DNA of 64,000 nucleotides from Pseudomonas mohnii (GTDB taxonomy: Bacteria > Pseudomonadota > Gammaproteobacteria > Pseudomonadales > Pseudomonadaceae), in contig NZ_FNRV01000001.1 of NCBI RefSeq assembly GCF_900105115.1, positions 124,001 to 188,000 of the forward strand, in the 5' to 3' direction. Below are positions 1 through 64,000 of the stretch, one piece after another; position 1 is the first letter of the stretch, and the number at the start of each line of letters is the position of its first letter. The translations under genes were made by a program, and so were the position numbers. The notes beneath the pieces are model-generated. The model saw only the letters and a list, made by a program, of their open reading frames with translations, made no database searches and was not told where the DNA came from.

Positions 1-1
1 G

Positions 2-1204
2 CAATTCCGGCACGACACCCGTGCCTGGCTGGAGGCTAACTGTCCGCTGTCGATGCGCACGGGCATGGCTGAAGGCGATGTGGTGTGGGGTAGCCAGAAC
101 CCGCAGTTTCCCTGCGAAGACGCGCGCCTGTGGTTCGAACGCATGCGCGACAAGCGCTGGTTCTGTCCCGAGTGGCCGGTGGAATACGGTGGCGCGGGCC
201 TGAGCGACGAAGAGCTGGCGGTGCTGGAAAGTGAAATGCGCCGGATCAAATGCCGGCCACCGCAGATCAACCTGGGCATCTGGATGCTCGGGCCGGTGTT
301 GCTGGCGTTTGGCAGCGAAGAGCAAAAACGCGACCTGCTGCCGCCGATCGCCCGGGGCGAAGTGCGCTGGTGCCAGGGCTTCTCCGAACCGAACGCCGGT
401 TCCGACCTGGCCAGCCTGAAAATGGCCGCCCGCGATGCCGGCGACCATTTCGTGGTGGACGGCAGCAAGATCTGGACGTCCTACGGCGACAAGTCCGACT
501 GGATGTATGCGCTGGTGCGCACGGACTTCAGCGTTCCGAAACACGAGGGCATCAGCCTGATCGTGCTCGACATGCGCAGCCCCGGTGTCAAGCCACAGCC
601 GATTGATTTGATCAGCGGCAAATCGGCGTTCTGCCAAGTGTTCTTCGATGGCGTGAAGGTGCCCAAGAGCCAGTTGATCGGGCCATTGAACGGCGGCTGG
701 AACCTGGCCAAGTACCTGTTGCAGCACGAACGCAAGGCGATGTCGAAGTTCGGCGAGTTCAGCTTGCCATCGCATTTCGACCTGCTGGCCCTGATGCGCG
801 AATACGTACCGGCACCGCAAAGCCAAAGCGAATATGCGCTGCAGGCGCGGGCCACGGCCTGCGCGATGAACGAGCAGGCCTATAACCTGACCGTGCAGCG
901 CATGGGCGAAGAGGCGCGGGCCGGCGATGACATCGGCGGCCTGATGTCGATCATGAAGCTGGTGCACACCGAGCAGGAGCGCGACAAGTTCGAGGTCTTG
1001 CTCGATGCCATGGCAGGGCATGCCTTCGGTTGGCAATGCCTGGCGTTTAGCGAGCAGCAACTGGCTATCACCCGAGCCTGGCTCAACAGCTACGCGTTGA
1101 CCATTTCGGGGGGCGCCTCGGAAATCCAGCTCAACGTCATCGCCAAGCGCGTGCTTGGCTTGCCTGAAGCCAAGAAGCCTGCCGTGAAAGGAGCTCAGTC
1201 ATGA
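2..1204 (+). CDS. Acyl-CoA dehydrogenase, steroid side-chain type, partial at left edge
   Basis: The reading frame is open from the first bases of the window, so the N-terminus lies outside. The visible ~400 residues show the FadE fold: the GFSEPNAGSDLA flavin/substrate-loop motif near residue 130 of the visible part, IWTSY before the middle beta domain, and a C-terminal SGGASEIQLNVIAKRVLG stretch. It would alpha,beta-dehydrogenate an acyl-CoA with FAD. The stop overlaps the next dehydrogenase start (ATGA), so the two are translationally coupled. Adjacent unlike FadE genes are the hallmark of heterotetrameric (alpha2beta2) steroid-CoA dehydrogenases such as FadE28-FadE29 or Scd1A-Scd1B (known for the family; assignment to this step is inference). 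Which side-chain length it serves cannot be read from the sequence. Confidence 0.8.
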   Translation, partial: QFRHDTRAWLEANCPLSMRTGMAEGDVVWGSQNPQFPCEDARLWFERMRDKRWFCPEWPVEYGGAGLSDEELAVLESEMRRIKCRPPQINLGIWMLGPVLLAFGSEEQKRDLLPPIARGEVRWCQGFSEPNAGSDLASLKMAARDAGDHFVVDGSKIWTSYGDKSDWMYALVRTDFSVPKHEGISLIVLDMRSPGVKPQPIDLISGKSAFCQVFFDGVKVPKSQLIGPLNGGWNLAKYLLQHERKAMSKFGEFSLPSHFDLLALMREYVPAPQSQSEYALQARATACAMNEQAYNLTVQRMGEEARAGDDIGGLMSIMKLVHTEQERDKFEVLLDAMAGHAFGWQCLAFSEQQLAITRAWLNSYALTISGGASEIQLNVIAKRVLGLPEAKKPAVKGAQS

Positions 1205-2343
1205 GCCTGCGTTATAGCGATGAACAGCGTTTGCTGGCCGACAGCGCGCGGGACTTTCTCGCCGCCCGCAGCCCGGTCAGTGCCCAGCGTCGACTGCGCG
1301 ATGAGGCCGTGCAAGCGGGTTTCGACGCGCAGCTATGGCGCGATGCCGTCGAGCTGGGCTGGAGTGCGATTCCATTTCCGGAAGACTTCGGCGGTCTGGA
1401 TTTCGGCTGTAAGGGCCTGGGGCCGATTTTCGAATCCATGGGCCGCAACCTGGCCGCCACGCCTTTGCTTTCCAGCGTGGTGCTTGGCGGCTCATTGCTG
1501 CACCTGGCGGGCAATTCAACGCAGCAGGCGCAATGGTTGCAAGCGGTGATCGGTGGCGATCGGCGCCTGGCCCTTGCCGTGGACGAACGCTCGCGCCATG
1601 AGCCGAGTCACATTGCTCTTGAGGCGAAGGCCGAAGGGCAGGGCTATCGCTTGCACGGCGACAAGTACTGGGTGGTCGACGGCCTGGGCGTCGATGCCTA
1701 TGTGGTGGCGGCGCGTACGTCCGGACAACCGGGCGACACCCGTGGCATCAGCCTGTTCCTGGTGCCCGCCAATACGCCGGGCCTGACGGTGAGTGCCTTG
1801 TCGCTGATCGATTCACGCAATTGCGCACGCCTGCAACTGGAGGGTGTGCAACTGGGGAGCGATGCGCTGCTGGGTACGCTGGACGAAGGCTGGACTGCGC
1901 TGGAAACCGCGCTGGACCGGGGCCGCGCCTGCCTGGCCGCAGAACTCCTGGGGATGGCCGAGCAATTGTTCGAAACCACCCTGGAGTACCTCAAGACCCG
2001 CGTGCAGTTCGACACGGCGATCGGCACTTTCCAGGTCCTGCAGCATCGCGCCGCGAAAATGTACGTCGACCTGGCACTTAGCCGCAGCGCCCTGATGGCT
2101 GCGCTCGCGACCCTGGATGACGCCAGCCTCGATGTCGGCGCGCGCGCACGACTGGTCAGCCTGGCGAAATGGAAAGCGGGCGATACGGCAGTCAAGGTCG
2201 CCAACGAAGCGGTGCAAATGCACGGTGGCATTGGCGTCACCGACGAACTGGATGTCGGCCTGTACCTCAAGCGCGTCCGCGTTGCACAGAGCTGCCTGGG
2301 CGATCGGGATTTTCATTGCGAACGCTACGCCGCCCTTGCGTAG
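1201..2343 (+). CDS. Acyl-CoA dehydrogenase, second subunit of a heteromeric pair
   Basis: A 380-residue acyl-CoA dehydrogenase fold starts at the ATG that overlaps the upstream stop. Family features include EDFGGLDFG near residue 62, a C-terminal QFDTAIGTFQVLQHRAAKM helix around 265, and QMHGGIGVTDELDVGLYLKR near 340. The flavin-loop region is divergent compared with the partner: the usual SEPxAGSD is replaced by AVDERSRHEPS. That fits a subunit that completes the active site without being a stand-alone enzyme. Together with the upstream gene it probably forms one steroid side-chain acyl-CoA dehydrogenase. A REP hairpin follows the stop. Confidence 0.8.
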   Translation: MSLRYSDEQRLLADSARDFLAARSPVSAQRRLRDEAVQAGFDAQLWRDAVELGWSAIPFPEDFGGLDFGCKGLGPIFESMGRNLAATPLLSSVVLGGSLLHLAGNSTQQAQWLQAVIGGDRRLALAVDERSRHEPSHIALEAKAEGQGYRLHGDKYWVVDGLGVDAYVVAARTSGQPGDTRGISLFLVPANTPGLTVSALSLIDSRNCARLQLEGVQLGSDALLGTLDEGWTALETALDRGRACLAAELLGMAEQLFETTLEYLKTRVQFDTAIGTFQVLQHRAAKMYVDLALSRSALMAALATLDDASLDVGARARLVSLAKWKAGDTAVKVANEAVQMHGGIGVTDELDVGLYLKRVRVAQSCLGDRDFHCERYAALA

Positions 2344-2344
2344 G

Positions 2345-2418
2345 CGCCAGGCTTGCCGGCGAACGGGATGACGCGGTGTACCCGATACACCGCTTTCGCG
2401 GGCAAGCCTCCCCCCTGC
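2345..2418. repeat. REP palindrome between dehydrogenase and ligase genes
   Basis: Arms 2349-2363 and 2395-2409 are reverse complements with one mismatch. An inner stem, GCGGTGTA/TACACCGC, extends the hairpin. This is the Pseudomonas REP type (cGGCAAGCCt core) and may act as a transcript stabiliser or partial terminator. Confidence 0.8.
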
Positions 2419-2490
2419 AAAGGCGTCGTACCCCATTTGGAGATTCACCGCAGACCCACGGGTCTTCCGCCCGTTCTGGAGAAAATAAAA

Positions 2491-4170
2491 ATGAGCATTG
2501 AACGCTGGCAAACCGCGTGGCGCCAATTGATCGCCCCCGGTTCGCCCTTTGAAGTGGTGACGCCGGAAGATGGCGCGCCACGCTATTTTCGTCACGCTGC
2601 GTGCGACCTGTTGCAAGTGATCGACGCGGGTCGGGTCCACGGCGACCGTGAGTTTCTTGTCTGGCAGTCGCAACGCCTGACCTTCAATCAGTATTACGAT
2701 CAGGTTGATCGCCTGGCCGGGCAAATCGTCGCTCGATTCGGCCTGCAACCGGGCGAGCGGGTGGCGATTGCCATGCGTAACCAGCCGGCCTGGCTGGTGG
2801 CCTTCGCCGCGATCCTGCGCTGTGGCGGTGTATGTGTGCCGCTCAACAGTTGGGGGCTGCGCGATGAGCTGCAATACGCGTTGCAGGACAGCGGCGCGCG
2901 CGTGCTGATAGGCGACGAAGCGCGCCTGGACACCTTGCGCGAAGACCTGGCGCATGAGCAGCGGGCGACCATTGTCGTCGGTGCGCAGGGCGTTTTGCCC
3001 GAATACTGCCTGCGTTACGAAGACCTGATCAGCGAACCGGCTGTCGCGTTGCCAGCCCGGGAAATCGACCCTGATGCACCAGCGCTGATCCTCTACACCT
3101 CGGGCACTACCAGTCGTGCCAAGGGCGCGGTGTCCAGTCACCGGGCGATCTGCCAGGCGCTGGCCGCGCTGGAATTCCAGGGTGCGTTCTGTGCCATGAG
3201 TTCGCCCGAGCGAGTCGGCGTGGTGATCAACAGCGGTTTTGCCCCCACGACCCTGGCGGCGGTCCCGCTTTTCCATGTCAGTGGCTTGCATGCGCAGTTC
3301 TTGTCGGCACTGCGCGCGGGTCGACGCTTGATGCTGATGTACAAGTGGGATGTCGAACGCGCCATCGACCTGATTCGCGACGAGCGCTGCACCCAGTTCA
3401 ATGGCGCACCGATGATGATGCAGCAATTGCTCGCCTCGCCGCGTTTCGGCAGCGAGCAAACCGCCAGCCTGTTTGGCCTGGGCCTGGGCGGCGGTGCGTC
3501 ATCGGCCAGCGTGCTCGACGACATGCTCAGGATCAAGCCCGATGTCATTGGCGGTGCCGGCTATGGCCTGACCGAAAGCAACGGGATCGGCGCGGCGATT
3601 GGTGGCGATCCGTTTGTCTACAAGCCGGCATCGGCGGGGTGGGCGCTGCCGATCGTTGATATCCGCATCGGTGACAGCCCCGACCAGGCGCAGTCGGTGG
3701 ACACCCGCGGCGTGATCTGGCTGCGTTCGCCCACACTGATGAGCGCCTACTGGAACCTGCCCGAGGCCACCGCGCAAAGTCTGCGCAACGGTTGGCTCGA
3801 CACCGGCGATATCGGCTATCTCGACGATGAGGGATTCCTCCACATCACCGGCAGGGTCAAGGAGCTGATCAACCGCGGCGGCGAGAAGATTTCCGCCGCC
3901 GAGATCGAAACCTGCGTCCTTGATATGCCTGGCGTGCTGGAAGCGGCGGCGTTCGCCATTGCCGACCCGCTGCTGGGCGAAACGGTCGGGCTGGCTGTGC
4001 ATGGCCAGGCATCGACGTTGCCTGGGGAGGCGCAAGTCTGCGACTTCATCGCCAAGCGTCTGGCCGCCTACAAAGTGCCGGCGCAGGTGTACCGGGTACT
4101 CCAACCCTTGCCCCGCAATGCCACTGGCAAGGTGCTCAAGGCGCAACTGCAAGAAAGTTTGGGTGCCTGA
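2491..4170 (+). CDS. AMP-forming acyl-CoA ligase (steroid side-chain carboxylate candidate)
   Basis: A 559-residue member of the acyl-adenylate-forming family. The start at 2491 has GGAG about 10 nt before it. Signatures are the P-loop YTSGTTSRAKG near residue 201, GYGLTES near 357, the hinge TGDIGYLDDEGFLHITGR near 437, and the terminal NATGKVLKAQL with the catalytic lysine. It would adenylate a carboxylic acid and transfer it to CoA. It sits directly after a heteromeric acyl-CoA dehydrogenase pair, so a steroid with a short acyl side chain is the likely substrate (inference, analogous to StdA-type ligases of bile-acid degraders). It may be cotranscribed with the pair despite the intervening REP element. 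The exact substrate is not deducible. Confidence 0.75.
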   Translation: MSIERWQTAWRQLIAPGSPFEVVTPEDGAPRYFRHAACDLLQVIDAGRVHGDREFLVWQSQRLTFNQYYDQVDRLAGQIVARFGLQPGERVAIAMRNQPAWLVAFAAILRCGGVCVPLNSWGLRDELQYALQDSGARVLIGDEARLDTLREDLAHEQRATIVVGAQGVLPEYCLRYEDLISEPAVALPAREIDPDAPALILYTSGTTSRAKGAVSSHRAICQALAALEFQGAFCAMSSPERVGVVINSGFAPTTLAAVPLFHVSGLHAQFLSALRAGRRLMLMYKWDVERAIDLIRDERCTQFNGAPMMMQQLLASPRFGSEQTASLFGLGLGGGASSASVLDDMLRIKPDVIGGAGYGLTESNGIGAAIGGDPFVYKPASAGWALPIVDIRIGDSPDQAQSVDTRGVIWLRSPTLMSAYWNLPEATAQSLRNGWLDTGDIGYLDDEGFLHITGRVKELINRGGEKISAAEIETCVLDMPGVLEAAAFAIADPLLGETVGLAVHGQASTLPGEAQVCDFIAKRLAAYKVPAQVYRVLQPLPRNATGKVLKAQLQESLGA

Positions 4171-4178
4171 CGCCTTCT

Positions 4179-4196
4179 TAGTCTTTCCGGACGATG
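4179..4196 (+). promoter_or_regulatory. Steroid-regulon operator (18-bp dyad)
   Basis: TAGTCTTTCCGGACGATG with dyad GTCTT-TC-CGGAC. It lies 64 bp before the DUF1329 start, with a -10-like AACAAT at 4216-4221. It is one of 15 copies of the TAGTC-N6-GACGATG pattern in the window. Confidence 0.65.
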
Positions 4197-4260
4197 TTGG
4201 GGCCGGCAGAACACGAACAATGGGTCATCCACAGAGCCTTATCAGCGTAGGAGGCAACAC

Positions 4261-5643
4261 ATGAAAATAACAAGAACAGGTCTCATGCTCGCGGTCGCAT
4301 TCACAGCCAATAGCGGGTTGACGGGTTATGCGTACGCCGAGGTATCACCTGAGGAAGCCGCCAGGCTGGGCAAGGATCTGACGTGCGTCGGCGCCGTGCA
4401 AGCGGGTAACGCCGAAGGCACCATTCCGCCTTATACCGGCAAGTATCTGGGTGAAGTGCCGGGCTGGAATCACGTGAAGTACTCCGGTGACCAACCCGTT
4501 GATCCTTACGCAGCCGAGAAGCCGATCCTGGTGATCACTGCGCAGAACATGAGTCAGTACGAGTCGCACCTGACCGAAGGGCAGAAGGCGCTGCTCAAGA
4601 AGTATCCGACCACCTACAAAATGAACATTTACCCGGGCCACCGGGATTTCCGCTACCCCGATTACGTCTGTCGCCGCGTGATGGACAACGCGCTACACGC
4701 CAAACTGGTCAATGATGGCGCCGGTTTCACCGGGATTGGCCAGGTACCGTTCCCGATCCCGAAGAACGGCACCGAAGTGTTGTGGAACCACCAACTACCG
4801 GCACGTGCCTACACCGAGGAAAAAACCACGGATCTGGCCTCGGTCCTGCCCAACGGCAGCATCGGCTGGGGACGTGCGTACGCGCGTAACCTGTCGTTGG
4901 CGAACTCGCCGACCGCCGACTCGCGGACCGAAGAAAAGCTATCGGCCATGAGTAACAACATGACCCTCAAGCCGGCCCGAGACAACGGCACCCTCAGCAT
5001 TGCCCATGAACCCTACAACTACGGCACCGATGCGCGTCAGGCCTGGTCCTACAGCCCATCAACCCGGCGCGTACGGCAATTACCGGGCTACGGTTACGAT
5101 CAGCCAATGATCGGCACCAACGGCACCATGACCGTCGACGAAGACCGTTTGTTCAACGGTTCACCGGAGCGCTATACCTGGAAACTGATCGGCAAGCGCG
5201 AGATCTACAGCCCGGCCAACGCGTTCAAGGCGAACACTGGAACCGTCAAGTACGCCGACATCCTGACACCCAACCACCCCAATCCTGATTTCATGCGCTA
5301 TGAATTGCGCCGTGTGTGGGTGCTGGAAGCGGACTTGAAGGAAGGCTTTCGCCATGTCTATGGCAAGCGCGTGCTGTTCATCGACGAAGACACCTGGAAC
5401 GCGGTGATGGCCGACAACTACGACGCCCGCGGGCAGCTGTGGAAACACGCCATGATCAACTACTTCTACCACCCGGACATGAGCGGCTGGCAGGCTGGTT
5501 CGCAGTTCTTCATGGATCTTAACTCCGGCCAGTACACCGGTTATGGCATGACCAACGAGTCGAAGAAGGGGCCAATCCTCAACGAAGGCAAATTCACCCC
5601 TGACCAGTACACCGCAGACGCGGCGCGGGCTATCGGGCGGTAA
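4261..5643 (+). CDS. DUF1329 family exported protein
   Basis: A 460-residue protein with an N-terminal signal peptide (charged start, hydrophobic run to about residue 25, cleavage after AYA). The mature region begins SPEEAARLGKDLTCVGA, shared with the second DUF1329 protein at 55143-56555. Both also share the TYKM, YPSHRDFR/YPGHRDFR, VRQxPGYG and LYGKRxLxIDEDTW type blocks. DUF1329 proteins are predicted periplasmic or outer-membrane-associated and recur beside DUF1302 and RND genes in clusters for hydrophobic substrates. A role in steroid passage across the envelope is inference. It has its own operator upstream and a strong terminator after it, so it is probably monocistronic. Confidence 0.85.
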   Translation: MKITRTGLMLAVAFTANSGLTGYAYAEVSPEEAARLGKDLTCVGAVQAGNAEGTIPPYTGKYLGEVPGWNHVKYSGDQPVDPYAAEKPILVITAQNMSQYESHLTEGQKALLKKYPTTYKMNIYPGHRDFRYPDYVCRRVMDNALHAKLVNDGAGFTGIGQVPFPIPKNGTEVLWNHQLPARAYTEEKTTDLASVLPNGSIGWGRAYARNLSLANSPTADSRTEEKLSAMSNNMTLKPARDNGTLSIAHEPYNYGTDARQAWSYSPSTRRVRQLPGYGYDQPMIGTNGTMTVDEDRLFNGSPERYTWKLIGKREIYSPANAFKANTGTVKYADILTPNHPNPDFMRYELRRVWVLEADLKEGFRHVYGKRVLFIDEDTWNAVMADNYDARGQLWKHAMINYFYHPDMSGWQAGSQFFMDLNSGQYTGYGMTNESKKGPILNEGKFTPDQYTADAARAIGR

Positions 5644-5667
5644 TCATTTCGGTAGTGTCCGTTGACC

Positions 5668-5698
5668 AAGCCCTGCCGGTTTCCGGCGGGGCTTTTTT
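5668..5698 (+). terminator. Rho-independent terminator after DUF1329 gene
   Basis: Stem AAGCCCTGCCGG / CCGGCGGGGCTT with loop TTT, followed by a T run. Confidence 0.9.
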
Positions 5699-5803
5699 AC
5701 GACTGTCTCATCGGTGGTGAGCGCACCGCATCGCAGCCTGGCAGATGACTTTCTTGACCGCGCCTTGCGCCGTGAGGAAAACCTGCAGGCGCTGGCCCGT
5801 TAC

Positions 5804-6235
5804 CTACACCACCAGATGCGCCCTCAAGTCCCCCAGCATGTCCAGTTTCGAATAATCACGAAAGCTGAACCGCCAAACCCCATCGACACGTTCGAATTCA
5901 TCCAGATAACGCCCGGCGGCGATGGGCTGCAAAGGCAGGTCTTCAGTTGCCTGCAGCACCGTGTAACAGGCGCGTATCGTCGCCGTTCCCGACGCCTCGT
6001 CAATGTCGATGATCGGGTTGCTGATGACGTGTCGGGTGCGCGGCGTGCCGCACGGGTAGAGCTTGATTCGCTGCTGCCAGAGGCGCAGCAGGGCCGTGTG
6101 ATCAATGAAATGCTGGCTTTGAACCTTGATGCGGGCATGACGAAACAGCTCGGCGGCCTCGACCAGTTGTCCGCTGTCCATACACTCGGCGTAGCGGTAG
6201 AGCAGGTTGCAGATCTGTATCGCGCTGGTGCTCAT
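5804..6235 (-). CDS. Small SnoaL/NTF2-like protein
   Basis: A 143-residue protein. The ATG at 6235 is chosen because GAGG lies just upstream. An in-frame TTG at 6247 is less likely. The N-terminal helix reads LLYRYAECMDSG, giving a Tyr with an Asp five residues later, and a His follows in PRTRHVISN near residue 84. Tyr, Asp and His form the catalytic set in NTF2-fold dehydratases such as scytalone dehydratase and BaiE. It is probably a small isomerase or dehydratase acting on a steroid ring, but ketosteroid isomerase activity is equally possible. It lies after the MFS gene on the same strand, with a hairpin between them. Confidence 0.6.
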   Translation of the reverse strand: MSTSAIQICNLLYRYAECMDSGQLVEAAELFRHARIKVQSQHFIDHTALLRLWQQRIKLYPCGTPRTRHVISNPIIDIDEASGTATIRACYTVLQATEDLPLQPIAAGRYLDEFERVDGVWRFSFRDYSKLDMLGDLRAHLVV

Positions 6236-6245
6236 GGCAATCCTC

Positions 6246-6283
6246 AAAAAAAAGCCGCTGGAACCCGACAGGGATTCAGCGGC
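6246..6283 (-). terminator. Terminator/attenuator between MFS and SnoaL-like genes
   Basis: Read on the minus strand: stem GCCGCTG...CAGCGGC followed by an eight-T run (complement of 6246-6253). The T run overlaps the leader of the SnoaL-like gene, so read-through would be needed for its expression unless it has its own promoter. Confidence 0.7.
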
Positions 6284-6304
6284 GAGATGTCGCGGGGAGG
6301 GGGC

Positions 6305-7633
6305 TCAGGCCGTGACGGTTCGGACCGGTGCTGGCAGTACGGCGGGGTTCTTGATCTGCTGGCGATAACGCGGCAGTGCCAGCGCCAGAAACACGCTGGC
6401 CAATGCCAGCATCGACACCGACGAGGCGAGGGCATAGCGCAGGGATTCAGCGCCCATTCCTTTCACGTAAAAATCGCTCAGCATGCCCACCAGCAATGGC
6501 CCGATACCGACACCCAGCAAGGTCATGGACATCAGGAAAATCGACGTGGCCTGGGCCAGGCGCGTGGCGGGGAACAGGTGAGTGATAGCGCTCAGGCAGG
6601 GAGTTGCCCACCAGACGCCAAAGAAGCCGAAGACGCTGTAGAACAGGAAGGCTTGCGGTATCGCGATACCGCCGATGATGAACGCCGTGCCTTGCGGCCA
6701 GAGGAAATAGGCCAGGGCGAAGGGAATGCTGATCAGCGTGCCCAGCAAGGGCACGCCGATTTGCCAGCCGGCATCGCGTCGGGCCATGCGGTCGGTGAGT
6801 ATGCCGCACGTCAGGGTGCCGACGGTCGCCCCCGTACCGCCGACAACCCCCACCAGAAATCCGGCCTGTTGCAGATTGAGGCCATGGGAGCGGATCAGGA
6901 AGCTCGGGCTCCAGGTGCCGATGGCGTAACCGGCAATGGCTGCCGCGCCGCCGGCAAGCACCAGACACAGGAAGGATGGCATGCGAAACAGTTCAGCCAG
7001 GGTCTTGACCCAGTTGTCCTGTTGCGCCGGGACAACGCCCAATGGCGTCACGCGCTGAGGTGAACGCACGGTCAGCAATAGCAGCAAACCGAGGAAAATC
7101 CCGGGTGCACCGATCAGCAAGAACGCGTAGCGCCACCCGTGGTGCTGGGCGATCCAGCCCCCCAGCCCGAGTCCCACGATTGCCCCCAGGCTGGAACCGA
7201 GCATCAGCACCGACAGCGCGGTGGAGCGGCGATTCGGCGGGTACAAATCCGAAACCATGGCCACCGACGGTGCCGTGCCGCCGGCTTCACCGACGGCCAC
7301 GCCGATCCGCGTCAGCACCAGGCTCAGGAAATTGCCGGCCATGCCGCAGAGCATGGTCATCAGGCTCCAGGCGATGCAGCTGAAGGCAATCACTGGCTTG
7401 CGCCCGATGCGATCCGAAAGGCGTCCCAGCGGGAATCCGAACACGGTGTAGAACACCGCGAAGGTCACGCCGGAAAGCAGGCCGATGCCCGTGTCGGAGA
7501 TACCGAATTCGAGCTTCACCGGCTCGATCAGGATCGCCATCAACTGTCGGTCGATGTAATTGAACACATAGATGCTGGCGAGCACGAAGAGCGCGTAATG
7601 CGTTCGCCATGTCACGGGGGGGGATTGATTCAC
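6305..7633 (-). CDS. MFS transporter, Spinster-like
   Basis: A 442-residue, 12-helix major facilitator. Start GTG at 7633 is preferred because GGGAG precedes it by 8 nt. The longer frame to 7696 would run into the operator. It carries YIDRQL in helix 1, the loop 2-3 signature GRLSDRIGRKPV near residue 80, and GEAGGTAPS in helix 4, typical of Spinster-type MFS proteins that move lipophilic compounds. It probably imports the steroid or exports an intermediate across the inner membrane (inference from operator and neighbours). Confidence 0.8.
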   Translation of the reverse strand: MNQSPPVTWRTHYALFVLASIYVFNYIDRQLMAILIEPVKLEFGISDTGIGLLSGVTFAVFYTVFGFPLGRLSDRIGRKPVIAFSCIAWSLMTMLCGMAGNFLSLVLTRIGVAVGEAGGTAPSVAMVSDLYPPNRRSTALSVLMLGSSLGAIVGLGLGGWIAQHHGWRYAFLLIGAPGIFLGLLLLLTVRSPQRVTPLGVVPAQQDNWVKTLAELFRMPSFLCLVLAGGAAAIAGYAIGTWSPSFLIRSHGLNLQQAGFLVGVVGGTGATVGTLTCGILTDRMARRDAGWQIGVPLLGTLISIPFALAYFLWPQGTAFIIGGIAIPQAFLFYSVFGFFGVWWATPCLSAITHLFPATRLAQATSIFLMSMTLLGVGIGPLLVGMLSDFYVKGMGAESLRYALASSVSMLALASVFLALALPRYRQQIKNPAVLPAPVRTVTA

Positions 7634-7693
7634 TGCGGGTGCTCCCGGTCTTGTTCTGGTTGTCGCGATGCTCGGTCGGTCGCGGCTTTTTTT

Positions 7694-7711
7694 CATCGTC
7701 CGTTCAGACCA
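7694..7711 (-). promoter_or_regulatory. Steroid-regulon operator, minus strand
   Basis: Reads TGGTCTGAACGGACGATG on the minus strand, dyad GTCTG-AA-CGGAC, 60 bp before the MFS start. It is identical base for base to the site at 35103-35120. Confidence 0.65.
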
Positions 7712-7800
7712 TCTTTTCGTCCCCGGCCAGGTCGCCGGAAACGGTTATCGGGTTGCGCATGAACGATGCGGCACCGGCATCGCCTTGTCGATAGCGAACC

Positions 7801-7818
7801 TAGTCTTGTCGGACGATG
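7801..7818 (+). promoter_or_regulatory. Steroid-regulon operator, plus strand
   Basis: TAGTCTTGTCGGACGATG, dyad GTCTT-GT-CGGAC, 116 bp before the OYE start. It forms a divergent promoter pair with the site at 7694-7711. The region 7634-7934 holds no gene. Confidence 0.65.
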
Positions 7819-7934
7819 TTTCGCCCGCGTTCAACGTCAATCATTCAGCCCATATTCGCTGGTTTGTCAGCGCTTGCCACCGCCGTGGCAAGCCCCTCGA
7901 CAGCCAGAAAACAATAAGAAGCTGAGGTATTGAA

Positions 7935-9020
7935 ATGAGCGTCTTGTTCGAGCCGGTAGTCCTGGGCGAGCTGCAACTGGCCAACCGCATTGTCATGGCC
8001 CCCATGACGCGTAGTCGCGCTCTTGCCGATGCGGTGCCCGGCAGCGCCATGGTCGATTATTACCGTCAGCGTGCCGGTGCCGGGTTGATCGTGGCCGAAG
8101 GCACTGCGCCTTCCGCCAGCGGCCTGGGCTACTGCCGCACCCCGGCCATTTACAGCAGCGAGCAGATCGCCGGATGGCGGCAGGTCACCGAGGCGGTGCA
8201 TGCCGAGGGCGGGCGCATCGTCCTGCAACTGATGCACGTTGGTCGCGCCGCCAGCCACTACAACAAGCCAGCCGGGGCGGCAACGGTTGCACCTTCGGCG
8301 CTGCGCGCGCGCACCCAGGTGTTCAGTGATGTTGCGGGCCTGGTGGACACCGACACGCCAAAGGCACTGACCTTGCAGGGCATCCAAGAGGTCATCGATG
8401 ACTATCGCCAGGCGGCGTTGAATGCGCGCCTGGCCGGCTTCGACGGTGTCGAGCTGCACTGCACCAGCGGTTACCTGCCCATGCAGTTCATTGCATCGGG
8501 CAGCAACCAGCGCGACGATGCCTATGGCGGTGATGTGGCAGGGCGGGTGCGTTTTGCCAGGGAAGTGATCGAGGCCATGGCCAGCGCGATCGGCGCCGGA
8601 CGCGTCGGTTTTCGCCTGTGCCCCGGCAACCCCTACAACGACATCGACGACCGTGATCCGGCGGCCACGACCGCGGCCTTGTGCGAAGCCCTGGCGGCAT
8701 TGGACCTGGCTTACCTGCACATCATGCGCTCCCCCCTGGCCGACCTCGACGCCTTTGCCCTGGCGCGTCGGCACAGTCCTCACGCACTGATTCTCAACGA
8801 TGGTTTCGACGGCTCTTCGGCCAGTGCCGCTCTCGCGTCGGGCGAGGGGGCTGCTGTGTCGTTCGGTCGTCATTTTATTGCCAACCCCGACCTGGTGGAG
8901 CGCCTCAAGCGTGGCCTGCCGCTGAGCGGTTTCGACCGCAAGACCCTCTATACGCCAGGCTCGGCTGGCTACTCGGATTACCCCGCCTATCAAGCGATCG
9001 CCCAGGAGATGGCGCAATGA
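7935..9020 (+). CDS. Old yellow enzyme family ene-reductase (NemA-like)
   Basis: A 361-residue FMN-dependent TIM-barrel flavoprotein. Family blocks are NRIVMAPMTRSRA near residue 16, LQLMHVGRAA near 96, QRDDAYGGDVAGR near 195, and FGRHFIANPDL near 315. At the substrate-binding pair, normally His-x-x-Asn or His-x-x-His, it reads ELHCTSGYL, so the Asn is replaced by Ser. That may change carbonyl anchoring. OYEs reduce enones with NAD(P)H; a 3-keto-delta4 or delta6 steroid is a plausible substrate (inference). It is the first gene of a run reaching 15945, and its stop overlaps the next start (ATGA). Confidence 0.85.
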   Translation: MSVLFEPVVLGELQLANRIVMAPMTRSRALADAVPGSAMVDYYRQRAGAGLIVAEGTAPSASGLGYCRTPAIYSSEQIAGWRQVTEAVHAEGGRIVLQLMHVGRAASHYNKPAGAATVAPSALRARTQVFSDVAGLVDTDTPKALTLQGIQEVIDDYRQAALNARLAGFDGVELHCTSGYLPMQFIASGSNQRDDAYGGDVAGRVRFAREVIEAMASAIGAGRVGFRLCPGNPYNDIDDRDPAATTAALCEALAALDLAYLHIMRSPLADLDAFALARRHSPHALILNDGFDGSSASAALASGEGAAVSFGRHFIANPDLVERLKRGLPLSGFDRKTLYTPGSAGYSDYPAYQAIAQEMAQ

Positions 9021-10870
9021 ACCTGAACGACTTGACCGGCGCCCTGCGGACCAAAGTGGTGCCACGGGAGCAGACCCAGGCGCTGCTGGATCAACGCTCG
9101 GCGGCCGCCGGCCAGATCAAGCCCGGTGACCTCTACACCTTGGCAGATCGCCTGGAACATCAGGCGCGCGAACTGGGCGAACGCCCGTTCCTGATCTACG
9201 GCGAACAGGTTCTGAGCTACCTCGAAGTCGATGCGCGGGCCAATCAGATGGCTCACACCTTTTATGCCAACGGCCTGCGGGCCGGCGATGTCTGCGCCCT
9301 GGCCATGGAAAACCGCCCGGCGTTCTTCTGTACCTGGTTCGGCCTGGTCAAGCTGGGCGTGGTAGTGGCCTTCATCAATACCCAGGTCAGCGGCCGTCCG
9401 CTGCTCCATGCGTTGCAGACCACTGACGCCAAGGCGTTGGTGGTCGGCGAAGAGTGCCTGGCCAACGTGCAGGCCACCGAAGGTTTCCCCGAGCTACCGT
9501 GCTGGCTGATCCGCGACCCGGAAAATCCCTGGACAGAAGCGCTGCCCAAAGGCATCGACGGACATTTCGATGCGCGCCTGGAAAAAGCGCCGCGTACACC
9601 GTTCCCCCGTGATATCCGCGCCCACATCGATGCGCAGACGCCAACCCTGCTGATCTTTACCTCGGGTACCACCGGTTTGCCCAAGGCAGCGCGCTACAGC
9701 CATATGCGCTGGATGTCCTCCGGCGATGTGATGGAAGTCACCCTGCAAGCCACTTGCGACGACGTCTTTTATTGCTGCTTGCCGCTGTACCACGGAGCCG
9801 CCGCCACCTCAGTGACCTCCACCGCGTTGCGGGCCGGGGCCGCCATCGTGGTGCGCCGCAAGTTCAGCGTGCGCGAATTCTGGAACGATGTGGCACTTCA
9901 CCGGATCAGCATCTTCCAGTACATCGGCGAAATCTGCCGCTATCTGCTCAATCAACCGCAACAAGCCCACGACCGTCAGCACACCCTGCGCTGCATGCTC
10001 GGCGCGGGCCTGTCGCCGGACACCTGGCAGCGCTGGCTGGAACGCTTCGGGCCGATCCAGGTGTTCGAGGGCTGGGGGGCCACGGAGGCCAACGCCGCGA
10101 TCATCAACGTCGACAATTACTTTGGCTCCTGCGGTCGCGTGCCGGACTGGAACAAGACCAACCTGCGGCTGGTCCGTTACGACGTCGAGAACGACTGCCA
10201 CCCACGGGACGAAAACGGTTTCTATCAAGTCTGCAAAGTGGGTGAGATCGGCGAGGCGATGGGTTTTATCGTCGATCACCCGCAGATTGGCGGCGGGCGT
10301 TTCGAGGGCTATACCTCGGCCGAAGCCACCGAGAGCAAGATCCGCCGCAACGTGCTGCGCGAGGGCGACGCCTATTGGAGCTCCGGTGACTTGCTGCGCG
10401 AAGACGCCGACGGTTACTGCTATTTCGTCGACCGCATCGGTGACACCTACCGCTGGAAAAGCGAAAACGTTTCGACCCAGGAAGTCGCCGATGCACTGAG
10501 CGATCTGCCAGGGCTTGAACTGATCAACATCTATGGCGTCCAGGTCCCGGGGCATGAAGGACGCGCCGGTATGGCGGCGGTGCTGATGCAACCGGGCCAT
10601 TCCTTCGATCCCGACGCGCTGTTTGCCCTGACCGAGGCGCGTCTGCCGCGTTATGCGGCCCCGGTATTCGTGCGGGTCGCCCGGGCGGCCGACCTGACCG
10701 CCAGCTTCAAGTTGCGCAAGGTCGATCTGCAGCGCCAGGGCTACTGTCCGACACGTTGCAGCGACCCACTGTTCATCCGCGACGAGCAAACCCGATCCTA
10801 TGTGCCGTATTCGCCGCAGGCCCTGACGCGAGCCGGCCTTGCACCGTTCGCGGTGGCCAGCCATGACTGA
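9017..10870 (+). CDS. FATP-type very-long-chain/bile acyl-CoA synthetase
   Basis: A 617-residue AMP-forming ligase whose ATG overlaps the OYE stop. Motifs are IFTSGTTGLPKAA near residue 212, the FATP-type GWGATEANAAIINVDN near 354, and YWSSGDLLREDADGYCYFVDRIGDTYRWKSENVST around 455-490. The FATP subfamily includes bile acyl-CoA synthetases (SLC27A5), so activation of a C24 bile-acid side chain is the favoured role (inference). Together with the ligases at 2491 and 29298 it makes three CoA ligases, enough for C24 acid, C22 acid and the HIP propionate. Confidence 0.8.
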   Translation: MNLNDLTGALRTKVVPREQTQALLDQRSAAAGQIKPGDLYTLADRLEHQARELGERPFLIYGEQVLSYLEVDARANQMAHTFYANGLRAGDVCALAMENRPAFFCTWFGLVKLGVVVAFINTQVSGRPLLHALQTTDAKALVVGEECLANVQATEGFPELPCWLIRDPENPWTEALPKGIDGHFDARLEKAPRTPFPRDIRAHIDAQTPTLLIFTSGTTGLPKAARYSHMRWMSSGDVMEVTLQATCDDVFYCCLPLYHGAAATSVTSTALRAGAAIVVRRKFSVREFWNDVALHRISIFQYIGEICRYLLNQPQQAHDRQHTLRCMLGAGLSPDTWQRWLERFGPIQVFEGWGATEANAAIINVDNYFGSCGRVPDWNKTNLRLVRYDVENDCHPRDENGFYQVCKVGEIGEAMGFIVDHPQIGGGRFEGYTSAEATESKIRRNVLREGDAYWSSGDLLREDADGYCYFVDRIGDTYRWKSENVSTQEVADALSDLPGLELINIYGVQVPGHEGRAGMAAVLMQPGHSFDPDALFALTEARLPRYAAPVFVRVARAADLTASFKLRKVDLQRQGYCPTRCSDPLFIRDEQTRSYVPYSPQALTRAGLAPFAVASHD

Positions 10871-11948
10871 TCTCGACGAGAACGGTCACGAACTGCGCAG
10901 CGGCCTTCGCTATCCGTGGCCACAGGCGCCCGAAGCCGGACAAGTGCTCGAAGTGGCGCCGGGGGTTTTCTGGCTGCGCATGCCGCTGCCGTTTCGCCTG
11001 GACCACATCAATCTCTACCTGCTGCGCCACACCGACGGCTGGATCGCGGTGGACACCGGCATGAACACCGAACAGAGCCGTGAGGTCTGGGACCGGGTGT
11101 TGACTGAGGTCTGTGCAGGCCAGCCTTTGCTGGCGGTGGTTTGCACCCACTTTCACTCTGACCACGCCGGTGTGGCGGCCTGGCTGTCGGAGCGCTTTCA
11201 GTGCCCGGTGTACATGACCGCCAGCGAGTTCCAGTCGTTGCATGTGCGGTTTCCCGCCGGACAACCAATGGGCTGGGACTTTCTCGATTTTTATCGCAAG
11301 GCCGGCGTCACTGACGAGCAGAGCAGGGAAATGTTCGGGGTGATGAGCAATGCGCATTTCTTGCCCGCACCCCTGAACCATTTCCGCCGTCTGCGCGAAG
11401 GCAGCGTCCTGGAAATCGGCGGTCGTACCTGGCAAGTGGTCGTCGGTCGTGGCCACTCGCCGGAGCACGCCTGTCTGTACGCCGCCGATGACGGCTTGCT
11501 GATCTCCGGCGATCAGGTACTGCCGCGCATCACCTCCACCGTTGGCGTGCATGCCACCGAACCCTTGGCCAACCCGCTGCGCGACTGGCTCGAGTCCATC
11601 GAGCAGTTGCGCGCCTTGCCCGACAGCGTGCTGGTACTGCCGGCCCACGAGCGGCCGTTCTTCAATTTGCATCGGCGCCTGGATCAACTGGAGGCGCATC
11701 ACCGGGCGCATCTGGCGCTGCTGCTGGCCAACTGTGACGAGCCGCGCACGGCAGTCGAACTGATGGCCGTTTTATTCCCCAGGTTGTCCAGTCGTTTCGA
11801 CGAACTGATGGCACTTGGTGAAACGTTGGCGCATGCCAACTACCTGCTGGCCGAAGGGTCGCTGGTGCGGGAAGAGGACCGGGGGCGATATCGCTACCGG
11901 CACGCTGTAAGGGGAGCGTGCGCAACGACACCACTCAAGGTGTTCTGA
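10863..11948 (+). CDS. Metallo-beta-lactamase-fold hydrolase
   Basis: A 361-residue protein that starts inside the ligase C-terminus (8-bp overlap). The zinc motif THFHSDHAG is near residue 94, followed by GRGHSPEHACLY near 197, ISGDQVLP near 216, and VLPAHERPF near 260. These are the His/Asp ligands of a binuclear MBL centre. MBL-fold members act as thioesterases or lactonases. Its place between a bile-acyl ligase and the aldolase genes suggests release or proofreading of a steroid acyl-CoA (inference). The exact reaction is unknown. Confidence 0.75.
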   Translation: MTDLDENGHELRSGLRYPWPQAPEAGQVLEVAPGVFWLRMPLPFRLDHINLYLLRHTDGWIAVDTGMNTEQSREVWDRVLTEVCAGQPLLAVVCTHFHSDHAGVAAWLSERFQCPVYMTASEFQSLHVRFPAGQPMGWDFLDFYRKAGVTDEQSREMFGVMSNAHFLPAPLNHFRRLREGSVLEIGGRTWQVVVGRGHSPEHACLYAADDGLLISGDQVLPRITSTVGVHATEPLANPLRDWLESIEQLRALPDSVLVLPAHERPFFNLHRRLDQLEAHHRAHLALLLANCDEPRTAVELMAVLFPRLSSRFDELMALGETLAHANYLLAEGSLVREEDRGRYRYRHAVRGACATTPLKVF

Positions 11949-12014
11949 GCGGGCGGCACGGCGGCAGTGTTGAACATTCCAGGCAGCTTTCGGCTGCCCT
12001 AGAGGAGAGAAAGT

Positions 12015-13685
12015 GTGATCAACAAAAACAACAATAACTCTACGGTCATGGTTTCGGGCGCATTCCAGCTCGGCAGCCTGGCGGCGGCGATTACGCTGGC
12101 GACCACGCCGGTATGGGCCGGAGAGACAATCGAGTTCGACAACGGATTGACCATGGACTGGTCGGTGACTACCAGCTACGGCATCGGTGTGCGCACTGGC
12201 GAGCAAAGCAATCGCTTGCTGAGCAACGTCAACGCTGACGACGCCAATCGCAACTTCGATCGTGGCAGCCTGACGACCAATCGTGTGGGCGCCCTCGGCG
12301 AAATGATTCTGCGCAAGGATAACTATGGCGCAGTGGTGCGGGGCAGTACCTTCTACGATGACGTCTACCACCGGGAAAACGATAACGATTCCCCCGGCAC
12401 GGTCAACAAGACCGGGCGCAACGACGAGTTCACCAGCGACACCCGCTATTACAGTGGTGGCCGGACCCGTTTGCTGGATGCCTATGTGTTCAGTGGCTGG
12501 CGCTTCGATAACAACACCATGCTCGACGTCAAGGCCGGGCGGCATATCGAGTCCTGGGGCGAAAGCCTGTATTACCCGGGCGTGAATGGCGTGCAGAACC
12601 CGTCCGACGCCGTCAAGGCTTCGCAGCCGGGGGTGGAAGTCAAGGAAATCTTGTTGCCGGTTGGCCAGTTCTCCGGCTCGTTTCGCCTCAGTCCCAGCAT
12701 CACCTTCGGTGCTTATGTGCAATATGAATGGAAGGGCACCGAGTTGCCGCCGGTGGGCAGCTACCTGTCGAGCAGCGACGTGGTCGGGCCTGGCCGCGAG
12801 TTCATTTATGCAAACGGCCAGAAGATCGCTTATCGCGGCACCGACGAACCGCGCGATGGCGGCCAGTGGGGTGTGCAAGTCCGTTACCGTCCGGTGCCGG
12901 CCCTGGAGCTGTCGCTGTTCCACGTCAACTATCACGACAAGAACCCGGCCACGGCCCAGGTCGGCTACGACCCGTTACCGGTCGGCGGCGGCAGGTACGC
13001 CCTGACGTCCAATGGCTACCGGATCAAGTACTTCGAGGACATCAAGCTGACCGGCATCAGCGCCTCGACCAAGCTTGGCGATACCCAGGTCGGTGCCGAA
13101 TGGTCGTATCGTGACGGCGCGCCGGTGATGGTCAATACCGGACTTGGCGCGGTTCCGGCTCGGGGCAAGGGTCAGCAAATGCAATTGTCGGCGATGCGCA
13201 TCCTGGGCGACCGCCCTTGGGCCAGCCAGACCACCCTGACTGGCGAAATCATCCGCGTGCAGGTCGACAGCGTTGAATCCGTTTCGGCGGCCCCCAACCT
13301 GCAAGGCCTGAACCTGCTGCCTTCCGTGGCCAATCTAGTGGCGCCTTCCGATGACTATACCTACAACACCAGCGCAGGCATGCGCACCAAGTCCTCCAGT
13401 GCCTACACCGTGGGCGCATCGTTCAGTTATCCGGGAGTTTTCCAAGGCTGGGATCTGGAAGTCCCCTTCAGCTTCTCCAACGTCTTCAGCGGATCGACGC
13501 CCATGGCCGGCAGTATCTCCGGTATCGAGGGAGACCGACGCCTGAGCGCCGGGACGACCTTCAAGTACTTGGGCAACCTGGAACTCGGTTTGAAGTACAT
13601 CGCCTACCTGGGTGAAGCCGACCCGATCAAGCGTCCCTATGCTGACCGCGACTACGCCACGTTCTCGATGAAGTACACCTTCTGA
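12015..13685 (+). CDS. DUF1302 family outer-membrane beta-barrel protein
   Basis: A 556-residue protein starting with GTG after AGAGGAGAG. The N-terminus is a signal peptide ending near VWAGE (residue ~37). It shares with the protein at 31039-32685 the blocks RNFDRGSL, DDVYHRENDNDSPGTVNK, LLDAYVF and KAGRHxxxWGESLxxP. It ends with the aromatic SMKYTF, as outer-membrane barrels do. DUF1302 proteins accompany DUF1329 and RND genes in steroid clusters. The likely role is uptake of steroid through the outer membrane (inference). Confidence 0.85.
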   Translation: MINKNNNNSTVMVSGAFQLGSLAAAITLATTPVWAGETIEFDNGLTMDWSVTTSYGIGVRTGEQSNRLLSNVNADDANRNFDRGSLTTNRVGALGEMILRKDNYGAVVRGSTFYDDVYHRENDNDSPGTVNKTGRNDEFTSDTRYYSGGRTRLLDAYVFSGWRFDNNTMLDVKAGRHIESWGESLYYPGVNGVQNPSDAVKASQPGVEVKEILLPVGQFSGSFRLSPSITFGAYVQYEWKGTELPPVGSYLSSSDVVGPGREFIYANGQKIAYRGTDEPRDGGQWGVQVRYRPVPALELSLFHVNYHDKNPATAQVGYDPLPVGGGRYALTSNGYRIKYFEDIKLTGISASTKLGDTQVGAEWSYRDGAPVMVNTGLGAVPARGKGQQMQLSAMRILGDRPWASQTTLTGEIIRVQVDSVESVSAAPNLQGLNLLPSVANLVAPSDDYTYNTSAGMRTKSSSAYTVGASFSYPGVFQGWDLEVPFSFSNVFSGSTPMAGSISGIEGDRRLSAGTTFKYLGNLELGLKYIAYLGEADPIKRPYADRDYATFSMKYTF

Positions 13686-13778
13686 TCGACCGCTCAACGG
13701 CCGGGGCGCTCACGCGTGCCCGGTCCTCTATACCAACTGGAAATCGCCGTGGCGAGTACGCTTCGGCAGGGAGGCACT

Positions 13779-14990
13779 ATGGGGCTTAAAGGGCACGCGG
13801 CCATTGTTGGCACCGCGCAATACAAACCGGAAAAGTACGCGACCGCGCCCAAGATGTTTCACCTTGAGCAAGTCGCCGACCTGGCGGCCCAGGCCCTGCG
13901 GGATGCCGGACTCAAGGCATCGGACCTCGACGGGCTGGTGATCAACGGCCCGCATTTTCATGAAGCCTCAGTGTTCGTGCCAGCCATGGCTGCTGAATAC
14001 CTGGGCTTGCGCCTGAACTTCGCGGAAGTGGTGGATCTGGGGGGCTGCACCTCGGTGGGCATGGTCTGGCGCGCCGCCGCCGCGATCGAGCTGGGCCTGT
14101 GCCAGGCCGTGCTGTGCGTCATCCCTGCACGCATGGCGCCGTTCGGCCCCGACGAGGACCCGGGCTGGATGGCCCGTTCGATGCGCTACGGCGGGCACAG
14201 CACAGCGTTTGGCGCACCTGAAGCCGAGTTCGACCTGCCATACGGGCACATGGGCCAGAACACCGGTTACGCGATGATCGCTCAGCGTTACGCCGCACAA
14301 TACGATTACGACCAGCGAGCGATGGCCAAAATCGCGGTCGACCAGCGCACCAATGCCCTGGCCAACCCGCAGGCCATGTTCTATGGCCAGCCATTGACCA
14401 TCGAACAGGTGCTGGCGAGCAAAATGGTCGCCGACCCGCTGCACGTGCTCGAAATCGTCATGCCGGTGGCCGGTGGCGCCGCATTGATTATCACCAGCAA
14501 GGAAGTGGCCGCACGGTGCCGCAAACGTCCGGCGTTCATTACCGGGTTTGGCGAACACCTGGCGTTCAAGTCGCCGTCCTATGCCCAGGACATGATCAAT
14601 ACGCCGATTGGCCCTGCATCCCAAAGGGCCTTTGCCATGGCCGGGATCAAACCCGCGGATGTCAACGCCGCGCAGATCTACGACTGCTACACCATCACCA
14701 CCTTGCTGACCCTGGAAGATGCCGGTTTCTGCGCCAAGGGCGAGGGCATGGCATTCGTGCGTGAACACGACCTGACCTGGCGCGGCGATTTCCCGATGAA
14801 CACCCACGGCGGGCAACTCAGTTTCGGCCAGTCGGCTTCGGCTGGCGGCATGAGTCAGGTGATCGAAGCGGTCACGCAGATCGCGGGCACAGCCGGCGAA
14901 CGCCAACTGGGGCGCTGTGACAACGTCTACGTCTCCGGTACCGGTGGCGTGATGAGCGAGCAGGGCGCATTGATACTTCAGGGAGCATAA
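13779..14990 (+). CDS. Thiolase-fold steroid side-chain aldolase (Ltp2/Sal-like)
   Basis: A 403-residue SCP-x/thiolase-like protein. Start 13779 is set by the GGGAGG just upstream. It has LGGCTSVGMV near residue 87 and the C-terminal NTHGGQLSFGQSASAGG near 350. In known pathways such Ltp2/Sal1 proteins are not thiolases: they split a beta-hydroxy steroid-CoA by retro-aldol cleavage and need a DUF35 partner. The next gene carries exactly that DUF35 domain, fused to a MaoC hydratase, which strongly supports the aldolase reading. Cys90 sits near the usual thiolase nucleophile; whether it is used is not known. Confidence 0.8.
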   Translation: MGLKGHAAIVGTAQYKPEKYATAPKMFHLEQVADLAAQALRDAGLKASDLDGLVINGPHFHEASVFVPAMAAEYLGLRLNFAEVVDLGGCTSVGMVWRAAAAIELGLCQAVLCVIPARMAPFGPDEDPGWMARSMRYGGHSTAFGAPEAEFDLPYGHMGQNTGYAMIAQRYAAQYDYDQRAMAKIAVDQRTNALANPQAMFYGQPLTIEQVLASKMVADPLHVLEIVMPVAGGAALIITSKEVAARCRKRPAFITGFGEHLAFKSPSYAQDMINTPIGPASQRAFAMAGIKPADVNAAQIYDCYTITTLLTLEDAGFCAKGEGMAFVREHDLTWRGDFPMNTHGGQLSFGQSASAGGMSQVIEAVTQIAGTAGERQLGRCDNVYVSGTGGVMSEQGALILQGA

Positions 14991-14994
14991 GCAC

Positions 14995-15945
14995 ATGTCC
15001 AACAACAAACCGATGCCGGTCGCGACGCAGATCTCCGCGCCGTTCTGGGAGGGCCTGAAGGCTCGTCGCCTGTTGATCCAGCAATGCAACGCCTGCGAGC
15101 ACTGGAACTTCTACCCGCGCCGGCATTGCACGGCCTGCCTGGAACATGACCTGGCCTGGCGCGAAGTCGATGGCACCGCGACGCTGTACAGCTACACCGT
15201 GACGCGCATCGCCACGTTGCCCGACTTCATGGACGAGATGCCGCAGAAACTGGCGGTGGTTGAACTGGCCCAGGGTGTGCGCATCAACACCAACCTGGTC
15301 GGCCTGGCGGAGGACGAAATCCGCATCGGCATGCCGTTGCAGCCGGTGTTCGCCGAAGTCGACGCCAAGGGCAACCGCCTGCTGCGCTTTACCGGCGTAG
15401 ACAAGGATGCGGCGAGCCTTGAACCGCTGCCTGCGCAGGAAAGTGAACCGGCACCCGTGGCGTCAGAACAACCGGCTGCCCGACAAATCGACCTCAACGA
15501 CGGGCCGGCCTTGCAGAGCCTTGTCAGCGAGCAGTTCAGCGACTGGAGCAACGTCGTGGTGGTCGACCAGGCGTTGATCGATGCGTTTGCCCAGTTGTCG
15601 GGAGACGACTACTGGATTCACACCGATCCCGAGCGGGCGCGCCTGCACAGCCCGTTTGGCGGCACCATCGCCCACGGCGCGCTGGTGCAAGTGTTGCAGT
15701 CGAGGATGAAAATGAAGCTGGATTTCGAAATCACCGGTTTCAGCACCCAGATCAACTACGGTTCCGACCGCCTGCGCTTCCCCGCGCCAGTGCCGGCCGG
15801 CTCGCGCATCCATGCGCGGGCACGGGTGAAAAAAGTCGAGATCTCCGCGCGCGGCACCCAGTTGACCCTGGAACTGAACACCCACGTGGTTGGCCAGGAT
15901 CGGCCGTCGGTGATCAACGACCTGGTGATTCTCTACCTCGCCTGA
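14995..15945 (+). CDS. DUF35-MaoC fusion (aldolase partner plus enoyl-CoA hydratase)
   Basis: A 316-residue two-domain protein. Residues ~10-135 form a DUF35 unit: a zinc ribbon (Cys32-x2-Cys35 ... Cys49-x2-Cys52) and an OB-like part. A Pro/Glu/Ala linker (~140-165) leads to a MaoC/hot-dog hydratase domain with LSGDDYWIHTDPERA...GGTIAHG near 205-225. The inferred job is to hydrate the side-chain enoyl-CoA and hand the beta-hydroxyacyl-CoA to the adjacent aldolase. In mycobacterial ChsH2 the order is MaoC then DUF35; here it is reversed. The gene is 4 bp downstream of the aldolase and last in its operon. Confidence 0.85.
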   Translation: MSNNKPMPVATQISAPFWEGLKARRLLIQQCNACEHWNFYPRRHCTACLEHDLAWREVDGTATLYSYTVTRIATLPDFMDEMPQKLAVVELAQGVRINTNLVGLAEDEIRIGMPLQPVFAEVDAKGNRLLRFTGVDKDAASLEPLPAQESEPAPVASEQPAARQIDLNDGPALQSLVSEQFSDWSNVVVVDQALIDAFAQLSGDDYWIHTDPERARLHSPFGGTIAHGALVQVLQSRMKMKLDFEITGFSTQINYGSDRLRFPAPVPAGSRIHARARVKKVEISARGTQLTLELNTHVVGQDRPSVINDLVILYLA

Positions 15946-15956
15946 TCGTTGGTACA

Positions 15957-16064
15957 GCAGGCGCGAGCCTGCTTGCGATGGTCGTCAACGATAACGCGGG
16001 CTGTCTGAATGCCCGTGTTGTCCTGGCGTTATTCGCGAGCAGGCCCGCGCCTGCAAGGGCGCGC
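15957..16064. repeat. Single REP unit, same family as the 37.4-38.8 kb array
   Basis: GCGCGAGCCTGCTTGCGATGG pairs with GCGAGCAGGCCCGCGCCTGC. In between is the internal GATAACGCGGGCTGTCTGAATGCC stretch, which is the reverse complement of the array unit core. The 385-bp gap 15946-16330 holds this element and the operator below, and no gene. Confidence 0.8.
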
Positions 16065-16169
16065 GCGTACATCCGCGAACGCAGACCGGCTGTCAGGTCC
16101 CTTCGTCGGCACACCGTTCGGCGCAAGCCCGCTCCCTCCCTGGTCCGCTACGGCATTTGCGCCATTGCA

Positions 16170-16187
16170 TAAGCCATTTGGACGATG
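16170..16187 (+). promoter_or_regulatory. Steroid-regulon operator (one strong half)
   Basis: TAAGCCATTTGGACGATG. The right half TGGACGATG is conserved and the left half is weak. A -10-like GACTAT starts 21 nt after it. It precedes the YCF48-RND pair by 143 bp. Confidence 0.5.
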
Positions 16188-16330
16188 TTTCAAACGAACC
16201 TACCCCCGACTATCCCCTCAGAGGCGAGACCCACGTGGCTTGCCTCGCATGCCCTGGCGCCTGACAAGAACAAGAGGATTGGCCCTATGACTTGCCCTAT
16301 GCAAACGTGCCCCGAACAGGAGCGTTGCCC

Positions 16331-17317
16331 ATGCGCTCAGTGATCGGTTACCTGGTCTGCCTGGTGGTCGCCCTGACCATTGGCTACACCTTTTCCCCCA
16401 AATCTGCGCCTCAGGCAGAGTTGTTGGCCACGCGCGCGGACCGTGTGCAGATCAACGGTCTGCTCAATCTTGGCTCGCGCGTGGTCGCCGTAGGTGAGCG
16501 AGGCAGCATCCTGCTCAGTGATGACCAGGGCGTCAGTTGGCAGCCTGCCAGCGTCGCGACCCAGCGCAACGCCACGTTGACTGCCGTGGTGGCACTGGAC
16601 GACAAACGTTTGCTGGCCGTCGGGCATGACGGCTGGATCCTGCGTTCCATGGACGCCGGAAGCCACTGGCAGGAAGCACGCTACGACGCCGATCTGGGCG
16701 AACCGCTGCTGGGCCTCTGGACCGCTGGCGGCGACAAGGTCATGGCCTTCGGCAGTTTCGGCAAGTTCTATCAATCGACCGATGCCGGGCAGACGTGGGC
16801 GCCCCACGCCCTGGATATCGACAACGCGCACCTCAACAGCATGGCCGGCGGCAGCGATGGTCGCCGCATGCTGGTGGGCGAGCAGGGCCTGGTACTGCGC
16901 ACGACCGATGCCGGCCAGCACTGGCAAACCGTGCCGGCGTTCTACAGCGGATCGCTGTTCGGCATCGTGCGCTTGAGCGCGGACACCTGGGTGACCTATG
17001 GCATGCGCGGGCATGTCTTCGTCAGCCATGACTTTGGCGACAACTGGACCCGGATCAACCTCGGCAACCAACTGCCGCTGTACGGCCATGTGGTGCTGCC
17101 CGATCACTCAGGGTTAGTCATCGTCGGCGCCGGCAGCTCGGTAGTACACCTGAATGCACAGGGCGCGTTGCTCGGTGTCAGCCGTCTGGCAGGGTTGGGC
17201 ACGCTGACCTCGGCGACGATGGTCGGCTCACGCCTGCTGGTCGGCGGCGAGCGCGGTGTACTGCAAGGTTCAGGTGGCAGCGTCGCTGCTTTAGAGGCCA
17301 CACAGGCCACCCAGTAA
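16331..17317 (+). CDS. YCF48/HCF136-like beta-propeller protein
   Basis: A 328-residue protein. Start 16331 is chosen for the AGGAG 10 nt upstream. One N-terminal hydrophobic segment (RSVIGYLVCLVVALTIGYTF) is a signal or anchor sequence. At least five BNR/Asp-box repeats follow (pattern G-x2-G-x4-S-x-D-x-G-x2-W, e.g. GSILLSDDQGVSW, GWILRSMDAGSHW, GLVLRTTDAGQHW), giving a periplasmic propeller. The gene lies 14 bp before an RND transporter. YCF48-RND pairs recur in clusters for hydrophobic substrates, so an accessory role in the envelope transporter is likely. Confidence 0.8.
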   Translation: MRSVIGYLVCLVVALTIGYTFSPKSAPQAELLATRADRVQINGLLNLGSRVVAVGERGSILLSDDQGVSWQPASVATQRNATLTAVVALDDKRLLAVGHDGWILRSMDAGSHWQEARYDADLGEPLLGLWTAGGDKVMAFGSFGKFYQSTDAGQTWAPHALDIDNAHLNSMAGGSDGRRMLVGEQGLVLRTTDAGQHWQTVPAFYSGSLFGIVRLSADTWVTYGMRGHVFVSHDFGDNWTRINLGNQLPLYGHVVLPDHSGLVIVGAGSSVVHLNAQGALLGVSRLAGLGTLTSATMVGSRLLVGGERGVLQGSGGSVAALEATQATQ

Positions 17318-17331
17318 ATGAGAGGCGGGCA

Positions 17332-19755
17332 ATGAATCAAGGTAAACACTGGGTGACGCGCTGCGTCGAAACGGCCGCCGACCACTTGATGGCCTGGCGC
17401 AAGGGACTGCTGGTGTTGTTTGTGCTGGTCACCCTGGGCTTGGGCTACAGCGCCACCCACACACAGCTGGATCCGGGGTTCAATAAACAGATCCCGGTCA
17501 CCCATGCATACATGGTCAATTTTCTAAAGTTCAGCCGCTACTTCACCGGCGCCAACCGCCTGCTGGTCAGCGTGCACTGGAAGGGCGAGGGCGATATCTA
17601 CAACACCGAGTACCTGGAGACCCTGCGCAAAGTCACTGACGATGTGTTTTTCATCTCCGGGGTCAGCCGTCCCAGCGTGACGTCGCTGTTTACCGCCAAC
17701 GTGCGCTACATCGAAATTACCGAGGAAGGTTTCTTCGGCGATGTGGTGGTGCCGCCGCGCTTCAGCGGCACTGCCGAAGACCTGGCGCAAGTGCGCAGCA
17801 ACACCGCGGCCTCCGGCCAGGTGGGCCGCCTGGTGGCCAATGACCTGAAGTCGGCGATGGTCCGCGCCGACCTGCAGGACACCGATCCCATGACCGGCAA
17901 GCCGGTGTCCTATGTCGAGATCGCCAAGCGCCTGGAAGAGATCCGCGCCAAATACAACAGCCCGGATATCGAGATCAATATCGTCGGCTTCGCCAAACTG
18001 GTGGGCGATGTGGTCGAAGGCTTGAATACGGTGATCGGCTTTTTTGTCGTGGCGTTCGTGATCACGGGTTTGCTGTTGTGGCTGTATTCGCGCTCCCTGC
18101 GCCTGACGGTGGTGGCGCTCGTGGTGGCGTTGCTGCCGGTGGTCTGGCTGCTGGGCCTGTTGCCGCTGCTGGGGTTAGGCATCGATCCGATGTCGATCCT
18201 GGTGCCGTTCCTGATTTTTTCCATCGGCGTGTCCCATGCGGTGCAGATGACCAACGCCTGGAAGCAGGACGTGCTGGCCGGGAGCAGCTCGCTGGTCGCG
18301 GCGCGCACGGCATTCTGCAAGATTTTCATCCCCGGTTCCCTGGCCTTGCTGATGAATGCCCTGGGGTTCGCGGTGATCATGCTGATCGACATTCCGATCG
18401 TCCACGAACTGGGCGTAACCGCCTGCATCGGCGTGATACTGATGATCGTCACCAACAAACTCATGCTGCCGATCATCATTTCCTGGTTGCACCTGGAACC
18501 CGCGCTGTTGCGCCGGGCGCAATCGAGGCCGGAAGGCAAGCATCGCCTGTGGTGGCGCCTGTCGGCACTCGCTGAACCGGGGCCTGCGCTGGGGGTGTTT
18601 GCCATCAGTCTGTTGCTGTTGGCGGCCGGGGCCTGGAAGGCTCGCGACCTGGCGGTGGGAGACGTCGGCGCGGGTGCGCCAGAGCTGCGTGCCGATTCGC
18701 GCTACAACCTGGACAACGGCAAGATCATCAACAGCTACGCGATCGGCCTCGATGTGATGTCGGTGTTCGTCCAGGTCAAGGGCGTCGAGGAAGGCTGCCT
18801 TTCCCCGGCGGTGATGCGCGCGGTGGAGGCCTTCGATTTCCGCATGCGCACAGTCCCCGGTGTGCAGTCGATCCAGAGCGTGGCGGACATGGGCAAGCGG
18901 GTGATTGCCGGCAATAACGAAGGCAATCCGCGCTGGGCAGCGATCCCCGGTTCATCCCGGGGCCTCAGTCAGGGCGCGAGGGCCTATATGCCGGACGACG
19001 GCCTGGTGACCGACGGCTGCCAGCAGATGCAGATCCTGGTGTTCCTCACCGACCACGAAGGCAGCACGGTGAGCCATGCGATCAATGAGGCGAAGCGGAT
19101 CATTGCCGAGGTCAACTCGCCGCAGGTCGAATTCCTCCTGGCCGGTGGCAATGTCGGCGTGATGGCGGCCTCCAACGAAGCCGTCAAGCGCGCTGAAGTC
19201 ATCATGCTGGGGGCGCTGTTCGGTTCGGTGGCGCTGTTTTGCTGGCTGACCTTCCTGTCGATCCGCGCGGTGCTGTGCATTCTGGTACCGCTGGCGATCG
19301 TGGCGATCCTGTGCAACGCGCTGATGACCCTGCTCGGGATCGGTCTGAAAGTCGCCACCTTGCCGGTGATGGCCCTGGGCGTCGGGGTAGGGGTCGACTA
19401 CGGTATCTACCTGTATGAGCGTATTCAGCACGAAATGCTGGGCGGCGCCAGCCTGCGCGAAGCGTTCTATGAAGCCATGTGCCAACGAGGCACGGCGGCG
19501 GTATTCACGGCCGTGACCATGTCCATTGGCGTGTGCACCTGGGCATTCGCGCCGCTGAAGTTCCAGGCCGACATGGGCGTACTGCTGTCCTTCATGTTCC
19601 TGGTCAACGTGTTGGGGGCGATTTTCCTCCTGCCGGCACTGGCGGCCTGGTTCAACCGCGGGCGACCGCTGGTCTCCGAACGCATGCGCCCGCCGCCGGC
19701 CGCACAGGGTCAGTTCCGGCTGAAAGACAGCCCGGCTGCGCGTGATCCCCAATAG
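17332..19755 (+). CDS. RND/MMPL family transporter
   Basis: An 807-residue inner-membrane protein in two homologous halves. Each half has a first helix (about residues 23-43 and 420-437), a large periplasmic loop, and a block of five helices (about 225-385 and 620-780). PIVHELGV in the first half and VDYGIYLYER in the second lie in conserved RND membrane motifs. MMPL-type members carry lipids or hydrophobic compounds. With YCF48, DUF1302 and DUF1329 partners, a trans-envelope steroid transport system is inferred; the direction is not clear. Confidence 0.85.
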   Translation: MNQGKHWVTRCVETAADHLMAWRKGLLVLFVLVTLGLGYSATHTQLDPGFNKQIPVTHAYMVNFLKFSRYFTGANRLLVSVHWKGEGDIYNTEYLETLRKVTDDVFFISGVSRPSVTSLFTANVRYIEITEEGFFGDVVVPPRFSGTAEDLAQVRSNTAASGQVGRLVANDLKSAMVRADLQDTDPMTGKPVSYVEIAKRLEEIRAKYNSPDIEINIVGFAKLVGDVVEGLNTVIGFFVVAFVITGLLLWLYSRSLRLTVVALVVALLPVVWLLGLLPLLGLGIDPMSILVPFLIFSIGVSHAVQMTNAWKQDVLAGSSSLVAARTAFCKIFIPGSLALLMNALGFAVIMLIDIPIVHELGVTACIGVILMIVTNKLMLPIIISWLHLEPALLRRAQSRPEGKHRLWWRLSALAEPGPALGVFAISLLLLAAGAWKARDLAVGDVGAGAPELRADSRYNLDNGKIINSYAIGLDVMSVFVQVKGVEEGCLSPAVMRAVEAFDFRMRTVPGVQSIQSVADMGKRVIAGNNEGNPRWAAIPGSSRGLSQGARAYMPDDGLVTDGCQQMQILVFLTDHEGSTVSHAINEAKRIIAEVNSPQVEFLLAGGNVGVMAASNEAVKRAEVIMLGALFGSVALFCWLTFLSIRAVLCILVPLAIVAILCNALMTLLGIGLKVATLPVMALGVGVGVDYGIYLYERIQHEMLGGASLREAFYEAMCQRGTAAVFTAVTMSIGVCTWAFAPLKFQADMGVLLSFMFLVNVLGAIFLLPALAAWFNRGRPLVSERMRPPPAAQGQFRLKDSPAARDPQ

Positions 19756-19781
19756 AAAAAATAAACCTGCCGGGCCTCTTG

Positions 19782-19799
19782 TGGACGGCGTTGACGATA
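19782..19799 (+). promoter_or_regulatory. Possible weak operator before LuxR-type regulator 1
   Basis: TGGACGGCGTTGACGATA matches GACGAT and scattered left-half bases of the operator pattern. It lies 139 bp before the regulator start, without a convincing -10. This would suggest autoregulation, but the match is marginal. Confidence 0.25.
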
Positions 19800-19938
19800 G
19801 GGAGACTGGCGTGCGGGTCTTGTTGCGGGGCCCGCGAGCGAGTTGCAGTCCAGAGGGGGAGCCCTGAGTTCCCCCCCAGCCGAAATTATAAAAATAACAA
19901 GGGAAGGGCACCGTCCTTACCCGTGCGAGGAGAAGACT

Positions 19939-21174
19939 ATGCAAGATGTTGTCTTGACCCATGAAGCCCTGGCGAGTCTTGGCCTGGACCTCACACGTTT
20001 CAACCAGTTGGTGGGCGAAGTCTACGACGGCGCCCTCGATCCGAAACTGATGGCCAACGCCCTCAAGAGCCTGCTCAATGTCTACGATGCCAATTACGTC
20101 ACCCTCATCTTGCGGGTGCCAGAGCAACCTGACATGGGCCTGATGATCATCGCCGGCGATATCGAAGGTGCCGGTGACGTCAACTACATGACTTACCCGC
20201 AGACCAACACGCCGTTCGTCAACCAGCCGCTGGATCGCGTGTTCGCCGTCGATGACATCATGAGTCCCACGGAGTGGGAGCACACGGCCTACTTCAAGAC
20301 ATTCTGCGGTCCCAACGACGTTTATCATGTGATGGGTGCCGACATTTCCACCCCGGACGGCGGCAAGGTGCGTTTTCGCATCACCCGGCCCAAGCGCTCT
20401 CCCAACTTTTCCGCACAGGAGCGGACACTGTGCGCGATGTTTCTGCCGCACCTGCGCCGGGCCTTGCAGTTGCACAATCTTCTGGACCGCAGCGAGTCAC
20501 TGAGCGAGCTGTACTCCCAGGCCATCAGCCGTTTGTCGGTGGCCACCCTGGTGCTCGACGAGAGCGGCAGTGTGTTGCAGGTCAACGCAGTGGCCCAGGA
20601 AATCCTCGCGCGTTCGGACGGCCTGAAAATGGTGGGCGGGCGCCTGGAGGCGACTTATCCCAGCGACAACCGCGAGCTGCAACGCTTGATTCGGGGTGCT
20701 TTCGCTCCGGATGCACCGAAGGGTGCCGAAGCCATGTCGGTGACCCGGCCTTCGGGGCTGGTCAATCTGGGGGTAGTGGTGGAGTCGATTCCGTCCCTGG
20801 ACTGGGCCGAGGAAAAGGGCCAGCCGGCGGCGCTGGTGTACATCCGCGACGCGGCGAGCAAATCCCTTGCCAGCGAGGCGGTGACCAAGCAGCTGTTCAA
20901 CCTGACCAAGGCAGAGACGGCGTTGGCCATGGAGCTGACCAACGGCCTGTCCCTGGAAGAAGCCGCCGAAGCCCTGAACATCCGACGCAACACCGCCCGG
21001 GCGCATTTGCGCTCCATCTTCTCCAAGACTGGCGTACGCCGCCAGACCGAGCTGGTGCGCATCCTGCTTAACAGCGTGGTGGCCCTGGGCAAACCCAAGC
21101 TGGCGTTGAAGGCTGTCGAGAAAATCAAGGTGCCGCCGCTGAAACTGGCCGAGCCTGTCTATCGCCAGGCTTAA
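19939..21174 (+). CDS. LuxR-type transcriptional regulator, TeiR-like (1)
   Basis: A 411-residue protein starting at 19939 after GAGGAG. A conserved N-terminal sensory region (to ~185) is followed by a PAS-like segment (VLDESGSVLQVNAVAQEIL near 210) and a C-terminal LuxR helix-turn-helix (LTKAETALAMELTNGLSLEEAAEALNIRRNTARAHLRSIFSKTGV, 330-375). It is a clear paralogue of the regulator at 53822-55030. There is no autoinducer-binding or receiver domain. Size and class match TeiR, the LuxR-type activator of testosterone genes in Comamonas testosteroni. It probably senses a steroid and activates the 18-bp operator promoters (inference). Confidence 0.8.
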   Translation: MQDVVLTHEALASLGLDLTRFNQLVGEVYDGALDPKLMANALKSLLNVYDANYVTLILRVPEQPDMGLMIIAGDIEGAGDVNYMTYPQTNTPFVNQPLDRVFAVDDIMSPTEWEHTAYFKTFCGPNDVYHVMGADISTPDGGKVRFRITRPKRSPNFSAQERTLCAMFLPHLRRALQLHNLLDRSESLSELYSQAISRLSVATLVLDESGSVLQVNAVAQEILARSDGLKMVGGRLEATYPSDNRELQRLIRGAFAPDAPKGAEAMSVTRPSGLVNLGVVVESIPSLDWAEEKGQPAALVYIRDAASKSLASEAVTKQLFNLTKAETALAMELTNGLSLEEAAEALNIRRNTARAHLRSIFSKTGVRRQTELVRILLNSVVALGKPKLALKAVEKIKVPPLKLAEPVYRQA

Positions 21175-21203
21175 AGGGCCCACCACAGCAGACGAGGACA
21201 CAA

Positions 21204-21262
21204 CGGGCTTTCAGACAGCCCGCGTCAAGGGTTCTCACCTTCGCGAGCGGTTCGCTCCGGCA
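21204..21262. repeat. REP remnant / hairpin after regulator 1
   Basis: CGGGCT-TTCAGAC-AGCCCG at 21204-21222 repeats the hairpin core of the 117-bp array unit. It is followed by TTCGCGAGCGG-type REP sequence. It may terminate regulator 1. Confidence 0.55.
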
Positions 21263-21309
21263 GGTGGGGACCGCCAACGCGCTGCAACAGGTTCACCTCC
21301 GCCCCGTTT

Positions 21310-21327
21310 TAGTCCGCATAGACGATG
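21310..21327 (+). promoter_or_regulatory. Steroid-regulon operator
   Basis: TAGTCCGCATAGACGATG, strong left half GTCCG. The -10 GATACT at 21349-21354 sits in CGATACTGGGTG, the same string at the same spacing as after the site at 55064-55081. It is 53 bp before the hydroxysteroid dehydrogenase start. Confidence 0.7.
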
Positions 21328-21380
21328 CCGTCCGGCGATGGCGCTGTCGATACTGGGTGGACCTATCACGGAGAACCACC

Positions 21381-22148
21381 ATGCCTATTACAGCCATCAC
21401 CGGTAGTGCCTCGGGAATCGGGGCCGCCGTCAGCGCAGCCATGCGCGCGGCCGGCCACCAGGTCATCGGGATCGATCGCAGCGACGCTGAAGTGATCGCC
21501 AACCTGTCCACCGCCCAGGGACGCAACGCCGCCGTCGCGCAAGTGCTTGAACAGAGTGGCGGGGTGCTCGACGGGCTGATCTGTTGCGCCGGGGTCGGTG
21601 TCACGGCGCCGTCCTGCTCGGTGATCCTGGCGGTCAACTACTTTGGGGTCAGTCAATTGCTGGATGGCTTGCAAGGTGCGCTGGCCAAGAGTCGGCAGCC
21701 GGCGGCGCTGGTGATTGGCTCGGTCGCGTCGACTCATACGAGTCCTGAGTGCCAACCGATGATCGAAATGATGCTGGCCGGTGACGAGGCTCATTCGCTG
21801 CAGTTGGCCGATACCCTTGACCAGCCTCACCTCGCTTATGCCGCGTCCAAATACGCCATCAGTCACTACACCCGCCGCCTGGCGGTCAGCTGGGGCAAGC
21901 AGGGCATGCGGTTGAACGTGGTAGCGCCCGGTGCGGTGGAGACGCCCTTGCACCAGGCCTCGCTGGATGATAAACGATTCGGCAAGTCGGTCCGCGAGTT
22001 CGTCGCCCCCCTGGGTCGCGCCGGCCGGCCTGACGAGATCGCCTCAGTGGTGGCCTTCCTGCAATCGCCGCAAGCCTCGTTCGTCCATGGCAGCGTGGTG
22101 TTCGTCGACGGCGGCATGGACGCCATGGTCCGCGCCTCGCGCTTCTAA
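21381..22148 (+). CDS. hsdA: 3-alpha-hydroxysteroid dehydrogenase/carbonyl reductase
   Basis: A 255-residue short-chain dehydrogenase. Start 21381 follows GGAG. It has the cofactor motif TGSASGIGAA at residues 6-15, IDRSDAEVIANLST, the active-site serine in VIGSVAST, YAASKYA (Tyr/Lys), and a C-terminal GGMDAMVR ending. The whole architecture, including the IDxxDAEVIADLST segment and FVHG...DGGMDAVMRxxxF tail, matches the Comamonas testosteroni HsdA family that interconverts 3-alpha-hydroxy and 3-keto steroids. This would be the entry oxidation of a bile acid or androsterone. Family recognition is strong; substrate is inferred. Confidence 0.8.
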   Translation: MPITAITGSASGIGAAVSAAMRAAGHQVIGIDRSDAEVIANLSTAQGRNAAVAQVLEQSGGVLDGLICCAGVGVTAPSCSVILAVNYFGVSQLLDGLQGALAKSRQPAALVIGSVASTHTSPECQPMIEMMLAGDEAHSLQLADTLDQPHLAYAASKYAISHYTRRLAVSWGKQGMRLNVVAPGAVETPLHQASLDDKRFGKSVREFVAPLGRAGRPDEIASVVAFLQSPQASFVHGSVVFVDGGMDAMVRASRF

Positions 22149-22159
22149 AAGGAATACCC

Positions 22160-22993
22160 ATGAACAAAGTGGCATTCATTACCGGCGCCAGCCGGGGTAT
22201 TGGCCGCGAGGCGGCACTGGCGTTCGCCCGTGCCGGTTTCGACCTGGCGATCAGCGCCCGTACCCTTAACGAAGGCGAACACCATGAACACGCCCTGCGC
22301 GATGCCGACGGGGCGCCGCTGGCCGGCAGCCTCAACGGCACTGCCCAGGCGTTGCGCGAACTCGGATGCCGGGTTCTCGTGGTGCCGATGGACCTGCTCG
22401 ACAGCGCTTCGGCGCTCGACGCCTGCGAGGCGGTACTGGCCGAGTACGGGCGCATCGACGTGCTGATCAACAACGCGATCTACCAGGGCAGTGACCTCAA
22501 TGCCGGGTTCATGGACCTGCAGGCGCAAACCCTGGAGCGGATGTTCAAGGGCTACATCCTGACGCCGTTCCTGCTGACCCGGGCGGTGGCCGAACACATG
22601 GTGGCGCGCGGCGGCGGAGTGGTGATCAACGTCACCTCGGGCGCCGGCGAAAGCGACCCACCGGTGGCGGCGGGCAAGGGCGGCTGGGGTTATGCCTACG
22701 GTGCTGGCAAGGCAGCGGTGTCGCGGTTGTCCGGTGTGCTGGCCACGGAGTTGGGTGATCTTGGCGTCCGCGCCTACACCCTCAATCCAGGAGTAGTGAC
22801 CACTGAAGCGCTCAAGGCCACCATCGGCGACAAGGGATTGATCGCGCTGCGCTCCGGCAGTGCGCCACCCCATGTCCCGGCGGCGGTCATGCTATGGCTG
22901 GCGACGTCCGAACAGGCACCGCAGTTTCAACGCCGTACGATTGCCGCGCAGCCGTTTGCGTTGGAGCATGGCATCGTCGCCGATTGGCGTTGA
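22160..22993 (+). CDS. Short-chain dehydrogenase/reductase
   Basis: A 277-residue SDR 11 bp after hsdA. It has TGASRGIGREA at residues 8-18, the NNAIYQG stretch replacing the usual NNAG, the serine of NVTSGAGESDPP, and the YAYGAGKAA catalytic Tyr/Lys near 180. A longer insertion follows the first helix (NEGEHHEHALRDADGAPLAGS). The C-terminus, EHGIVADWR, lacks the typical xDGG. Cotranscription with hsdA suggests a second hydroxysteroid or a hydroxyacyl-CoA dehydrogenase. The position oxidised is unknown. Confidence 0.7.
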   Translation: MNKVAFITGASRGIGREAALAFARAGFDLAISARTLNEGEHHEHALRDADGAPLAGSLNGTAQALRELGCRVLVVPMDLLDSASALDACEAVLAEYGRIDVLINNAIYQGSDLNAGFMDLQAQTLERMFKGYILTPFLLTRAVAEHMVARGGGVVINVTSGAGESDPPVAAGKGGWGYAYGAGKAAVSRLSGVLATELGDLGVRAYTLNPGVVTTEALKATIGDKGLIALRSGSAPPHVPAAVMLWLATSEQAPQFQRRTIAAQPFALEHGIVADWR

Positions 22994-23012
22994 TCCGTTG
23001 ATGTGGTTATCC

Positions 23013-23093
23013 CGCAGGCGCCAGGCTTGCCAGCGAAGCGCGATAACGCGGCCGGACAGATACCCCCGGTCGCGGGCAATCCTCGCGCCTGCG
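23013..23093. repeat. REP palindrome between convergent operons
   Basis: The arms CGCAGGCGCCAGGCTTGCCAGCGA and TCGCGGGCAATCCTCGCGCCTGCG pair imperfectly. It fills the 22994-23137 gap between the SDR and hsaF ends. Confidence 0.75.
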
Positions 23094-23137
23094 GTCGTTG
23101 ATCGTTCCCACGGTTGTGCGAACGATCAACGTCGGTG

Positions 23138-24166
23138 TCAGGCCTGCTTACGTTGACGCGCCAGGGTCATGGCAGTGTCTTCGATCATGTCTTCCTGGCC
23201 GCCGACCATCCCGCGGCGCCCCATCTCGACGAGGATTTCCCGCGCGGAAACGCCGTACTTCTTCTCGGCGCGCTTGGCGAACAGCAGGAACGAACCGTAG
23301 ACCCCGGCGTAACCCATGGTCAGCGCGTCGCGGTCGCTGCGGATCGGGAAGTCCATGATCGGCACGACCAGATCTTCGGCGACGTCCTGAATACCAAACA
23401 CACTGACCCCGGTGTCGATGCCCATGCGGTCGCACACCGCTACCAGCACTTCCATCGGCGTGTTGCCGGCCCCGGCACCGAGGCCTGCGCAGGCGGCGTC
23501 GATACGGTTGGCGCCAGCCGCAATCGCGGCGATGGAGTTGGACACGCCCATCGACAAGTTGTGGTGGCCATGAAAACCGATCTCGGTTTCAGGCTTCAAG
23601 GCAGCGCGCATTGCCGCCACGCGGGCGCTGACGTCGTGGGGCAGCAGGTAACCGGCCGAGTCGGTCAGGTAGATGCAGTTGGCGCCGTAGTTTTCCATCA
23701 GCAAGCCTTGCTTGACCAGGCCTTCGGGGCTGTTCATGTGGGCCATCATCAAGAAGCCGACGGTATCCATGCCCAGCCCCCGGGCGTGGGAAATATGCTG
23801 CTCGCTGACATCGGCTTCGGTGCAATGGGTGGCCACGCGAATGGTGTTGACCCCCAGCTCATGTGCCATGGTCAGGTGATCGACGGTGCCGATACCTGGC
23901 AACAGCAGCGCCGAGACCTTGGCGTTTTTCATCAGCGGAATCACTGCCGACAAATACTCTTCATCGGTGTGGGCCGGGAACCCGTAGTTCACCGAGCTGC
24001 CGCCCAGACCGTCGCCGTGGGTCACTTCGATCAGCGGCACGCCGGCCGCATCGAGGCCGCAGGCAATGTCCTTCATCTGTTGCAGACTGATCTGATGACG
24101 CTTGGGGTGCATGCCGTCGCGCAGGCACATGTCGTGAACGGTAATGCTTTTGCCGCGAAGATCCAT
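23138..24166 (-). CDS. hsaF: 4-hydroxy-2-oxo-acid aldolase (HsaF/TesG type)
   Basis: A 342-residue HMGL-type class II aldolase. The N-terminal [16 protein letters not shown] holds the Arg-Asp metal/substrate motif at 15-17. HGDGLGGSS (~50) and [14 protein letters not shown] (~197) with the metal His pair follow, then [10 protein letters not shown] near 232. It cleaves 4-hydroxy-2-oxohexanoate (or oxovalerate) to pyruvate and propanal (or acetaldehyde). It lies 10 bp after the aldehyde dehydrogenase gene, its channelling partner. Last gene of the minus-strand 26773-23138 operon. Confidence 0.9.
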
Positions 24167-24176
24167 GGTCGACTCC

Positions 24177-25103
24177 TTATGCGTGGGCGGGTTGGGCGGT
24201 GGCTTGCAGTACCAGCTCGCCCTTGAGGATTTCCTCGGCGAACATCTCGGCGGTGCGCGCCGCCGCAGCGGTCATGATGTCCAGGTTGCCGGCGTACTTG
24301 GGCAGGTAGTCGCCCAGGCCTTCGACTTCCATGAAGATCGACACGCGATTGCCGTCGAACACCGGGCCGTTGACCAGCTTGTAGCCGGGCACGTAGCGCT
24401 GCACCTGTTTGATCATCGCCTCGATGGCGGCGGTGATGGCCGGCTGGTCGGGTTCGCTGGCGGTCAGGCAATGCACGGTGTCGCGCATGATCAGTGGCGG
24501 CTCGGCAGGGTTGATGATGATGATCGCCTTGCCTTTCTTTGCGCCGCCGACCTTTTCCACCGCGCTGGCGGTGGTGCGGGTGAACTCATCGATGTTTTTC
24601 CGGGTGCCGGGGCCGACCGATTTGGAAGCGGCAGTGGCGATGATTTCCGCGTAGTCGACCGGCTGCACGCTGGACACTGCCGCCACCAGCGGAATGGTGG
24701 CCTGGCCACCACAGGTGACCATGTTGACGTTCATCACACCCCGCCCCAATTGGGCCTTGAGGTTGACGGGTGGCACGCAATAGGGGCCGATGGCCGCCGG
24801 GGTCAGGTCGATCATCAACACGCCCAGGGCATTGAGCTTGCGCGAGTTTTGCGCGTGCACATAGGCCGAGGTGGCGTCGAAGGCGATCTGGATCTGGTCT
24901 TCAATGACGTGTGGCAACAGGCCGTCAACGCCATCGGCGGTGGTTTTCAGTCCCAGCTCGCGAGCCCGCGCCAAACCTTCGGAAGTGGCGTCGATGCCGA
25001 CCATCCATACCGGTTCCAGCACTTCGCTGCGCATCAGCTTGTACAGCAGGTCGGTGCCGATATTGCCCGGCCCGATCAGCGCGCATTTGATCTTTTTGCT
25101 CAT
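24177..25103 (-). CDS. hsaG: Acylating acetaldehyde/propanal dehydrogenase (HsaG/TesF type)
   Basis: A 308-residue protein starting [19 protein letters not shown], a Rossmann motif at 9-16. The catalytic Cys is in [12 protein letters not shown] near residue 128, followed by [12 protein letters not shown]. It converts the aldehyde from the aldolase into acyl-CoA with NAD+ and CoA. Size and order (hydratase, dehydrogenase, aldolase) match the meta-cleavage lower pathway. An in-frame ATG at 25145 is less likely. In steroid catabolism the product is propionyl-CoA. Confidence 0.9.
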
Positions 25104-25134
25104 GGTTTCTGGCTCCAGTGGAGGGAAGGGTGGT

Positions 25135-25926
25135 TCAAGGGACAAAGCGCAGGCTGGCTTCGCCCAACCCGCTCATGGTCAGGCTGATATGGTCTCCGGC
25201 GACCACAGGCACCAGCGGCGCGAGGGCGCCCGAGAGAATGATTTCGCCGCGACGAAAGGGGATGCCCAGCTCGCCCAGGGTATTGGCCAGCCAGGCCACC
25301 GCCGCGCAAGGGTGGCCTTGCACCGCCGAACCCAGGCCCGAGCCCGCCGGCTGACCGTTCTTGAGCAGCTGCATGTGTACGGCGGCCAGGTCCAGCTCTC
25401 GCGGGTCGATGCGCTGTGTCCCGAGGGCGAATACGCCGCACGAGGCGTTATCGGCCACGGTGTCCTGGATGCGGATCTGCCAGTCGTCAATTCGCGAATC
25501 GACGATCTCGAAGCAGGGCGCCACCGATTGGGTGGCGGCCAGCACGTCCTCCGCGCTGATCCCCGGGCCCTGCAAGTCTTCACCGAGGATAAAGGCGATT
25601 TCGCCTTCGGCACGGGGCTGGATCAGGTGGTAGCGAGCCAGACTGACGTCGCTGGCGACCTCGACTTGCATGGCATTGGTCAGGAAGCCGAAGTCCGGTT
25701 GGTGGACATCGAGCATCTCCTGCACGGCACGGCTGGTGACCCCGATTTTCTTGCCGATCACCCGTTCGCCGAGGGCTTCGCGGCGTTTCAGGAACTGCAG
25801 GGAAATCCGATAGGCCTGCTCCAGGGTGATCGCGGGATAGCGACGGGTCAGGGGCACGAGTGTCTGGCGATTGCGCAAGGCGTTGAACAGCTCATCACCG
25901 AGCGCGGTGATCAAATGGGCATCCAT
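25135..25926 (-). CDS. hsaE: 2-hydroxypenta/hexa-2,4-dienoate hydratase (HsaE/TesE type)
   Basis: A 263-residue hydratase of the MhpD/fumarylacetoacetase-like family. The ATG at 25926 has GGAG upstream. The motifs [16 protein letters not shown] (metal Glu near 103), [12 protein letters not shown] (~140) and [11 protein letters not shown] are those of vinylpyruvate hydratases. It adds water to 2-hydroxyhexa-2,4-dienoate released by HsaD. Neighbours HsaG and HsaF carry out the next steps. Confidence 0.9.
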
Positions 25927-25999
25927 GGTGAGGGCTCCAGAGGGCAGGAAGAAAAAAGCCTGCCCCGACAGCAACCGGTACAGGCGTAAAGGTGTCGGT

Positions 26000-26773
26000 T
26001 CAGCCGGGCCAGACCGACGAGTCGGCACCGCCATCGACATCGATGATCTTGCCGGTCACCCAGGCCGAAGCAGGGCTGGCCAGATAGAGTGCGGCGGCGG
26101 CGATGTCTTGCGGGGTTCCGAGGCATTTGAGCGGGGTGTTGGTTTCCATGACCTGGCGCATGGCCGTCGGCATTACGCCGTTGAGTGCTTCGGTCAGGGT
26201 GGGGCCCGGGGCGACAGCGTTGACCCGGATCTGCGGAGCAAAGTCCTGGGCCAGCAGACGGGTCAGGTGGCTGAGGGCCGCCTTGGCCGTGCCGTAGGCG
26301 CTGAAATGGCGCTGGGCGTAACGCGCCGCCACCGAGCTGATATTGATGATGTTGCCGCCACCGGCCTCGCGCATCAGCGGCACACACAACTGGCAGAAGG
26401 CGTAGGTGGTGGCGACGTTGAAATTCAGCACCTGGGCAAAGTCTTCGGGCGTCATTTCCAGCGGATCGTTCGGCCCGCCGCCGCCAACGTTGTTGACCAG
26501 ATGGGTGATTCGGCCCATGTGCTCGACGCTCTGGCGAACCAGTATCCGGCGCTGCTCGGCATCGTTGACGTCGCAGGCGACGGCCAGGGCGCGTCGACCC
26601 AAGCTGCGCACCTCCTCGGCCACCGCCTGCACCTCGTCCAGCGAGCGTGCCGAGCACACCACATCGGCGCCCGCTTCGGCATACGCCAGGGCAATCGCTC
26701 GACCAATGCCACGGCCGCTGCCGGTGACGATGGCGACGCTGCCGTCCAGGTGGAAACGCTGCAAAATACTCAT
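26000..26773 (-). CDS. hdhA: Short-chain dehydrogenase, 7-alpha-hydroxysteroid dehydrogenase-like
   Basis: A 257-residue SDR, start ATG 26773 (GGAG at -12). It has TGSGRGIG at 17-24, LVNNVGGGGP near 94, the serine in NISSVAARY, and YGTAKAA (Tyr/Lys near 160). The NNVGGGGP stretch, the ALNGVMPTAMRQVMETNTPL block and GTPQDIA match the E. coli HdhA type of 7-alpha-HSD closely as I remember it. 7-alpha oxidation fits bile-acid breakdown. First gene of the hsaE-hsaG-hsaF operon. A different hydroxyl position cannot be excluded. Confidence 0.65.
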   Translation of the reverse strand: MSILQRFHLDGSVAIVTGSGRGIGRAIALAYAEAGADVVCSARSLDEVQAVAEEVRSLGRRALAVACDVNDAEQRRILVRQSVEHMGRITHLVNNVGGGGPNDPLEMTPEDFAQVLNFNVATTYAFCQLCVPLMREAGGGNIINISSVAARYAQRHFSAYGTAKAALSHLTRLLAQDFAPQIRVNAVAPGPTLTEALNGVMPTAMRQVMETNTPLKCLGTPQDIAAAALYLASPASAWVTGKIIDVDGGADSSVWPG

Positions 26774-26836
26774 GGGCCCTTGCTCCGTGGGGTCGGCTAT
26801 AGATGGGTTCACTATCGCTGTGGTGGCCGGGCAAGG

Positions 26837-26854
26837 CATCGTCTCAACGGACTA
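26837..26854 (-). promoter_or_regulatory. Steroid-regulon operator, minus strand
   Basis: Reads TAGTCCGTTGAGACGATG on the minus strand. A -10 GATAGT begins 21 nt downstream. It is 63 bp before the SDR start of the hsaEGF operon. Confidence 0.7.
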
Positions 26855-26919
26855 GCGCCGCAGCGACCGCGTCGTCGCTCTTCGCCTGTATCAGCGGGGT
26901 GCCACCGGCTCGCACGCCC

Positions 26920-26937
26920 TAGTCCGCTTTGACGATG
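26920..26937 (+). promoter_or_regulatory. Steroid-regulon operator, plus strand
   Basis: TAGTCCGCTTTGACGATG with -10-like GATGAT at 26958-26963, 73 bp before the HsaA-type start. Divergent partner of 26837-26854. Confidence 0.7.
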
Positions 26938-27010
26938 AATGATTGCTCGCTCAACCCGATGATCCATCACAGTTCGCGCAGTGGCGCAGTGAGATCGGGA
27001 GAATTGAGTG

Positions 27011-28198
27011 ATGCACAGCATGCGAGAAAAGACCCAGGACGAACGTGATCTGCTTGAACGTGCACGCAGCCTTGTGCCGGCACTCAAGGCACGTACGGCG
27101 CAGGCCGAAAAGGACTTGAAGGTGCCTGAAGAAAGCGTTGCGCAATTGCAGGCCGCTGGTCTGCTGCGAGCCTTGCAGCCACGGGCATTCGGTGGTTATG
27201 AAGTGGACCCGCGCACCTTCTTCGAAATCCAGACCATCCTGGCCGAGGGTTGCATGTCCACGGCCTGGATCTACGGCGTGATGGGGGTGCACCCCTGGCA
27301 GCTGGCGCGTTATCCGATCGAGGCACAACGCGAAGTCTGGGCCGACGACCACAGCACGTTGATCTGCTCGACTTATATGCCGGCGGCCAAAGTCACGGTG
27401 GTGGAGGGCGGTTACCGCATCAGCGGGCGCTGGAGTTTCTCCAGCGGCAGCGAACACTGCCAATGGATACTCCTCGGCGGTATCCTGCCGCCCGATGGCG
27501 ACTTTGCCGCCGAGCACGGCACCTTCCTGCTGCCCCGTCGCGATTACCAGATCGAGCGCAACTGGGACGTGCTGGGCCTGCGCGGCACCGGTAGCCACGA
27601 CATCGTGGTCGAGGATGCGTTCGTCCCGGCCCATCGTGTGCAACGCACTAACAACTGGACCCTCGACGCGACCCCGGGACGCCTGGTCAATACCAATCCG
27701 ATTTATGCGATTCCCTTCGCCCAAGTGTTCTCCCGTGCGGTGTCGACATCGGCCATCGGCGCCCTGCAAGGTGCGATCAACGAGTTCCGCGAAAACGCCG
27801 CCAAACACATCGGCAAGCACGGCGCCCGCACCGCTGACGATCCGGTGGCACAAACGGCGGTGGCCGAAGCCATGATCACCGTCGACAGTCTGCGCCTGGT
27901 GCTGGAGCGCAACTACGAGCACCTGATGACGCTGGCCCGGGCCGGCGAGTACCCGGACACCGAGACCCGCCTGCTGTACCGCTACCAGTCGGCCTACGTG
28001 ACCAACATCTGCGCCGATCGAGTCAACGACCTGCTGCGCAGCATGGCTGCCTCGGGGTTGTACAACACCAACCCGGTAGCGCGGCTGTTCCGCGACCTGC
28101 ACCAGGCGCGCGGGCACATTGCGAACAACTACATGGCTTACGGGCGCAGCTATGGCGCCGTGATGTTGGGCTTGCCCAATCCGGACCCTTACGTCTGA
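27011..28198 (+). CDS. hsaA: Flavin-dependent monooxygenase, 3-HSA hydroxylase oxygenase type (HsaA/TesA2)
   Basis: A 395-residue acyl-CoA-dehydrogenase-fold monooxygenase of group D. GGGAG precedes it; a GTG at 27008 is an alternative start. It has QPRAFGGYEVDPRTFFEIQTIL near 55, STAWIYGVMGVHPWQL near 80, SGRWSFSSGSEHCQW near 138, and LRGTGSHDIVVEDAFVP near 193. This pattern is that of HsaA/TesA2, which hydroxylates the phenolic ring A of the 9,10-secosteroid at C4 using reduced flavin. A separate small flavin reductase is normally required and is not seen in the window. Confidence 0.85.
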   Translation: MHSMREKTQDERDLLERARSLVPALKARTAQAEKDLKVPEESVAQLQAAGLLRALQPRAFGGYEVDPRTFFEIQTILAEGCMSTAWIYGVMGVHPWQLARYPIEAQREVWADDHSTLICSTYMPAAKVTVVEGGYRISGRWSFSSGSEHCQWILLGGILPPDGDFAAEHGTFLLPRRDYQIERNWDVLGLRGTGSHDIVVEDAFVPAHRVQRTNNWTLDATPGRLVNTNPIYAIPFAQVFSRAVSTSAIGALQGAINEFRENAAKHIGKHGARTADDPVAQTAVAEAMITVDSLRLVLERNYEHLMTLARAGEYPDTETRLLYRYQSAYVTNICADRVNDLLRSMAASGLYNTNPVARLFRDLHQARGHIANNYMAYGRSYGAVMLGLPNPDPYV

Positions 28199-28233
28199 GG
28201 CCTCGCAGCCCGTTTCGACATCCCTGGGTTTTG

Positions 28234-28260
28234 CACCTGTCCGCGGCATGCGGGCAGGTG
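28234..28260. terminator. Hairpin between HsaA- and KshB-type genes
   Basis: CACCTG(T)CCGC-GGCAT-GCGG(G)CAGGTG, without a T run. It could reduce read-through or protect the upstream message. Confidence 0.45.
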
Positions 28261-28278
28261 GTCATGAGTACCTGACCT

Positions 28279-29301
28279 ATGAACAATTACTTTGCCCTGC
28301 GCGTGGCACGCGTGATCGAGGAAACCGCCGATGCGCGCTCCCTGGTCTTCGACGTGCCTGAGCATCTGGCTGAACGCTTTCGTTATCAACCCGGCCAGTT
28401 CCTGACACTGCGTGTTCCTTTCGAGGACGGTTGGCTGCCTCGGTGTTACTCCTTGTCCAGCACGCCGTTGCTCGATGAGCCGCTGCGGGTGACGGTCAAG
28501 CGTGTGTATCAGGGACGCGCTTCCAACTGGCTGTGCGACGAGCTGCAGGCTGGCGAGGCGCTGGAGGTGCTGCCACCGGCCGGTGTGTTCGTGCCACGCA
28601 ACCTGGACAGCGACTTATTGCTGTTCGGCGGCGGCAGCGGTGTGACGCCGGTGCTGTCGATCCTGCGTTCGGCGTTGCTCGCGGGAACCGGTCGCATCCT
28701 GTTGATCTACGCCAACCGTGATGAAGACTCGGTGATTTTCAAGGATGAGCTCAAGGCCCTGGCCAGCGCCCATCCGCAACGCTTGCAAATCGTCCATTGG
28801 CTCGACTCGGTCCAGGGCGTGCCGAGTGTCGGACAACTGTGCGAACTGGCGCGGCCGTTTGTCGATGCCCAAGCGTTTATTTGCGGACCAGCGCCGTTCA
28901 TGGACGCAGTCGTCAGCGCCCTCGGTGACTTGGGCATGCCGGATGGCCGAGTGCATGTCGAGCGCTTCGTGTCGCTGCCCGGCGAAGGCGAACAGCCGCC
29001 AATCAGCAGCAGCGAAGCCGCCGTGGCCGCACGGTTGGCGGTGCGTCTGGACGGCCAGGATTATCAACTGGGATGCGACAGTGGCGAAACGGTCCTGGCC
29101 GCCATGGAGCGTGCCGGCCTCAATCCACCCGCCGCCTGCCGTGTCGGTGGCTGCGCCTCATGCATGTGCAAGCTGGAAAGCGGTGATGTCGAGCTGCTGC
29201 ACAACGATGCGCTGGACGCGGGCGATCTGGCCGAAGGCTGGATCCTGGCCTGCCAGGCTGTGCCGACCACCGCGCAACTGCATATCCGTTTTCCCGAATG
29301 A
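28279..29301 (+). CDS. kshB: Ferredoxin-NAD(P)H reductase of 3-ketosteroid 9-alpha-hydroxylase (KshB-like)
   Basis: A 340-residue three-domain reductase. An FAD domain with RCYSLSS (~54-60) comes first, then an NAD-binding domain with GGGSGVTPVLSIL (~117) and FICGPAPFMDAV (~198). The C-terminal plant-type [2Fe-2S] domain has Cys-x4-Cys-x2-Cys near 287-295 and a fourth Cys in WILACQAVP. This is the KshB order. It would pass electrons to the Rieske oxygenase KshA, encoded 27 kb away at 56734. Placement beside hsaA resembles actinobacterial kshB-hsa clusters. Confidence 0.8.
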   Translation: MNNYFALRVARVIEETADARSLVFDVPEHLAERFRYQPGQFLTLRVPFEDGWLPRCYSLSSTPLLDEPLRVTVKRVYQGRASNWLCDELQAGEALEVLPPAGVFVPRNLDSDLLLFGGGSGVTPVLSILRSALLAGTGRILLIYANRDEDSVIFKDELKALASAHPQRLQIVHWLDSVQGVPSVGQLCELARPFVDAQAFICGPAPFMDAVVSALGDLGMPDGRVHVERFVSLPGEGEQPPISSSEAAVAARLAVRLDGQDYQLGCDSGETVLAAMERAGLNPPAACRVGGCASCMCKLESGDVELLHNDALDAGDLAEGWILACQAVPTTAQLHIRFPE

Positions 29302-30944
29302 CGTCCCTGAATGATGCCAAGCCAGAGCCTACGATGAATCAGAGCCTGAACCTCGCGCCTTTGAGCGCAGCCCCTGTCACCCTGGCCCAGTTGCTCTTCA
29401 GCAGTGCGGAACGCTTCGCCGGTCGCACAGCCATCGAGGAAAACGGCCAATGTATCGACTATGCCCGCTTGCCCGAACGTGTCTTGGAATTCACCAGGGG
29501 CTTGATGGCACTGGGCATCCAGGCGGGTGACCGGGTTGGTGTCTGGGCGCCCAACAGCGCTGACTGGATCCTCGCAGCGCTTGGCATCCAGTGCGCCGGT
29601 GCAGTGCTGGTGCCGATCAACACGCGCATGAAGGGCCCGGAGGCCGCCGATGTGCTGGAGCGCAGCGGTTGCCGGGTGTTGTTCGTCCAGCAACGTTTTC
29701 TCGATGTCGATTACCCGGCGCTGCTGGCACCGCATCGGCCGGCCAGCCTGGAACACCTGATCATTGTCGAGGGTGAAACGCCTGCCCAGTCTTCGGACCT
29801 CACCCTTGCGCAGTTCTTGCTTGGCGCGGCGACTATCGATGCCGACAGTGCCAGGCGCCGTGCGCTGGCAGTCGGCCCCGAGGCCATGTGCGATCTGTTG
29901 TTCACCTCCGGCACCACCGGCAAGCCCAAAGGTGTGATGAGCGGCCACGGCCAGAACCTGCGGGCCTTCACCGAATACGTCAAGATCATTGGCCTGGTGC
30001 CGGGCGATCGTTACCTGATCGTCAATCCGTTCTTCCATGCCTTTGGCTACAAGGCCGGATGGCTGACCTGCCTGATCGGCGGCGCGACCATCCTGCCCCA
30101 CGCGGTGTTTGACGCAGAAGCGGTGTTCGAGCGCATCGCCCGCGAGCGCATCAGCGTACTGCCCGGTGCGCCGACCCTGTACCTGTCGCTGCTGGCCCAT
30201 CCCCGACTCAAGCAAACCGATCTGTCGAGCCTGCGCATCGCCGTGACCGGCTCGGCCAGCATTCCGCCAAGCCTGATCGAGCGCATGCGCAACGAGTTGG
30301 GATTTGCCGTGGTCACCACCGCCTACGGACTCACCGAGTGCGGAGGGCTGGCGACCATCTGCGATCCCCGGGACTCGGCGCAGGTGATCGCCGGCACCAG
30401 CGGACGGCCAATTGCCGGCACCGAAGTGAGCATCCGCGATCCGCATAACCTGGCGCTGGAACCAGGGCAGACCGGAGAGATTTGCCTGCGCGGCTTCCAC
30501 GTCATGCAGGGCTACTTCCAGAACCCCGAAGCGACCCGCGAAGCCATCGACGCCGAAGGCTGGCTGCACACCGGCGATGTCGGGCGCCTGGACGAGGCGG
30601 GCAACCTGATCATCACCGATCGCTTGAAGGACATGTTCATTGTTGGCGGTTTCAACTGCTACCCGGCGGAAATCGAAGCGGCGCTGATCAAACACCCGGC
30701 GATTGCCCAGGTGGCGGTGATCGGTATCGCCGACGAACGCATGGGCGAGGTCGGCTGTGCTTGCGTGGTGCTGCGCGAAGGTCAAGTGCTCGATGAGGCT
30801 CAACTGATCGCCTGGAGCCGCGAGCAAATGGCCAATTACAAGGTGCCGCGCCAAGTGCGCTTCTTCGACGCCTTGCCATTGAACCCCTCGAGCAAGGTGG
30901 CGAAAAACGAACTGCGCGCGCTGGTGGGCAGCACCCCGGCGTAA
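29298..30944 (+). CDS. fadD3: AMP-forming CoA ligase, FadD3-like (HIP-CoA synthetase)
   Basis: A 548-residue ligase whose ATG overlaps the reductase stop (an alternative ATG lies at 29334). It has LLFTSGTTGKPKGVMSGH near 200, TAYGLTECGG near 340, GWLHTGDVGRLDEAGNLIITDRLKDMFIVGGFN near 421-453, and NPSSKVAKNEL near the end. Overall length and the KGPEAADVLERSGCRVLF segment fit FadD3, which activates the C/D-ring propionate HIP released after ring A/B removal. Next to hsaA and kshB this is the best of the three ligases for that step. Confidence 0.75.
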   Translation: MTSLNDAKPEPTMNQSLNLAPLSAAPVTLAQLLFSSAERFAGRTAIEENGQCIDYARLPERVLEFTRGLMALGIQAGDRVGVWAPNSADWILAALGIQCAGAVLVPINTRMKGPEAADVLERSGCRVLFVQQRFLDVDYPALLAPHRPASLEHLIIVEGETPAQSSDLTLAQFLLGAATIDADSARRRALAVGPEAMCDLLFTSGTTGKPKGVMSGHGQNLRAFTEYVKIIGLVPGDRYLIVNPFFHAFGYKAGWLTCLIGGATILPHAVFDAEAVFERIARERISVLPGAPTLYLSLLAHPRLKQTDLSSLRIAVTGSASIPPSLIERMRNELGFAVVTTAYGLTECGGLATICDPRDSAQVIAGTSGRPIAGTEVSIRDPHNLALEPGQTGEICLRGFHVMQGYFQNPEATREAIDAEGWLHTGDVGRLDEAGNLIITDRLKDMFIVGGFNCYPAEIEAALIKHPAIAQVAVIGIADERMGEVGCACVVLREGQVLDEAQLIAWSREQMANYKVPRQVRFFDALPLNPSSKVAKNELRALVGSTPA

Positions 30945-30955
30945 ATCGGTCCCAT

Positions 30956-30973
30956 CTCGCCAAATGGACGATG
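30956..30973 (+). promoter_or_regulatory. Steroid-regulon operator (one strong half)
   Basis: CTCGCCAAATGGACGATG. The right half TGGACGATG is shared with the site at 16170-16187. A -10-like CATGCT starts 21 nt later, and the DUF1302 start is 65 bp away. Confidence 0.5.
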
Positions 30974-31038
30974 TGCGCGGCGGCGGTTCTTTTCATGCTG
31001 CGTTGACACAAGCACAAAACAACAAAAAGGAGAGGAGC

Positions 31039-32685
31039 ATGCTTACGCGAAATACGGTTGTGCGCCATTCGGCAAATCTGTGGGGAGGACGCAGCCTGTT
31101 GGCGGCGACCATTACCGTTGCCGGTGCCTCGGCCCACGCTGCGCCGACGATCGAACTGGGGGAAAACACCACACTGGAATCGGCGTTGACGGTCAACTAC
31201 ACCGCTTCCATGCGCACCGCCAAACAGGCCAATCAATATCTCAACGACCCGAACAACGACGACGGCACGCGCAACTTCAAGCGCGGCTCCTTGATCAACA
31301 ATCGTCTGAGCCTGTTCGGCGAGTTGTTGCTCAAGCATGACAACCTCGGCGCGGTGCTGCGCGGGAGTGATTTCTATGACGACGTCTATCACCAGCGCAA
31401 TGCCAACGACTCACCGGACACAGTGAACAAGTTGGGACACAACGATGGTTTCAGTGATGAAACCAGAAGGCAGAGCGGCAGCACCGCGCGCCTGCTGGAT
31501 GCCTATGTGTATGGCAACTTTGAAATGGGCGAGACACAGTACTTGTCGCTCAAAGCCGGGCGGCATCTGGTGGCCTGGGGCGAGAGCCTGTTCTGGCCCA
31601 ACATCAGCCAGGGGCAGGCCCCGGTGGATGCCACCAAGTTCAACGTGCCCGGCACCGAGGCCAAGGACTCCTACCTGCCGGTGGGGCAGGTGTCGGGCTC
31701 CTGGTCGCTGAATGAAGACCTGGCACTGGTGGGCTACTACCAGTACGAGTGGGAAAAGACTGAACTGAACCCGGTGGGGGACTATTTCGGCAGCGATACC
31801 TTTGGTCCCGGTGCCGAATTCTTTCGTCTGGGTCGTGGGCAGGTAGACGGCTTGCCGAGCGGTGTGGCGGTCGGTTATGGCGGTGAGAAAGACCCCAGCG
31901 ACAGCGGCCAATGGGGCGTTGGCGTGCGTTACCGGGTCACCGAGAACACCGAGGTGGGGCTTTTCCATTACCGCTACAACGAGCGCATCGGCTCATTGTT
32001 CTTCGACTTCACCGGCACCACCCAATATTCATCGCTCAAGAGCATTGGCCATGACGGCACCGCGCCGATCTATCGCCTGGGCTACTTCGAAGACGTCAAG
32101 CTCACCGGCATCAGCTTCAGCTCCAAGGTCGGCGATTCGGTGCAGTATGCCGGTGACCTGAGCTACCGCGACGGCGCCTCTGTCTACCTGAACAACGGCT
32201 CGCCGACCACCGGGCAAATCTGGCAAGGCAACCTCAACGCGTCGTACATCCTCGGGCCAAGCTTGCTGGCCCAGCAGACGACCTTCATGGGCGAAGTGGT
32301 GCATCAGCGCATCGCCGGGGTGGACAGCCTGACAATCACCGGCGGAGGCCCCGGCGTGGACGGTACCTTCGATGAATTCGAATCGAAGACTCAGACCCGC
32401 GGTTCGACCCTGCTCGGCGTGGGCGCCTACATGGACTACCCGTCCATTGCCAACGGCCTGGACCTCAGCACCAAAGTGGTATGGACGCAGAACGTCGACG
32501 GCAGCGCCTATCAGGGGCTGGGGCGCGACGAGAAGCGTCTGACCGTGGGCGGTGACTTCAAGTATCTGGGCAACTTCCAGATCGGCATGACCTATGTCGC
32601 CTACCTGAGTTCGCCTGACGTCGCCCAAGGCCGGCTGCTGGCTGACCGCGATTACCTGTCGCTCAACGCCAAGTACACCTTCTGA
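31039..32685 (+). CDS. DUF1302 family outer-membrane beta-barrel protein (second copy)
   Basis: A 548-residue protein starting after GAGGAG. A signal peptide ends at AHAAP near residue 36. It shares the DDVYHQRNANDSPDTVNK, ARLLDAYVYG, KAGRHLVAWGESLFWP and YFEDVKLTGISFSSKVGDS blocks with the copy at 12015 and ends in NAKYTF. Predicted outer-membrane barrel; substrate uptake role inferred. Divergence between the two copies suggests different steroid classes. Confidence 0.85.
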   Translation: MLTRNTVVRHSANLWGGRSLLAATITVAGASAHAAPTIELGENTTLESALTVNYTASMRTAKQANQYLNDPNNDDGTRNFKRGSLINNRLSLFGELLLKHDNLGAVLRGSDFYDDVYHQRNANDSPDTVNKLGHNDGFSDETRRQSGSTARLLDAYVYGNFEMGETQYLSLKAGRHLVAWGESLFWPNISQGQAPVDATKFNVPGTEAKDSYLPVGQVSGSWSLNEDLALVGYYQYEWEKTELNPVGDYFGSDTFGPGAEFFRLGRGQVDGLPSGVAVGYGGEKDPSDSGQWGVGVRYRVTENTEVGLFHYRYNERIGSLFFDFTGTTQYSSLKSIGHDGTAPIYRLGYFEDVKLTGISFSSKVGDSVQYAGDLSYRDGASVYLNNGSPTTGQIWQGNLNASYILGPSLLAQQTTFMGEVVHQRIAGVDSLTITGGGPGVDGTFDEFESKTQTRGSTLLGVGAYMDYPSIANGLDLSTKVVWTQNVDGSAYQGLGRDEKRLTVGGDFKYLGNFQIGMTYVAYLSSPDVAQGRLLADRDYLSLNAKYTF

Positions 32686-32758
32686 TGAACAGGGCTGCGT
32701 CGCGATGAGGCGACGCAGCCTGCGTTCGTAGCCTGATAACAATAAAGAGAGGCATCTC

Positions 32759-33991
32759 ATGAACCCTCGTCCGACCCCGTCACCGTTCAGCCCGATTGCG
32801 ATTGGCCCACTGACCCTGAAAAACCGCTTTATCAAGTCCGCCACCAATGAGGGCATGAGTGCCCAGGGCGTGCCTTCCAGGCAGTTGGTCAAGTTGCACT
32901 CGGACCTGGCCGCGGGCGGTATCGCCCTGACGACCGTGGCCTACTGCGCGGTGAGCAACGATGGCCGTACTTTGCCCAACCAATTGACCCTGACCCAGGC
33001 CAGCCTGCCGCATTTCAAGGCCCTGACCGACGGCGTGCATGAAGCCGGTGGCCTGGCCAGCGCACAAATCACCCACGGCGGCTGCTTTACCTTTATCCGT
33101 GAACGTTCGACCAAGCGTCCGCTGTCGGCCAGCGGCGGCTTCAACAAGATCGGCTTGATGAGCGGCATGTTCCTCAAGCAGGCGATGAACGAGGCTGACA
33201 TGCAACAGGTGGTGCGCGACTTCGCGCAGGGCGCGCGCCTGGCACGCCAGGCCGGTTTCGATGCGGTGGAAATCCACATGGGCCACGGCTATTTGCTCAG
33301 CCAGTTCATTTCGCCGATGTACAACAAGCGTCGAGACCAGTACGGCGGCAGTCTGGAAAACCGCCTGCGTTTTCCGCGCCGGGTGTTGCGCGCGGTGCTG
33401 GATGCGGTCGGTCATGAGATGGCGGTGATCTGCAAGTACAGCGTCACCGAAGGGGTTCGCGCTGGTAACAGTGCCGAAGACGGGGCGAAGATCGCCCGCA
33501 TGCTGGAGCAGGAGGGCGCCCACTTGCTGGTGCTCAGCGCGGGGATGAACGCCGAGTCGATCACCACCATGTTCGGCTCCTCGTTCCCCAAGGAAAACCG
33601 CGTACAGCAGAAGAACAAGATCATTGCCCTGGCGATGGCCATCCAGCGCCGCAAGGAACCGACCGTGGAGTTCCGCGAGCTGTATCTGCTGGAACATGCG
33701 CGCAAGGTGCGGGCGGCGGTGAAGATGCCGCTGGCGTATCTGGGCGGCGCCAAGAGCCTGGCGAGTATCGAGACGATCATGGCCGAGGGTTTCGATCTGG
33801 TCGCCATGGGCCGGGTATTGCTGGCCGAGAATGACTATGTCAACAAGCTCGCCAGTGGCACCAGCCGCGATTCGATCTGCACCGCCTGCAACCGCTGCGT
33901 GGCGATGATGTACACGCCCGGTGGCACCTCCTGCGTACTGGGTAAGCCCGGTGATGCCGAATTGAACCGCCTGCCGGCGGCGGGGGCCTGA
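32759..33991 (+). CDS. OYE-like enoate reductase, FMN/Fe-S half only
   Basis: A 410-residue TIM-barrel flavoprotein. It has NRFIKSATNEGMS near 22, AQITHGG near 102, VEIHMGHGYLLSQFISP with a His-x-x-His active-site pair near 175, and RRDQYGGSLENR. The C-terminal CTACNRCVAMMYTPGG...C cluster is that of the [4Fe-4S] site of 2,4-dienoyl-CoA reductase, BaiCD and BaiH. The protein then stops, lacking the ~230-residue FAD/NAD(P)H domain of those enzymes. It may receive electrons from a separate partner. A role in reducing delta4 or delta6 steroid enones is inferred. Confidence 0.8.
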   Translation: MNPRPTPSPFSPIAIGPLTLKNRFIKSATNEGMSAQGVPSRQLVKLHSDLAAGGIALTTVAYCAVSNDGRTLPNQLTLTQASLPHFKALTDGVHEAGGLASAQITHGGCFTFIRERSTKRPLSASGGFNKIGLMSGMFLKQAMNEADMQQVVRDFAQGARLARQAGFDAVEIHMGHGYLLSQFISPMYNKRRDQYGGSLENRLRFPRRVLRAVLDAVGHEMAVICKYSVTEGVRAGNSAEDGAKIARMLEQEGAHLLVLSAGMNAESITTMFGSSFPKENRVQQKNKIIALAMAIQRRKEPTVEFRELYLLEHARKVRAAVKMPLAYLGGAKSLASIETIMAEGFDLVAMGRVLLAENDYVNKLASGTSRDSICTACNRCVAMMYTPGGTSCVLGKPGDAELNRLPAAGA

Positions 33992-34005
33992 AATCGAGCC
34001 CTGGT

Positions 34006-34094
34006 GGCAGGAGCGAGACTTGCCCGGCTGGAACGATAACGCGGTGACACAGGGACACCGCATCGTCCAGTTCGCGGGCAAGCCTCGCTCCTAC
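34006..34094. repeat. REP palindrome between convergent genes
   Basis: GGAGCGAGACTTGCCCGGCTGG pairs with CCAGTTCGCGGGCAAGCCTCGCTCC, with an inner GCGGTG...CACCGC stem. It lies between the OYE-like gene and hsaD. Confidence 0.8.
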
Positions 34095-34143
34095 AACGAA
34101 CCAGATACCGCGGCGTCTTTATCAAACCGCGTCGCCACGGGTT

Positions 34144-34977
34144 TCAACCGTTCTGCAGGAAGTCGATGCAGCTGCGGTTGAACAATTCGCGGTGTTCCAC
34201 CTGGACCCAATGCCCGCAGCGGTTGAGCACGATGAACCGGGCATTCGCTGCGCCATCGATGATGCGCTGGGCGCCGCTGACCGGGTTGAAATGATCGTTG
34301 TTGCCCCAGAAACCGAAGATCGGGCACTGAATCTCGCCCAGGCGCGATTCCATGTTCTGCACCATCATCGTGCTGAACAGGTTCTTCGGTTGAGTCACGG
34401 CCACCGCCACGCGTTCTTGCAGCAGGCTTTCCGGCAGGATCGAATCGTCGAACAACTGCAGACGCATCATGTTGCGCATTTCTTCCATGCCAATGGGCCC
34501 GGCGCTGAACAGGCTGACCATGCGCACGATGCCTTCCATCTTGAAGTAGGTTTCCCGCTCCTCGACACCGCCAGGTGCCAGCAGGATCAGACTCTGGGGC
34601 AATTGCGGCAGGCGCAGGGCCAGGCCCAGGGCAATCGCACCACCCAATGAGTTACCCAGTAGCGTGCAGCGCTTCACGCCGACGGATTCCAGGACGGCCG
34701 CCACGCAGTCAACGAAAAAATCCAGGTTGTACTGTACGTCTTCGGGTTTGTCCGAGCGGCCGAAACCCGGAAGGTCGAGCACGAGGTTGCGGTAACCGGC
34801 AGCGACGAACTGCGGATAGTTACCCTTGAAATTACTGTAGCCACTGGCGCCCGGGCCGCTGCCATGCAGCCACAGCACCACGGGGCCCGTGCCCTCATCC
34901 AGGTAGTGCAGGCGCAACCCGTTGGGCAGCGTTGCGTAATGGCCGACGGGCAGGGGCAGGTCTACGGGTTGATTCAT
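34144..34977 (-). CDS. hsaD: Meta-cleavage product C-C hydrolase (HsaD/TesD)
   Basis: A 277-residue alpha/beta hydrolase, start 34977 with GGAG 9 nt upstream. HGSGPGASGYSNFKGN (39-54) is the MhpC/BphD oxyanion loop. The nucleophile Ser110 is in GNSLGG and the catalytic His256 in CGHWVQVEH. It splits 4,9-DSHA into HIP (C/D rings) and 2-hydroxyhexa-2,4-dienoate for HsaE. It stands alone on the minus strand under its own operator. Confidence 0.9.
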   Translation of the reverse strand: MNQPVDLPLPVGHYATLPNGLRLHYLDEGTGPVVLWLHGSGPGASGYSNFKGNYPQFVAAGYRNLVLDLPGFGRSDKPEDVQYNLDFFVDCVAAVLESVGVKRCTLLGNSLGGAIALGLALRLPQLPQSLILLAPGGVEERETYFKMEGIVRMVSLFSAGPIGMEEMRNMMRLQLFDDSILPESLLQERVAVAVTQPKNLFSTMMVQNMESRLGEIQCPIFGFWGNNDHFNPVSGAQRIIDGAANARFIVLNRCGHWVQVEHRELFNRSCIDFLQNG

Positions 34978-35102
34978 GGGGTTCTCCATTGTCTGCGGAT
35001 TCATGAAGCACAGCCGCGCCAGGCGCCGGAGCAGATTGAAGGGGATGCAGCGCCTGGCGAGGTGCGCACCCCGCCAATGCTGGGCGTTGACGGGAGGGAT
35101 CA

Positions 35103-35120
35103 CATCGTCCGTTCAGACCA
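35103..35120 (-). promoter_or_regulatory. Steroid-regulon operator, minus strand
   Basis: Reads TGGTCTGAACGGACGATG on the minus strand, identical to 7694-7711. It is 125 bp before the hsaD start. Confidence 0.6.
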
Positions 35121-35128
35121 CGCGGCGA

Positions 35129-35146
35129 TAGTCTCATCGGACGATG
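35129..35146 (+). promoter_or_regulatory. Steroid-regulon operator, plus strand
   Basis: TAGTCTCATCGGACGATG. A -10-like TAATCA begins 21 nt after it. It is 90 bp before the SDR at 35237. Divergent pair with 35103-35120, centres 26 bp apart. Confidence 0.65.
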
Positions 35147-35236
35147 TGTGGCCAGGCACTTGCCGCTAATCATGCAGGGGACGGCTCCACTGCAAGGGCA
35201 GCGGGCCGCAGCGTATTCGTCCATTCGGAGATTGCT

Positions 35237-35971
35237 ATGAAGTTACTCGATAAAGTGGCGTTCGTGACCGGTGCCGCGCAGGGCATGGGCCAGGCCATCG
35301 TGCGTGGATTTGTCGCCGAAGGCGCCAAGGTGGTGGCGGTCGACCTCAACCAGATTGCGCTGGCCGAGAGTCTTGCGGACCTGGGCGATAAAGTCCTGGC
35401 CCTGGCCTGCAATGTTGGTGACAGTGCTTCCGTGGCCGATGCCATGGGCCAGGCCGAGCAACACTTCGGCGGCCTCGACATCCTGGTCAACAACGCGGGC
35501 GTCGGCGCCCTGGACAGCTTCCTTGAAACCCCTGACGAGAGCTGGGCGCGGGTGATCGGCGTGAACCTGGGCGGCACCTTCCTGTGCTGTCGCGAAGGCG
35601 CCAGGCTGATGATCAAGGGTGGACGCAAGGGAGCGATCATCAACCTTTCCAGCACCGCCGCGCTGACCGGCGACGGTCCCAGCCACTACTGCGCCTCGAA
35701 AGCCGGGGTGATGGGCCTGACCCGCTCGATCGCCCGGGAACTGGCCGCCAGCGGTATTCGCGTCAACACCCTGGTGCCGGGACCGACCAATACCCCAATG
35801 ATGGCCGGCATCCCTGACGACTACATGCAAGCGCTGCTGAAAAACGTGCCGTTGGGCCGCATGTGCGAGACGGACGAAATCGCCCGTGTTGCGGTGTTCC
35901 TCGCGAGCGAAGACGCCAGTTTCATGACCGGCCAGAACGTTGCCGTCAACGGCGGCATGGCCTTTATCTGA
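35237..35971 (+). CDS. Short-chain dehydrogenase (hydroxysteroid dehydrogenase candidate)
   Basis: A 244-residue classical SDR starting after GGAG. It has TGAAQGMGQAI at 12-22, VDLNQ (the Asp after beta-2 favours NAD+), NNAGVGAL near 87, SSTAALTGDGPSHYCASKAG with Ser, Tyr and Lys, and a C-terminal NGGMAFI. It begins a three-gene operon ending with the BaiE-like SnoaL protein, so it probably oxidises a ring hydroxyl (7, 12 or 17 position not determinable). Confidence 0.75.
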   Translation: MKLLDKVAFVTGAAQGMGQAIVRGFVAEGAKVVAVDLNQIALAESLADLGDKVLALACNVGDSASVADAMGQAEQHFGGLDILVNNAGVGALDSFLETPDESWARVIGVNLGGTFLCCREGARLMIKGGRKGAIINLSSTAALTGDGPSHYCASKAGVMGLTRSIARELAASGIRVNTLVPGPTNTPMMAGIPDDYMQALLKNVPLGRMCETDEIARVAVFLASEDASFMTGQNVAVNGGMAFI

Positions 35972-35985
35972 TCGGAGAGAGACTG

Positions 35986-36759
35986 ATGAACAAGCGTTTA
36001 CAGGGAAAAATCGCCTTCGTTACCGGCGCGGGTTCCGGCATCGGCGAAGCCACCGCGCTGCGGTTTGCCGAGGAGGGCGCTACTGTGGTGCTGTGCGGGC
36101 GCCGCGTTGAGCCACTGCAGGGTGTGCAGGAAAAAATTCTCGGCTTCGGCGGCCAGGCTGAAATCGCCGTCGCCGATGTCAGCGACGAGCAAGCCTACGT
36201 CAGTGCACTGCAAGCCACGGCACAACGTCACGGACGTCTGGACATCCTGGTCAATAATGCGATGGCCTACACCTGGGGCGACATCGACAACATGACCACC
36301 GCCGACTGGCACGCCAACTTCGCCACCACCGTCGATGGCACCTTCTTCGGCACGCGCACGGCGATGCGCCTGATGAAAGAGCAGGGCGGCGGTTCGATTG
36401 TCAACATCGCCTCGATCTGCGGGCTGTTCGGTACCGCGCAGATGGCCGGTTACTCGGCGGCCAAGGCGGCAGTGATCAACTTCAGCCGTGCAGCGGCCAG
36501 CGAAGGCGCGCCGCACAACATCCGTTGCAACGTGATCATCCCGGGCGTGGTCGATACCCCGGCGACCGCCGGCATGCTCGGCGACAAGAAGGCCCGTGCC
36601 AACACCGAAAAAGTCATCCCGATGAAACGGGTCGGCCTGCCGGTGGAGCTGGCGAACGCCATTTTGTTCCTGGCCAGCGACGAGGCCTCCTATGTCACCG
36701 GCGCCAGTCTGGCGGTCGACGGCGGACGTGGTTCCGACCTGTACACGGTGTTCGACTGA
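35986..36759 (+). CDS. Short-chain dehydrogenase (second of operon)
   Basis: A 257-residue classical SDR starting after GGAGAG. It has TGAGSGIGEA at 13-22, LCGRR after beta-2 (Arg-Arg suggests NADP(H)), NNAMAYTWGD near 90 in place of NNAG, NIASICGLFGTAQMAGYSAAKAA with catalytic Ser, Tyr and Lys, and VDGGRGSDL. Its stop overlaps the next start (TGATG). Opposite cofactor cues to the preceding SDR would suit an oxidation-reduction couple that inverts a hydroxyl (inference). Confidence 0.75.
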   Translation: MNKRLQGKIAFVTGAGSGIGEATALRFAEEGATVVLCGRRVEPLQGVQEKILGFGGQAEIAVADVSDEQAYVSALQATAQRHGRLDILVNNAMAYTWGDIDNMTTADWHANFATTVDGTFFGTRTAMRLMKEQGGGSIVNIASICGLFGTAQMAGYSAAKAAVINFSRAAASEGAPHNIRCNVIIPGVVDTPATAGMLGDKKARANTEKVIPMKRVGLPVELANAILFLASDEASYVTGASLAVDGGRGSDLYTVFD

Positions 36760-37394
36760 TGGGCCTGGAATCCGCCGCGCTGCTTGAGCGCATCGACCGC
36801 CTGGAGTCGCTGGACGCGATCCGTCAACTGGCCGGCAAATACGCGCTGGCCCTGGATATGCGTGACATGGACGCCATGGCCAACTGTTTCGCCCCGGATG
36901 TGCGTGTGGGTCGCGACAAGAGCGGTCGGGCGCACCTCAAGGCCTGGCTGGACGAAACCATGCGCAAGCAGTTTCACGGCACGTCCCATCACCTGGGCCA
37001 GCACATCATCGAGTTCAGTGACCCGGATCACGCCACAGGCGTGGTCTATTCCAAGAACGAGCATGAGACGGGCCCCGAGTGGGTGATCATGCAGATGCTG
37101 TACTGGGACGACTACGAGCGGATTGATGGGCGCTGGTGTTTCCGTCGTCGCCTGCCGTGCTACTGGTATGCGACCGACCTGAACAAGCCACCGATCGGCG
37201 GCTTGAAAATGCGTTGGCCGGGGCGCGAGCCCTATGCCGGTACCTTCCACGAACTGTTCCCGTCCTGGGATGCGTTCTGGGCGAAACGGCCGGACAAGGA
37301 AGCGTTGCCGGAAATTGCCGAGCCGGCGCCGTTGGAGGGGTTTCTTGCGACGCTGCGACGCGGGGCGGGTGACCCGAAGATTCGGGTTCGCTGA
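36759..37394 (+). CDS. SnoaL/NTF2-like protein, BaiE/Hsh2-like dehydratase candidate
   Basis: A 211-residue NTF2-fold protein whose ATG overlaps the SDR stop. LDAIRQLAGKYALALDMRDMDAM (residues ~18-40) aligns well with the N-terminal helix of bile-acid 7-alpha-dehydratase BaiE. The catalytic Tyr and the Asp five residues later are kept. A His-rich SHHLGQH near 75-81 lies where BaiE has its catalytic His, followed by an ATG-x-VYSKN strand. It is longer than BaiE by a ~45-residue tail. With a 7-alpha-HSD-like enzyme in the cluster, elimination of a ring hydroxyl is plausible. No claim beyond the fold and residues is possible. Confidence 0.65.
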   Translation: MGLESAALLERIDRLESLDAIRQLAGKYALALDMRDMDAMANCFAPDVRVGRDKSGRAHLKAWLDETMRKQFHGTSHHLGQHIIEFSDPDHATGVVYSKNEHETGPEWVIMQMLYWDDYERIDGRWCFRRRLPCYWYATDLNKPPIGGLKMRWPGREPYAGTFHELFPSWDAFWAKRPDKEALPEIAEPAPLEGFLATLRRGAGDPKIRVR

Positions 37395-37395
37395 C

Positions 37396-38783
37396 TTCGC
37401 CCCTGCTCGCGAAAAACGCGCGGGCAATGGGGGCATTCAGACAGTCCGCGTTATCGTTGACGTCCATCGCGAGCAGGCTCGCTCCCACAAGGATCTGCGT
37501 GGACCCTGTAGGAGCGAGCCCGCTCGCGAAAAACGTGCGGACAACGCGGGCATTCAGACAGCCCGCGTTATCGTTGACGTCGATCGCGAGCAGGCTCGCT
37601 CCCACAAGGATCTGTGTGGCACCTGTAGGAGCGAGCCCGCTCGCGAAAAACGCGCGGACAATGGGGGTATTCAGACAGCCCGCGTTATCGTTGACGTCCA
37701 TCGCGAGCAGGCTCGCTCCCACAAGGATTTGCGTGGAACCTGTAGGAGCGAGCCCGCTCGCGAAAAACGCCAGGACAACGCGGGCATTCAGACAGCCCGC
37801 GTTATCGTTGACGTCGATCGCGGGCAGGCTCGCTCCCACAAGGATCTGTGTGGACCCTGTAGGAGCGAGCCCGCTCGCGAAAAACGCGCGGGCAATGGGG
37901 GCATTCAGACAGCCCGCGTTATCGTTGACGTCCATCGCGAGCAGGCTCGCTCCCACAAGGATCTGCGTGGACCCTGTAGGAGCGAGCCCGCTCGCGAAAA
38001 ACGCCAGGACAACGCGGGCATTCAAACAGCCCGCGTCATCGTTGCCGACTATCGCGAGCAAGCTCGCTCCCACAAGGATCTGCGTGGACCCTGTAGGAGC
38101 GAGCCCGCTCGCGAAAAACGTGCGGGCAATGGGGGCATTCAGACAGCCCGCGTTATCGTTGACGTCCATCGCGAGCAGGCTCGCTCCCACAAGGATCTGC
38201 GTGGAACCTGTAGGAGCGAGCCCGCTCGCGAAAAACGCGCGGGCAATGGGGGCATTCAGACAGCCCGCGTTATCGTTGACGTCCATCGCGAGCAATGGGG
38301 GTATTCAGACAGCCCGCGTTATCGTTGACGTCCATCGCGGGCAAGCCCGCTCCCACAAGGATTTGCGTGGACCCTGTAGGAGCGAGCCCGCTCGCGAAAA
38401 ACGCGCGGGCAATGCGGGTATTCAGACAGCCCGCGTTATCGTTGACGTCCATCGCGAGCAGGCTCGCTCCCACAAGGATCTGCGTGGACCCTGTAGGAGC
38501 GAGCCCGCTCGCGAAAAACGCGCGGGCAATGGGGGCATTCAGACAGCCCGCGTCATCGTTGACGTCCATCGCGAGCAGGCTCGCTCCCACAAGGATCTGC
38601 GTGGAACCTGTAGGAGCGAGCCCGCTCGCGAAAAACGTGCGGACAACGCGGGCATTCAGACAGCCCGCGTTATCGTTGACGTCCATCGCGAGCAGGCTCG
38701 CTCCCACAAGGATCTGTGTGGACCCTGTAGGAGCGAGCCTGCTCGCGAAAAACGCCAGGACAACGCAGGCATTCAGACAGCCC
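37396..38783. repeat. REP/BIME array, 13 units of exactly 117 bp (one truncated joint)
   Basis: The marker ATTCAGACAG (ATTCAAACAG once) occurs with its first base at 37435, 37552, 37669, 37786, 37903, 38020, 38137, 38254, 38303, 38420, 38537, 38654 and 38771. Every step is 117 bp except 38254 to 38303 (49 bp, a 68-bp deletion). Each unit has GTAGGAGCGAGCCCGCTCGCG facing its imperfect complement CGCGAGCAGGCTCGCTCC, plus a GCGGGC...GCCCGC core hairpin. Two core subtypes are mixed (CGCGCGGGCAATGGGG and CGCCAGGACAACGCGG). Because 117 is 39 codons, long open frames run through on both strands; these are not genes. The array fills the space between two convergent operons. Confidence 0.95.
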
Positions 38784-39963
38784 GCGCCTCCCGCGGCATT
38801 CCCAGCGCCCGTTCGGCAATGATATTGCGCTGTATCTCGTTACTGCCGCCATAAATCGTGTCGGAGCGGGTGAACAGGAACAGCGACTGCAAACGGCTCA
38901 GCTGGTAAGGCGCGCCCTCGAGGATTTCTGCCTCGTCGCCCAACACATCCATCGCCAGTTTCCCAAGATCCGAGTGCCAGGTGGACCAGGCCAGTTTGTA
39001 GATCATGGCTTCTCGCTTGAGACTGCCATCCTGCGGACCGGAGAGCATGCGCAGCGAGTTGTAGCGCAACACCTTCAGTCCCGACCACGCCTGTGCGATG
39101 CGCTGGCGCAGCAACGGGTCGCGCGAGGCGCCATTGGCGCGGGCGATGCGGATGATTTCATCGAGCTCGTTTTGAAATTGCATCTGTTGGCCCAGCGTCG
39201 AGACACCGCGTTCGAAGCCGAGCAGGCCCATGGCGATTTTCCAGCCGTCGCCCGGTTGGCCGATCAGGTTATCGGCGCGGGTGACTGCCTGATCGAAAAA
39301 CACTTCGTTGAACTCGCTGGTGCCTGTCAATTGCTGGATCGGCTGCACGCGGATCTGCGCCTGGGCCATCGGCACCAGCAGGAATGACAGGCCATGATGC
39401 CCTTGGCTCCCGGGCTCTGTCCGCGCCAGCACGAAACACCAATCGGCTTCGTGCGCCAGCGAGGTCCAGACTTTCTGGCCGCTGATAAGCCAGTGTTCGC
39501 CCGTGTCATCGAGCCTGGCCCGGGTTTGCACGTTCGCCAGATCGGAACCGGCGCCGGGCTCGGAATAGCCCTGGCACCAGAACTCGCTGCCAGTGAGGAT
39601 GCCTGGCAACAAGCGTTGTTGCTGGGCAGGGGTGCCGAAGGCGGCCAGGGTCGGGCCGACCAGTCCTTCGCCGATATGGCCCATGCGTCCGGGGCCGCCG
39701 GCCCGGGCGTATTCCTCATGGAAAATCACCTGCTGGCAGATGCTCAGTCCTCGCCCACCCTGCTCTGTGGCCCATCCGAGACCAATCCAGCCACCTGCGG
39801 CGAGTTCTCGCTCCCAGGCTTTACGTTCCTCGGGAAAACTATGCTCGTCGCCGGGGCCGCCGCGATAGCGCAGCGACGCAAACTCACCACTCAGGTGCTC
39901 GGCCATCCATTGGGCGACCTCTTGACGGAAAGCCTCGTCGGCCTTGCTGAAACCGATTTTCAT
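38773..39963 (-). CDS. Acyl-CoA dehydrogenase (steroid FadE pair, subunit 2)
   Basis: A 396-residue FadE-type enzyme. It has WATEQGGRGLS near 66, CQGYSEPGAGSDLANV near 130, GQKVWTS near 163, and the C-terminal TIYGGSNEIQRNIIAERALGMPRE with intact flavin-binding signature. Its start overlaps the stop of the upstream dehydrogenase (ATGA). The last codons and the TGA stop lie inside the final REP unit (CTGTCTGA), so the repeat has supplied the end of the gene. Likely partner of the 390-residue protein in one alpha2beta2 steroid dehydrogenase. Confidence 0.85.
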   Translation of the reverse strand: MKIGFSKADEAFRQEVAQWMAEHLSGEFASLRYRGGPGDEHSFPEERKAWERELAAGGWIGLGWATEQGGRGLSICQQVIFHEEYARAGGPGRMGHIGEGLVGPTLAAFGTPAQQQRLLPGILTGSEFWCQGYSEPGAGSDLANVQTRARLDDTGEHWLISGQKVWTSLAHEADWCFVLARTEPGSQGHHGLSFLLVPMAQAQIRVQPIQQLTGTSEFNEVFFDQAVTRADNLIGQPGDGWKIAMGLLGFERGVSTLGQQMQFQNELDEIIRIARANGASRDPLLRQRIAQAWSGLKVLRYNSLRMLSGPQDGSLKREAMIYKLAWSTWHSDLGKLAMDVLGDEAEILEGAPYQLSRLQSLFLFTRSDTIYGGSNEIQRNIIAERALGMPREARAV

Positions 39964-41132
39964 GCGTCTTCTCCAAACAGGTGTGTCGCCATGCGTTCAC
40001 GATGCAGCGCCGGGCTGCCCAGCAATTGCTCGCTGGCGCGGGCGCGCTTGAAGTACAAGTGCGGGTCGTATTCCCAAGTGAAACCTACGCCGCCATGCAA
40101 CTGGATCGATTCGGCGGCGCAGTGGAAAAATGCTTCGCTGGCATGGATCTTCGCCGTCGCGGCAGCCATGGCCAGTTCGCTGGCCACCGCGATATCACCT
40201 TCGGGGTCGAGGTGTTCCTGCACGACGCAGGCGGCGTAGTAGATCGCGGAACGGGCGCACTCGACCTGCAGCATCATGTCGGCGCAGCGGTGCTTTATGG
40301 CCTGGAAACTGGCAATGGTGCGGTTGAATTGCCGGCGTTCGGCAATGTACGCCAGCGTCAGGTCGAGCACTTGCTGCGCGCCACCGACCTGTTCGGCGGC
40401 CAGGCCGGCGGCGGCAATCGAAAGGGTCTCGCGCAGCACCGGCCAGCCCTGGTCGGGGGCGCAGAGCATTTGCGCCTCGTTAACGAACACATCGTGCAGT
40501 TCGATACGTGCCAGGCGCCGAGTCTGATCCAGGGTGGGCAGGGGCGTGCACAGGATCCCCGGCGTATCGGCAGCGAGGGCGAACAGGCTGATACCCGATT
40601 CCCCCACGCTGCCGGGGTTGCGCGCAGCGACGATCAGCAAGTCCGCTTGTGCCCCGTCGATGACCTGGGTGTAGACGCCGTTCAGGTAGCAGCCGCCGGC
40701 AGCGGGCCGGGCGATCGCTTGCACACTGCGTGCATCCCAGCCTTTGCCACTGGCGAACGCCAGCGTCGCCGTGGTTTCACCGGCGGCAATCGCACTGAGC
40801 CAGTGTTCCTGGAGGGCCGTGTTGTGTCCCGCCAGGAGCGCAGGGGTGGCCAGGCAGGTCGTGGCGAACAGCGGCGAGCCCAACAGGAAGCGACCGCTCT
40901 GTTCCAGCAGAATCGCCAGCTCGACAAACCCCAGGCCCATGCCACCGAAATGCTCAGGGATCATCAGCGCCGGCCAACACAGCTCAAGGCCGATGCGCCG
41001 CCAGACATCGGGGTCGTAACCGTCCGCGCGACTCATGGCGGCACGCACGGCATGGGAATCGCTGGCGGCGGCGAGAAAACGCTCGGCGCTGTCGCGAATC
41101 ATCAGGTGTTCTTCGGTAAAAGCGAACTCCAT
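39960..41132 (-). CDS. Acyl-CoA dehydrogenase (steroid FadE pair, subunit 1)
   Basis: A 390-residue protein, start ATG 41132 (frame also open upstream to 41336, but the operator at 41192 places transcription start below that). It has MIPEHFGGMGLGFVE near 60, FNRTIASFQAIKHRCADMMLQ near 265, and SIQLHGGVGFTWEYDPHLYFKRA near 340. It has the weaker flavin-loop type, complementary to subunit 2. It starts the two-gene minus-strand operon. The pair may act on a C22 or C24 steroid acyl-CoA or in C/D-ring breakdown. Confidence 0.8.
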   Translation of the reverse strand: MEFAFTEEHLMIRDSAERFLAAASDSHAVRAAMSRADGYDPDVWRRIGLELCWPALMIPEHFGGMGLGFVELAILLEQSGRFLLGSPLFATTCLATPALLAGHNTALQEHWLSAIAAGETTATLAFASGKGWDARSVQAIARPAAGGCYLNGVYTQVIDGAQADLLIVAARNPGSVGESGISLFALAADTPGILCTPLPTLDQTRRLARIELHDVFVNEAQMLCAPDQGWPVLRETLSIAAAGLAAEQVGGAQQVLDLTLAYIAERRQFNRTIASFQAIKHRCADMMLQVECARSAIYYAACVVQEHLDPEGDIAVASELAMAAATAKIHASEAFFHCAAESIQLHGGVGFTWEYDPHLYFKRARASEQLLGSPALHRERMATHLFGEDA

Positions 41133-41191
41133 GGGGTTGTCTCTGCAAGGCGGATGGATGCAGCAGTCTGGGTTGTTCGGGGCGACTGTCG

Positions 41192-41209
41192 AATCACTAA
41201 AACGGACTA
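41192..41209 (-). promoter_or_regulatory. Steroid-regulon operator, minus strand (left half only)
   Basis: Reads TAGTCCGTTTTAGTGATT on the minus strand. The left half TAGTCCG is perfect and the right half degenerate. CAGACT begins 22 nt later. It is 59 bp before the dehydrogenase start. Confidence 0.5.
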
Positions 41210-41279
41210 GTGCGCAGGCAGTTGGTTGCGCCGCGTCATCGTTCTTCGCCCGCAGGAGCGCGCAGGCCGTGGTGGTGCT

Positions 41280-41297
41280 TAGTCTCAACGGACGATG
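41280..41297 (+). promoter_or_regulatory. Steroid-regulon operator, plus strand
   Basis: TAGTCTCAACGGACGATG with -10-like CACAAT at 41318-41323, 65 bp before hsaC. It would drive the ~10-kb operon to 51071. Confidence 0.7.
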
Positions 41298-41362
41298 AAG
41301 CGGCGGGCGGCGCTTTGCACAATGCTCGCCACGCACCCCCTTCAGCCAATGAGAACTTAGGC

Positions 41363-42253
41363 ATGATCGATATTCGTGGTTTGAGCTATTTCGTCTCCCA
41401 GATCGAGAACCTCAGTCAGTGGCAGCGTTATGCCGAAGACGTGCTGGGCATGCAGGTGCATGCGGCGCCGGGCGGGGGCCTGTACGTAAAAATGGACGAG
41501 CGCCCGTTTCGCATGCTGATCGTCGAAGGCAGCGAGGCACGTTATCTGGCATCCGGCTGGGAACTGCCTGGCGAGCCGGCGTTCCAGGCGGCCCTCGAGC
41601 ACCTGACTGCCGCGGGTATTGAATGGCAGCCGGGCACCCCCGCCGAAATCGATCAGCGTGGTGTCCAGGCACTGGTCAAAGTCACCGATCCGTCGGGCAA
41701 CACCCATGAACTGAGTTGGGGTCATCGCTCCGACTGCCTGCCGTTTGTGTCGCCCCAGGGTGTGCCGCGTTTCATCACCGGCGACATGGGCCTGGGCCAT
41801 ACCGTGCTGCCGGCGCCGAACTTCGACGCCACGCTGGCGTTCGCCAAGGACGTGCTGGGTTTCGAGCTGTCGGACATTTTCAACTTCCGCCCGGATCCGT
41901 CCAAGCCACCCGTGCGCATTCACTTTCTGCATTGCCATAACGCCCGCCATCACAGCCTGGCGCTGGCCGAATACCCGGTGCCGTCAGGTTGCGTGCACGT
42001 GATGGTCGAGGTGGATTCGATGACTGAAGTCGGTCGTGCCCATGACCGGTTGCTGGCCCATGACGTGAACCTGTCGGCAACGCTTGGCCAGCACCTGAAC
42101 GATCGCATGACCAGTTTCTACATGAAGACACCGTCGGGATTCGATCTGGAATACGGCTTTGGTGGATTGCAAGTCGATTGGGCCGAGCATTCGGCATTCG
42201 AGTTCACCCGCGTGAGCATTTGGGGGCACGACTTTTCGGTCGGCCGACAGTAA
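41363..42253 (+). CDS. hsaC: Extradiol dioxygenase, 3,4-DHSA cleaving (HsaC/TesB)
   Basis: A 296-residue two-domain type I extradiol dioxygenase. Fe(II) ligands of the 2-His-1-carboxylate site are seen as His146 (GLGHTVLPAPNFD), His212 (GCVHVMVEVDSM) and Glu263 (SGFDLEYG). The conserved His-Ser of ARHHSLAL (~196) fits the catalytic histidine region. It opens the catechol ring A of the secosteroid between C4 and C5 to give 4,9-DSHA for HsaD. It starts the operon that otherwise encodes C/D-ring steps. Confidence 0.9.
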   Translation: MIDIRGLSYFVSQIENLSQWQRYAEDVLGMQVHAAPGGGLYVKMDERPFRMLIVEGSEARYLASGWELPGEPAFQAALEHLTAAGIEWQPGTPAEIDQRGVQALVKVTDPSGNTHELSWGHRSDCLPFVSPQGVPRFITGDMGLGHTVLPAPNFDATLAFAKDVLGFELSDIFNFRPDPSKPPVRIHFLHCHNARHHSLALAEYPVPSGCVHVMVEVDSMTEVGRAHDRLLAHDVNLSATLGQHLNDRMTSFYMKTPSGFDLEYGFGGLQVDWAEHSAFEFTRVSIWGHDFSVGRQ

Positions 42254-42262
42254 GGAATTGTC

Positions 42263-43141
42263 ATGATAAATAAACAGATGACAGCGGCCGATGCGGTCGC
42301 TCAATTACGCGATGGCATGACCATCGGTTTCGGCGGTTGGGGGCCACGGCGCAAGCCGATGGCGATCGTGCGCGAGATCCTGCGATCAAACGTCAAGGAC
42401 CTGACCGTGGTGGCCTACGGCGGCCCGGAAGTGGGCATGCTGTGCGCCGCCGGCAAGGTCAGGAAACTGGTGTTCGGTTTCGCCACCCTCGACGCCATTC
42501 CCCTGGAACCCTATTACCGCAAGGCCCGCGAGGCCGGTGAACTGGAGTTGCTGGAGCTCGACGAAGGCATGTTCCAGTGGGGGTTGCGCGCCGCCGGCAT
42601 GCGCCTGCCATTTCTGCCGACCCGTTGCGGTCTGGCGACTGACGTCATGCGCCTGAATCCGCAACTCAAGACCGTCGCGTCGCCTTATGCCGATGGCGAG
42701 GTACTGCTGGCGATGCCGGCGTTGAATCTCGATGTGTCCTTTGTCCATGTCAATGTCGCCGATCGCCTGGGCAATACCCTGGTGACCGGTCCGGACCCTT
42801 ATTTCGATCACCTGTTCGCCCGTGCCGCGCAACAGTGTTTCGTCTCCTGCGAACGCCTGGAAGAACGTCTGGCATTGAGCGCCGAGCAGGCTCGATTCAA
42901 TACCTTCGAGCGCTATCTGGTGAGTGGGGTGGTGCATGCACCGCTCGGTGCACACCCGACCGCTTGCGCCCCTGATTACGGCTGGGACATGAAACATCTT
43001 AAGGGCTATGTCGCCAGCAGCCAGGCGGAAAACGGCTGGCAGGACTACGTGCAGACCTACGTCGCCGGCGGCGAGCAGGCCTATCAGGCACAGAACGGCG
43101 GTGCCGACTCCATGGGCGCCTTGCCCCTTCCCGTGTTCTGA
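42263..43141 (+). CDS. ipdA: CoA-transferase-fold ring hydrolase, alpha subunit (IpdA)
   Basis: A 292-residue class I CoA-transferase alpha-type protein, the length of mycobacterial IpdA. N-terminal DGMTIGFGGWGPRRKPMAIVREI is the GGxG loop, followed by GPEVGMLCAAGKVRKLVFGFATLD. Directly followed by the beta partner. IpdAB is known not to transfer CoA but to hydrolyse the last carbocycle (COCHEA-CoA) of the C/D rings. The flanking ipdC, echA20 and fadA6 homologues support that reading over a plain CoA transferase. Confidence 0.85.
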   Translation: MINKQMTAADAVAQLRDGMTIGFGGWGPRRKPMAIVREILRSNVKDLTVVAYGGPEVGMLCAAGKVRKLVFGFATLDAIPLEPYYRKAREAGELELLELDEGMFQWGLRAAGMRLPFLPTRCGLATDVMRLNPQLKTVASPYADGEVLLAMPALNLDVSFVHVNVADRLGNTLVTGPDPYFDHLFARAAQQCFVSCERLEERLALSAEQARFNTFERYLVSGVVHAPLGAHPTACAPDYGWDMKHLKGYVASSQAENGWQDYVQTYVAGGEQAYQAQNGGADSMGALPLPVF

Positions 43142-43153
43142 GGATTAGCGACT

Positions 43154-43951
43154 ATGTCTGCAACCTGTGACTTCACCCTGGCTGAACTGATGATCGTCGC
43201 CGCCTCCGAGGCCTGGCGCGGCAATGGCGAAGTGATTGCCTCGGGTCTTGGCGTGATTCCGCGCCTTGGCGCGAGCCTGGCCAAACTGACCCACAGCCCC
43301 GAGCTGCTGATGACCGACAGCGAAGCCTTCCTGGTCGAAGAGCCGATTCCCCTCGGCCCGCGTGGCGACTACGTGCCGCGTTACTCGGGCTACCTGTCGT
43401 TCGAGCGGGTCTTCGAATGTGTCTGGGGTGGTCGCCGTCACGCGATGATCGGCCCGACCCAGATTGACCGCTGGGGCCAGACCAACCTGTCCTGCGTGGG
43501 CGATTATCAAAAGCCCAAGACCGCGATCCTCGGCGTGCGCGGTTTGCCGGGCAACAGCATCAACCACCTGAACTCGTTTTTCGTGCCCAGCCACAACACC
43601 CGGGTGTTCGTCAGCGGCGAGGTGGACATGGTGTCCGGCGTCGGCTTCAAGGCCGACCGCTGGCCCGAAGGTGCGCGCCGCGACCTGATGGACATCCGCT
43701 GGGTAGTCAGCGATCTGTGCGTGCTCGATTTCGACGGCCCCGACCGTGCGGTGCAGGTGCGCTCGTTGCACCCCGGCGTGACCTTCGAGCAGGTCCAGCA
43801 AAACACCGGTTTCCCGTTGCTCAAATCGGCGCAACTGCATGAAACGGTGCACCCGACCGAAGAGCAGTTGGCCCTGATCCGCCGACTCGATCCCCACGAT
43901 TACCGCGCTACGGCGATCAAGGGCAATCCGCCCGGCATCCGTCAGGCCTGA
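43154..43951 (+). CDS. ipdB: CoA-transferase-fold ring hydrolase, beta subunit (IpdB)
   Basis: A 265-residue partner of IpdA, 12 bp downstream. The region where ordinary beta subunits have SENG reads LMTDSEAFLVEE near 54; that altered motif is typical of IpdB-like proteins. GPTQIDRWGQTNLSCVGDYQKPK (~97) and GLPGNSINHLNSFFVPSHNTRVFVSGEVD follow. Forms the heteromeric ring-opening hydrolase with IpdA. Confidence 0.85.
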   Translation: MSATCDFTLAELMIVAASEAWRGNGEVIASGLGVIPRLGASLAKLTHSPELLMTDSEAFLVEEPIPLGPRGDYVPRYSGYLSFERVFECVWGGRRHAMIGPTQIDRWGQTNLSCVGDYQKPKTAILGVRGLPGNSINHLNSFFVPSHNTRVFVSGEVDMVSGVGFKADRWPEGARRDLMDIRWVVSDLCVLDFDGPDRAVQVRSLHPGVTFEQVQQNTGFPLLKSAQLHETVHPTEEQLALIRRLDPHDYRATAIKGNPPGIRQA

Positions 43952-43967
43952 GGCGAGGACAGTGAAC

Positions 43968-44876
43968 ATGCACAGCAGCGAGAGTGAATTCGTCGTCCGT
44001 GAGGACAAAGCCGTCTACGAAACAGACACACCGGTGCTGTACAGCGTGGCCGAGGGTATTGCCACGCTGACGCTGAACCGGCCGACCTTCAACAATGCGC
44101 AAAACTCGCAGATGACCTATGCCCTGGATGCCGCCTTTCGCGAGGCGGTCAACGATGACGAGGTCAAGGTCATCGTCTTGCGGGGCAACGGCAAGCATTT
44201 CTCGGCAGGTCACGACATCGGCACGCCGGGGCGCGATATCGACAAACCGTTCGAGCGCGCGCACCTGTGGTGGGACCACACCAACAAACCCGGTGGCGAG
44301 CAACTTTACGCCCGGGAACAGGAGGTCTATCTGGGCATGTGCCGGCGCTGGCGCGAATTGCCCAAGCCGACCATTGCCATGGTCCAGGGTGCCTGTGTCG
44401 CGGGTGGGCTGATGCTGGCCTGGGTGTGTGATTTGATCATTGCCAGCGATGACGCATTCTTCCAGGACCCGGTGGTGCGCATGGGCATTCCGGGGGTGGA
44501 GTATTTTGCCCATCCCTATGAAATGAACCCACGCATCGCCAAGGAATTCCTGTTTACCGGCGACCGCATGAGCGCCGACCGGGCCTGGCAAGTGGGCATG
44601 GTCAACCGCGTGGTGCCCCGTGAAGCGCTTGAACAAGCGTGCTATGCACTGGCCGCCGGCATCGCCCGCCAGCCACGCATGGGCCTGGCACTGACCAAGC
44701 AGGCGATCAACCACGTCGAAGACCTGCAGGGCAAGCGCACGGCCATGGATGCAGTGTTCGCCTGGCACCATTTCGCCCACGCCCATAACGAGCTGTTGTC
44801 CGGCGACAAATTGGGCGGCTTCGATGCCAAAGGCATGGCCCGGGCCAACAAGCAGGCCGAGGACAAACGCCCATGA
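43968..44876 (+). CDS. Enoyl-CoA hydratase/isomerase family protein (crotonase)
   Basis: A 302-residue crotonase; ATG 43968 is better spaced from GAGG than the in-frame GTG at 43962. It has TLNRPTFNNAQNSQMT near 32, oxyanion-hole GKHFSAGHDIG near 72, and VQGACVAGGLMLAWVCDLIIASDDAFFQDPVVRMGIPG near 135. At the position often held by the catalytic Glu it has Asp (QDPVV). An insertion (RDIDKPFERAHLWWDH) makes it longer than EchA20. It lies between ipdB and ipdC, where no crotonase is expected, so it may do an extra hydration or hydrolysis step. Exact role unknown. Confidence 0.75.
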   Translation: MHSSESEFVVREDKAVYETDTPVLYSVAEGIATLTLNRPTFNNAQNSQMTYALDAAFREAVNDDEVKVIVLRGNGKHFSAGHDIGTPGRDIDKPFERAHLWWDHTNKPGGEQLYAREQEVYLGMCRRWRELPKPTIAMVQGACVAGGLMLAWVCDLIIASDDAFFQDPVVRMGIPGVEYFAHPYEMNPRIAKEFLFTGDRMSADRAWQVGMVNRVVPREALEQACYALAAGIARQPRMGLALTKQAINHVEDLQGKRTAMDAVFAWHHFAHAHNELLSGDKLGGFDAKGMARANKQAEDKRP

Positions 44877-45985
44877 ACCGATGGCTTGATACGCCCTTGA
44901 CCGAGGCGCTCGGTTGTCGCTACCCGATTGTGCAAACCGCGATGGGTTGGGTCGCCGACGCCAACCTGGTGATCGCCACGACCCAGGCTGGCGGCTTTGG
45001 TTTCCTGGCCGGTGCAACCATTCCCGCTCACGAACTGGAAAGCGAAATCCGCAAGGTGATCGACGCCACCGGGGGCAGCAACTTCGGGCTCAATTTCCAT
45101 ATGTTCCAGGACAACGCCGCGCAGTGCGTCGATCTGGCGATCCAGTACCGCCTGCGTGCCGTGAGCTACGGGCGCGGCCCGGACAAACAGACCATCGCGC
45201 GGTTCAAGGCGGCCAAGGTGCTCTGTATCCCGACAGTGGGGGCACTCAAACATGCGCTGAAGGCCGTGGAACTCGGCGCCGATCTGATCACCATTCAGGG
45301 CGGCGAGGGCGGCGGTCATACCGGCGGTGTGCCCAGTTCCATCCTGTTGCCCCAGGTACTGGCAGCGGTCAAGGTGCCGGTGATCGCCGCCGGAGGGTTT
45401 TCCACGGGCCGTGGTCTGGCCTCGGTGCTGGCCGCCGGCGGTGCCGGGATCGCGATGGGCACGCGGTTCCTCATGACTCGCGAATCGCCGACGCCGCCGG
45501 CGACGTTGCAGCGCTACCTGAAGGTCAGCGACCCGCAACAGGTGCGGGTCACCACCGCGGTGGACGGCATGCGCCATCGCATGATCGAAAACCGCTTCAT
45601 CAATCATCTGGAAAAGGCCGGCCCGTTCGGGCGCTTGCGCATGGCCCTGGGTAGCGCCTGGCAATGGAAGCAGCACACAGGCATGAGCCTGGGGCACATG
45701 GCCACGGTATTTGTCCGTGCGTTGCGTGAAGACCCGTCCGCGCTGTCGCAAGTGGTTATGGCTGCCAACCAGCCGGTGCTGCTGCAACGCTCAATGGTCG
45801 ATGGCGCGCCGGACGAAGGCATCCTGCCCAGCGGCCAGGTCGCTGCGGCGATCGGCGAGTTGCTCAGTTGCCGTGAGGTCATCGAAGGCATCGCCAGTGA
45901 AGCCGAGCAATGCCTAGACGCGCTCCTGGCCCGCCGCCAGACCCATTCATCGAACCATCCCGCCAGTATTGGAGAACCCCTGTGA
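44873..45985 (+). CDS. ipdC: FMN-dependent reductase of the nitronate monooxygenase family (IpdC)
   Basis: A 370-residue TIM-barrel flavoprotein overlapping the previous stop. It has YPIVQTAMGWVADANLVIATTQAGGFGFL (~18-47), QGGEGGGHTGGVPSSILLPQV (~142), VIAAGGFSTGRGLASVLAAGGAGIAMGTRFLMTRES (phosphate-binding loop, ~170-205). By fold it resembles nitronate monooxygenase. Its place between CoA-ring enzymes and its length match IpdC, which acts on CoA-bound C/D-ring intermediates. Its stop overlaps the next start (GTGA). Confidence 0.85.
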   Translation: MNRWLDTPLTEALGCRYPIVQTAMGWVADANLVIATTQAGGFGFLAGATIPAHELESEIRKVIDATGGSNFGLNFHMFQDNAAQCVDLAIQYRLRAVSYGRGPDKQTIARFKAAKVLCIPTVGALKHALKAVELGADLITIQGGEGGGHTGGVPSSILLPQVLAAVKVPVIAAGGFSTGRGLASVLAAGGAGIAMGTRFLMTRESPTPPATLQRYLKVSDPQQVRVTTAVDGMRHRMIENRFINHLEKAGPFGRLRMALGSAWQWKQHTGMSLGHMATVFVRALREDPSALSQVVMAANQPVLLQRSMVDGAPDEGILPSGQVAAAIGELLSCREVIEGIASEAEQCLDALLARRQTHSSNHPASIGEPL

Positions 45986-46734
45986 ACCAGGCATTTACCA
46001 CACAACTCAATCAGGGGATCGCGGAACTGGTGATCGCCAAACCACCGGTCAACGCCCTTGACAGTCAGCAATGGCACGCCCTGGCGCGACAGATCGAGGC
46101 GCTTGGGGCCGACCCCGAAGTCCGCGTGATTGTCATCCGCGCCGAAGGCCGGGGCTTTTGTGCCGGTGTCGACATCAAGGAACTGGATAAGTACCCCGAG
46201 CGAATTGTCGACGTTAACGCCGGCAACTACGCCACGTTCAAGGCCGTGCATCGCAATCCGGTGCCGGTCATTGTCGCGGTGCACGGCTTCGTCCTGGGCG
46301 GCGGCATCGGCATCACCGGGGCGGCGGATATCGTTATTGCGTCTGACTGCGCGACTTTCGCCTTGCCGGAAGTCGACCGTGGCGCGATGGGGGGCGGTGC
46401 GCATTTGCAACGTCTGTTCCCGGTGCAAAAGGTGCGCTACCTGTTTTTTACCGGCGACAGCATCGGTGCGCCCGAAGCCCTGCAATACGGGTTTATCGAG
46501 CGGATTGTCAGCAAGGACCAACTGCGCGAAACCGCCCTGGGCATCGCGGCGAAAATCGCCGAAAAAAGCCCAAGCATGATCCGTATCGCCAAGGAAGCCT
46601 TGAACGGTATCGAAGACGGCAACCTGGAAGACAAATATCGCTGGGAGCAGGGCTTCACGATGCAGGCCTACAGCAGCCCGGACTCCGCGGAGACCCGCCG
46701 GGCCTTCGTCGAAAAACGCGACGCCAAGTTCTGA
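45982..46734 (+). CDS. echA20: Crotonase-family ring-D hydrolase (EchA20-like)
   Basis: A 250-residue crotonase starting with GTG 45982, 8 nt after GGAG. It has IAKPPVNALDSQQW near 16, GRGFCAGVDIKELDKYPERIVDVN near 62, HGFVLGGGIGITGAADIVIASDCATFALPEVDRGAMGGGAHLQRLFP near 99-145. This GAMGGGAHLQRLFP stretch and the overall length agree with EchA20, which opens ring D of the indanone-CoA intermediate hydrolytically. Translationally coupled to ipdC and 9 bp before the FadE30-like gene. Confidence 0.8.
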   Translation: MNQAFTTQLNQGIAELVIAKPPVNALDSQQWHALARQIEALGADPEVRVIVIRAEGRGFCAGVDIKELDKYPERIVDVNAGNYATFKAVHRNPVPVIVAVHGFVLGGGIGITGAADIVIASDCATFALPEVDRGAMGGGAHLQRLFPVQKVRYLFFTGDSIGAPEALQYGFIERIVSKDQLRETALGIAAKIAEKSPSMIRIAKEALNGIEDGNLEDKYRWEQGFTMQAYSSPDSAETRRAFVEKRDAKF

Positions 46735-46743
46735 GGGAACGCC

Positions 46744-47901
46744 ATGGAACTGACTTACACACCCCAACAAACCGCCTTCCGCGCCGAAGTGCGCGCCTGG
46801 CTGGCGGCCAACCTGCCGCGCGAGCCGCTGGCCAGCTACGACACCCGCGAAGGCTTCGAACAACACCGTGCCTGGGAGGCGAAGCTGTTCGAGAGTCGCT
46901 GGTCGATGGTGATGTGGCCCGCCGAACTGGGCGGTCGCGGTTGTGACCTGATCGAGTGGCTGATTTTCGAAGAAGAGTACTACGGCGCCGGGGCGCCGAT
47001 GCGGGTCAACCAGAATGGCCAGTTGCTGTTGGGGCCGACGCTGATGGAATTCGGCACGCCTGAACAGAAGCAGCGGTTTCTGCCGCGCATGGCCGCCAGC
47101 CTCGACATGTGGGCTCAGGGCTGGTCGGAACCGAACGCCGGTTCGGACATGGCGGCGATCACCAGCAAGGCGACACTCGACGGCGAGCATTACGTGATCA
47201 ACGGCCAGAAAACCTGGTCGACCCGGGCGATATTCGCCGACTGGCTGTTTGGCCTGTTTCGCAGCGAACCGGGATCGAGCCGCCACCATGGCCTGTCGTT
47301 CGTGATGGTGCCGCTCAATGCACCGGGGGTGAGCATTCGCCCGATCAAGGCCCTCAATGGCAAGGATGCCTTTGCCGAAGTGTTTTTCGACGACGTCCGG
47401 GTGCCGGTGGCCAACCGTATCGGTGCCGAAGGTCAGGGCTGGCATGTGGCTATGGCCACCGCCGGTTTTGAACGCGGGCTCTTGCTGCGTTCGCCGGCGC
47501 GTTTCCAATACACCGCGCGCAAGCTGGTGGAACTGTACAAGGCCAACCGCGAGAGCGCCGACCGCGACCCGAGCCTGCGCGACGCGGTACTGGAAACCTG
47601 GATGGGTGCCGAGGCGTATGCCCTGTCGGCCTACTACACGGTCGGCCGGCTGAGTCGGGGCGAGCAGATTGGTGCCGAGTCGAGCATCAACAAGATCATC
47701 TGGTCGGAGCTCGACCTGAAAATGCACGAAACCGCGATGCGCATTCTCGGTGGCCGCGCCGAGCTGCTGCCGCCCGTGGAGGGCGATGCGGCGGGCTGGC
47801 TGGAGGGGTTCCTGTTCGCCCAGTCCGGGCCGATCTACGCCGGAACCAACGAAATCCAGCGCAACATCATTGCCGAGCGGATGCTCGGCTTGCCGAAATA
47901 A
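46744..47901 (+). CDS. fadE30: Acyl-CoA dehydrogenase, FadE30-like
   Basis: A 385-residue FadE, the same length as mycobacterial FadE30. It has GGRGCDLIEWLIFEEEYYGAGAP near 60, WAQGWSEPNAGSDMAAI near 123, GQKTWSTRAIFADW near 155, and the C-terminal YAGTNEIQRNIIAERMLGLPK. FadE30 dehydrogenates the propionyl-CoA chain attached to the C/D rings. Followed 10 bp later by a divergent FadE, so it may work as a pair. Confidence 0.75.
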   Translation: MELTYTPQQTAFRAEVRAWLAANLPREPLASYDTREGFEQHRAWEAKLFESRWSMVMWPAELGGRGCDLIEWLIFEEEYYGAGAPMRVNQNGQLLLGPTLMEFGTPEQKQRFLPRMAASLDMWAQGWSEPNAGSDMAAITSKATLDGEHYVINGQKTWSTRAIFADWLFGLFRSEPGSSRHHGLSFVMVPLNAPGVSIRPIKALNGKDAFAEVFFDDVRVPVANRIGAEGQGWHVAMATAGFERGLLLRSPARFQYTARKLVELYKANRESADRDPSLRDAVLETWMGAEAYALSAYYTVGRLSRGEQIGAESSINKIIWSELDLKMHETAMRILGGRAELLPPVEGDAAGWLEGFLFAQSGPIYAGTNEIQRNIIAERMLGLPK

Positions 47902-47911
47902 GGAACGGGCC

Positions 47912-48970
47912 ATGGACTTCACTTTTACCGATGACCAGCTGACGTTTCGCGAAGCCATCAGTCGTTTCCTGATGACCGAAGCCGCCCCGGAAATGCTCCG
48001 GGAAATCTGGGAGACCGATGTCGGTCGTTCACCGGACCTGCGCGGCAAGATTGCCGAACAGGGCCTGACCGCCTTGTCGGTGCCGGAGGCCGAGGGCGGC
48101 CTGGGCATGGACGATTTGGCCTGGGCGTTGATGACCCAGGAGCTGGGGTATTACGCGATTCCCGACTCCCTGGCCGACACTGCGTATGTCGCCACCGGGC
48201 TGCTCACCAGCCTGCCAAGCGGGCACCCGGCCCGCAGCAGTCTTTTACCGCGTATTGCCGAAGGCACCGTGCGCATTGCCATCAGTCATCCCGTCAACCC
48301 GCTGGTCAGTGATGCTCAGCTGGCTGAAGTCTTGATCCTGACCGATGGCGACGACATTCATATCGTGCCGCGCGCCCAGGTGGATGTTCAGCAACGGCCG
48401 AGCATCGACGCGTCCCGGCGTCTGGGGCGGGTTATCTGGAACCCGACCCCGGCCACCTGCGTGGCCAGCGGCGCTTTGGGTCGTACCCTGCAGGCACGAC
48501 TGCTCGAGCGTGGCGCCTTGTCGGTGGCCGGGCAACTGCTCGGGCTGGCGCAACGCATGCTCGATTTGTCCGTGGACTACGTCGCGCAGCGCAAACAGTT
48601 CGGCAAGCCGATCGGCAGCTTCCAGGCCGTCAAGCATCACCTGGCCGATGTTGCCCGGCATATCGAACAGGCCAAACCGGTGCTGTACCGCGCCGCGCAT
48701 GGCCTGGCCAGGGGCGATGCCCATGCCGGCGTATGGGTTTCCCAGGCCCGCCTGGCCTGCTGCGAAGCCAGCTGGATCGCGGCGCGCAAGGGTATTCAGG
48801 TGCATGGCGCGATGGGCTACACCTGGGAAGTCGACCTGCAGATGTTCATGAAACGTGCCTGGGCGCTCGATGCGTCCTGGGGGGATCGCGGTTTCCATAA
48901 AACCCGTGTCGGCGAGTACGTGTTCGCCGATGGTGCCCGCCTGGGCCCGGGCCATACCTTCGAGGAGTGA
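47912..48970 (+). CDS. Acyl-CoA dehydrogenase, short paired subunit (FadE31/32/33-like)
   Basis: A 352-residue protein starting MDFTFTDDQLTFREAISRFL. It has VPEAEGGLGMDDLAWALM near 60 and QRKQFGKPIGSFQAVKHHLADV near 225. GIQVHGAMGYTWEVDLQMFMKRAW near 295 is the usual beta-subunit signature. The middle domain is shortened. It is probably the second subunit of an alpha2beta2 dehydrogenase in C/D-ring breakdown, after the FadE30-like gene and 3 bp before the thiolase. Confidence 0.75.
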   Translation: MDFTFTDDQLTFREAISRFLMTEAAPEMLREIWETDVGRSPDLRGKIAEQGLTALSVPEAEGGLGMDDLAWALMTQELGYYAIPDSLADTAYVATGLLTSLPSGHPARSSLLPRIAEGTVRIAISHPVNPLVSDAQLAEVLILTDGDDIHIVPRAQVDVQQRPSIDASRRLGRVIWNPTPATCVASGALGRTLQARLLERGALSVAGQLLGLAQRMLDLSVDYVAQRKQFGKPIGSFQAVKHHLADVARHIEQAKPVLYRAAHGLARGDAHAGVWVSQARLACCEASWIAARKGIQVHGAMGYTWEVDLQMFMKRAWALDASWGDRGFHKTRVGEYVFADGARLGPGHTFEE

Positions 48971-48973
48971 GTC

Positions 48974-50125
48974 ATGCCAGAGGCCTATATTGTTGATGCA
49001 CTGCGCAGCCCGACCGGCAAGCGCAAGGGTGCCTTGAGCGACGTTCACGCCATTGACCTGGGCGCCCGGGTGCTCAAGGCGTTGGTGGAGCGCAACGCCA
49101 TTCCCGGCGAAGACTATGACGATGTGATCTTCGGTTGCGTCGATACCATCGGTGCCCAGGCCGGGGACATCGCCCGCACCAGTTGGCTGGCCGCCGGTTT
49201 GCCACTGAACGTGCCCGGCACCACGATTGATCGTCAGTGCGGCTCGTCACAACAGGCGCTGCATTTCGCCGCGCAGGCGGTGATGAGCGGCACTCAGGAC
49301 GTGATAGCCGTCGGCGGGGTGCAAACCATGACCCGGATTCCGATTTCCTCGGCCATGCTGGCCGGGCAGGCGCTGGGTTATCCCGATCCGTTTTCCGGCA
49401 GTGAAGGCTGGCGCGCACGGTTCGGCGATCAACCGGTCAACCAGTTCTACGCCGCGCAGCGCATCGCCGATCATTGGGGCATCAGCCGCGAGCAGATGGA
49501 GGCCTTCGCCCTGCAAAGTCATGCCCGCGCCCTGGCCGCCATCGAGAGCGGGCGATTCGCCCGGGAAATCGTTGCCTGCAACGGTTTGCGAGTGGATGAA
49601 ACGCCGCGCCTGACCAGTCTTGCGAAAATGGCCGAATTGCAGCCGGTGGACCCGCAATTTCCCTCGATCACCGCCGCTGTTTCAAGCCAGACCTGCGACG
49701 CCTCGGCGGCATTGCTGGTGGTGTCGGAGGCAGCGCTCAAGCGTTATGACCTGACGCCTCGCGCGCGTATCCATCACCTGACGGTGCTGGGCGATGACCC
49801 GATCTGGCACTTGACCGCGCCGATCGCCGCGACCCGTCGGGCCCTGGAGAAAACCGGTTTGCGCATGAGCGATATCGACCGGGTAGAGATCAACGAAGCC
49901 TTCGCCTCCGTGGTCATGGCCTGGGCCAAGGAGCTCGACTACGACCCGGCGCGCACCAACGTCAACGGTGGCGCCATCGCCCTGGGTCACCCGCTGGGTG
50001 CCACGGGAGCCCGGCTGATGACCACGCTGCTGAACGAGCTGGAATGCAGCGGTGGCCGTTACGGCCTGCAAACCATGTGCGAAGGCGGTGGCCAGGCCAA
50101 CGTCACGATCATCGAACGCCTCTAG
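48974..50125 (+). CDS. fadA6: Thiolase, FadA6-like
   Basis: A 383-residue thiolase. Nucleophile Cys89 is in DRQCGSSQQAL, NEAFASV lies near 310, the base His is in GHPLGATGARLM near 341, and the second Cys in CEGGGQAN near 372. All catalytic residues are present. Length and context (echA20, fadE30, ipdAB) match FadA6, which performs the thiolytic step on the C/D-ring acyl-CoA. A general acetyl-CoA thiolase is less likely in this operon. Confidence 0.8.
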   Translation: MPEAYIVDALRSPTGKRKGALSDVHAIDLGARVLKALVERNAIPGEDYDDVIFGCVDTIGAQAGDIARTSWLAAGLPLNVPGTTIDRQCGSSQQALHFAAQAVMSGTQDVIAVGGVQTMTRIPISSAMLAGQALGYPDPFSGSEGWRARFGDQPVNQFYAAQRIADHWGISREQMEAFALQSHARALAAIESGRFAREIVACNGLRVDETPRLTSLAKMAELQPVDPQFPSITAAVSSQTCDASAALLVVSEAALKRYDLTPRARIHHLTVLGDDPIWHLTAPIAATRRALEKTGLRMSDIDRVEINEAFASVVMAWAKELDYDPARTNVNGGAIALGHPLGATGARLMTTLLNELECSGGRYGLQTMCEGGGQANVTIIERL

Positions 50126-50192
50126 GGTTTTCCCTTATCCATCCGTACCGCCGCCCGTGGGGCGTGCGGTCGTGCAGTCAAAGGAGTCAAGC

Positions 50193-51071
50193 ATGGCTAT
50201 ATGTTCAGGCCGCACCGTGATCATCACCGGGGCCGGCGGCGGGCTCGGTCGCGCCTATGCGCTGGCGTTCGCCGCAGCGGGCGCCAACGTGGTGATCAAC
50301 GATATCCGCGCCGATGCGGCGCAAGACGTCGCGGGCGAAATCCGCGCCAGTGGTGGCCAGGCCATCGCCAACAGTGACGACATCACCACCCTGGCCACCG
50401 CGCAGCACATCATCGACGCGGCGTTGGGGGCCTTCGGTGAAGTGCATGTGCTGGTCAACAATGCCGGGGTCCTGCGCGACCGCATGTTTATCAGCCTCAG
50501 CGAAGAAGACTGGGACATGGTCATGCGCGTGCACCTCAAGGGGCATTACTGCCTGGCCAACCTGCTGGGGCGGCGTTGGCGTGATCTGGCCAAGGCCGGT
50601 ACACCGGTTGACGGTCGCATCATCAACACCAGCTCCGGCGCGGGTCTCCAGGGCTCGGTGGGGCAGTCCAATTATTCAGCGGCCAAGGGCGCGATTGCCT
50701 CGTTGACGCTGGTCCAGGCGGCCGAACTGGCGCGTTACGGCATCACCGCCAACGCACTGGCCCCTGCAGCGCGTACCTCGATGACCGAAAGCGCGATGCC
50801 TGATGTGGTGAAGAAGCCCGAGGACGATAGCTTCGATGCCTGGGCCCCGGAAAACGTTGCACCGCTGGTGGTGTGGCTTGGCAGCACGGAATCGGCCCAC
50901 GTCAATGGCCAGGTGTTCGAGAGCCAGGGCGGGCGAATTTCCCTCGGGGACGGCTGGCGCACCGGCGTGACCCGCGACAAGGGGGCGAGGTGGCAGGTGG
51001 AGGAAATTGGTGGCGCCGTAGCCGAGATCCTCGCCGAAGCCCCGAAGGCTCAGAAGGTGTGGGGCACGTAG
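50193..51071 (+). CDS. Short-chain dehydrogenase, MFE-2-like (hydroxyacyl-CoA dehydrogenase candidate)
   Basis: A 292-residue SDR starting after AAAGGAG. It has TGAGGGLGRAYALAFAAAGANVVINDI at 12-38, the type found in multifunctional enzyme 2 (17-beta-HSD4). NNAGVLRDRMF (~90), NTSSGAGLQGSVGQSNYSAAKGA (Ser, Tyr, Lys) and NALAPAARTSMTES follow. A ~35-residue tail extends the usual SDR length. It ends the operon that begins at hsaC. Resembles the SDR Rv3548c of the mycobacterial C/D-ring cluster; the reaction is inferred. Confidence 0.75.
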   Translation: MAICSGRTVIITGAGGGLGRAYALAFAAAGANVVINDIRADAAQDVAGEIRASGGQAIANSDDITTLATAQHIIDAALGAFGEVHVLVNNAGVLRDRMFISLSEEDWDMVMRVHLKGHYCLANLLGRRWRDLAKAGTPVDGRIINTSSGAGLQGSVGQSNYSAAKGAIASLTLVQAAELARYGITANALAPAARTSMTESAMPDVVKKPEDDSFDAWAPENVAPLVVWLGSTESAHVNGQVFESQGGRISLGDGWRTGVTRDKGARWQVEEIGGAVAEILAEAPKAQKVWGT

Positions 51072-51171
51072 TCGCCAAGCTGGCCTTCGAACCGGGCGCA
51101 GCAGCGTGTCTGTTACTGCGCCTTTTCGTTCTTCGCGGGCAAACCGAGCTCCCAGGGACACCGGGGTTTTA

Positions 51172-51189
51172 TACCCTGTTTTGACGATG
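51172..51189 (+). promoter_or_regulatory. Steroid-regulon operator
   Basis: TACCCTGTTTTGACGATG with -10-like TACAAA at 51210-51215, 58 bp before the IpdF start at 51248. The left half is degenerate. Confidence 0.5.
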
Positions 51190-51247
51190 CGCCCGCCTGG
51201 CGCCCTCCCTACAAATGCAGGGCATTCATTCCCTGGAGGTAGACGCT

Positions 51248-52033
51248 GTGAAACAAGCCCCCCCTTATGTTCCCGGTCATCAACTGCTGGCAGGCAAGTC
51301 GGTGCTGATTACAGCCGCCGCAGGTGCCGGTATCGGGTACTCAGCCGCCCGGCGCAGCGCCGAGGAGGGCTGCCGGGCATTGATGATTTCCGACGTGCAC
51401 CCGCGTCGCCTTGAAGAGGCGGTGGAGCGCCTCAAGGCCGAAACGGGCCTGCAAGCCATTTATGGCCAATTGTGCAATGTCACCCTCGAAAATGAGGTCC
51501 AGGCCCTGGTGGCGAGCGCCGAGGAACACCTCGGCGGCGTCGATGTGCTGATCAACAATGCGGGCCTCGGTGGCCAGAAGCGCGTGGTCGAGATGAGCGA
51601 CGAAGAGTGGCTGCGGGTGTTGGATGTGACCCTGACGGGCACGTTTCGCATGACCCGCGCGATGCTGGGGCCGATGCAACGCCGTGGCGCGGGTGCCATC
51701 GTCAATAATGCCTCGGTCCTCGGTTGGCGCGCCCAGAAGGAACAGGCGCATTACGCCGCGGCCAAGGCCGGGGTCATGGCGCTGACCCGTTGCAGCGCGC
51801 TGGAGGCCGCGGAGTATGGCGTGCGTATCAACGCGGTGTCGCCATCGATTGCCCTGCATGACTTTCTCAAGAAGGCTTCCAGTGAAGAGCTGCTCGCCAG
51901 CCTGGCCGGGCGCGAGGCGTTCGGGCGTGCCGCCGAAGTCTGGGAAGTCGCCAACGTGATGATGTTCCTGGCCAGCGATTACGCCTCCTACATGGTCGGC
52001 GAAGTGTTGTCCGTCAGTTCCCAACAAGCCTGA
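51248..52033 (+). CDS. ipdF: Short-chain dehydrogenase, IpdF-like
   Basis: A 261-residue SDR. Start GTG 51248 is set by GGAGG 9 nt upstream. It has TAAAGAGIGYSAARR near 21 (Ala instead of Gly after TA), NNAGLGGQKRVVEMSDEEW near 99, NNASVLGWRAQKEQAHYAAAKAGVMALTRCSALEAAEYGVRINAVSPSIA near 152-200, and ASYMVGEVLSVSSQ at the end. The NNASVLGWRAQ and INAVSPSIA blocks are characteristic of mycobacterial IpdF (Rv3559c), a dehydrogenase for the C/D-ring CoA intermediate. Confidence 0.85.
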   Translation: MKQAPPYVPGHQLLAGKSVLITAAAGAGIGYSAARRSAEEGCRALMISDVHPRRLEEAVERLKAETGLQAIYGQLCNVTLENEVQALVASAEEHLGGVDVLINNAGLGGQKRVVEMSDEEWLRVLDVTLTGTFRMTRAMLGPMQRRGAGAIVNNASVLGWRAQKEQAHYAAAKAGVMALTRCSALEAAEYGVRINAVSPSIALHDFLKKASSEELLASLAGREAFGRAAEVWEVANVMMFLASDYASYMVGEVLSVSSQQA

Positions 52034-52043
52034 GGAGTAGGCG

Positions 52044-52514
52044 ATGACTCATGTTTTCAGCAGTGCCCGGGCGTTGCTCGAGGCCGAAGGCCTGGACCTC
52101 GGCTGCACCGAGTGGCTGACCATCAACCAGGCGCGCATCGATCTGTTCGCCGAAGCCACCGGCGATCACCAGTGGATTCATGTCGATCCGGTACGCGCCG
52201 CCACCGGCCCGTTCGGTGCTTGCATCGCCCACGGTTACCTGACCCAGTCGCTGGTTAACCTGTTCCTGCCGCAATTGCTCACGATCGACAACATGGCGAT
52301 GGGCGTCAATTACGGCAGTGACCGCGTGCGCTTCCCGGCACCGGTCAAGGTTGGATCGCGGGTGCGTGGCAGCGCCAGCATCGTGCGTGCCGAACAACTG
52401 GCGGACGCCGTGCAACTGGTGGTGCGCGTCACTGTGGAAGTCGAGGGCCAGTCGCGCCCCGGCTGTGTAATCGACACGATCAGCCGCTACACCTTCAACC
52501 CTATTACCGAGTGA
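52044..52514 (+). CDS. MaoC/NodN-like enoyl-CoA hydratase
   Basis: A 156-residue single hot-dog hydratase, 10 bp after ipd[32 protein letters not shown] (residues ~34-64) holds the Asp/His hydratase-2 motif. [19 protein letters not shown] near 92 matches the MaoC half of the fusion at 14995. It likely hydrates an enoyl-CoA in ring or chain degradation before the thiolase encoded next. Confidence 0.85.
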
Positions 52515-52521
52515 GCCTGTC

Positions 52522-53730
52522 ATGGATTTGAATGAAGTTGTCATCGTTGCTACTGCGCGGACCGCGCTCGCCAAGTCGTTTCGCGGTTCGTTCAACGACA
52601 CCGAAGCCCCGGTGCTGGGCGGACACGTGGTACGGGCCGTGGTCGAGCGGGCCGGTATCGAACCGGGTGAAGTGGATGATGTGATCATGGGCGCTGCGGT
52701 GCAGCAGGGTACCCAGGCCTACAACATCGGCCGCCTGTGCGCCTATACCGGCGGCTTGCCGGACACCGTGCCGGGCATGGCCCTGGATCGCATGTGCGCC
52801 TCGGGCTTGATGAGCATCGGCGTCGCGGCCAAGGGCATCATGACCGGCGAGTTGAACATCGCCATCGGCGGTGGCGTGGAATCGTTGTCACTGACCCAGA
52901 CCAAGCACAAGAACAGCTATCGCGCCCAGTCCGAAGCCGTATTGCAGATCATGCCCAGCGCCTACATTCCGATGCTGGAAACCGCTGAAATCGTGTCGCG
53001 TCGCTACGGCATTAGCCGCGCTGCTCAGGACGAGTATGCCTTGCAGAGCCAACTGCGCACCGCCGCCGCCCAGCGTGACGGATTGTTCGACGAGGAAATC
53101 GTTGGCTTGAGCGTCGACAAGCTGTGTTTCGATGCCGCCGGCCAACCCAGCGGTCATCAGCGTGTGGTGGTCGAGCGCGACGAATGCAATCGCCCCAACA
53201 CGCGCCTGGAGGACCTGGCGTCGCTCAAGCCGGTGTGGAAGGACGGTAAATGGATTGAGCAGGGGGAGTTCATTACTGCCGGCAACGCTTCGCAGTTTTC
53301 CGACGGTGCATCGGCCAGCCTGCTGATGAGTCGCGTGGAAGCCCAGCGTCGCGGGCTGACTCCGCTGGGCATCTATCGGGGCATTGCCGTGGGCGGCTGC
53401 GCCCCCGAGGAAATGGGCATCGGCCCGGTGGTGGCGGTGCCCAAGTTGCTCAAGCGCTTTGGCCTGAGCGTGGCGGACATCGGCCTGTGGGAAATCAACG
53501 AAGCCTTCGCCTGCCAGGTGCTGCATTGCCGCGATGCGTTGCAAATCCCGGCCGAACGCCTGAACGTCAACGGCGGTGCAATCTCCATTGGCCATCCGTT
53601 CGGCATGTCCGGTGCGCGCATGGTCGGTCACGCACTGCTGGAAGGTCGTCGTCGCGGCGCCTGTTATGTGGTGATTGCCATGTGCATCGGTGGCGGCATG
53701 GGCGCGGCCGGGTTGTTCGAACTGCCTTAA
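52522..53730 (+). CDS. Thiolase (acetyl-CoA acyltransferase), steroid type
   Basis: A 402-residue thiolase with Cys92 in [21 protein letters not shown] near 333, [12 protein letters not shown] near 359, and [11 protein letters not shown] at the end. The full catalytic set is present. Third gene after ipdF and the MaoC hydratase (8-bp spacing). It could release acetyl-CoA or propionyl-CoA in side-chain or late C/D-ring steps. [10 protein letters not shown] near 255 departs from the common GNSS form. Confidence 0.8.
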
Positions 53731-53780
53731 GATGGACCACGGTGCAATGCGCATCGATATCACCCATGACCATTGATTCA

Positions 53781-53806
53781 AGCGGGCCCCTTAGTCCGGG
53801 CCCGCT
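53781..53806. terminator. Perfect hairpin before LuxR-type regulator 2
   Basis: AGCGGGCCC-CTTAGTCC-GGGCCCGCT, a 9-bp perfect stem without T run. The loop carries TTAGTCC, the left half of the operator pattern. It ends 5 nt before the GGAG of the regulator, so it may terminate the thiolase operon or limit regulator translation. Confidence 0.55.
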
Positions 53807-53821
53807 GCCGGGGGAGTGGCA

Positions 53822-55030
53822 ATGCAAAGTCGCTTGACGAACACACAGGTCCTGACTGAGATGGGGCTGGAGCTTTCAGACTACGAACGGCTCATCGGCA
53901 ACATGTACGATTCGGCCATGGATATCCGCCGTTTGGGTGATTCGTTGCGCCAGCTGCGTTCACTGTTCAAGGCCAATTTCGTGACCTTGATCCTGCGCGT
54001 TCAGGATGAGCCGCTGCTGTCGCCGATGATGGTCGCCGGCGATGTCGAGCTGGGGGAGGGGGGCATCAACCATTACGCCTACTATTCCAAATCCACGCTG
54101 TTCGACAATCTGCCCACCGACACGGTTTTCACCGTGGATGAATTGGTGAGCGAGGCCGAGTGGCTTGGTTCTTCTTTTTATCTGCTCTACTGCCAACCCT
54201 ATAACTGTCATCAGATGCTGGGTGCCGATATCCGCATGCCCGATGGCAGCGCCGTACGTTTCCGGATCAACCGCCCACGGGATCAGGCACGGTTTTCTCA
54301 CGTCGATCGAGCCATGTGCGAGATGCTCCTGCCGCATTTGCGCCGTGCGTTGCACATGCATTCACAGCTTGATCGCAGTGAATCCCTGGGCAGCCTGTAT
54401 TCGCAAACCATCAGCCGCATGGCGGTGGCGACCTTCGTCCTCGATGAGAACGGCAGTGTAGTGCAGCTCAATTCGGTGGCCCGGGAGATTCTCGACAGTC
54501 AGGACGGCCTTAAAGTCGTTGGCGGTCGGCTCGAAGCCATTTACCCGAGTGACAATCGCGAACTGCTGCGCCTGGTGCGTAATGCCTTTCAGCGGGCAAG
54601 CTCGGGCGGTGCCGGCGTGCAGGGTGCCGAGGCCATGTCGATTTCCCGGCCCTCGGGGAAAGTCAGCCTGGGCGTGGTAGTGGAATTGATACCGACGCAG
54701 GAGCTGGTCGAGGGCAGGGGGAAACCGACGGTCGTGGTGTATGTGCGCGACGCGGTCAGCAAGTCGCTGGTGAGTAACGTGGCGACTTCGCAGTTGTACA
54801 ACCTGACGCCGGCGGAAACCGCGCTGGCCCTGGAGCTGGCCAACGGTCTGTCGCTGGAGGAGGCGTCGGAGACATTGAGTATTCGCCGCAACACAGCCCG
54901 TGCGCACTTGCGTTCGATTTTTTCCAAGACCGGTGTCCGTCGCCAGACCGAACTGGTGAGGATCATGCTCAACAGTGTCGTGGCGTTGGCGCAGCCCCAC
55001 GGACCGGGTTTGGCCGAGCCAGCGCTTTAA
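53822..55030 (+). CDS. LuxR-type transcriptional regulator, TeiR-like (2)
   Basis: A 402-residue paralogue of the regulator at 19939. ATG 53822 is well spaced from GGAG; GTG 53816 is too close. N-terminal MGLELSDYERLIGNMYDSAMD parallels LGLDLTRFNQLVGEVYDGALD in regulator 1. A PAS-like VLDENGSVVQLNSVAREIL (~205) follows. The C-terminal HTH (LTPAETALALELANGLSLEEASETLSIRRNTARAHLRSIFSKTGVRRQTELVRIMLNSV) is nearly identical to regulator 1, including the recognition helix, so both may bind the same operator but respond to different ligands (inference). Confidence 0.8.
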   Translation: MQSRLTNTQVLTEMGLELSDYERLIGNMYDSAMDIRRLGDSLRQLRSLFKANFVTLILRVQDEPLLSPMMVAGDVELGEGGINHYAYYSKSTLFDNLPTDTVFTVDELVSEAEWLGSSFYLLYCQPYNCHQMLGADIRMPDGSAVRFRINRPRDQARFSHVDRAMCEMLLPHLRRALHMHSQLDRSESLGSLYSQTISRMAVATFVLDENGSVVQLNSVAREILDSQDGLKVVGGRLEAIYPSDNRELLRLVRNAFQRASSGGAGVQGAEAMSISRPSGKVSLGVVVELIPTQELVEGRGKPTVVVYVRDAVSKSLVSNVATSQLYNLTPAETALALELANGLSLEEASETLSIRRNTARAHLRSIFSKTGVRRQTELVRIMLNSVVALAQPHGPGLAEPAL

Positions 55031-55063
55031 GTGGTATTGCTTGGGCGCCGGGTAAAAATGCGT

Positions 55064-55081
55064 TAGTCCGTGCGGACGATG
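55064..55081 (+). promoter_or_regulatory. Steroid-regulon operator (best dyad)
   Basis: TAGTCCGTGCGGACGATG. Both halves are strong: GTCCG-TG-CGGAC is a perfect 5-bp dyad. The -10 GATACT at 55103-55108 lies in CGATACTGGGTG as at 21349. It is 61 bp before the DUF1329 start. Confidence 0.75.
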
Positions 55082-55142
55082 CTTCTCGATCCTTGGGCTG
55101 CCGATACTGGGTGACCGCTATCGGTAACCAAGGAGAATAAAA

Positions 55143-56555
55143 ATGACCGGCAGTAACCTGGCCTCCAGTTGTCTTGTCTCGCGGCCTGCCAACGCCACTC
55201 CCAGCTGGGTGTTGGGGTTGATATTGGGATGCAGTGCAATCGCCACGGCGAATGCGGCACCCGAAGATGTGGAGCGCCTGGGCAAGGATTTGACCTGTGT
55301 CGGCGCCGACAAGAGCGCCAATGCCGATGGCAGCATCCCGGCGTTCAGTGGCAAGTGGCTGGGGGTGCCACCCCACGTGGACTTCAAGGGCACCGGCAAC
55401 CATCCCATTGACCCGTACCCGGACGAAAAACCGCTGTTCGTGATTACCACGGCCAACCTGGCGCAATACAGCCAGTATCTGTCCGACGGGCAGAAAGCCT
55501 TGTTCAAGCTGTACCCGGCTACGTACAAGATGCCGGTCTATCCCTCGCACCGGGATTTCCGTTTCGATGATGGGGTGTGCAATGCCACCCGCGAAAACGC
55601 CAGCATCGCGCGACTGGTCGATGACGGTGAAGGGGTGGTGGGCAAAACCGGTGGCACGCCCTTTCCCGTACCACGCAGCGGCCTGGAGCTGCTGAAGAAC
55701 GCCTCGGCCTTCACCTTGCGCGCCTGGACCGAGGAGTACACCTCCGACAACGCCTATGTGCTCAAGGACGGCAACATCAACTGGGGTCGCGTGCACTCGC
55801 GCAACCTGGCGCCGTCGCTGGAACCGGGCAAGAAAGGCGAGACGGTGGGCAACTCGGCGTTCTACCTCAACGAAACGCTTCTGCCACAACGGGACAAGGG
55901 CGAGATCAATACCGGCACCGAGTTCTGGAACGACAAGACCGAACCCCGCCAGGCCTGGCGTTACGACCCCGGTACCCGTCGTGTGCGCCAGTCGCCGGGG
56001 TATGGCTTCGACATGTCGTTCCCTGGCAGCGGCGGTTCGATCACCGTGGACGAAGTGCGGCTGTTCAACGGCTCGGGCCAGCGTTATGACTGGAAGATCG
56101 TCGGCAAGCGCGAGATGTTCATCCCCTACAACACGTATCGCCTGCACGCGGCGAATCTCAAGTACGCCGATTTGCTGACCCCGGGCCACTTCAATCAGGA
56201 CGCCATGCGCTACGAGCGTCATCGGGTCTGGGAGCTGGAAGGCACCCTGAAGCCGGGTTATCGCCATCTGTACGGCAAACGCAAGCTGTACATCGATGAA
56301 GACACCTGGTTCCCGATGCTGGCCGACAACTACGACAACCGTGGCGAGCTATGGCGGACGTCGATGCTGAATTTCTTCTACGCCTATGAAAGCCAGCGAC
56401 CGCAAGCGGGTGTGGGGCTGTACTACGACCTCAATGCCGGCAGCTACCTGGCGTTCAACCTGATCAATGAACAGCGCAGTGGTTACCAGTTGAACAAGCC
56501 GGGTTTCAGCCCGCGGGACTTCGGCCCGGAAGCCGCCCGTCGATTCGGTCAATAG
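55143..56555 (+). CDS. DUF1329 family exported protein (second copy)
   Basis: A 470-residue protein with a long N-region and a hydrophobic signal core (VLGLILGCSAIATANAA, cleavage near residue 39). The mature start EDVERLGKDLTCVGADKSANADGSIP parallels the copy at 4261. Shared blocks include YPSHRDFRFDDGVCNATRENA, RVRQSPGYGFDM and LYGKRKLYIDEDTWFPMLADNYDNRG. Monocistronic between the operator and a terminator. Envelope steroid-handling role inferred. Confidence 0.85.
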   Translation: MTGSNLASSCLVSRPANATPSWVLGLILGCSAIATANAAPEDVERLGKDLTCVGADKSANADGSIPAFSGKWLGVPPHVDFKGTGNHPIDPYPDEKPLFVITTANLAQYSQYLSDGQKALFKLYPATYKMPVYPSHRDFRFDDGVCNATRENASIARLVDDGEGVVGKTGGTPFPVPRSGLELLKNASAFTLRAWTEEYTSDNAYVLKDGNINWGRVHSRNLAPSLEPGKKGETVGNSAFYLNETLLPQRDKGEINTGTEFWNDKTEPRQAWRYDPGTRRVRQSPGYGFDMSFPGSGGSITVDEVRLFNGSGQRYDWKIVGKREMFIPYNTYRLHAANLKYADLLTPGHFNQDAMRYERHRVWELEGTLKPGYRHLYGKRKLYIDEDTWFPMLADNYDNRGELWRTSMLNFFYAYESQRPQAGVGLYYDLNAGSYLAFNLINEQRSGYQLNKPGFSPRDFGPEAARRFGQ

Positions 56556-56565
56556 CCGTGGAGCA

Positions 56566-56594
56566 GGGTGCTCATCGAGCAGTGAGCACCCTTT
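56566..56594 (+). terminator. Terminator after second DUF1329 gene
   Basis: GGGTGCTCA-TCGAGCAG-TGAGCACCC followed by TTT. Confidence 0.7.
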
Positions 56595-56615
56595 GAGAAT
56601 GGATCGCGTTTGATC

Positions 56616-56633
56616 TAGTCCAACTGAAGGATG
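56616..56633 (+). promoter_or_regulatory. Probable steroid-regulon operator before kshA
   Basis: TAGTCCAACTGAAGGATG. The left half TAGTCC is perfect; the right half is GAAGGATG instead of GGACGATG. A -10-like AATGAT begins 21 nt later, and kshA starts 100 bp away. Confidence 0.45.
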
Positions 56634-56733
56634 ATCTCCTTGCGCAGCTGTTCAATGATGCCTGCCATGGGATCACCCTGTATTTCTTGGGGGCATTACC
56701 CGCCCCGAAGTCTGCAATCGAGGAACAATAACA

Positions 56734-57774
56734 ATGACGAAACTCGTTGAGATCAATGTCGAGAACGCCCAGCGCACCCACCGTTACGCGCGTGGCTGGC
56801 ATTGCCTGGGCAATGCCAGCGAATACCGTGACGGCAAGCCCCATACCCTGGAAGTTTTTGGCACCCGGCTGGTGGCCTTCGCCGACAGCCAAGGCAACAT
56901 CAGCGTTCTGGATGCCTATTGCCCGCACATGGGCGCCGATCTGTCGCAAGGCACCATCGAGAACGACAAACTGGTCTGCCCCTTCCACCACTGGAAGTAC
57001 GACACGGGCGGCAAATGCGTGGAGATCCCTTACTGCAAGCGCATTCCACCCAAGGCCAAGACCCGTAGCTGGCTGACCTGCGAAGAAAATAACCTGCTGT
57101 TCATCTGGAACAATCCCGAGGGCCGTCCGCCAAAAGAAGGCGTGGTCATCCCGCACCTGCCGGAGATGGACGACCCGGACTGGATCCATGACTGGAACAT
57201 CGACACCATGCACATCGAGACCAATCCACGGGAACTGGTCGATAACCTGGTGGACGCCCAGCATTTCGGACCGGTACACGGCACGCCCACCAAATACTTC
57301 GCCAACGTCTTTGAAGGTCACATCGGGCACCAGATTTTCCATGGTGACTCCGAGCGCCTGGGTGGCGACCTGATCGCGCCATCGGCCTACTACGGCCCTG
57401 CTACCCACTTCACGCAGATCAGCTCGATGTTCGGCGATGTGCGCATCCACGCCATTTTGCTCAATAGCCACGTGCCAGTGACGCCGAACAGCTTCGATTT
57501 ACGTTTTGGGTGCATGGTCAAACGGGTGCCGGGCTGGACTGAAGAACAGAACCAGGAGGTGGCCAGGGCCTATGTCCAGGGCAATCGGGATTCGTTCTAT
57601 CAGGACGTCGTGATCTGGAAGCACAAGATACGGATCGATAAGCCGATATTGGCTGAAACCGACGGCCCGGTGTACCAGTTGCGCGAGTGGTACGAACAGT
57701 TCTTCACCAATGAGGATGACGTGCCCGCGTTCATGGCCGAACGCCGTGAATTCATCACGGTCGACGAGCGCTGA
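56734..57774 (+). CDS. kshA: Rieske oxygenase of 3-ketosteroid 9-alpha-hydroxylase (KshA)
   Basis: A 346-residue Rieske-type oxygenase. The [2Fe-2S] ligands are Cys63-x-His65 (YCPHMGADLSQG) and Cys82-x2-His85 (VCPFHHWKY). Mononuclear iron ligands His177 and His182 are in NLVDAQHFGPVHGTPTKYFANVFEGH. N-terminal RYARGWHCLG, GKPHTLEVFGTRLVAFADS and the FANVFEGHIGHQ block are hallmarks of KshA. It introduces the 9-alpha-hydroxyl that opens ring B after delta-1 dehydrogenation. Single gene under its own promoter; its reductase candidate is at 28279. Confidence 0.85.
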   Translation: MTKLVEINVENAQRTHRYARGWHCLGNASEYRDGKPHTLEVFGTRLVAFADSQGNISVLDAYCPHMGADLSQGTIENDKLVCPFHHWKYDTGGKCVEIPYCKRIPPKAKTRSWLTCEENNLLFIWNNPEGRPPKEGVVIPHLPEMDDPDWIHDWNIDTMHIETNPRELVDNLVDAQHFGPVHGTPTKYFANVFEGHIGHQIFHGDSERLGGDLIAPSAYYGPATHFTQISSMFGDVRIHAILLNSHVPVTPNSFDLRFGCMVKRVPGWTEEQNQEVARAYVQGNRDSFYQDVVIWKHKIRIDKPILAETDGPVYQLREWYEQFFTNEDDVPAFMAERREFITVDER

Positions 57775-57782
57775 AGGTGAGG

Positions 57783-57820
57783 CCCCATGAGCGACACGCC
57801 ATGCCGTGTCGCTCATGGGG
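57783..57820. terminator. Perfect 16-bp inverted repeat after kshA
   Basis: CCCCATGAGCGACACG (57783-57798) and CGTGTCGCTCATGGGG (57805-57820) with a 6-nt loop. No T run follows. It probably acts as terminator or message stabiliser at the right end of the steroid region. Confidence 0.65.
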
Positions 57821-57894
57821 CGTCGGAAAGAGGTCACCCGTTCCGGGTTCTTGAACGACATAGGTCCGACCTGACGGTCACGAGAGCACTGACA

Positions 57895-58068
57895 ATGAAA
57901 ATAAAAAGTCTTCTTGCCTATCATGTTTGCCTGCTGATTCTGTTCCTGCTGGTGTTCACCGTGCAGGTCTCGCAACCAGCGGAATCTCCCAGCGTAAAAG
58001 CCTGCAAGCAGTATGCGGGTTGCGTCGCGATCAGCCAGAGCGTTCCGAACTGGCTTAACCTTCGCTAG
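57895..58068 (+). CDS. Small membrane or exported peptide
   Basis: A 57-residue frame. ATG 57895 begins MKIKSLLAYHVCLLILFLLVFTVQVSQPA: basic residues then one hydrophobic segment (~5-24), followed by a short polar tail with two Cys (VKACKQYAGC) that could pair in the periplasm. A strong terminator follows 17 bp after the stop, supporting a real transcript. Family not recognised. The ribosome binding site is weak (CGAGAG). Confidence 0.5.
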   Translation: MKIKSLLAYHVCLLILFLLVFTVQVSQPAESPSVKACKQYAGCVAISQSVPNWLNLR

Positions 58069-58084
58069 CGGCGGCATTACGCAT

Positions 58085-58114
58085 AAAAAAAGGCGACATC
58101 CCTGTCGCCTTTTT
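58085..58114. terminator. Bidirectional Rho-independent terminator
   Basis: AAAAAAAGGCGAC-ATCCCT-GTCGCCTTTTT. It serves the small peptide gene on the plus strand and could stop minus-strand transcription from 58388. No gene is supported from 58115 to 58387. Confidence 0.85.
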
Positions 58115-58387
58115 CTGTTTCATGACCCTTCAATGTCCACACGACCATTCCGTGAGCAGCGAGACGAGGCGACCTGTATCGAGCAGGCAGGAAAACGCGA
58201 GGTCATTCAATGCCGGACGGTATCGGAGGAGGGACTGGACGTGGTCGCCAGCCGCTCCCATGGCGATGCCGAGGCGTTGGATAAATTTCTCGACGGGCGC
58301 AAGGTGCGCTCACTGAAAAGCGCGGGTTCATCGTGGCCTGGTGGATGTGCGCAAGCCACGGTACCGAACGAATTGCCTGATGCGCCT

Positions 58388-58831
58388 CTAGCTCGCGCTG
58401 ATGTTGCCGCAGAAAAGAGGGCGGCTACCGTCCGCCGGGCTGGTGCGAACGAGCAAGACATAGTCACCCTTGGTCAGTTCGCTCAGCGCGACCGGCGCCT
58501 GGGACCATTGCTGGGTACGCGGGGCCAGCGATGGATAATCGACGCTGTTGGCCTGATGGGTCTTGTACACCGGTTGTGCGCTCAATTGCTGACACGAGCC
58601 AGAGTAGATCGCAGTAACGAGGCGGCTAGGTACAGCCAGGTCGTGAGGGACACCACCGACGGTGAGCCAGATGCTGGTTTGGTTGCCCACCGGGCTGAGG
58701 GTGGCTCGAGCGATATGCTCGGCGTTTTGCGGGGTAGCATTGAGGGGGACATCGACAACCTCGGTTCTGCTTGCGCAACCTGAAATCGTCCCGACCATCA
58801 CTACCAACGCCAGCCAAGATTTTCTGTTCAT
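58388..58831 (-). CDS. Putative lipoprotein of unknown function
   Basis: A 147-residue protein. ATG 58831 has AGGAG 8 nt upstream. The signal sequence MNRKSWLALVVMVGTISGCAS carries a lipobox (TISG|C19). The mature part has DVPLNATPQNAEHIARATLSPVGNQTSIWLTVGGVP and a second Cys in SGSCQQL. The AEHIARATLSP and NQTSIWLTVGGVP stretches suggest a small beta domain. It is not related to the steroid genes by sequence or by operator, and the family is not recognised. Confidence 0.7.
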   Translation of the reverse strand: MNRKSWLALVVMVGTISGCASRTEVVDVPLNATPQNAEHIARATLSPVGNQTSIWLTVGGVPHDLAVPSRLVTAIYSGSCQQLSAQPVYKTHQANSVDYPSLAPRTQQWSQAPVALSELTKGDYVLLVRTSPADGSRPLFCGNISAS

Positions 58832-59014
58832 TACAGAACTCCTGATTTGAAGTGCGTTGATTTCATGTCCCCCTGTGTAGTCTAGTGGCCTGCGCTGGGC
58901 GCGGGATCTAGCTGATGGGCGGTCATCCTCCATTATGAAATGCGCTGCAATTTTGAATGTATTGAAACAGTTGGATGGCTGGCCCGCCTGTAACGAGCCA
59001 ACCGACTCGATCCG

Positions 59015-59656
59015 TTATCGAATCAAGGGCACGCCACTGAGCGTTTGCAAGTCCTCAAAGCTGATATCAGCGACAATCTCCAGGACCTTCAAGCCTTCCG
59101 CGGTGACGTCCAGAATAGCCAGGTCGGTATAAATCCGAGTCACGCAGCCAATGCCGGTCAGTGGGTAGGTGCATTGCGGCACCAATTTGCTTTCGCCCGT
59201 CTTGGTCAGGTGATCCATCATGACGAACACCTGACGCGCGCCTGTCGCGAGGTCCATCGCGCCACCCACTGCCGGAATGGAGCCTTCGGCGCCGGTGTGC
59301 CAGTTGGCAAGGTCGCCGTTGACCGAGACCTGGAAGGCGCCAAGCACGGCAATATCGATGTGCCCGCCGCGCATCATCGAGAACGAATCGGCGTGGTGAA
59401 AATAGGCGCCACCGGGCAGCAGCGTCACGTGCTGTTTGCCCGCGTTAATCAGGTCATCGTCTTCCTCACCCGGCGCAGGACTCGGGCCCATGCCCAGTAC
59501 ACCGTTTTCACTGTGCAGGAACACTTCCTTGTCACCCAGGTAGTTGGCCACCAGCGTGGGCACGCCAATGCCCAGGTTCACGTAAGAGCCTTCGAGAATA
59601 TCGTCGGCCACTCGTTGGGCCATTTCGCTACGCGATAGTTTTTTCATAACAGTCAT
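59015..59656 (-). CDS. 3-oxoacid CoA-transferase subunit B
   Basis: A 213-residue class I CoA-transferase beta subunit. ATG 59656 has GAGG upstream. The catalytic Glu50 is in LHSENGVLGMGP, the normal active motif and unlike IpdB. GGHIDIAVLGAFQVSVNGDLANW near 112 and MDLATGARQVFVMMDH near 142 are family blocks. It moves CoA between succinyl-CoA or acetyl-CoA and a 3-oxoacid (ScoB/AtoA/PcaJ group). 8 bp after subunit A. No steroid operator precedes the pair. Confidence 0.85.
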   Translation of the reverse strand: MTVMKKLSRSEMAQRVADDILEGSYVNLGIGVPTLVANYLGDKEVFLHSENGVLGMGPSPAPGEEDDDLINAGKQHVTLLPGGAYFHHADSFSMMRGGHIDIAVLGAFQVSVNGDLANWHTGAEGSIPAVGGAMDLATGARQVFVMMDHLTKTGESKLVPQCTYPLTGIGCVTRIYTDLAILDVTAEGLKVLEIVADISFEDLQTLSGVPLIR

Positions 59657-59664
59657 GGCGGGCC

Positions 59665-60357
59665 TCAGTTGACGTTGGCTTTCGTGAGAGGGGCACGCGG
59701 CACTTTGACCACGCGCTGAACGAAGATCCCCGGGGTAATAATGTGTTCGGGGTCCAGCTCTCCCAACTCGACGATCTGATTGACCTGGGCGATTGTCGTT
59801 GTCGCCGCCATCGCCATGATCGGTCCAAAATTACGCGCGGCTTTGCGATAGGTGAGGTTGCCCCAGCGATCGCCCTTTTCGGCCTTGATCAGTGCGACAT
59901 CGGCGCGCAACGGCATTTCCAGTACATAGTTGCGACCGTCGATCACTCGGGTTTCTTTGCCTTCGGCCAGCAACGTGCCAAACCCGGTGGGCGAATAAAA
60001 CGCACCGATTCCAGAGCCTGCCGCGCGGATACGTTCGGCCAGATTGCCTTGTGGCACGACTTCAAGCTGTACCTTTCCTGCCAGGTAGAGCTCGTCGAAT
60101 ACATAGGAATCGGATTGGCGTGGAAACGAACAGATGACCTTGGCAACGCGCCCGGCCTTGAGCAGTGCCGCCAGACCAATCTCACCGTTGCCGGCATTGT
60201 TGCTGATGATGGTCAGCTCGCGAGCGCCGGAAGCAATGACACCATCTACCAACTCCGACGGCATCCCGGCAGTGCCGAAGCCACCCACCATGATGACCGA
60301 ACCATCGGCAATGCCGTCTAGTGCAGCAGCGACGGACTCAAATGTTTTGTTGATCAA
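59665..60357 (-). CDS. 3-oxoacid CoA-transferase subunit A
   Basis: A 230-residue alpha subunit with VMVGGFGTAGMPSELVDG (GGFG loop, 21-38), NNAGNGEIGLAALLKAG near 54, GTLLAEGKETRVIDGRNYVLE, and a C-terminal AQVNQIVELGELDPEHIITPGIFVQRVV. Partner of subunit B. Acetoacetate or 3-oxoadipate are both possible substrates; the sequence alone does not decide. It may feed general acyl-CoA metabolism and not the steroid path. Confidence 0.85.
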   Translation of the reverse strand: MINKTFESVAAALDGIADGSVIMVGGFGTAGMPSELVDGVIASGARELTIISNNAGNGEIGLAALLKAGRVAKVICSFPRQSDSYVFDELYLAGKVQLEVVPQGNLAERIRAAGSGIGAFYSPTGFGTLLAEGKETRVIDGRNYVLEMPLRADVALIKAEKGDRWGNLTYRKAARNFGPIMAMAATTTIAQVNQIVELGELDPEHIITPGIFVQRVVKVPRAPLTKANVN

Positions 60358-60662
60358 GACGTACTCCCGTTTTTATGTTGGCTGAACAGAATGATCCGAT
60401 GGAAAAAACCGCTGGATCATCGTGACGGTTAAGATGTGCATAGCGTGCCAAACAATGGGGCAAGGAGGGTGTCCCGACATGTGATGTCGTGCGATTAGCG
60501 AACGAAACCGTAACACCGTGACAGGTACCTTGGAGCATTCAGCTGTGCATGTGCGAGGTTAGCGAACCCATCCTTGGCATTGGGTTGGGTTGTACCGGGG
60601 TTAGAGGAAGACGAACCTTAATGAACGTCCTCCTCGAGACCTTCCCGTGTAACCGCTGAGCG
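60358..60662. other. Intergenic region upstream of CoA-transferase genes
   Basis: No gene or steroid operator is seen. Two small inverted repeats stand out: ATGATCC...GGATCAT (60394-60420 area) and CGACAT-GTG-ATGTCG at 60475-60489. They are possible binding sites for a local regulator. Confidence 0.35.
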
Positions 60663-62000
60663 TCAATGAGTGGCGAGCGGATGACCTTCCACCGCATCGA
60701 TTTGAGGGCGAATAATGAGCAGCCCGGCTGCGGCAATGATCAGTGGAATGATCAGCGCTGAGTAGTAGCCAGCGGGCCCACTGTGTTCAAGAAACCAGCC
60801 ACCGCTTGCCGATCCGATAATGGCCCCGACCCGCCCCAGTGCAATAGCCCAGCCTGTTGCGGTTGCACGCAGTGCAGTGGGGTAGGCTTGGGCAACCATG
60901 TAGTTCAATACTATTTGCTGACCTCCGATACCTACACCGGCGCAGCCGGCCAGGATGAACACCAGGGTCCAATTGGTGCCACTGTTAGCCAGTCCCCAGC
61001 AAAGCGCGATCCCGAACAGGAACAGGATAAGCAGCAAAAGCCGCGTGTTGATCTTCGGCAAGATGATAGACAGTGGTATGGCACACGCAACAAACACTGC
61101 ATTGACCGCGACAGTCCCCATAGGCGCCTGTTCTGCGGGTAATCCGGTCGCTTTAAGAACAGTGGGCAGCCAGGATAGAAACATAAACCAGGCAACCCAG
61201 TTAAACAGGTAGACCGTCCATATCCCCAGGGTATTACGAGCCAGGCCGCCATTGAACAACGAAGCCACTCTGGTTTTGACTTCCGTCTCAGGAACGCTAT
61301 AAGTGGCGTCGGGTGTTGTTTGGGTTTTGGTGATGCTGGCAATAATTCGCGCAATCTTTTGGCGGCTGAGAGTTGATTGATTCCTCGCTAAAAAATACAG
61401 CGACTCAGGCAACGCGAACACTAATACCCCCACCAGCGCCAGCGGCACTACGCCGCCAACCGCAAAAATACCTTGCCAGCCGATCGAGGGCAGCATTTTT
61501 GCCGCCAACAATCCGCCCAGAATGGCGCCCGCAGGCAATCCAAGCAAAACAGTGGTCATGATTGTGCCGCGATGTTTGGCGCTGCCGTACTCGGCCGCAA
61601 GCGACAGAACCACGGGCGTTGCGCCGCCCATTCCAAGTCCCGCGATAAACCGCAAAACCAGAATTTGTTCGGTAGTGTGCGCAAATGCGGTGGCTAAGGA
61701 GGCCACACCAAATAAGGTGACCGATCCGATAATGGTCGGTCGTCGACCAAATTTGTCGCCCAACAGTCCCAATGTCATTGCCCCGAGCACCATGCCGACA
61801 ATACCGGCGGTGAGAATCGGTGCCAATGCACCTGCGCCCAGTCCGAAAAACTGAGTGATTGAGGGACCTGTGAAGGCAATGGCTTGAGTATCAAAGCCGT
61901 CGAGTATGGCTACGAAAAAGCAGAGGCCAAACACTTTCCATTGAAATGCGCTGATTCGAGTGCCGTCGAGAAGCGTGGGAATCGAACAATGAGTACTCAT
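60663..62000 (-). CDS. MFS transporter, aromatic acid:H+ symporter family (PcaK/BenK-like)
   Basis: A 445-residue, 12-helix transporter. ATG 62000 is set by GGAG 6 nt upstream. Helix 1 has FFVAILDGFDTQAIAFTGPSI, where the conserved Asp pair of AAHS members lies. Loop 2-3 reads GLLGDKFGRRPTI and loop 8-9 is shortened. It would import a benzoate- or hydroxybenzoate-type acid or similar carboxylate. GC content is visibly lower than in the steroid genes. A palindrome just upstream suggests its own regulator, not present in the window. Confidence 0.85.
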   Translation of the reverse strand: MSTHCSIPTLLDGTRISAFQWKVFGLCFFVAILDGFDTQAIAFTGPSITQFFGLGAGALAPILTAGIVGMVLGAMTLGLLGDKFGRRPTIIGSVTLFGVASLATAFAHTTEQILVLRFIAGLGMGGATPVVLSLAAEYGSAKHRGTIMTTVLLGLPAGAILGGLLAAKMLPSIGWQGIFAVGGVVPLALVGVLVFALPESLYFLARNQSTLSRQKIARIIASITKTQTTPDATYSVPETEVKTRVASLFNGGLARNTLGIWTVYLFNWVAWFMFLSWLPTVLKATGLPAEQAPMGTVAVNAVFVACAIPLSIILPKINTRLLLLILFLFGIALCWGLANSGTNWTLVFILAGCAGVGIGGQQIVLNYMVAQAYPTALRATATGWAIALGRVGAIIGSASGGWFLEHSGPAGYYSALIIPLIIAAAGLLIIRPQIDAVEGHPLATH

Positions 62001-62031
62001 AATTGCTCCATTAAAAGGCATTTTTATTTTT

Positions 62032-62045
62032 TATGCGTACGCATA
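62032..62045. promoter_or_regulatory. 14-bp perfect palindrome upstream of the MFS gene
   Basis: TATGCGTACGCATA, 32 bp before the transporter start on the minus strand and beside an AT-rich stretch. This is the layout of a repressor operator (inference). Confidence 0.45.
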
Positions 62046-63030
62046 GCCTTACGGATCACAGGCTAAGTTCGAAACTCACCGGGGTCTAATATCATTTGAG
62101 TGGTGTTTGATACCTAGAAGGTATGAACTGCTATTGCATGATCAATTTCACGTGCCCTCAAACGTCAGTGGCCCTGATAACCCCACTGCTTTGCAAGGCA
62201 GACAACTTCTTGTAACAGAATGGCAACGAGCAGACGGGGCGAGGGGCAGGGGGGTAAGGCAGTGGTCGATGTCGAAATTGAACAGCTATTACGTCAGTTG
62301 CTTGACCTGTTTTTATTCGACCTCGAGGGGAACGAGACCGGCCATGCTCTGACAGGAGATGTCAGGTGTGGTTTATGCACCTGTAACGCTAGAGGGAATT
62401 CCAGACTGCATCACTTGGAGTGAAGGACTGTCTAACTTGCTACGCGATGGCAAATACGCAGTTCTCAAACTTCCGGACATGATTTGGTCAAGTGATAGCC
62501 GCGTGATGCTCAGTTCGGCTGCCGTGAATAAAGAAGAAATAATCATGAGCGCTGCGCTCCAAGTAGTTTTTTCGCCATGTCCTCGTTGCATACGGGCTGC
62601 AAAAGTAGTCGTTGGCGATGGCGCGTGCGGTGTATCTAGCTGCACGTGTCTGCACACGATGTGGTTGCTGGTCCTGCGTTGCTTAGGGGCGCGGGCGAAG
62701 TTTTGCTCAATGAAACTGGCAATCCAATACAGTACGGAACGCAGGACAACACCCAGGCAGCATGACGACGCTGTTGATGAGCAATTGGGCACTGGGGGAG
62801 AGAATCAGAACTAAACGCGCCTATCATTAATCGAGCAATACTGCATTTAACATAATATACATTATGCGAACTGTGATATACGAAGCCTGGGTGTCTTTGC
62901 TGCCGCTTTTCACCTGGTGACCAGGCTAGCCAAGTCGAATTTCTCGCATGCGAGAAAACACCGTGACGAAATTACGATTCAAGTCGCCATGCTTCCTGAC
63001 ACATGGCGTTTAACGCAATTTGATGCTGTT
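62046..63030. other. Gene-poor stretch, no supported gene
   Basis: Only short frames of odd composition occur on either strand (for example 62359-62814 plus and 62373-62792 minus, which overlap each other). None has a good ribosome binding site or a recognisable motif. Base use is more AT-rich than to the left. It may be decayed DNA. Confidence 0.4.
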
Positions 63031-63434
63031 TCACGCAAACAACTCAAGCGCCGAATCATCCCATTCGTGTCCACGCTCGGACCAGCCATTGTCACTTTGC
63101 GGCGGGAACCCGGTACGGCAATATCCTTGCTTCGCCGTGAAATCAAATATGGCATGCGGGTAATCGTTGATCAGCAGCGCAGCCTTGCTGTGATCAACCG
63201 ACCAGCCGATCTTCACGCTGGAGGGTTTGTGTTTGTCAGAAACGTCCGCCACGTTGTAGATATGCAGTGCATCCTGAATCGGGTTGCCTTCAGCCGCTGT
63301 GTCCAGCGCGTAGAAATAGCCGGTATCTTCGTCGTCTTCGAATACGACAACGTAAGTTCCTGCCTCCGCAGTGCTTCTGTGACGGAGCCTTGGCCCACAT
63401 GCAGTTCAGATTCGGCTGTCAGGTATTTTGGCAT
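63031..63434 (-). pseudogene. DUF2251-family gene broken by a frameshift
   Basis: From ATG 63434 (AGGA upstream) the frame reads MPKYLTAESELHVGQGSVTEALR. It then has to shift near 63370-63385 to continue EAGTYVVVFEDDEDTGYFY, ALDTAAEGNPIQDALHIYN, VADVSDKHKPSSVKIGW and so on to GHEWDDSALELFA at 63031. The joined ~133-residue product looks like an intact small cytosolic DUF2251 protein. The shift could be real decay or a sequencing error. Confidence 0.7.
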
Positions 63435-63555
63435 CGGGTATTCCTTTACGGGGTGAATATCTGGAGCATTCGATAATGCCAACAGCCATTGGCGGATCAC
63501 AACGGCAAGATGACGGTGGTTAACCTGCCCTGCGCTACCGACAAATAACTGATAA

Positions 63556-63593
63556 TTATAACTAAACTAAATATCCATTTAGTTTAGTTATAA
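63556..63593. promoter_or_regulatory. Perfect 17-bp inverted repeat, AT-rich
   Basis: TTATAACTAAACTAAAT (63556-63572), 4-nt loop ATCC, then ATTTAGTTTAGTTATAA (63577-63593). Each arm contains tandem TAAACTAAA-like sequence. AT-rich and not followed by a T run, so an operator or replication/mobile-element end is likelier than a terminator. No gene is supported from 63435 to 63768. Confidence 0.5.
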
Positions 63594-63768
63594 TAAAGAG
63601 GCGGTTATTGGACGATAGAATACGATGGCACCGCCCCTAAGGATCTCCCTGTCGCATCCACTGAGATCCGATCCCTGATCCACCAAGATTTCGTCGTAAA
63701 GACTTCCAAGACGATAGGGTCGCGCTCCCCTACTCTGCTCCATCAAATCATGCACCAGATGGCCCGCT

Positions 63769-64000
63769 TTATGTTTTATCCGTCGGATCAGACATCGCCT
63801 CGCCGATGGTTGCAGACTCGCAAGGCATATGTTGTTTCGGGATAGAGGTTTCGCCCGGACGTCGTGTGAGGGTTAACTGGGATTTACCGCGAATCTTCTC
63901 TTCCCATTTGGCACGTTCCTGCGTGATGTTTTCGATCCGGACCTTCCTGTCTATGGTTCTGAGTGTTATCAGCGCCGCAACCAATACCGATATGACAGCG
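63769..64000 (-). CDS. Partial gene at right edge, single-pass membrane protein
   Basis: The minus-strand frame is open from the window edge to a stop at 63769. The visible 76 residues begin AVISVLVAALITLRTIDRKVRIENITQERAKWEEKIRGKS: a hydrophobic segment followed by a charged helix with ITQERAKW, as in small inner-membrane proteins with a cytosolic coiled helix. The tail TRRPGETSIPKQHMPCESATIGE looks unstructured and may be a frameshifted end. Family not assigned. Confidence 0.45.
   Translation of the reverse strand, partial: AVISVLVAALITLRTIDRKVRIENITQERAKWEEKIRGKSQLTLTRRPGETSIPKQHMPCESATIGEAMSDPTDKT

Follow-up and report, generated by a model that had tools for sequence, protein, structure and literature searches.

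An 18-bp box before steroid-degradation operons of Pseudomonas mohnii, a probable operator of TeiR/TesR-type LuxR-family activators

In Pseudomonas mohnii and its relatives nearly all steroid-degradation promoters are preceded, at a constant distance, by one short sequence, which raises the question of which protein reads it and what this does to the genes behind it. Citations of TeiR/TesR as the activator of steroid degradation in Comamonas testosteroni go back to 2004. The kind of system is already known, and the operator itself was not found in print in the open-access texts searched, which define no operator for TeiR. A 2021 review describes regulation in bile-acid-degrading Proteobacteria as 'largely unknown' (PMC8399759). 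An operator defined this precisely, at a fixed place in the promoter, would make the regulon predictable in any genome, allow gene starts to be corrected and steroid biosensors to be built, and permit a direct test of TeiR as a DNA-binding activator against a kinase cascade.

The box and its distribution

The window, by which we mean the whole 64,000-nt stretch of DNA that was analysed, was scored with the 18-bp consensus TAGTC-N6-GACGATG, of which the original prediction had claimed 15 copies. Sequence of this kind is found at all 15 positions, and the observation is real and understated; three further strong sites and one palindromic site, overlooked in that prediction, lie upstream of the window. 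The 15 sites and their -10-like hexamers are as follows.

4179..4196, +, TAGTCTTTCCGGACGATG, before DUF1329 gene 4261; AACAAT 4216-4221
7694..7711, -, TGGTCTGAACGGACGATG, before MFS transporter gene (start about 7633); GAGCAT 7668-7673
7801..7818, +, TAGTCTTGTCGGACGATG, before operon 7935-15945 (old yellow enzyme, CoA ligase, metallohydrolase, DUF1302, thiolase-like, ChsH2-MaoC); AATCAT 7839-7844
16170..16187, +, TAAGCCATTTGGACGATG, weaker, before YCF48-like, MMPL and LuxR-type gene 1; GACTAT 16208-16213
21310..21327, +, TAGTCCGCATAGACGATG, before two SDR genes (start 21381); GATACT 21349-21354
26837..26854, -, TAGTCCGTTGAGACGATG, before operon starting at about 26773 (SDR, FAA-hydrolase, acetaldehyde dehydrogenase, HMGL-like); GATAGT 26811-26816
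26920..26937, +, TAGTCCGCTTTGACGATG, before HsaA-like, reductase, CoA-ligase operon; GATGAT 26958-26963
30956..30973, +, CTCGCCAAATGGACGATG, weak, right half only, before DUF1302 gene (start 31039) and old yellow enzyme; CATGCT 30994-30999
35103..35120, -, TGGTCTGAACGGACGATG, before alpha/beta hydrolase gene; CAGCAT 35077-35082
35129..35146, +, TAGTCTCATCGGACGATG, before SDR genes and SnoaL-like gene; AATCAT 35168-35173
41192..41209, -, TAGTCCGTTTTAGTGATT, weak, left half only, before two acyl-CoA dehydrogenase genes; CAGACT 41165-41170
41280..41297, +, TAGTCTCAACGGACGATG, before ring-degradation operon 41363-51071 (ten genes, the first an extradiol dioxygenase, BphC/TesB-like); CACAAT 41318-41323
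51172..51189, +, TACCCTGTTTTGACGATG, before SDR, MaoC, thiolase and LuxR-type gene 2 (likely gene start GTG 51248); TACAAA 51210-51215
55064..55081, +, TAGTCCGTGCGGACGATG, before DUF1329 gene 55143; GATACT 55103-55108
56616..56633, +, TAGTCCAACTGAAGGATG, weaker, before 3-ketosteroid 9alpha-hydroxylase gene (KshA, 56734); AATGAT 56654-56659

Eight of these match the consensus exactly (4179+, 7801+, 21310+, 26837-, 26920+, 35129+, 41280+ and 55064+) and two with a single mismatch (7694- and 35103-), giving 10/15 at one mismatch or fewer, while 16170+, 51172+ and 56616+ have two. The sites at 30956+ and 41192- have four mismatches each and are not significant alone. The proposed dyad GTCYG-N2-CGGAC proved a good core; outside it the site is asymmetric, with TA on the far side and ATG on the promoter side. 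The four divergent pairs (7694/7801, 26837/26920, 35103/35129 and 41192/41280) were rightly named, and the regulon of about 45 genes comes to 44 genes downstream of the 15 sites, counted on gene models, and reaches beyond the window.

Loose matches are by themselves weak proof, since those with up to three mismatches number 116 in the window against 39.5 +/- 6.7 in shuffles. With the ten good sites (at most one mismatch) as its training set, a matrix finds 11 sites of at least 16 bits in the window and none in a 400-kb control from the same genome, ten of the 11 being training sites and 51172+ the sole exception; at 12 bits or more the counts are 17 and 6. Two of the 17 lie within genes (43991-, 15.5 bits; 52379-, 12.1 bits), so the claim that the motif avoids genes stands at 16 bits or more and not at the lower threshold. 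None of the 15 sites overlaps a gene model, a test that is not independent because some starts were set with the sites in view. Genome-wide the exact consensus has 11 copies, of which 10 fall in C1:107721-179081, and the eleventh has an 18-mer that is also present in many genomes lacking the regulator. The proposed refutation, a motif equally frequent at random, was not borne out by these exact-match and matrix counts or by the core 17-mer, of which 6.59 Mb contain 12 copies, 10 of them inside 71 kb at the steroid cluster.

Promoter geometry and conservation

The -10-like hexamer predicted about 21 nt past the site is borne out in the 18 own sites (the 15 of the window and three upstream of it), where A-N3-T lies at +21 to +23 in 17. 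The hexamer starts 19-21 nt past the site in 17/18, 51172 being the exception, which would place the dyad centre at about -42.5. A and T stand at exactly +22 and +26 in 11/18 own sites, a count reached in 0 of 5000 shuffles, and within one nt of these positions in 17/18. Across 88 non-redundant sites from this genome and its relatives the two columns hold A in 74% and T in 70%, the xANNNT pattern peaks at +21 to +26 as a sigma-70-like -10, and no conserved -35 hexamer was found in the 88-site columns besides the site itself. A dyad near -42.5 overlapping -35, as judged from the -10-like hexamer, together with a sigma-70-like -10 and a poor -35, is the arrangement of a class II promoter.

The promoters diverge as a footprint would, the spacer changing while site and -10 stay: over 38/38 upstream rows (19 non-redundant) of the 55064 promoter the major-base frequency is 0.95 in the site, 0.93 in the -10 and 0.66 in the spacer. 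Among the matches listed, sites stay with their operons despite rearranged gene orders. Genomes G251, G207 and G265 carry the identical 18-mer before the orthologues behind 4179, 26920 (HsaA) and 41280, the last of these also in G015, G255 and G243. The weaker window sites reappear before orthologous operons as well, 16170 (13.4 bits) with at most two mismatches in 6/6 orthologous upstream rows and 56616 (12.3 bits) with at most three in 45/45, own included in each. The 51172 site (16.2 bits, its TACAAA lacking the final T) keeps its right half TTGACGATG 24-28 nt before the aligned start in 33/40 rows, own included and some near-identical. The 30956 site is found in 3/5 orthologous rows, own included, and TAGTCCGTTT of the 41192 site, by eye, in its own and 4/6 other orthologous excerpts, neither being significant alone.

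The regulators and the reading of the box

The window encodes two candidate readers.

19939..21174, +, LuxR-type regulator 1 (P0001), first-start ORF from 19843, GerE domain
53822..55030, +, LuxR-type regulator 2 (P0002), LuxR-type by NCBIfam and alignment (ORF 53816)

P0001 is 47% identical to TeiR over 371 columns and P0002 43% over 373, and both have an HTH nearly identical to that of TeiR; homology over most of the length with a C-terminal LuxR-type HTH places them in the TeiR/TesR type. P0002 had no Pfam match at 1e-5 and aligns to TeiR through the HTH, its predicted architecture being GAF-like, PAS-like and LuxR-type HTH. An acyl-homoserine-lactone-binding domain, as expected of a quorum-sensing LuxR, was sought on both ORFs (Pfam, 1e-5) and not found. 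The genes around both regulators (KshA, HsaA-like, BphC-like, CoA-transferase and others) are those of a steroid-degradation cluster.

Box and regulator also occur together. Among 298 same-genus genomes, own included, at least five box matches are present in 49/52 with a LuxR-type regulator homologue against 7/246 without; a profile search of the seven outliers gave no regulator homologue, and their matches are spread out. In the family of a Comamonas-like genome, which encodes a regulator 96% identical to C. testosteroni TeiR, the figures are 7/7 (that genome included) and 8/143. Among loci at regulator genes generally, 80/80 (the best 80 of 466) contain a site of at least 16 bits. The Comamonas-like genome has the same box at the same spacing, with the -10 pair within one nt in 8/8 boxes of at least 20 bits in the fetched stretches, and strong boxes precede its TesB-like and HsaA/TesA2-like genes. 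A box variant is readable there on the divergent side, at the expected place of tesA1, a candidate by position. Some results count against a TeiR operator: G224 has a TeiR-type homologue (E 3e-98) yet 0 matches to either box pattern, and no site lies directly before either regulator gene. Of the distant homologues (30-35% identity) in G431, G418 and G609, the first is accompanied by no more than four exact matches, scattered over different contigs or widely separated, and the others by none, among the matches listed.

A single motif at a constant distance from the promoter, its conservation despite rearranged gene orders and its co-occurrence with the LuxR-type gene in two families favour, as originally predicted, a single regulon of LuxR-type activators with the site against -35. 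Judged from sequence, the 18-bp site is very probably the operator of the TeiR/TesR-type LuxR-family activators P0001 and P0002, used for class II activation of the steroid operons. Motif, enrichment, conservation, spacing and regulator-gene co-occurrence are direct observations; protein-DNA contact, ligand, steroid response, activation rather than repression and the action of both paralogues we infer. A regulator dimer would probably sense a steroid or early catabolite through N-terminal sensor domains, bind the dyad GTCYG-N2-CRGAC, with its centre at about -42.5, and activate sigma-70 polymerase at a -10 hexamer 19-21 nt past the site without a recognisable -35, the promoter-side ATG filling about -35 to -33 as in class II. 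One operator type would thus switch on about 44 window genes and more upstream of the window. Weak points are the single good half at two of the 15 sites and the incomplete -10 of 51172.

TesR is required to induce the tesB-tesR, tesA1-tesG and tesA2-ORF18 clusters of C. testosteroni (PMC6895838), and P. stutzeri Chol1 was slower to use cholate once a TeiR-like gene had been deleted (unpublished data, as cited in PMC8399759). TeiR is also described as a polar membrane protein that has kinase activity (PMC6678751), a property left unexplained by a simple one-component activator and counting against our explanation. We regard as evenly balanced the wider proposal, taken as a whole, that TAGTCYG-N2-CRGACGATG in fixed class II geometry is the shared control site for 9,10-seco steroid degradation in beta- and gammaproteobacteria (Comamonas, Zoogloea, Pseudomonas, Stutzerimonas), with direction set by the asymmetry (TA on the far side, ATG replacing -35 on the promoter side), full palindromes (TCGTC...GACGA) serving both directions, and TeiR acting as a one-component DNA-binding sensor and not chiefly as a kinase.

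Compatible with a TeiR/TesR-type operator, and of the alternatives the one with appreciable if minor probability, is that the paralogues share the operator and act oppositely or on different substrates, one activating and one repressing or tuning. Their recognition helices are near-identical at an overall identity of only 57%, and for the 3,17beta-HSD gene of C. testosteroni a published repressor of LuxR type is cited (PMC6678751, PMC8700777), but some genomes with a single homologue (E <= 1e-40) still have many matches, G131 having 8. It is improbable that the box belongs to a different transcription factor, a repressor or unnoticed activator travelling with the cluster, the LuxR-type genes being passengers. 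Co-occurrence would also be seen with any other protein that accompanies the steroid cluster and does not separate genes that move together, and RepA, HsdR, TetR and others act on some C. testosteroni steroid genes (PMC6678751). Against this, the sole Pfam transcription-factor match is the GerE of ORF 19843 in a scan of 61 of 120 window ORFs and 9 of 34 listed L032 ORFs, all of at least 150 aa, so that the scan may have passed over a small regulator. Repressor sites usually overlap the promoter, and a dyad just upstream of a -10 lacking a -35 suits an activator.

The fixed distance to the -10 would also suit an upstream element of an alternative-sigma promoter with no activator site, a reading we consider highly improbable: conservation covers a 12-bp dyad core within the 18-bp site, the distance of about 21 nt between GACGAT and the -10 exceeds that of a -35/-10 pair, the -10 resembles that of sigma-70 (xATnnT), and no sigma factor appears among the Pfam matches of the same 61/120 and 9/34 ORFs. 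Chance or a coding artefact of GC-rich genes has next to no likelihood and is already contradicted. In its favour, matches with two or three mismatches abound in genes, one-mismatch 17-mers number 95, barely more than the 71 of the reversed control, and some TAGTCG and TAGTCA 18-mers are repeated in genomes that lack the regulator. Against it, the 400-kb control has no match of at least 16 bits, the sites are clustered before operons, and site and -10 are better conserved than the spacer.

Comparison with known systems

KstR and KstR2 of actinobacteria likewise exert cluster-wide control of steroid catabolism, but are TetR-type repressors, which according to PMC8399759 have no homologues in bile-acid-degrading Proteobacteria. 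The Pfam scan (61/120 window and 9/34 listed L032 ORFs, at least 150 aa) gave no TetR match. VqmA (PAS and LuxR-type HTH, ligand DPO) also joins a sensor domain to a LuxR-type HTH within one protein and ranks 5 and 6 among the fold matches listed, at a TM-score by query of only about 0.2 for these predicted models; it has another ligand and regulon and, to our knowledge, no second N-terminal sensor domain. Lux box promoters of LuxR class II share the dyad near -42.5 overlapping -35, the LuxR-type HTH and the sigma-70-like -10. The steroid box differs in its own sequence, GTCYG-N2-CRGAC, and its regulators in a predicted GAF-like and PAS-like sensor half in place of an acyl-homoserine-lactone domain, and a quorum signal for P0001 and P0002 is not implied. 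The CrbR ACTU motif of Pseudomonas, set beside the box by its description, is likewise an imperfect inverted repeat of a LuxR-family activator before a metabolic regulon, found by similar comparison, though CrbR is a two-component response regulator of acetate use (PMC5715377). Compared with the TeiR/TesR regulon of C. testosteroni, under a testosterone-inducible LuxR-type activator, the present system has two paralogues against the one described there and a different gene order, and shares with it homologous regulators and orthologous ring-degradation operons.

Operator-like boxes and promoter geometry in the steroid cluster

The window (C1:124001-188000) lies in a genome of 6.59 Mb in two contigs, and Pfam and NCBIfam assignments mark it as a steroid-degradation cluster, with genes for KshA, an HsaA-like monooxygenase, an extradiol dioxygenase of the BphC/TesB kind, a CoA transferase, an HMGL-like aldolase with acetaldehyde dehydrogenase, a ChsH2-like protein, a thiolase, DUF1302, DUF1329, YCF48 and MMPL proteins, and two LuxR-type regulators. 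Within this cluster a Pfam scan of ORFs found no convincing gene at 37400-38770, where ORF 37427-38854 (+) has no Pfam match and ORF 37087-38295 (-) only implausible ones. The original prediction placed fifteen 18-bp boxes of the TAGTC-N6-GACGATG type in the window, and all 15 are present; the core dyad is read here as GTCYG-N2-CRGAC. A matrix trained on the ten best of them finds three further strong sites upstream of the window, giving 18 own sites.

19939-21174, plus strand: LuxR-type regulator 1 (P0001)
53822-55030, plus strand: LuxR-type regulator 2 (P0002)
C1:107721, minus strand: further strong site
C1:112800, plus strand: further strong site
C1:118113, minus strand: further strong site

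The motif does not occur equally often at random, as far as the genome scan was run: in the about 0.6 Mb of this genome covered by the matrix, the window has 11 sites of at least 16 bits, and no such site occurs in the 20 control stretches, each 20 kb long. Likewise, the 17-mer RGTCYNNNNRGACGATG has 12 zero-mismatch matches genome-wide, and all but two fall within C1:107721-179081. At one mismatch the whole genome yields 95 matches vs 71 for a reversed control pattern, so those outside the cluster are mostly background, and such loose matches were rejected as evidence. The eleventh exact match, at C1:6034204, was discarded as a regulon member because its 18-mer TAGTCGTTGTGGACGATG recurs in regulator-less genomes.

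The proposed -10-like hexamer about 21 nt after most sites is borne out by an A-N3-T pair beginning at +21 to +23 in 17 of the 18 own sites (+22/+26 in 11, +23/+27 in five and +21/+25 in one), 51172 being the sole exception. Beyond these offsets, none up to 40 gives a count above two, and a count of 11 at +22/+26 was reached in none of 5000 shuffles. Across 88 own and related sites, from which those with similar downstream sequence had been removed, A stands at column 22 in 74% and T at column 26 in 70%, with A in 56% at column 25 next to the latter and nothing comparable outside the hexamer; these sites were chosen by matrix score, which partly builds in conservation within the site but not in the -10 columns. 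If the hexamer is taken as -12 to -7, arithmetic from this inferred start puts the dyad centre at -42.5, and the ATG on the promoter side then spans -35 to -33. That ATG, part of GACGATG, was rejected as a start codon, since the predicted -10 follows it and candidate starts with ribosome-site-like words lie farther downstream. In the SDR gene that follows 51172, the first ATG falls at the predicted -10, and the gene start is likely GTG 51248, with GGAGG ahead of it; other likely starts are 7633 behind 7694 (-), 21381 behind 21310 (+), 26773 behind 26837 (-) and 31039 behind 30956 (+).

Several features of the neighbourhood are recorded here in their own right. A palindrome, TCGTCCGATCGGACGA, lies upstream of the window at C1:107754-107773, 15 bp from the 107721 (-) site; its like is found again in the relatives G251, G207, G203, G277 and G240, and such palindromic sites may act in both directions. 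The box-bearing region includes a gene for a methyl-accepting chemotaxis receptor (C1:109301-111004, locus L032 5301-7004); next come an amidase gene and, behind the 112800 (+) site, a gene for a FAD-dependent dehydrogenase, possibly KstD-like. Farther upstream, at C1:75-92 kb (L037, L031), is a paralogous cluster with DUF1302, DUF1329, YCF48, MMPL, dioxygenase, HsaA-like, FAA, AcDH and HMGL genes at about 30-59% identity to those of the window. The matrix scan found no site of at least 15 bits in it, and it probably serves another catabolic pathway under different control.

Conservation of the boxes and co-occurrence with the regulator gene

Individual boxes are conserved in related genomes, which are not independent of one another, some upstream rows being near-identical. 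Before the DUF1329 gene downstream of the second regulator the site is present in all 38 upstream rows; in 19 non-redundant rows the major-base frequency is 0.95 in the site and 0.93 in the -10, with 0.66 in the 20-nt spacer, 0.66 in the upstream 30 nt and 0.83 in the 8 nt after the -10. The corresponding values for the KshA promoter (35 non-redundant rows) are 0.90 and 0.70, with 0.62 in the spacer, 0.64 upstream and 0.60 after the -10. Weaker sites also recur (own row included in each count): 56616 in 45/45 rows, 16170 in 6/6 and 30956 in 3/5, while the left half of 41192 is readable in 5/7; the 51172 site recurs in 33/40. Among the matches listed in relatives, identical 18-mers keep to the same operons despite changed gene order.

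Table. Identical 18-mers kept through gene-order change
TAGTCTCAACGGACGATG: before the dioxygenase operon
TAGTCCGCTTTGACGATG: before HsaA
TAGTCTTTCCGGACGATG: before DUF1329

The box also keeps company with the regulator gene. A P0002 homologue (E <= 1e-40) occurs in 52 of the 298 genomes of the genus, own genome included, and at least five matches to the 17-mer are found in 49 of these 52 vs 7 of the 246 others, a cut set after the counts had been seen; with no cut applied, the means are 8.2 with and 1.5 without the homologue (Mann-Whitney p about 1e-28). The seven outliers were rejected as real, since the profile search finds no homologue in them and their 41 matches, 28 of which are GGTC words, are scattered across contigs or mostly far apart. 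Three homologue-bearing genomes fall below five matches: G222 (73% complete, four), G277 (four) and G224 (none). The TeiR-type homologue of G224 (C21:98381-99463, L236), in a genome with no match to the box patterns, possibly reflects changed specificity or a remnant. Besides the own genome, ten of the 52 were examined regionally (G251, G265, G015, G243, G203, G277, G240, G255, G131 and G207), picked for many sites or for their regulator and therefore not a random sample. G203, G277 and G240 (L110-L118) carry a more distant same-genus regulator group, at about 38-42% identity, with their own steroid clusters and the same box, in places fully palindromic (TCGTC...GACGATG).

In the family of the Comamonas-like genome G521, tested with a different pattern and cut-off from the genus, a TeiR homologue occurs in 7 of 150 genomes (G521 included), and TAGTCYNNNNRGACGATG is found in all seven (29 matches) vs 8 of the 143 others (9 matches). 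The best 80 of 466 loci around regulator genes, from Pseudomonas, Zoogloea, Stutzerimonas, Serpens and others, all have at least one site of at least 16 bits, with 184 such sites in 1.48 Mb vs none in a 0.4-Mb control. TeiR-type genes with boxes nearby were also seen in Pseudomonas fragi, P. lundensis, P. psychrophila, P. bubulae and P. paraversuta (L183, L186-L190, L198, L203). A homologue is present in only 5 of 369 genomes of a class-level sample. The genomes of three more distant homologues (30-35% identity) have few or no exact matches among the matches listed, which speaks against a universal link between box and regulator.

The regulators and their likely mode of action

Class II regulons of LuxR-type activators are well known. 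Here a LuxR-type dimer would sit on the dyad and, once bound, would activate sigma-70 polymerase in class II fashion; we infer activation rather than repression from the position of the site, the missing -35 and the published role of TeiR. The structure model of regulator 2 (P0002) is of modest confidence (mean pLDDT 75.6, pTM 0.49); in our reading, its predicted sensor part consists of a GAF-like domain, then a long helix, then a PAS-like domain that precedes the HTH. The fold matches listed include phytochrome sensor modules, VqmA and one sensor-kinase sensor region, which is a hint only at this model quality. No kinase catalytic domain was seen in this modest model, which does not settle the TeiR kinase activity claimed in PMC6678751; the same paper ties chemotaxis to TeiR.

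Both regulator genes end gene runs that start with a box (16170+ and 51172+). A box of their own was rejected from upstream rows of at least 72% identity: the best match has four mismatches in the 32 rows of regulator 1, and three, in one row, in the 40 of regulator 2. More likely, the two genes are transcribed as part of the operons that follow 16170+ and 51172+, and because they end box-headed runs without a box of their own, this arrangement would make positive feedback through read-through possible.

Comparison with TeiR and TesR

TeiR is already known, and what appears to be new is the operator, the promoter geometry and the regulon map. No printed operator was found in the open-access literature searched, a scope outside which subscription papers, the main TeiR paper among them, fall; PMC2082047, a match by name, concerns the Teiresias algorithm. 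The nearest regulator proteins on named genome contigs, among the matches listed, are those of Pseudomonas sp. PB120 (93%) and P. alkylphenolica (92%). A UniRef entry named TeiR, from Comamonas testosteroni, is 43% identical to P0002 and 47% to P0001, and it matches the G521 regulator at 96% identity over 93% of the latter's length; the HTH regions of these proteins are nearly identical.

In G521 the box stands before HsaA/TesA2-like, TesB-like, SDR, DUF1329 and thiolase-like genes, and all eight boxes of at least 20 bits in the stretches examined have the -10 pair within 1 nt of its usual place. One of these eight boxes, 2787157 (+), may lie inside a gene, and the nearest matched gene to another, 2925872 (-), is 3 kb away. 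On the divergent side of HsaA a variant, TAGTCCATGTGAAGGATT, can be made out by eye, at the place where the published gene order predicts tesA1. According to PMC6895838, induction of tesB-tesR, tesA1-tesG and tesA2-ORF18 requires TesR, and since the G521 box positions fit these TesR-dependent clusters, the box stands where the genetics calls for a TesR site.
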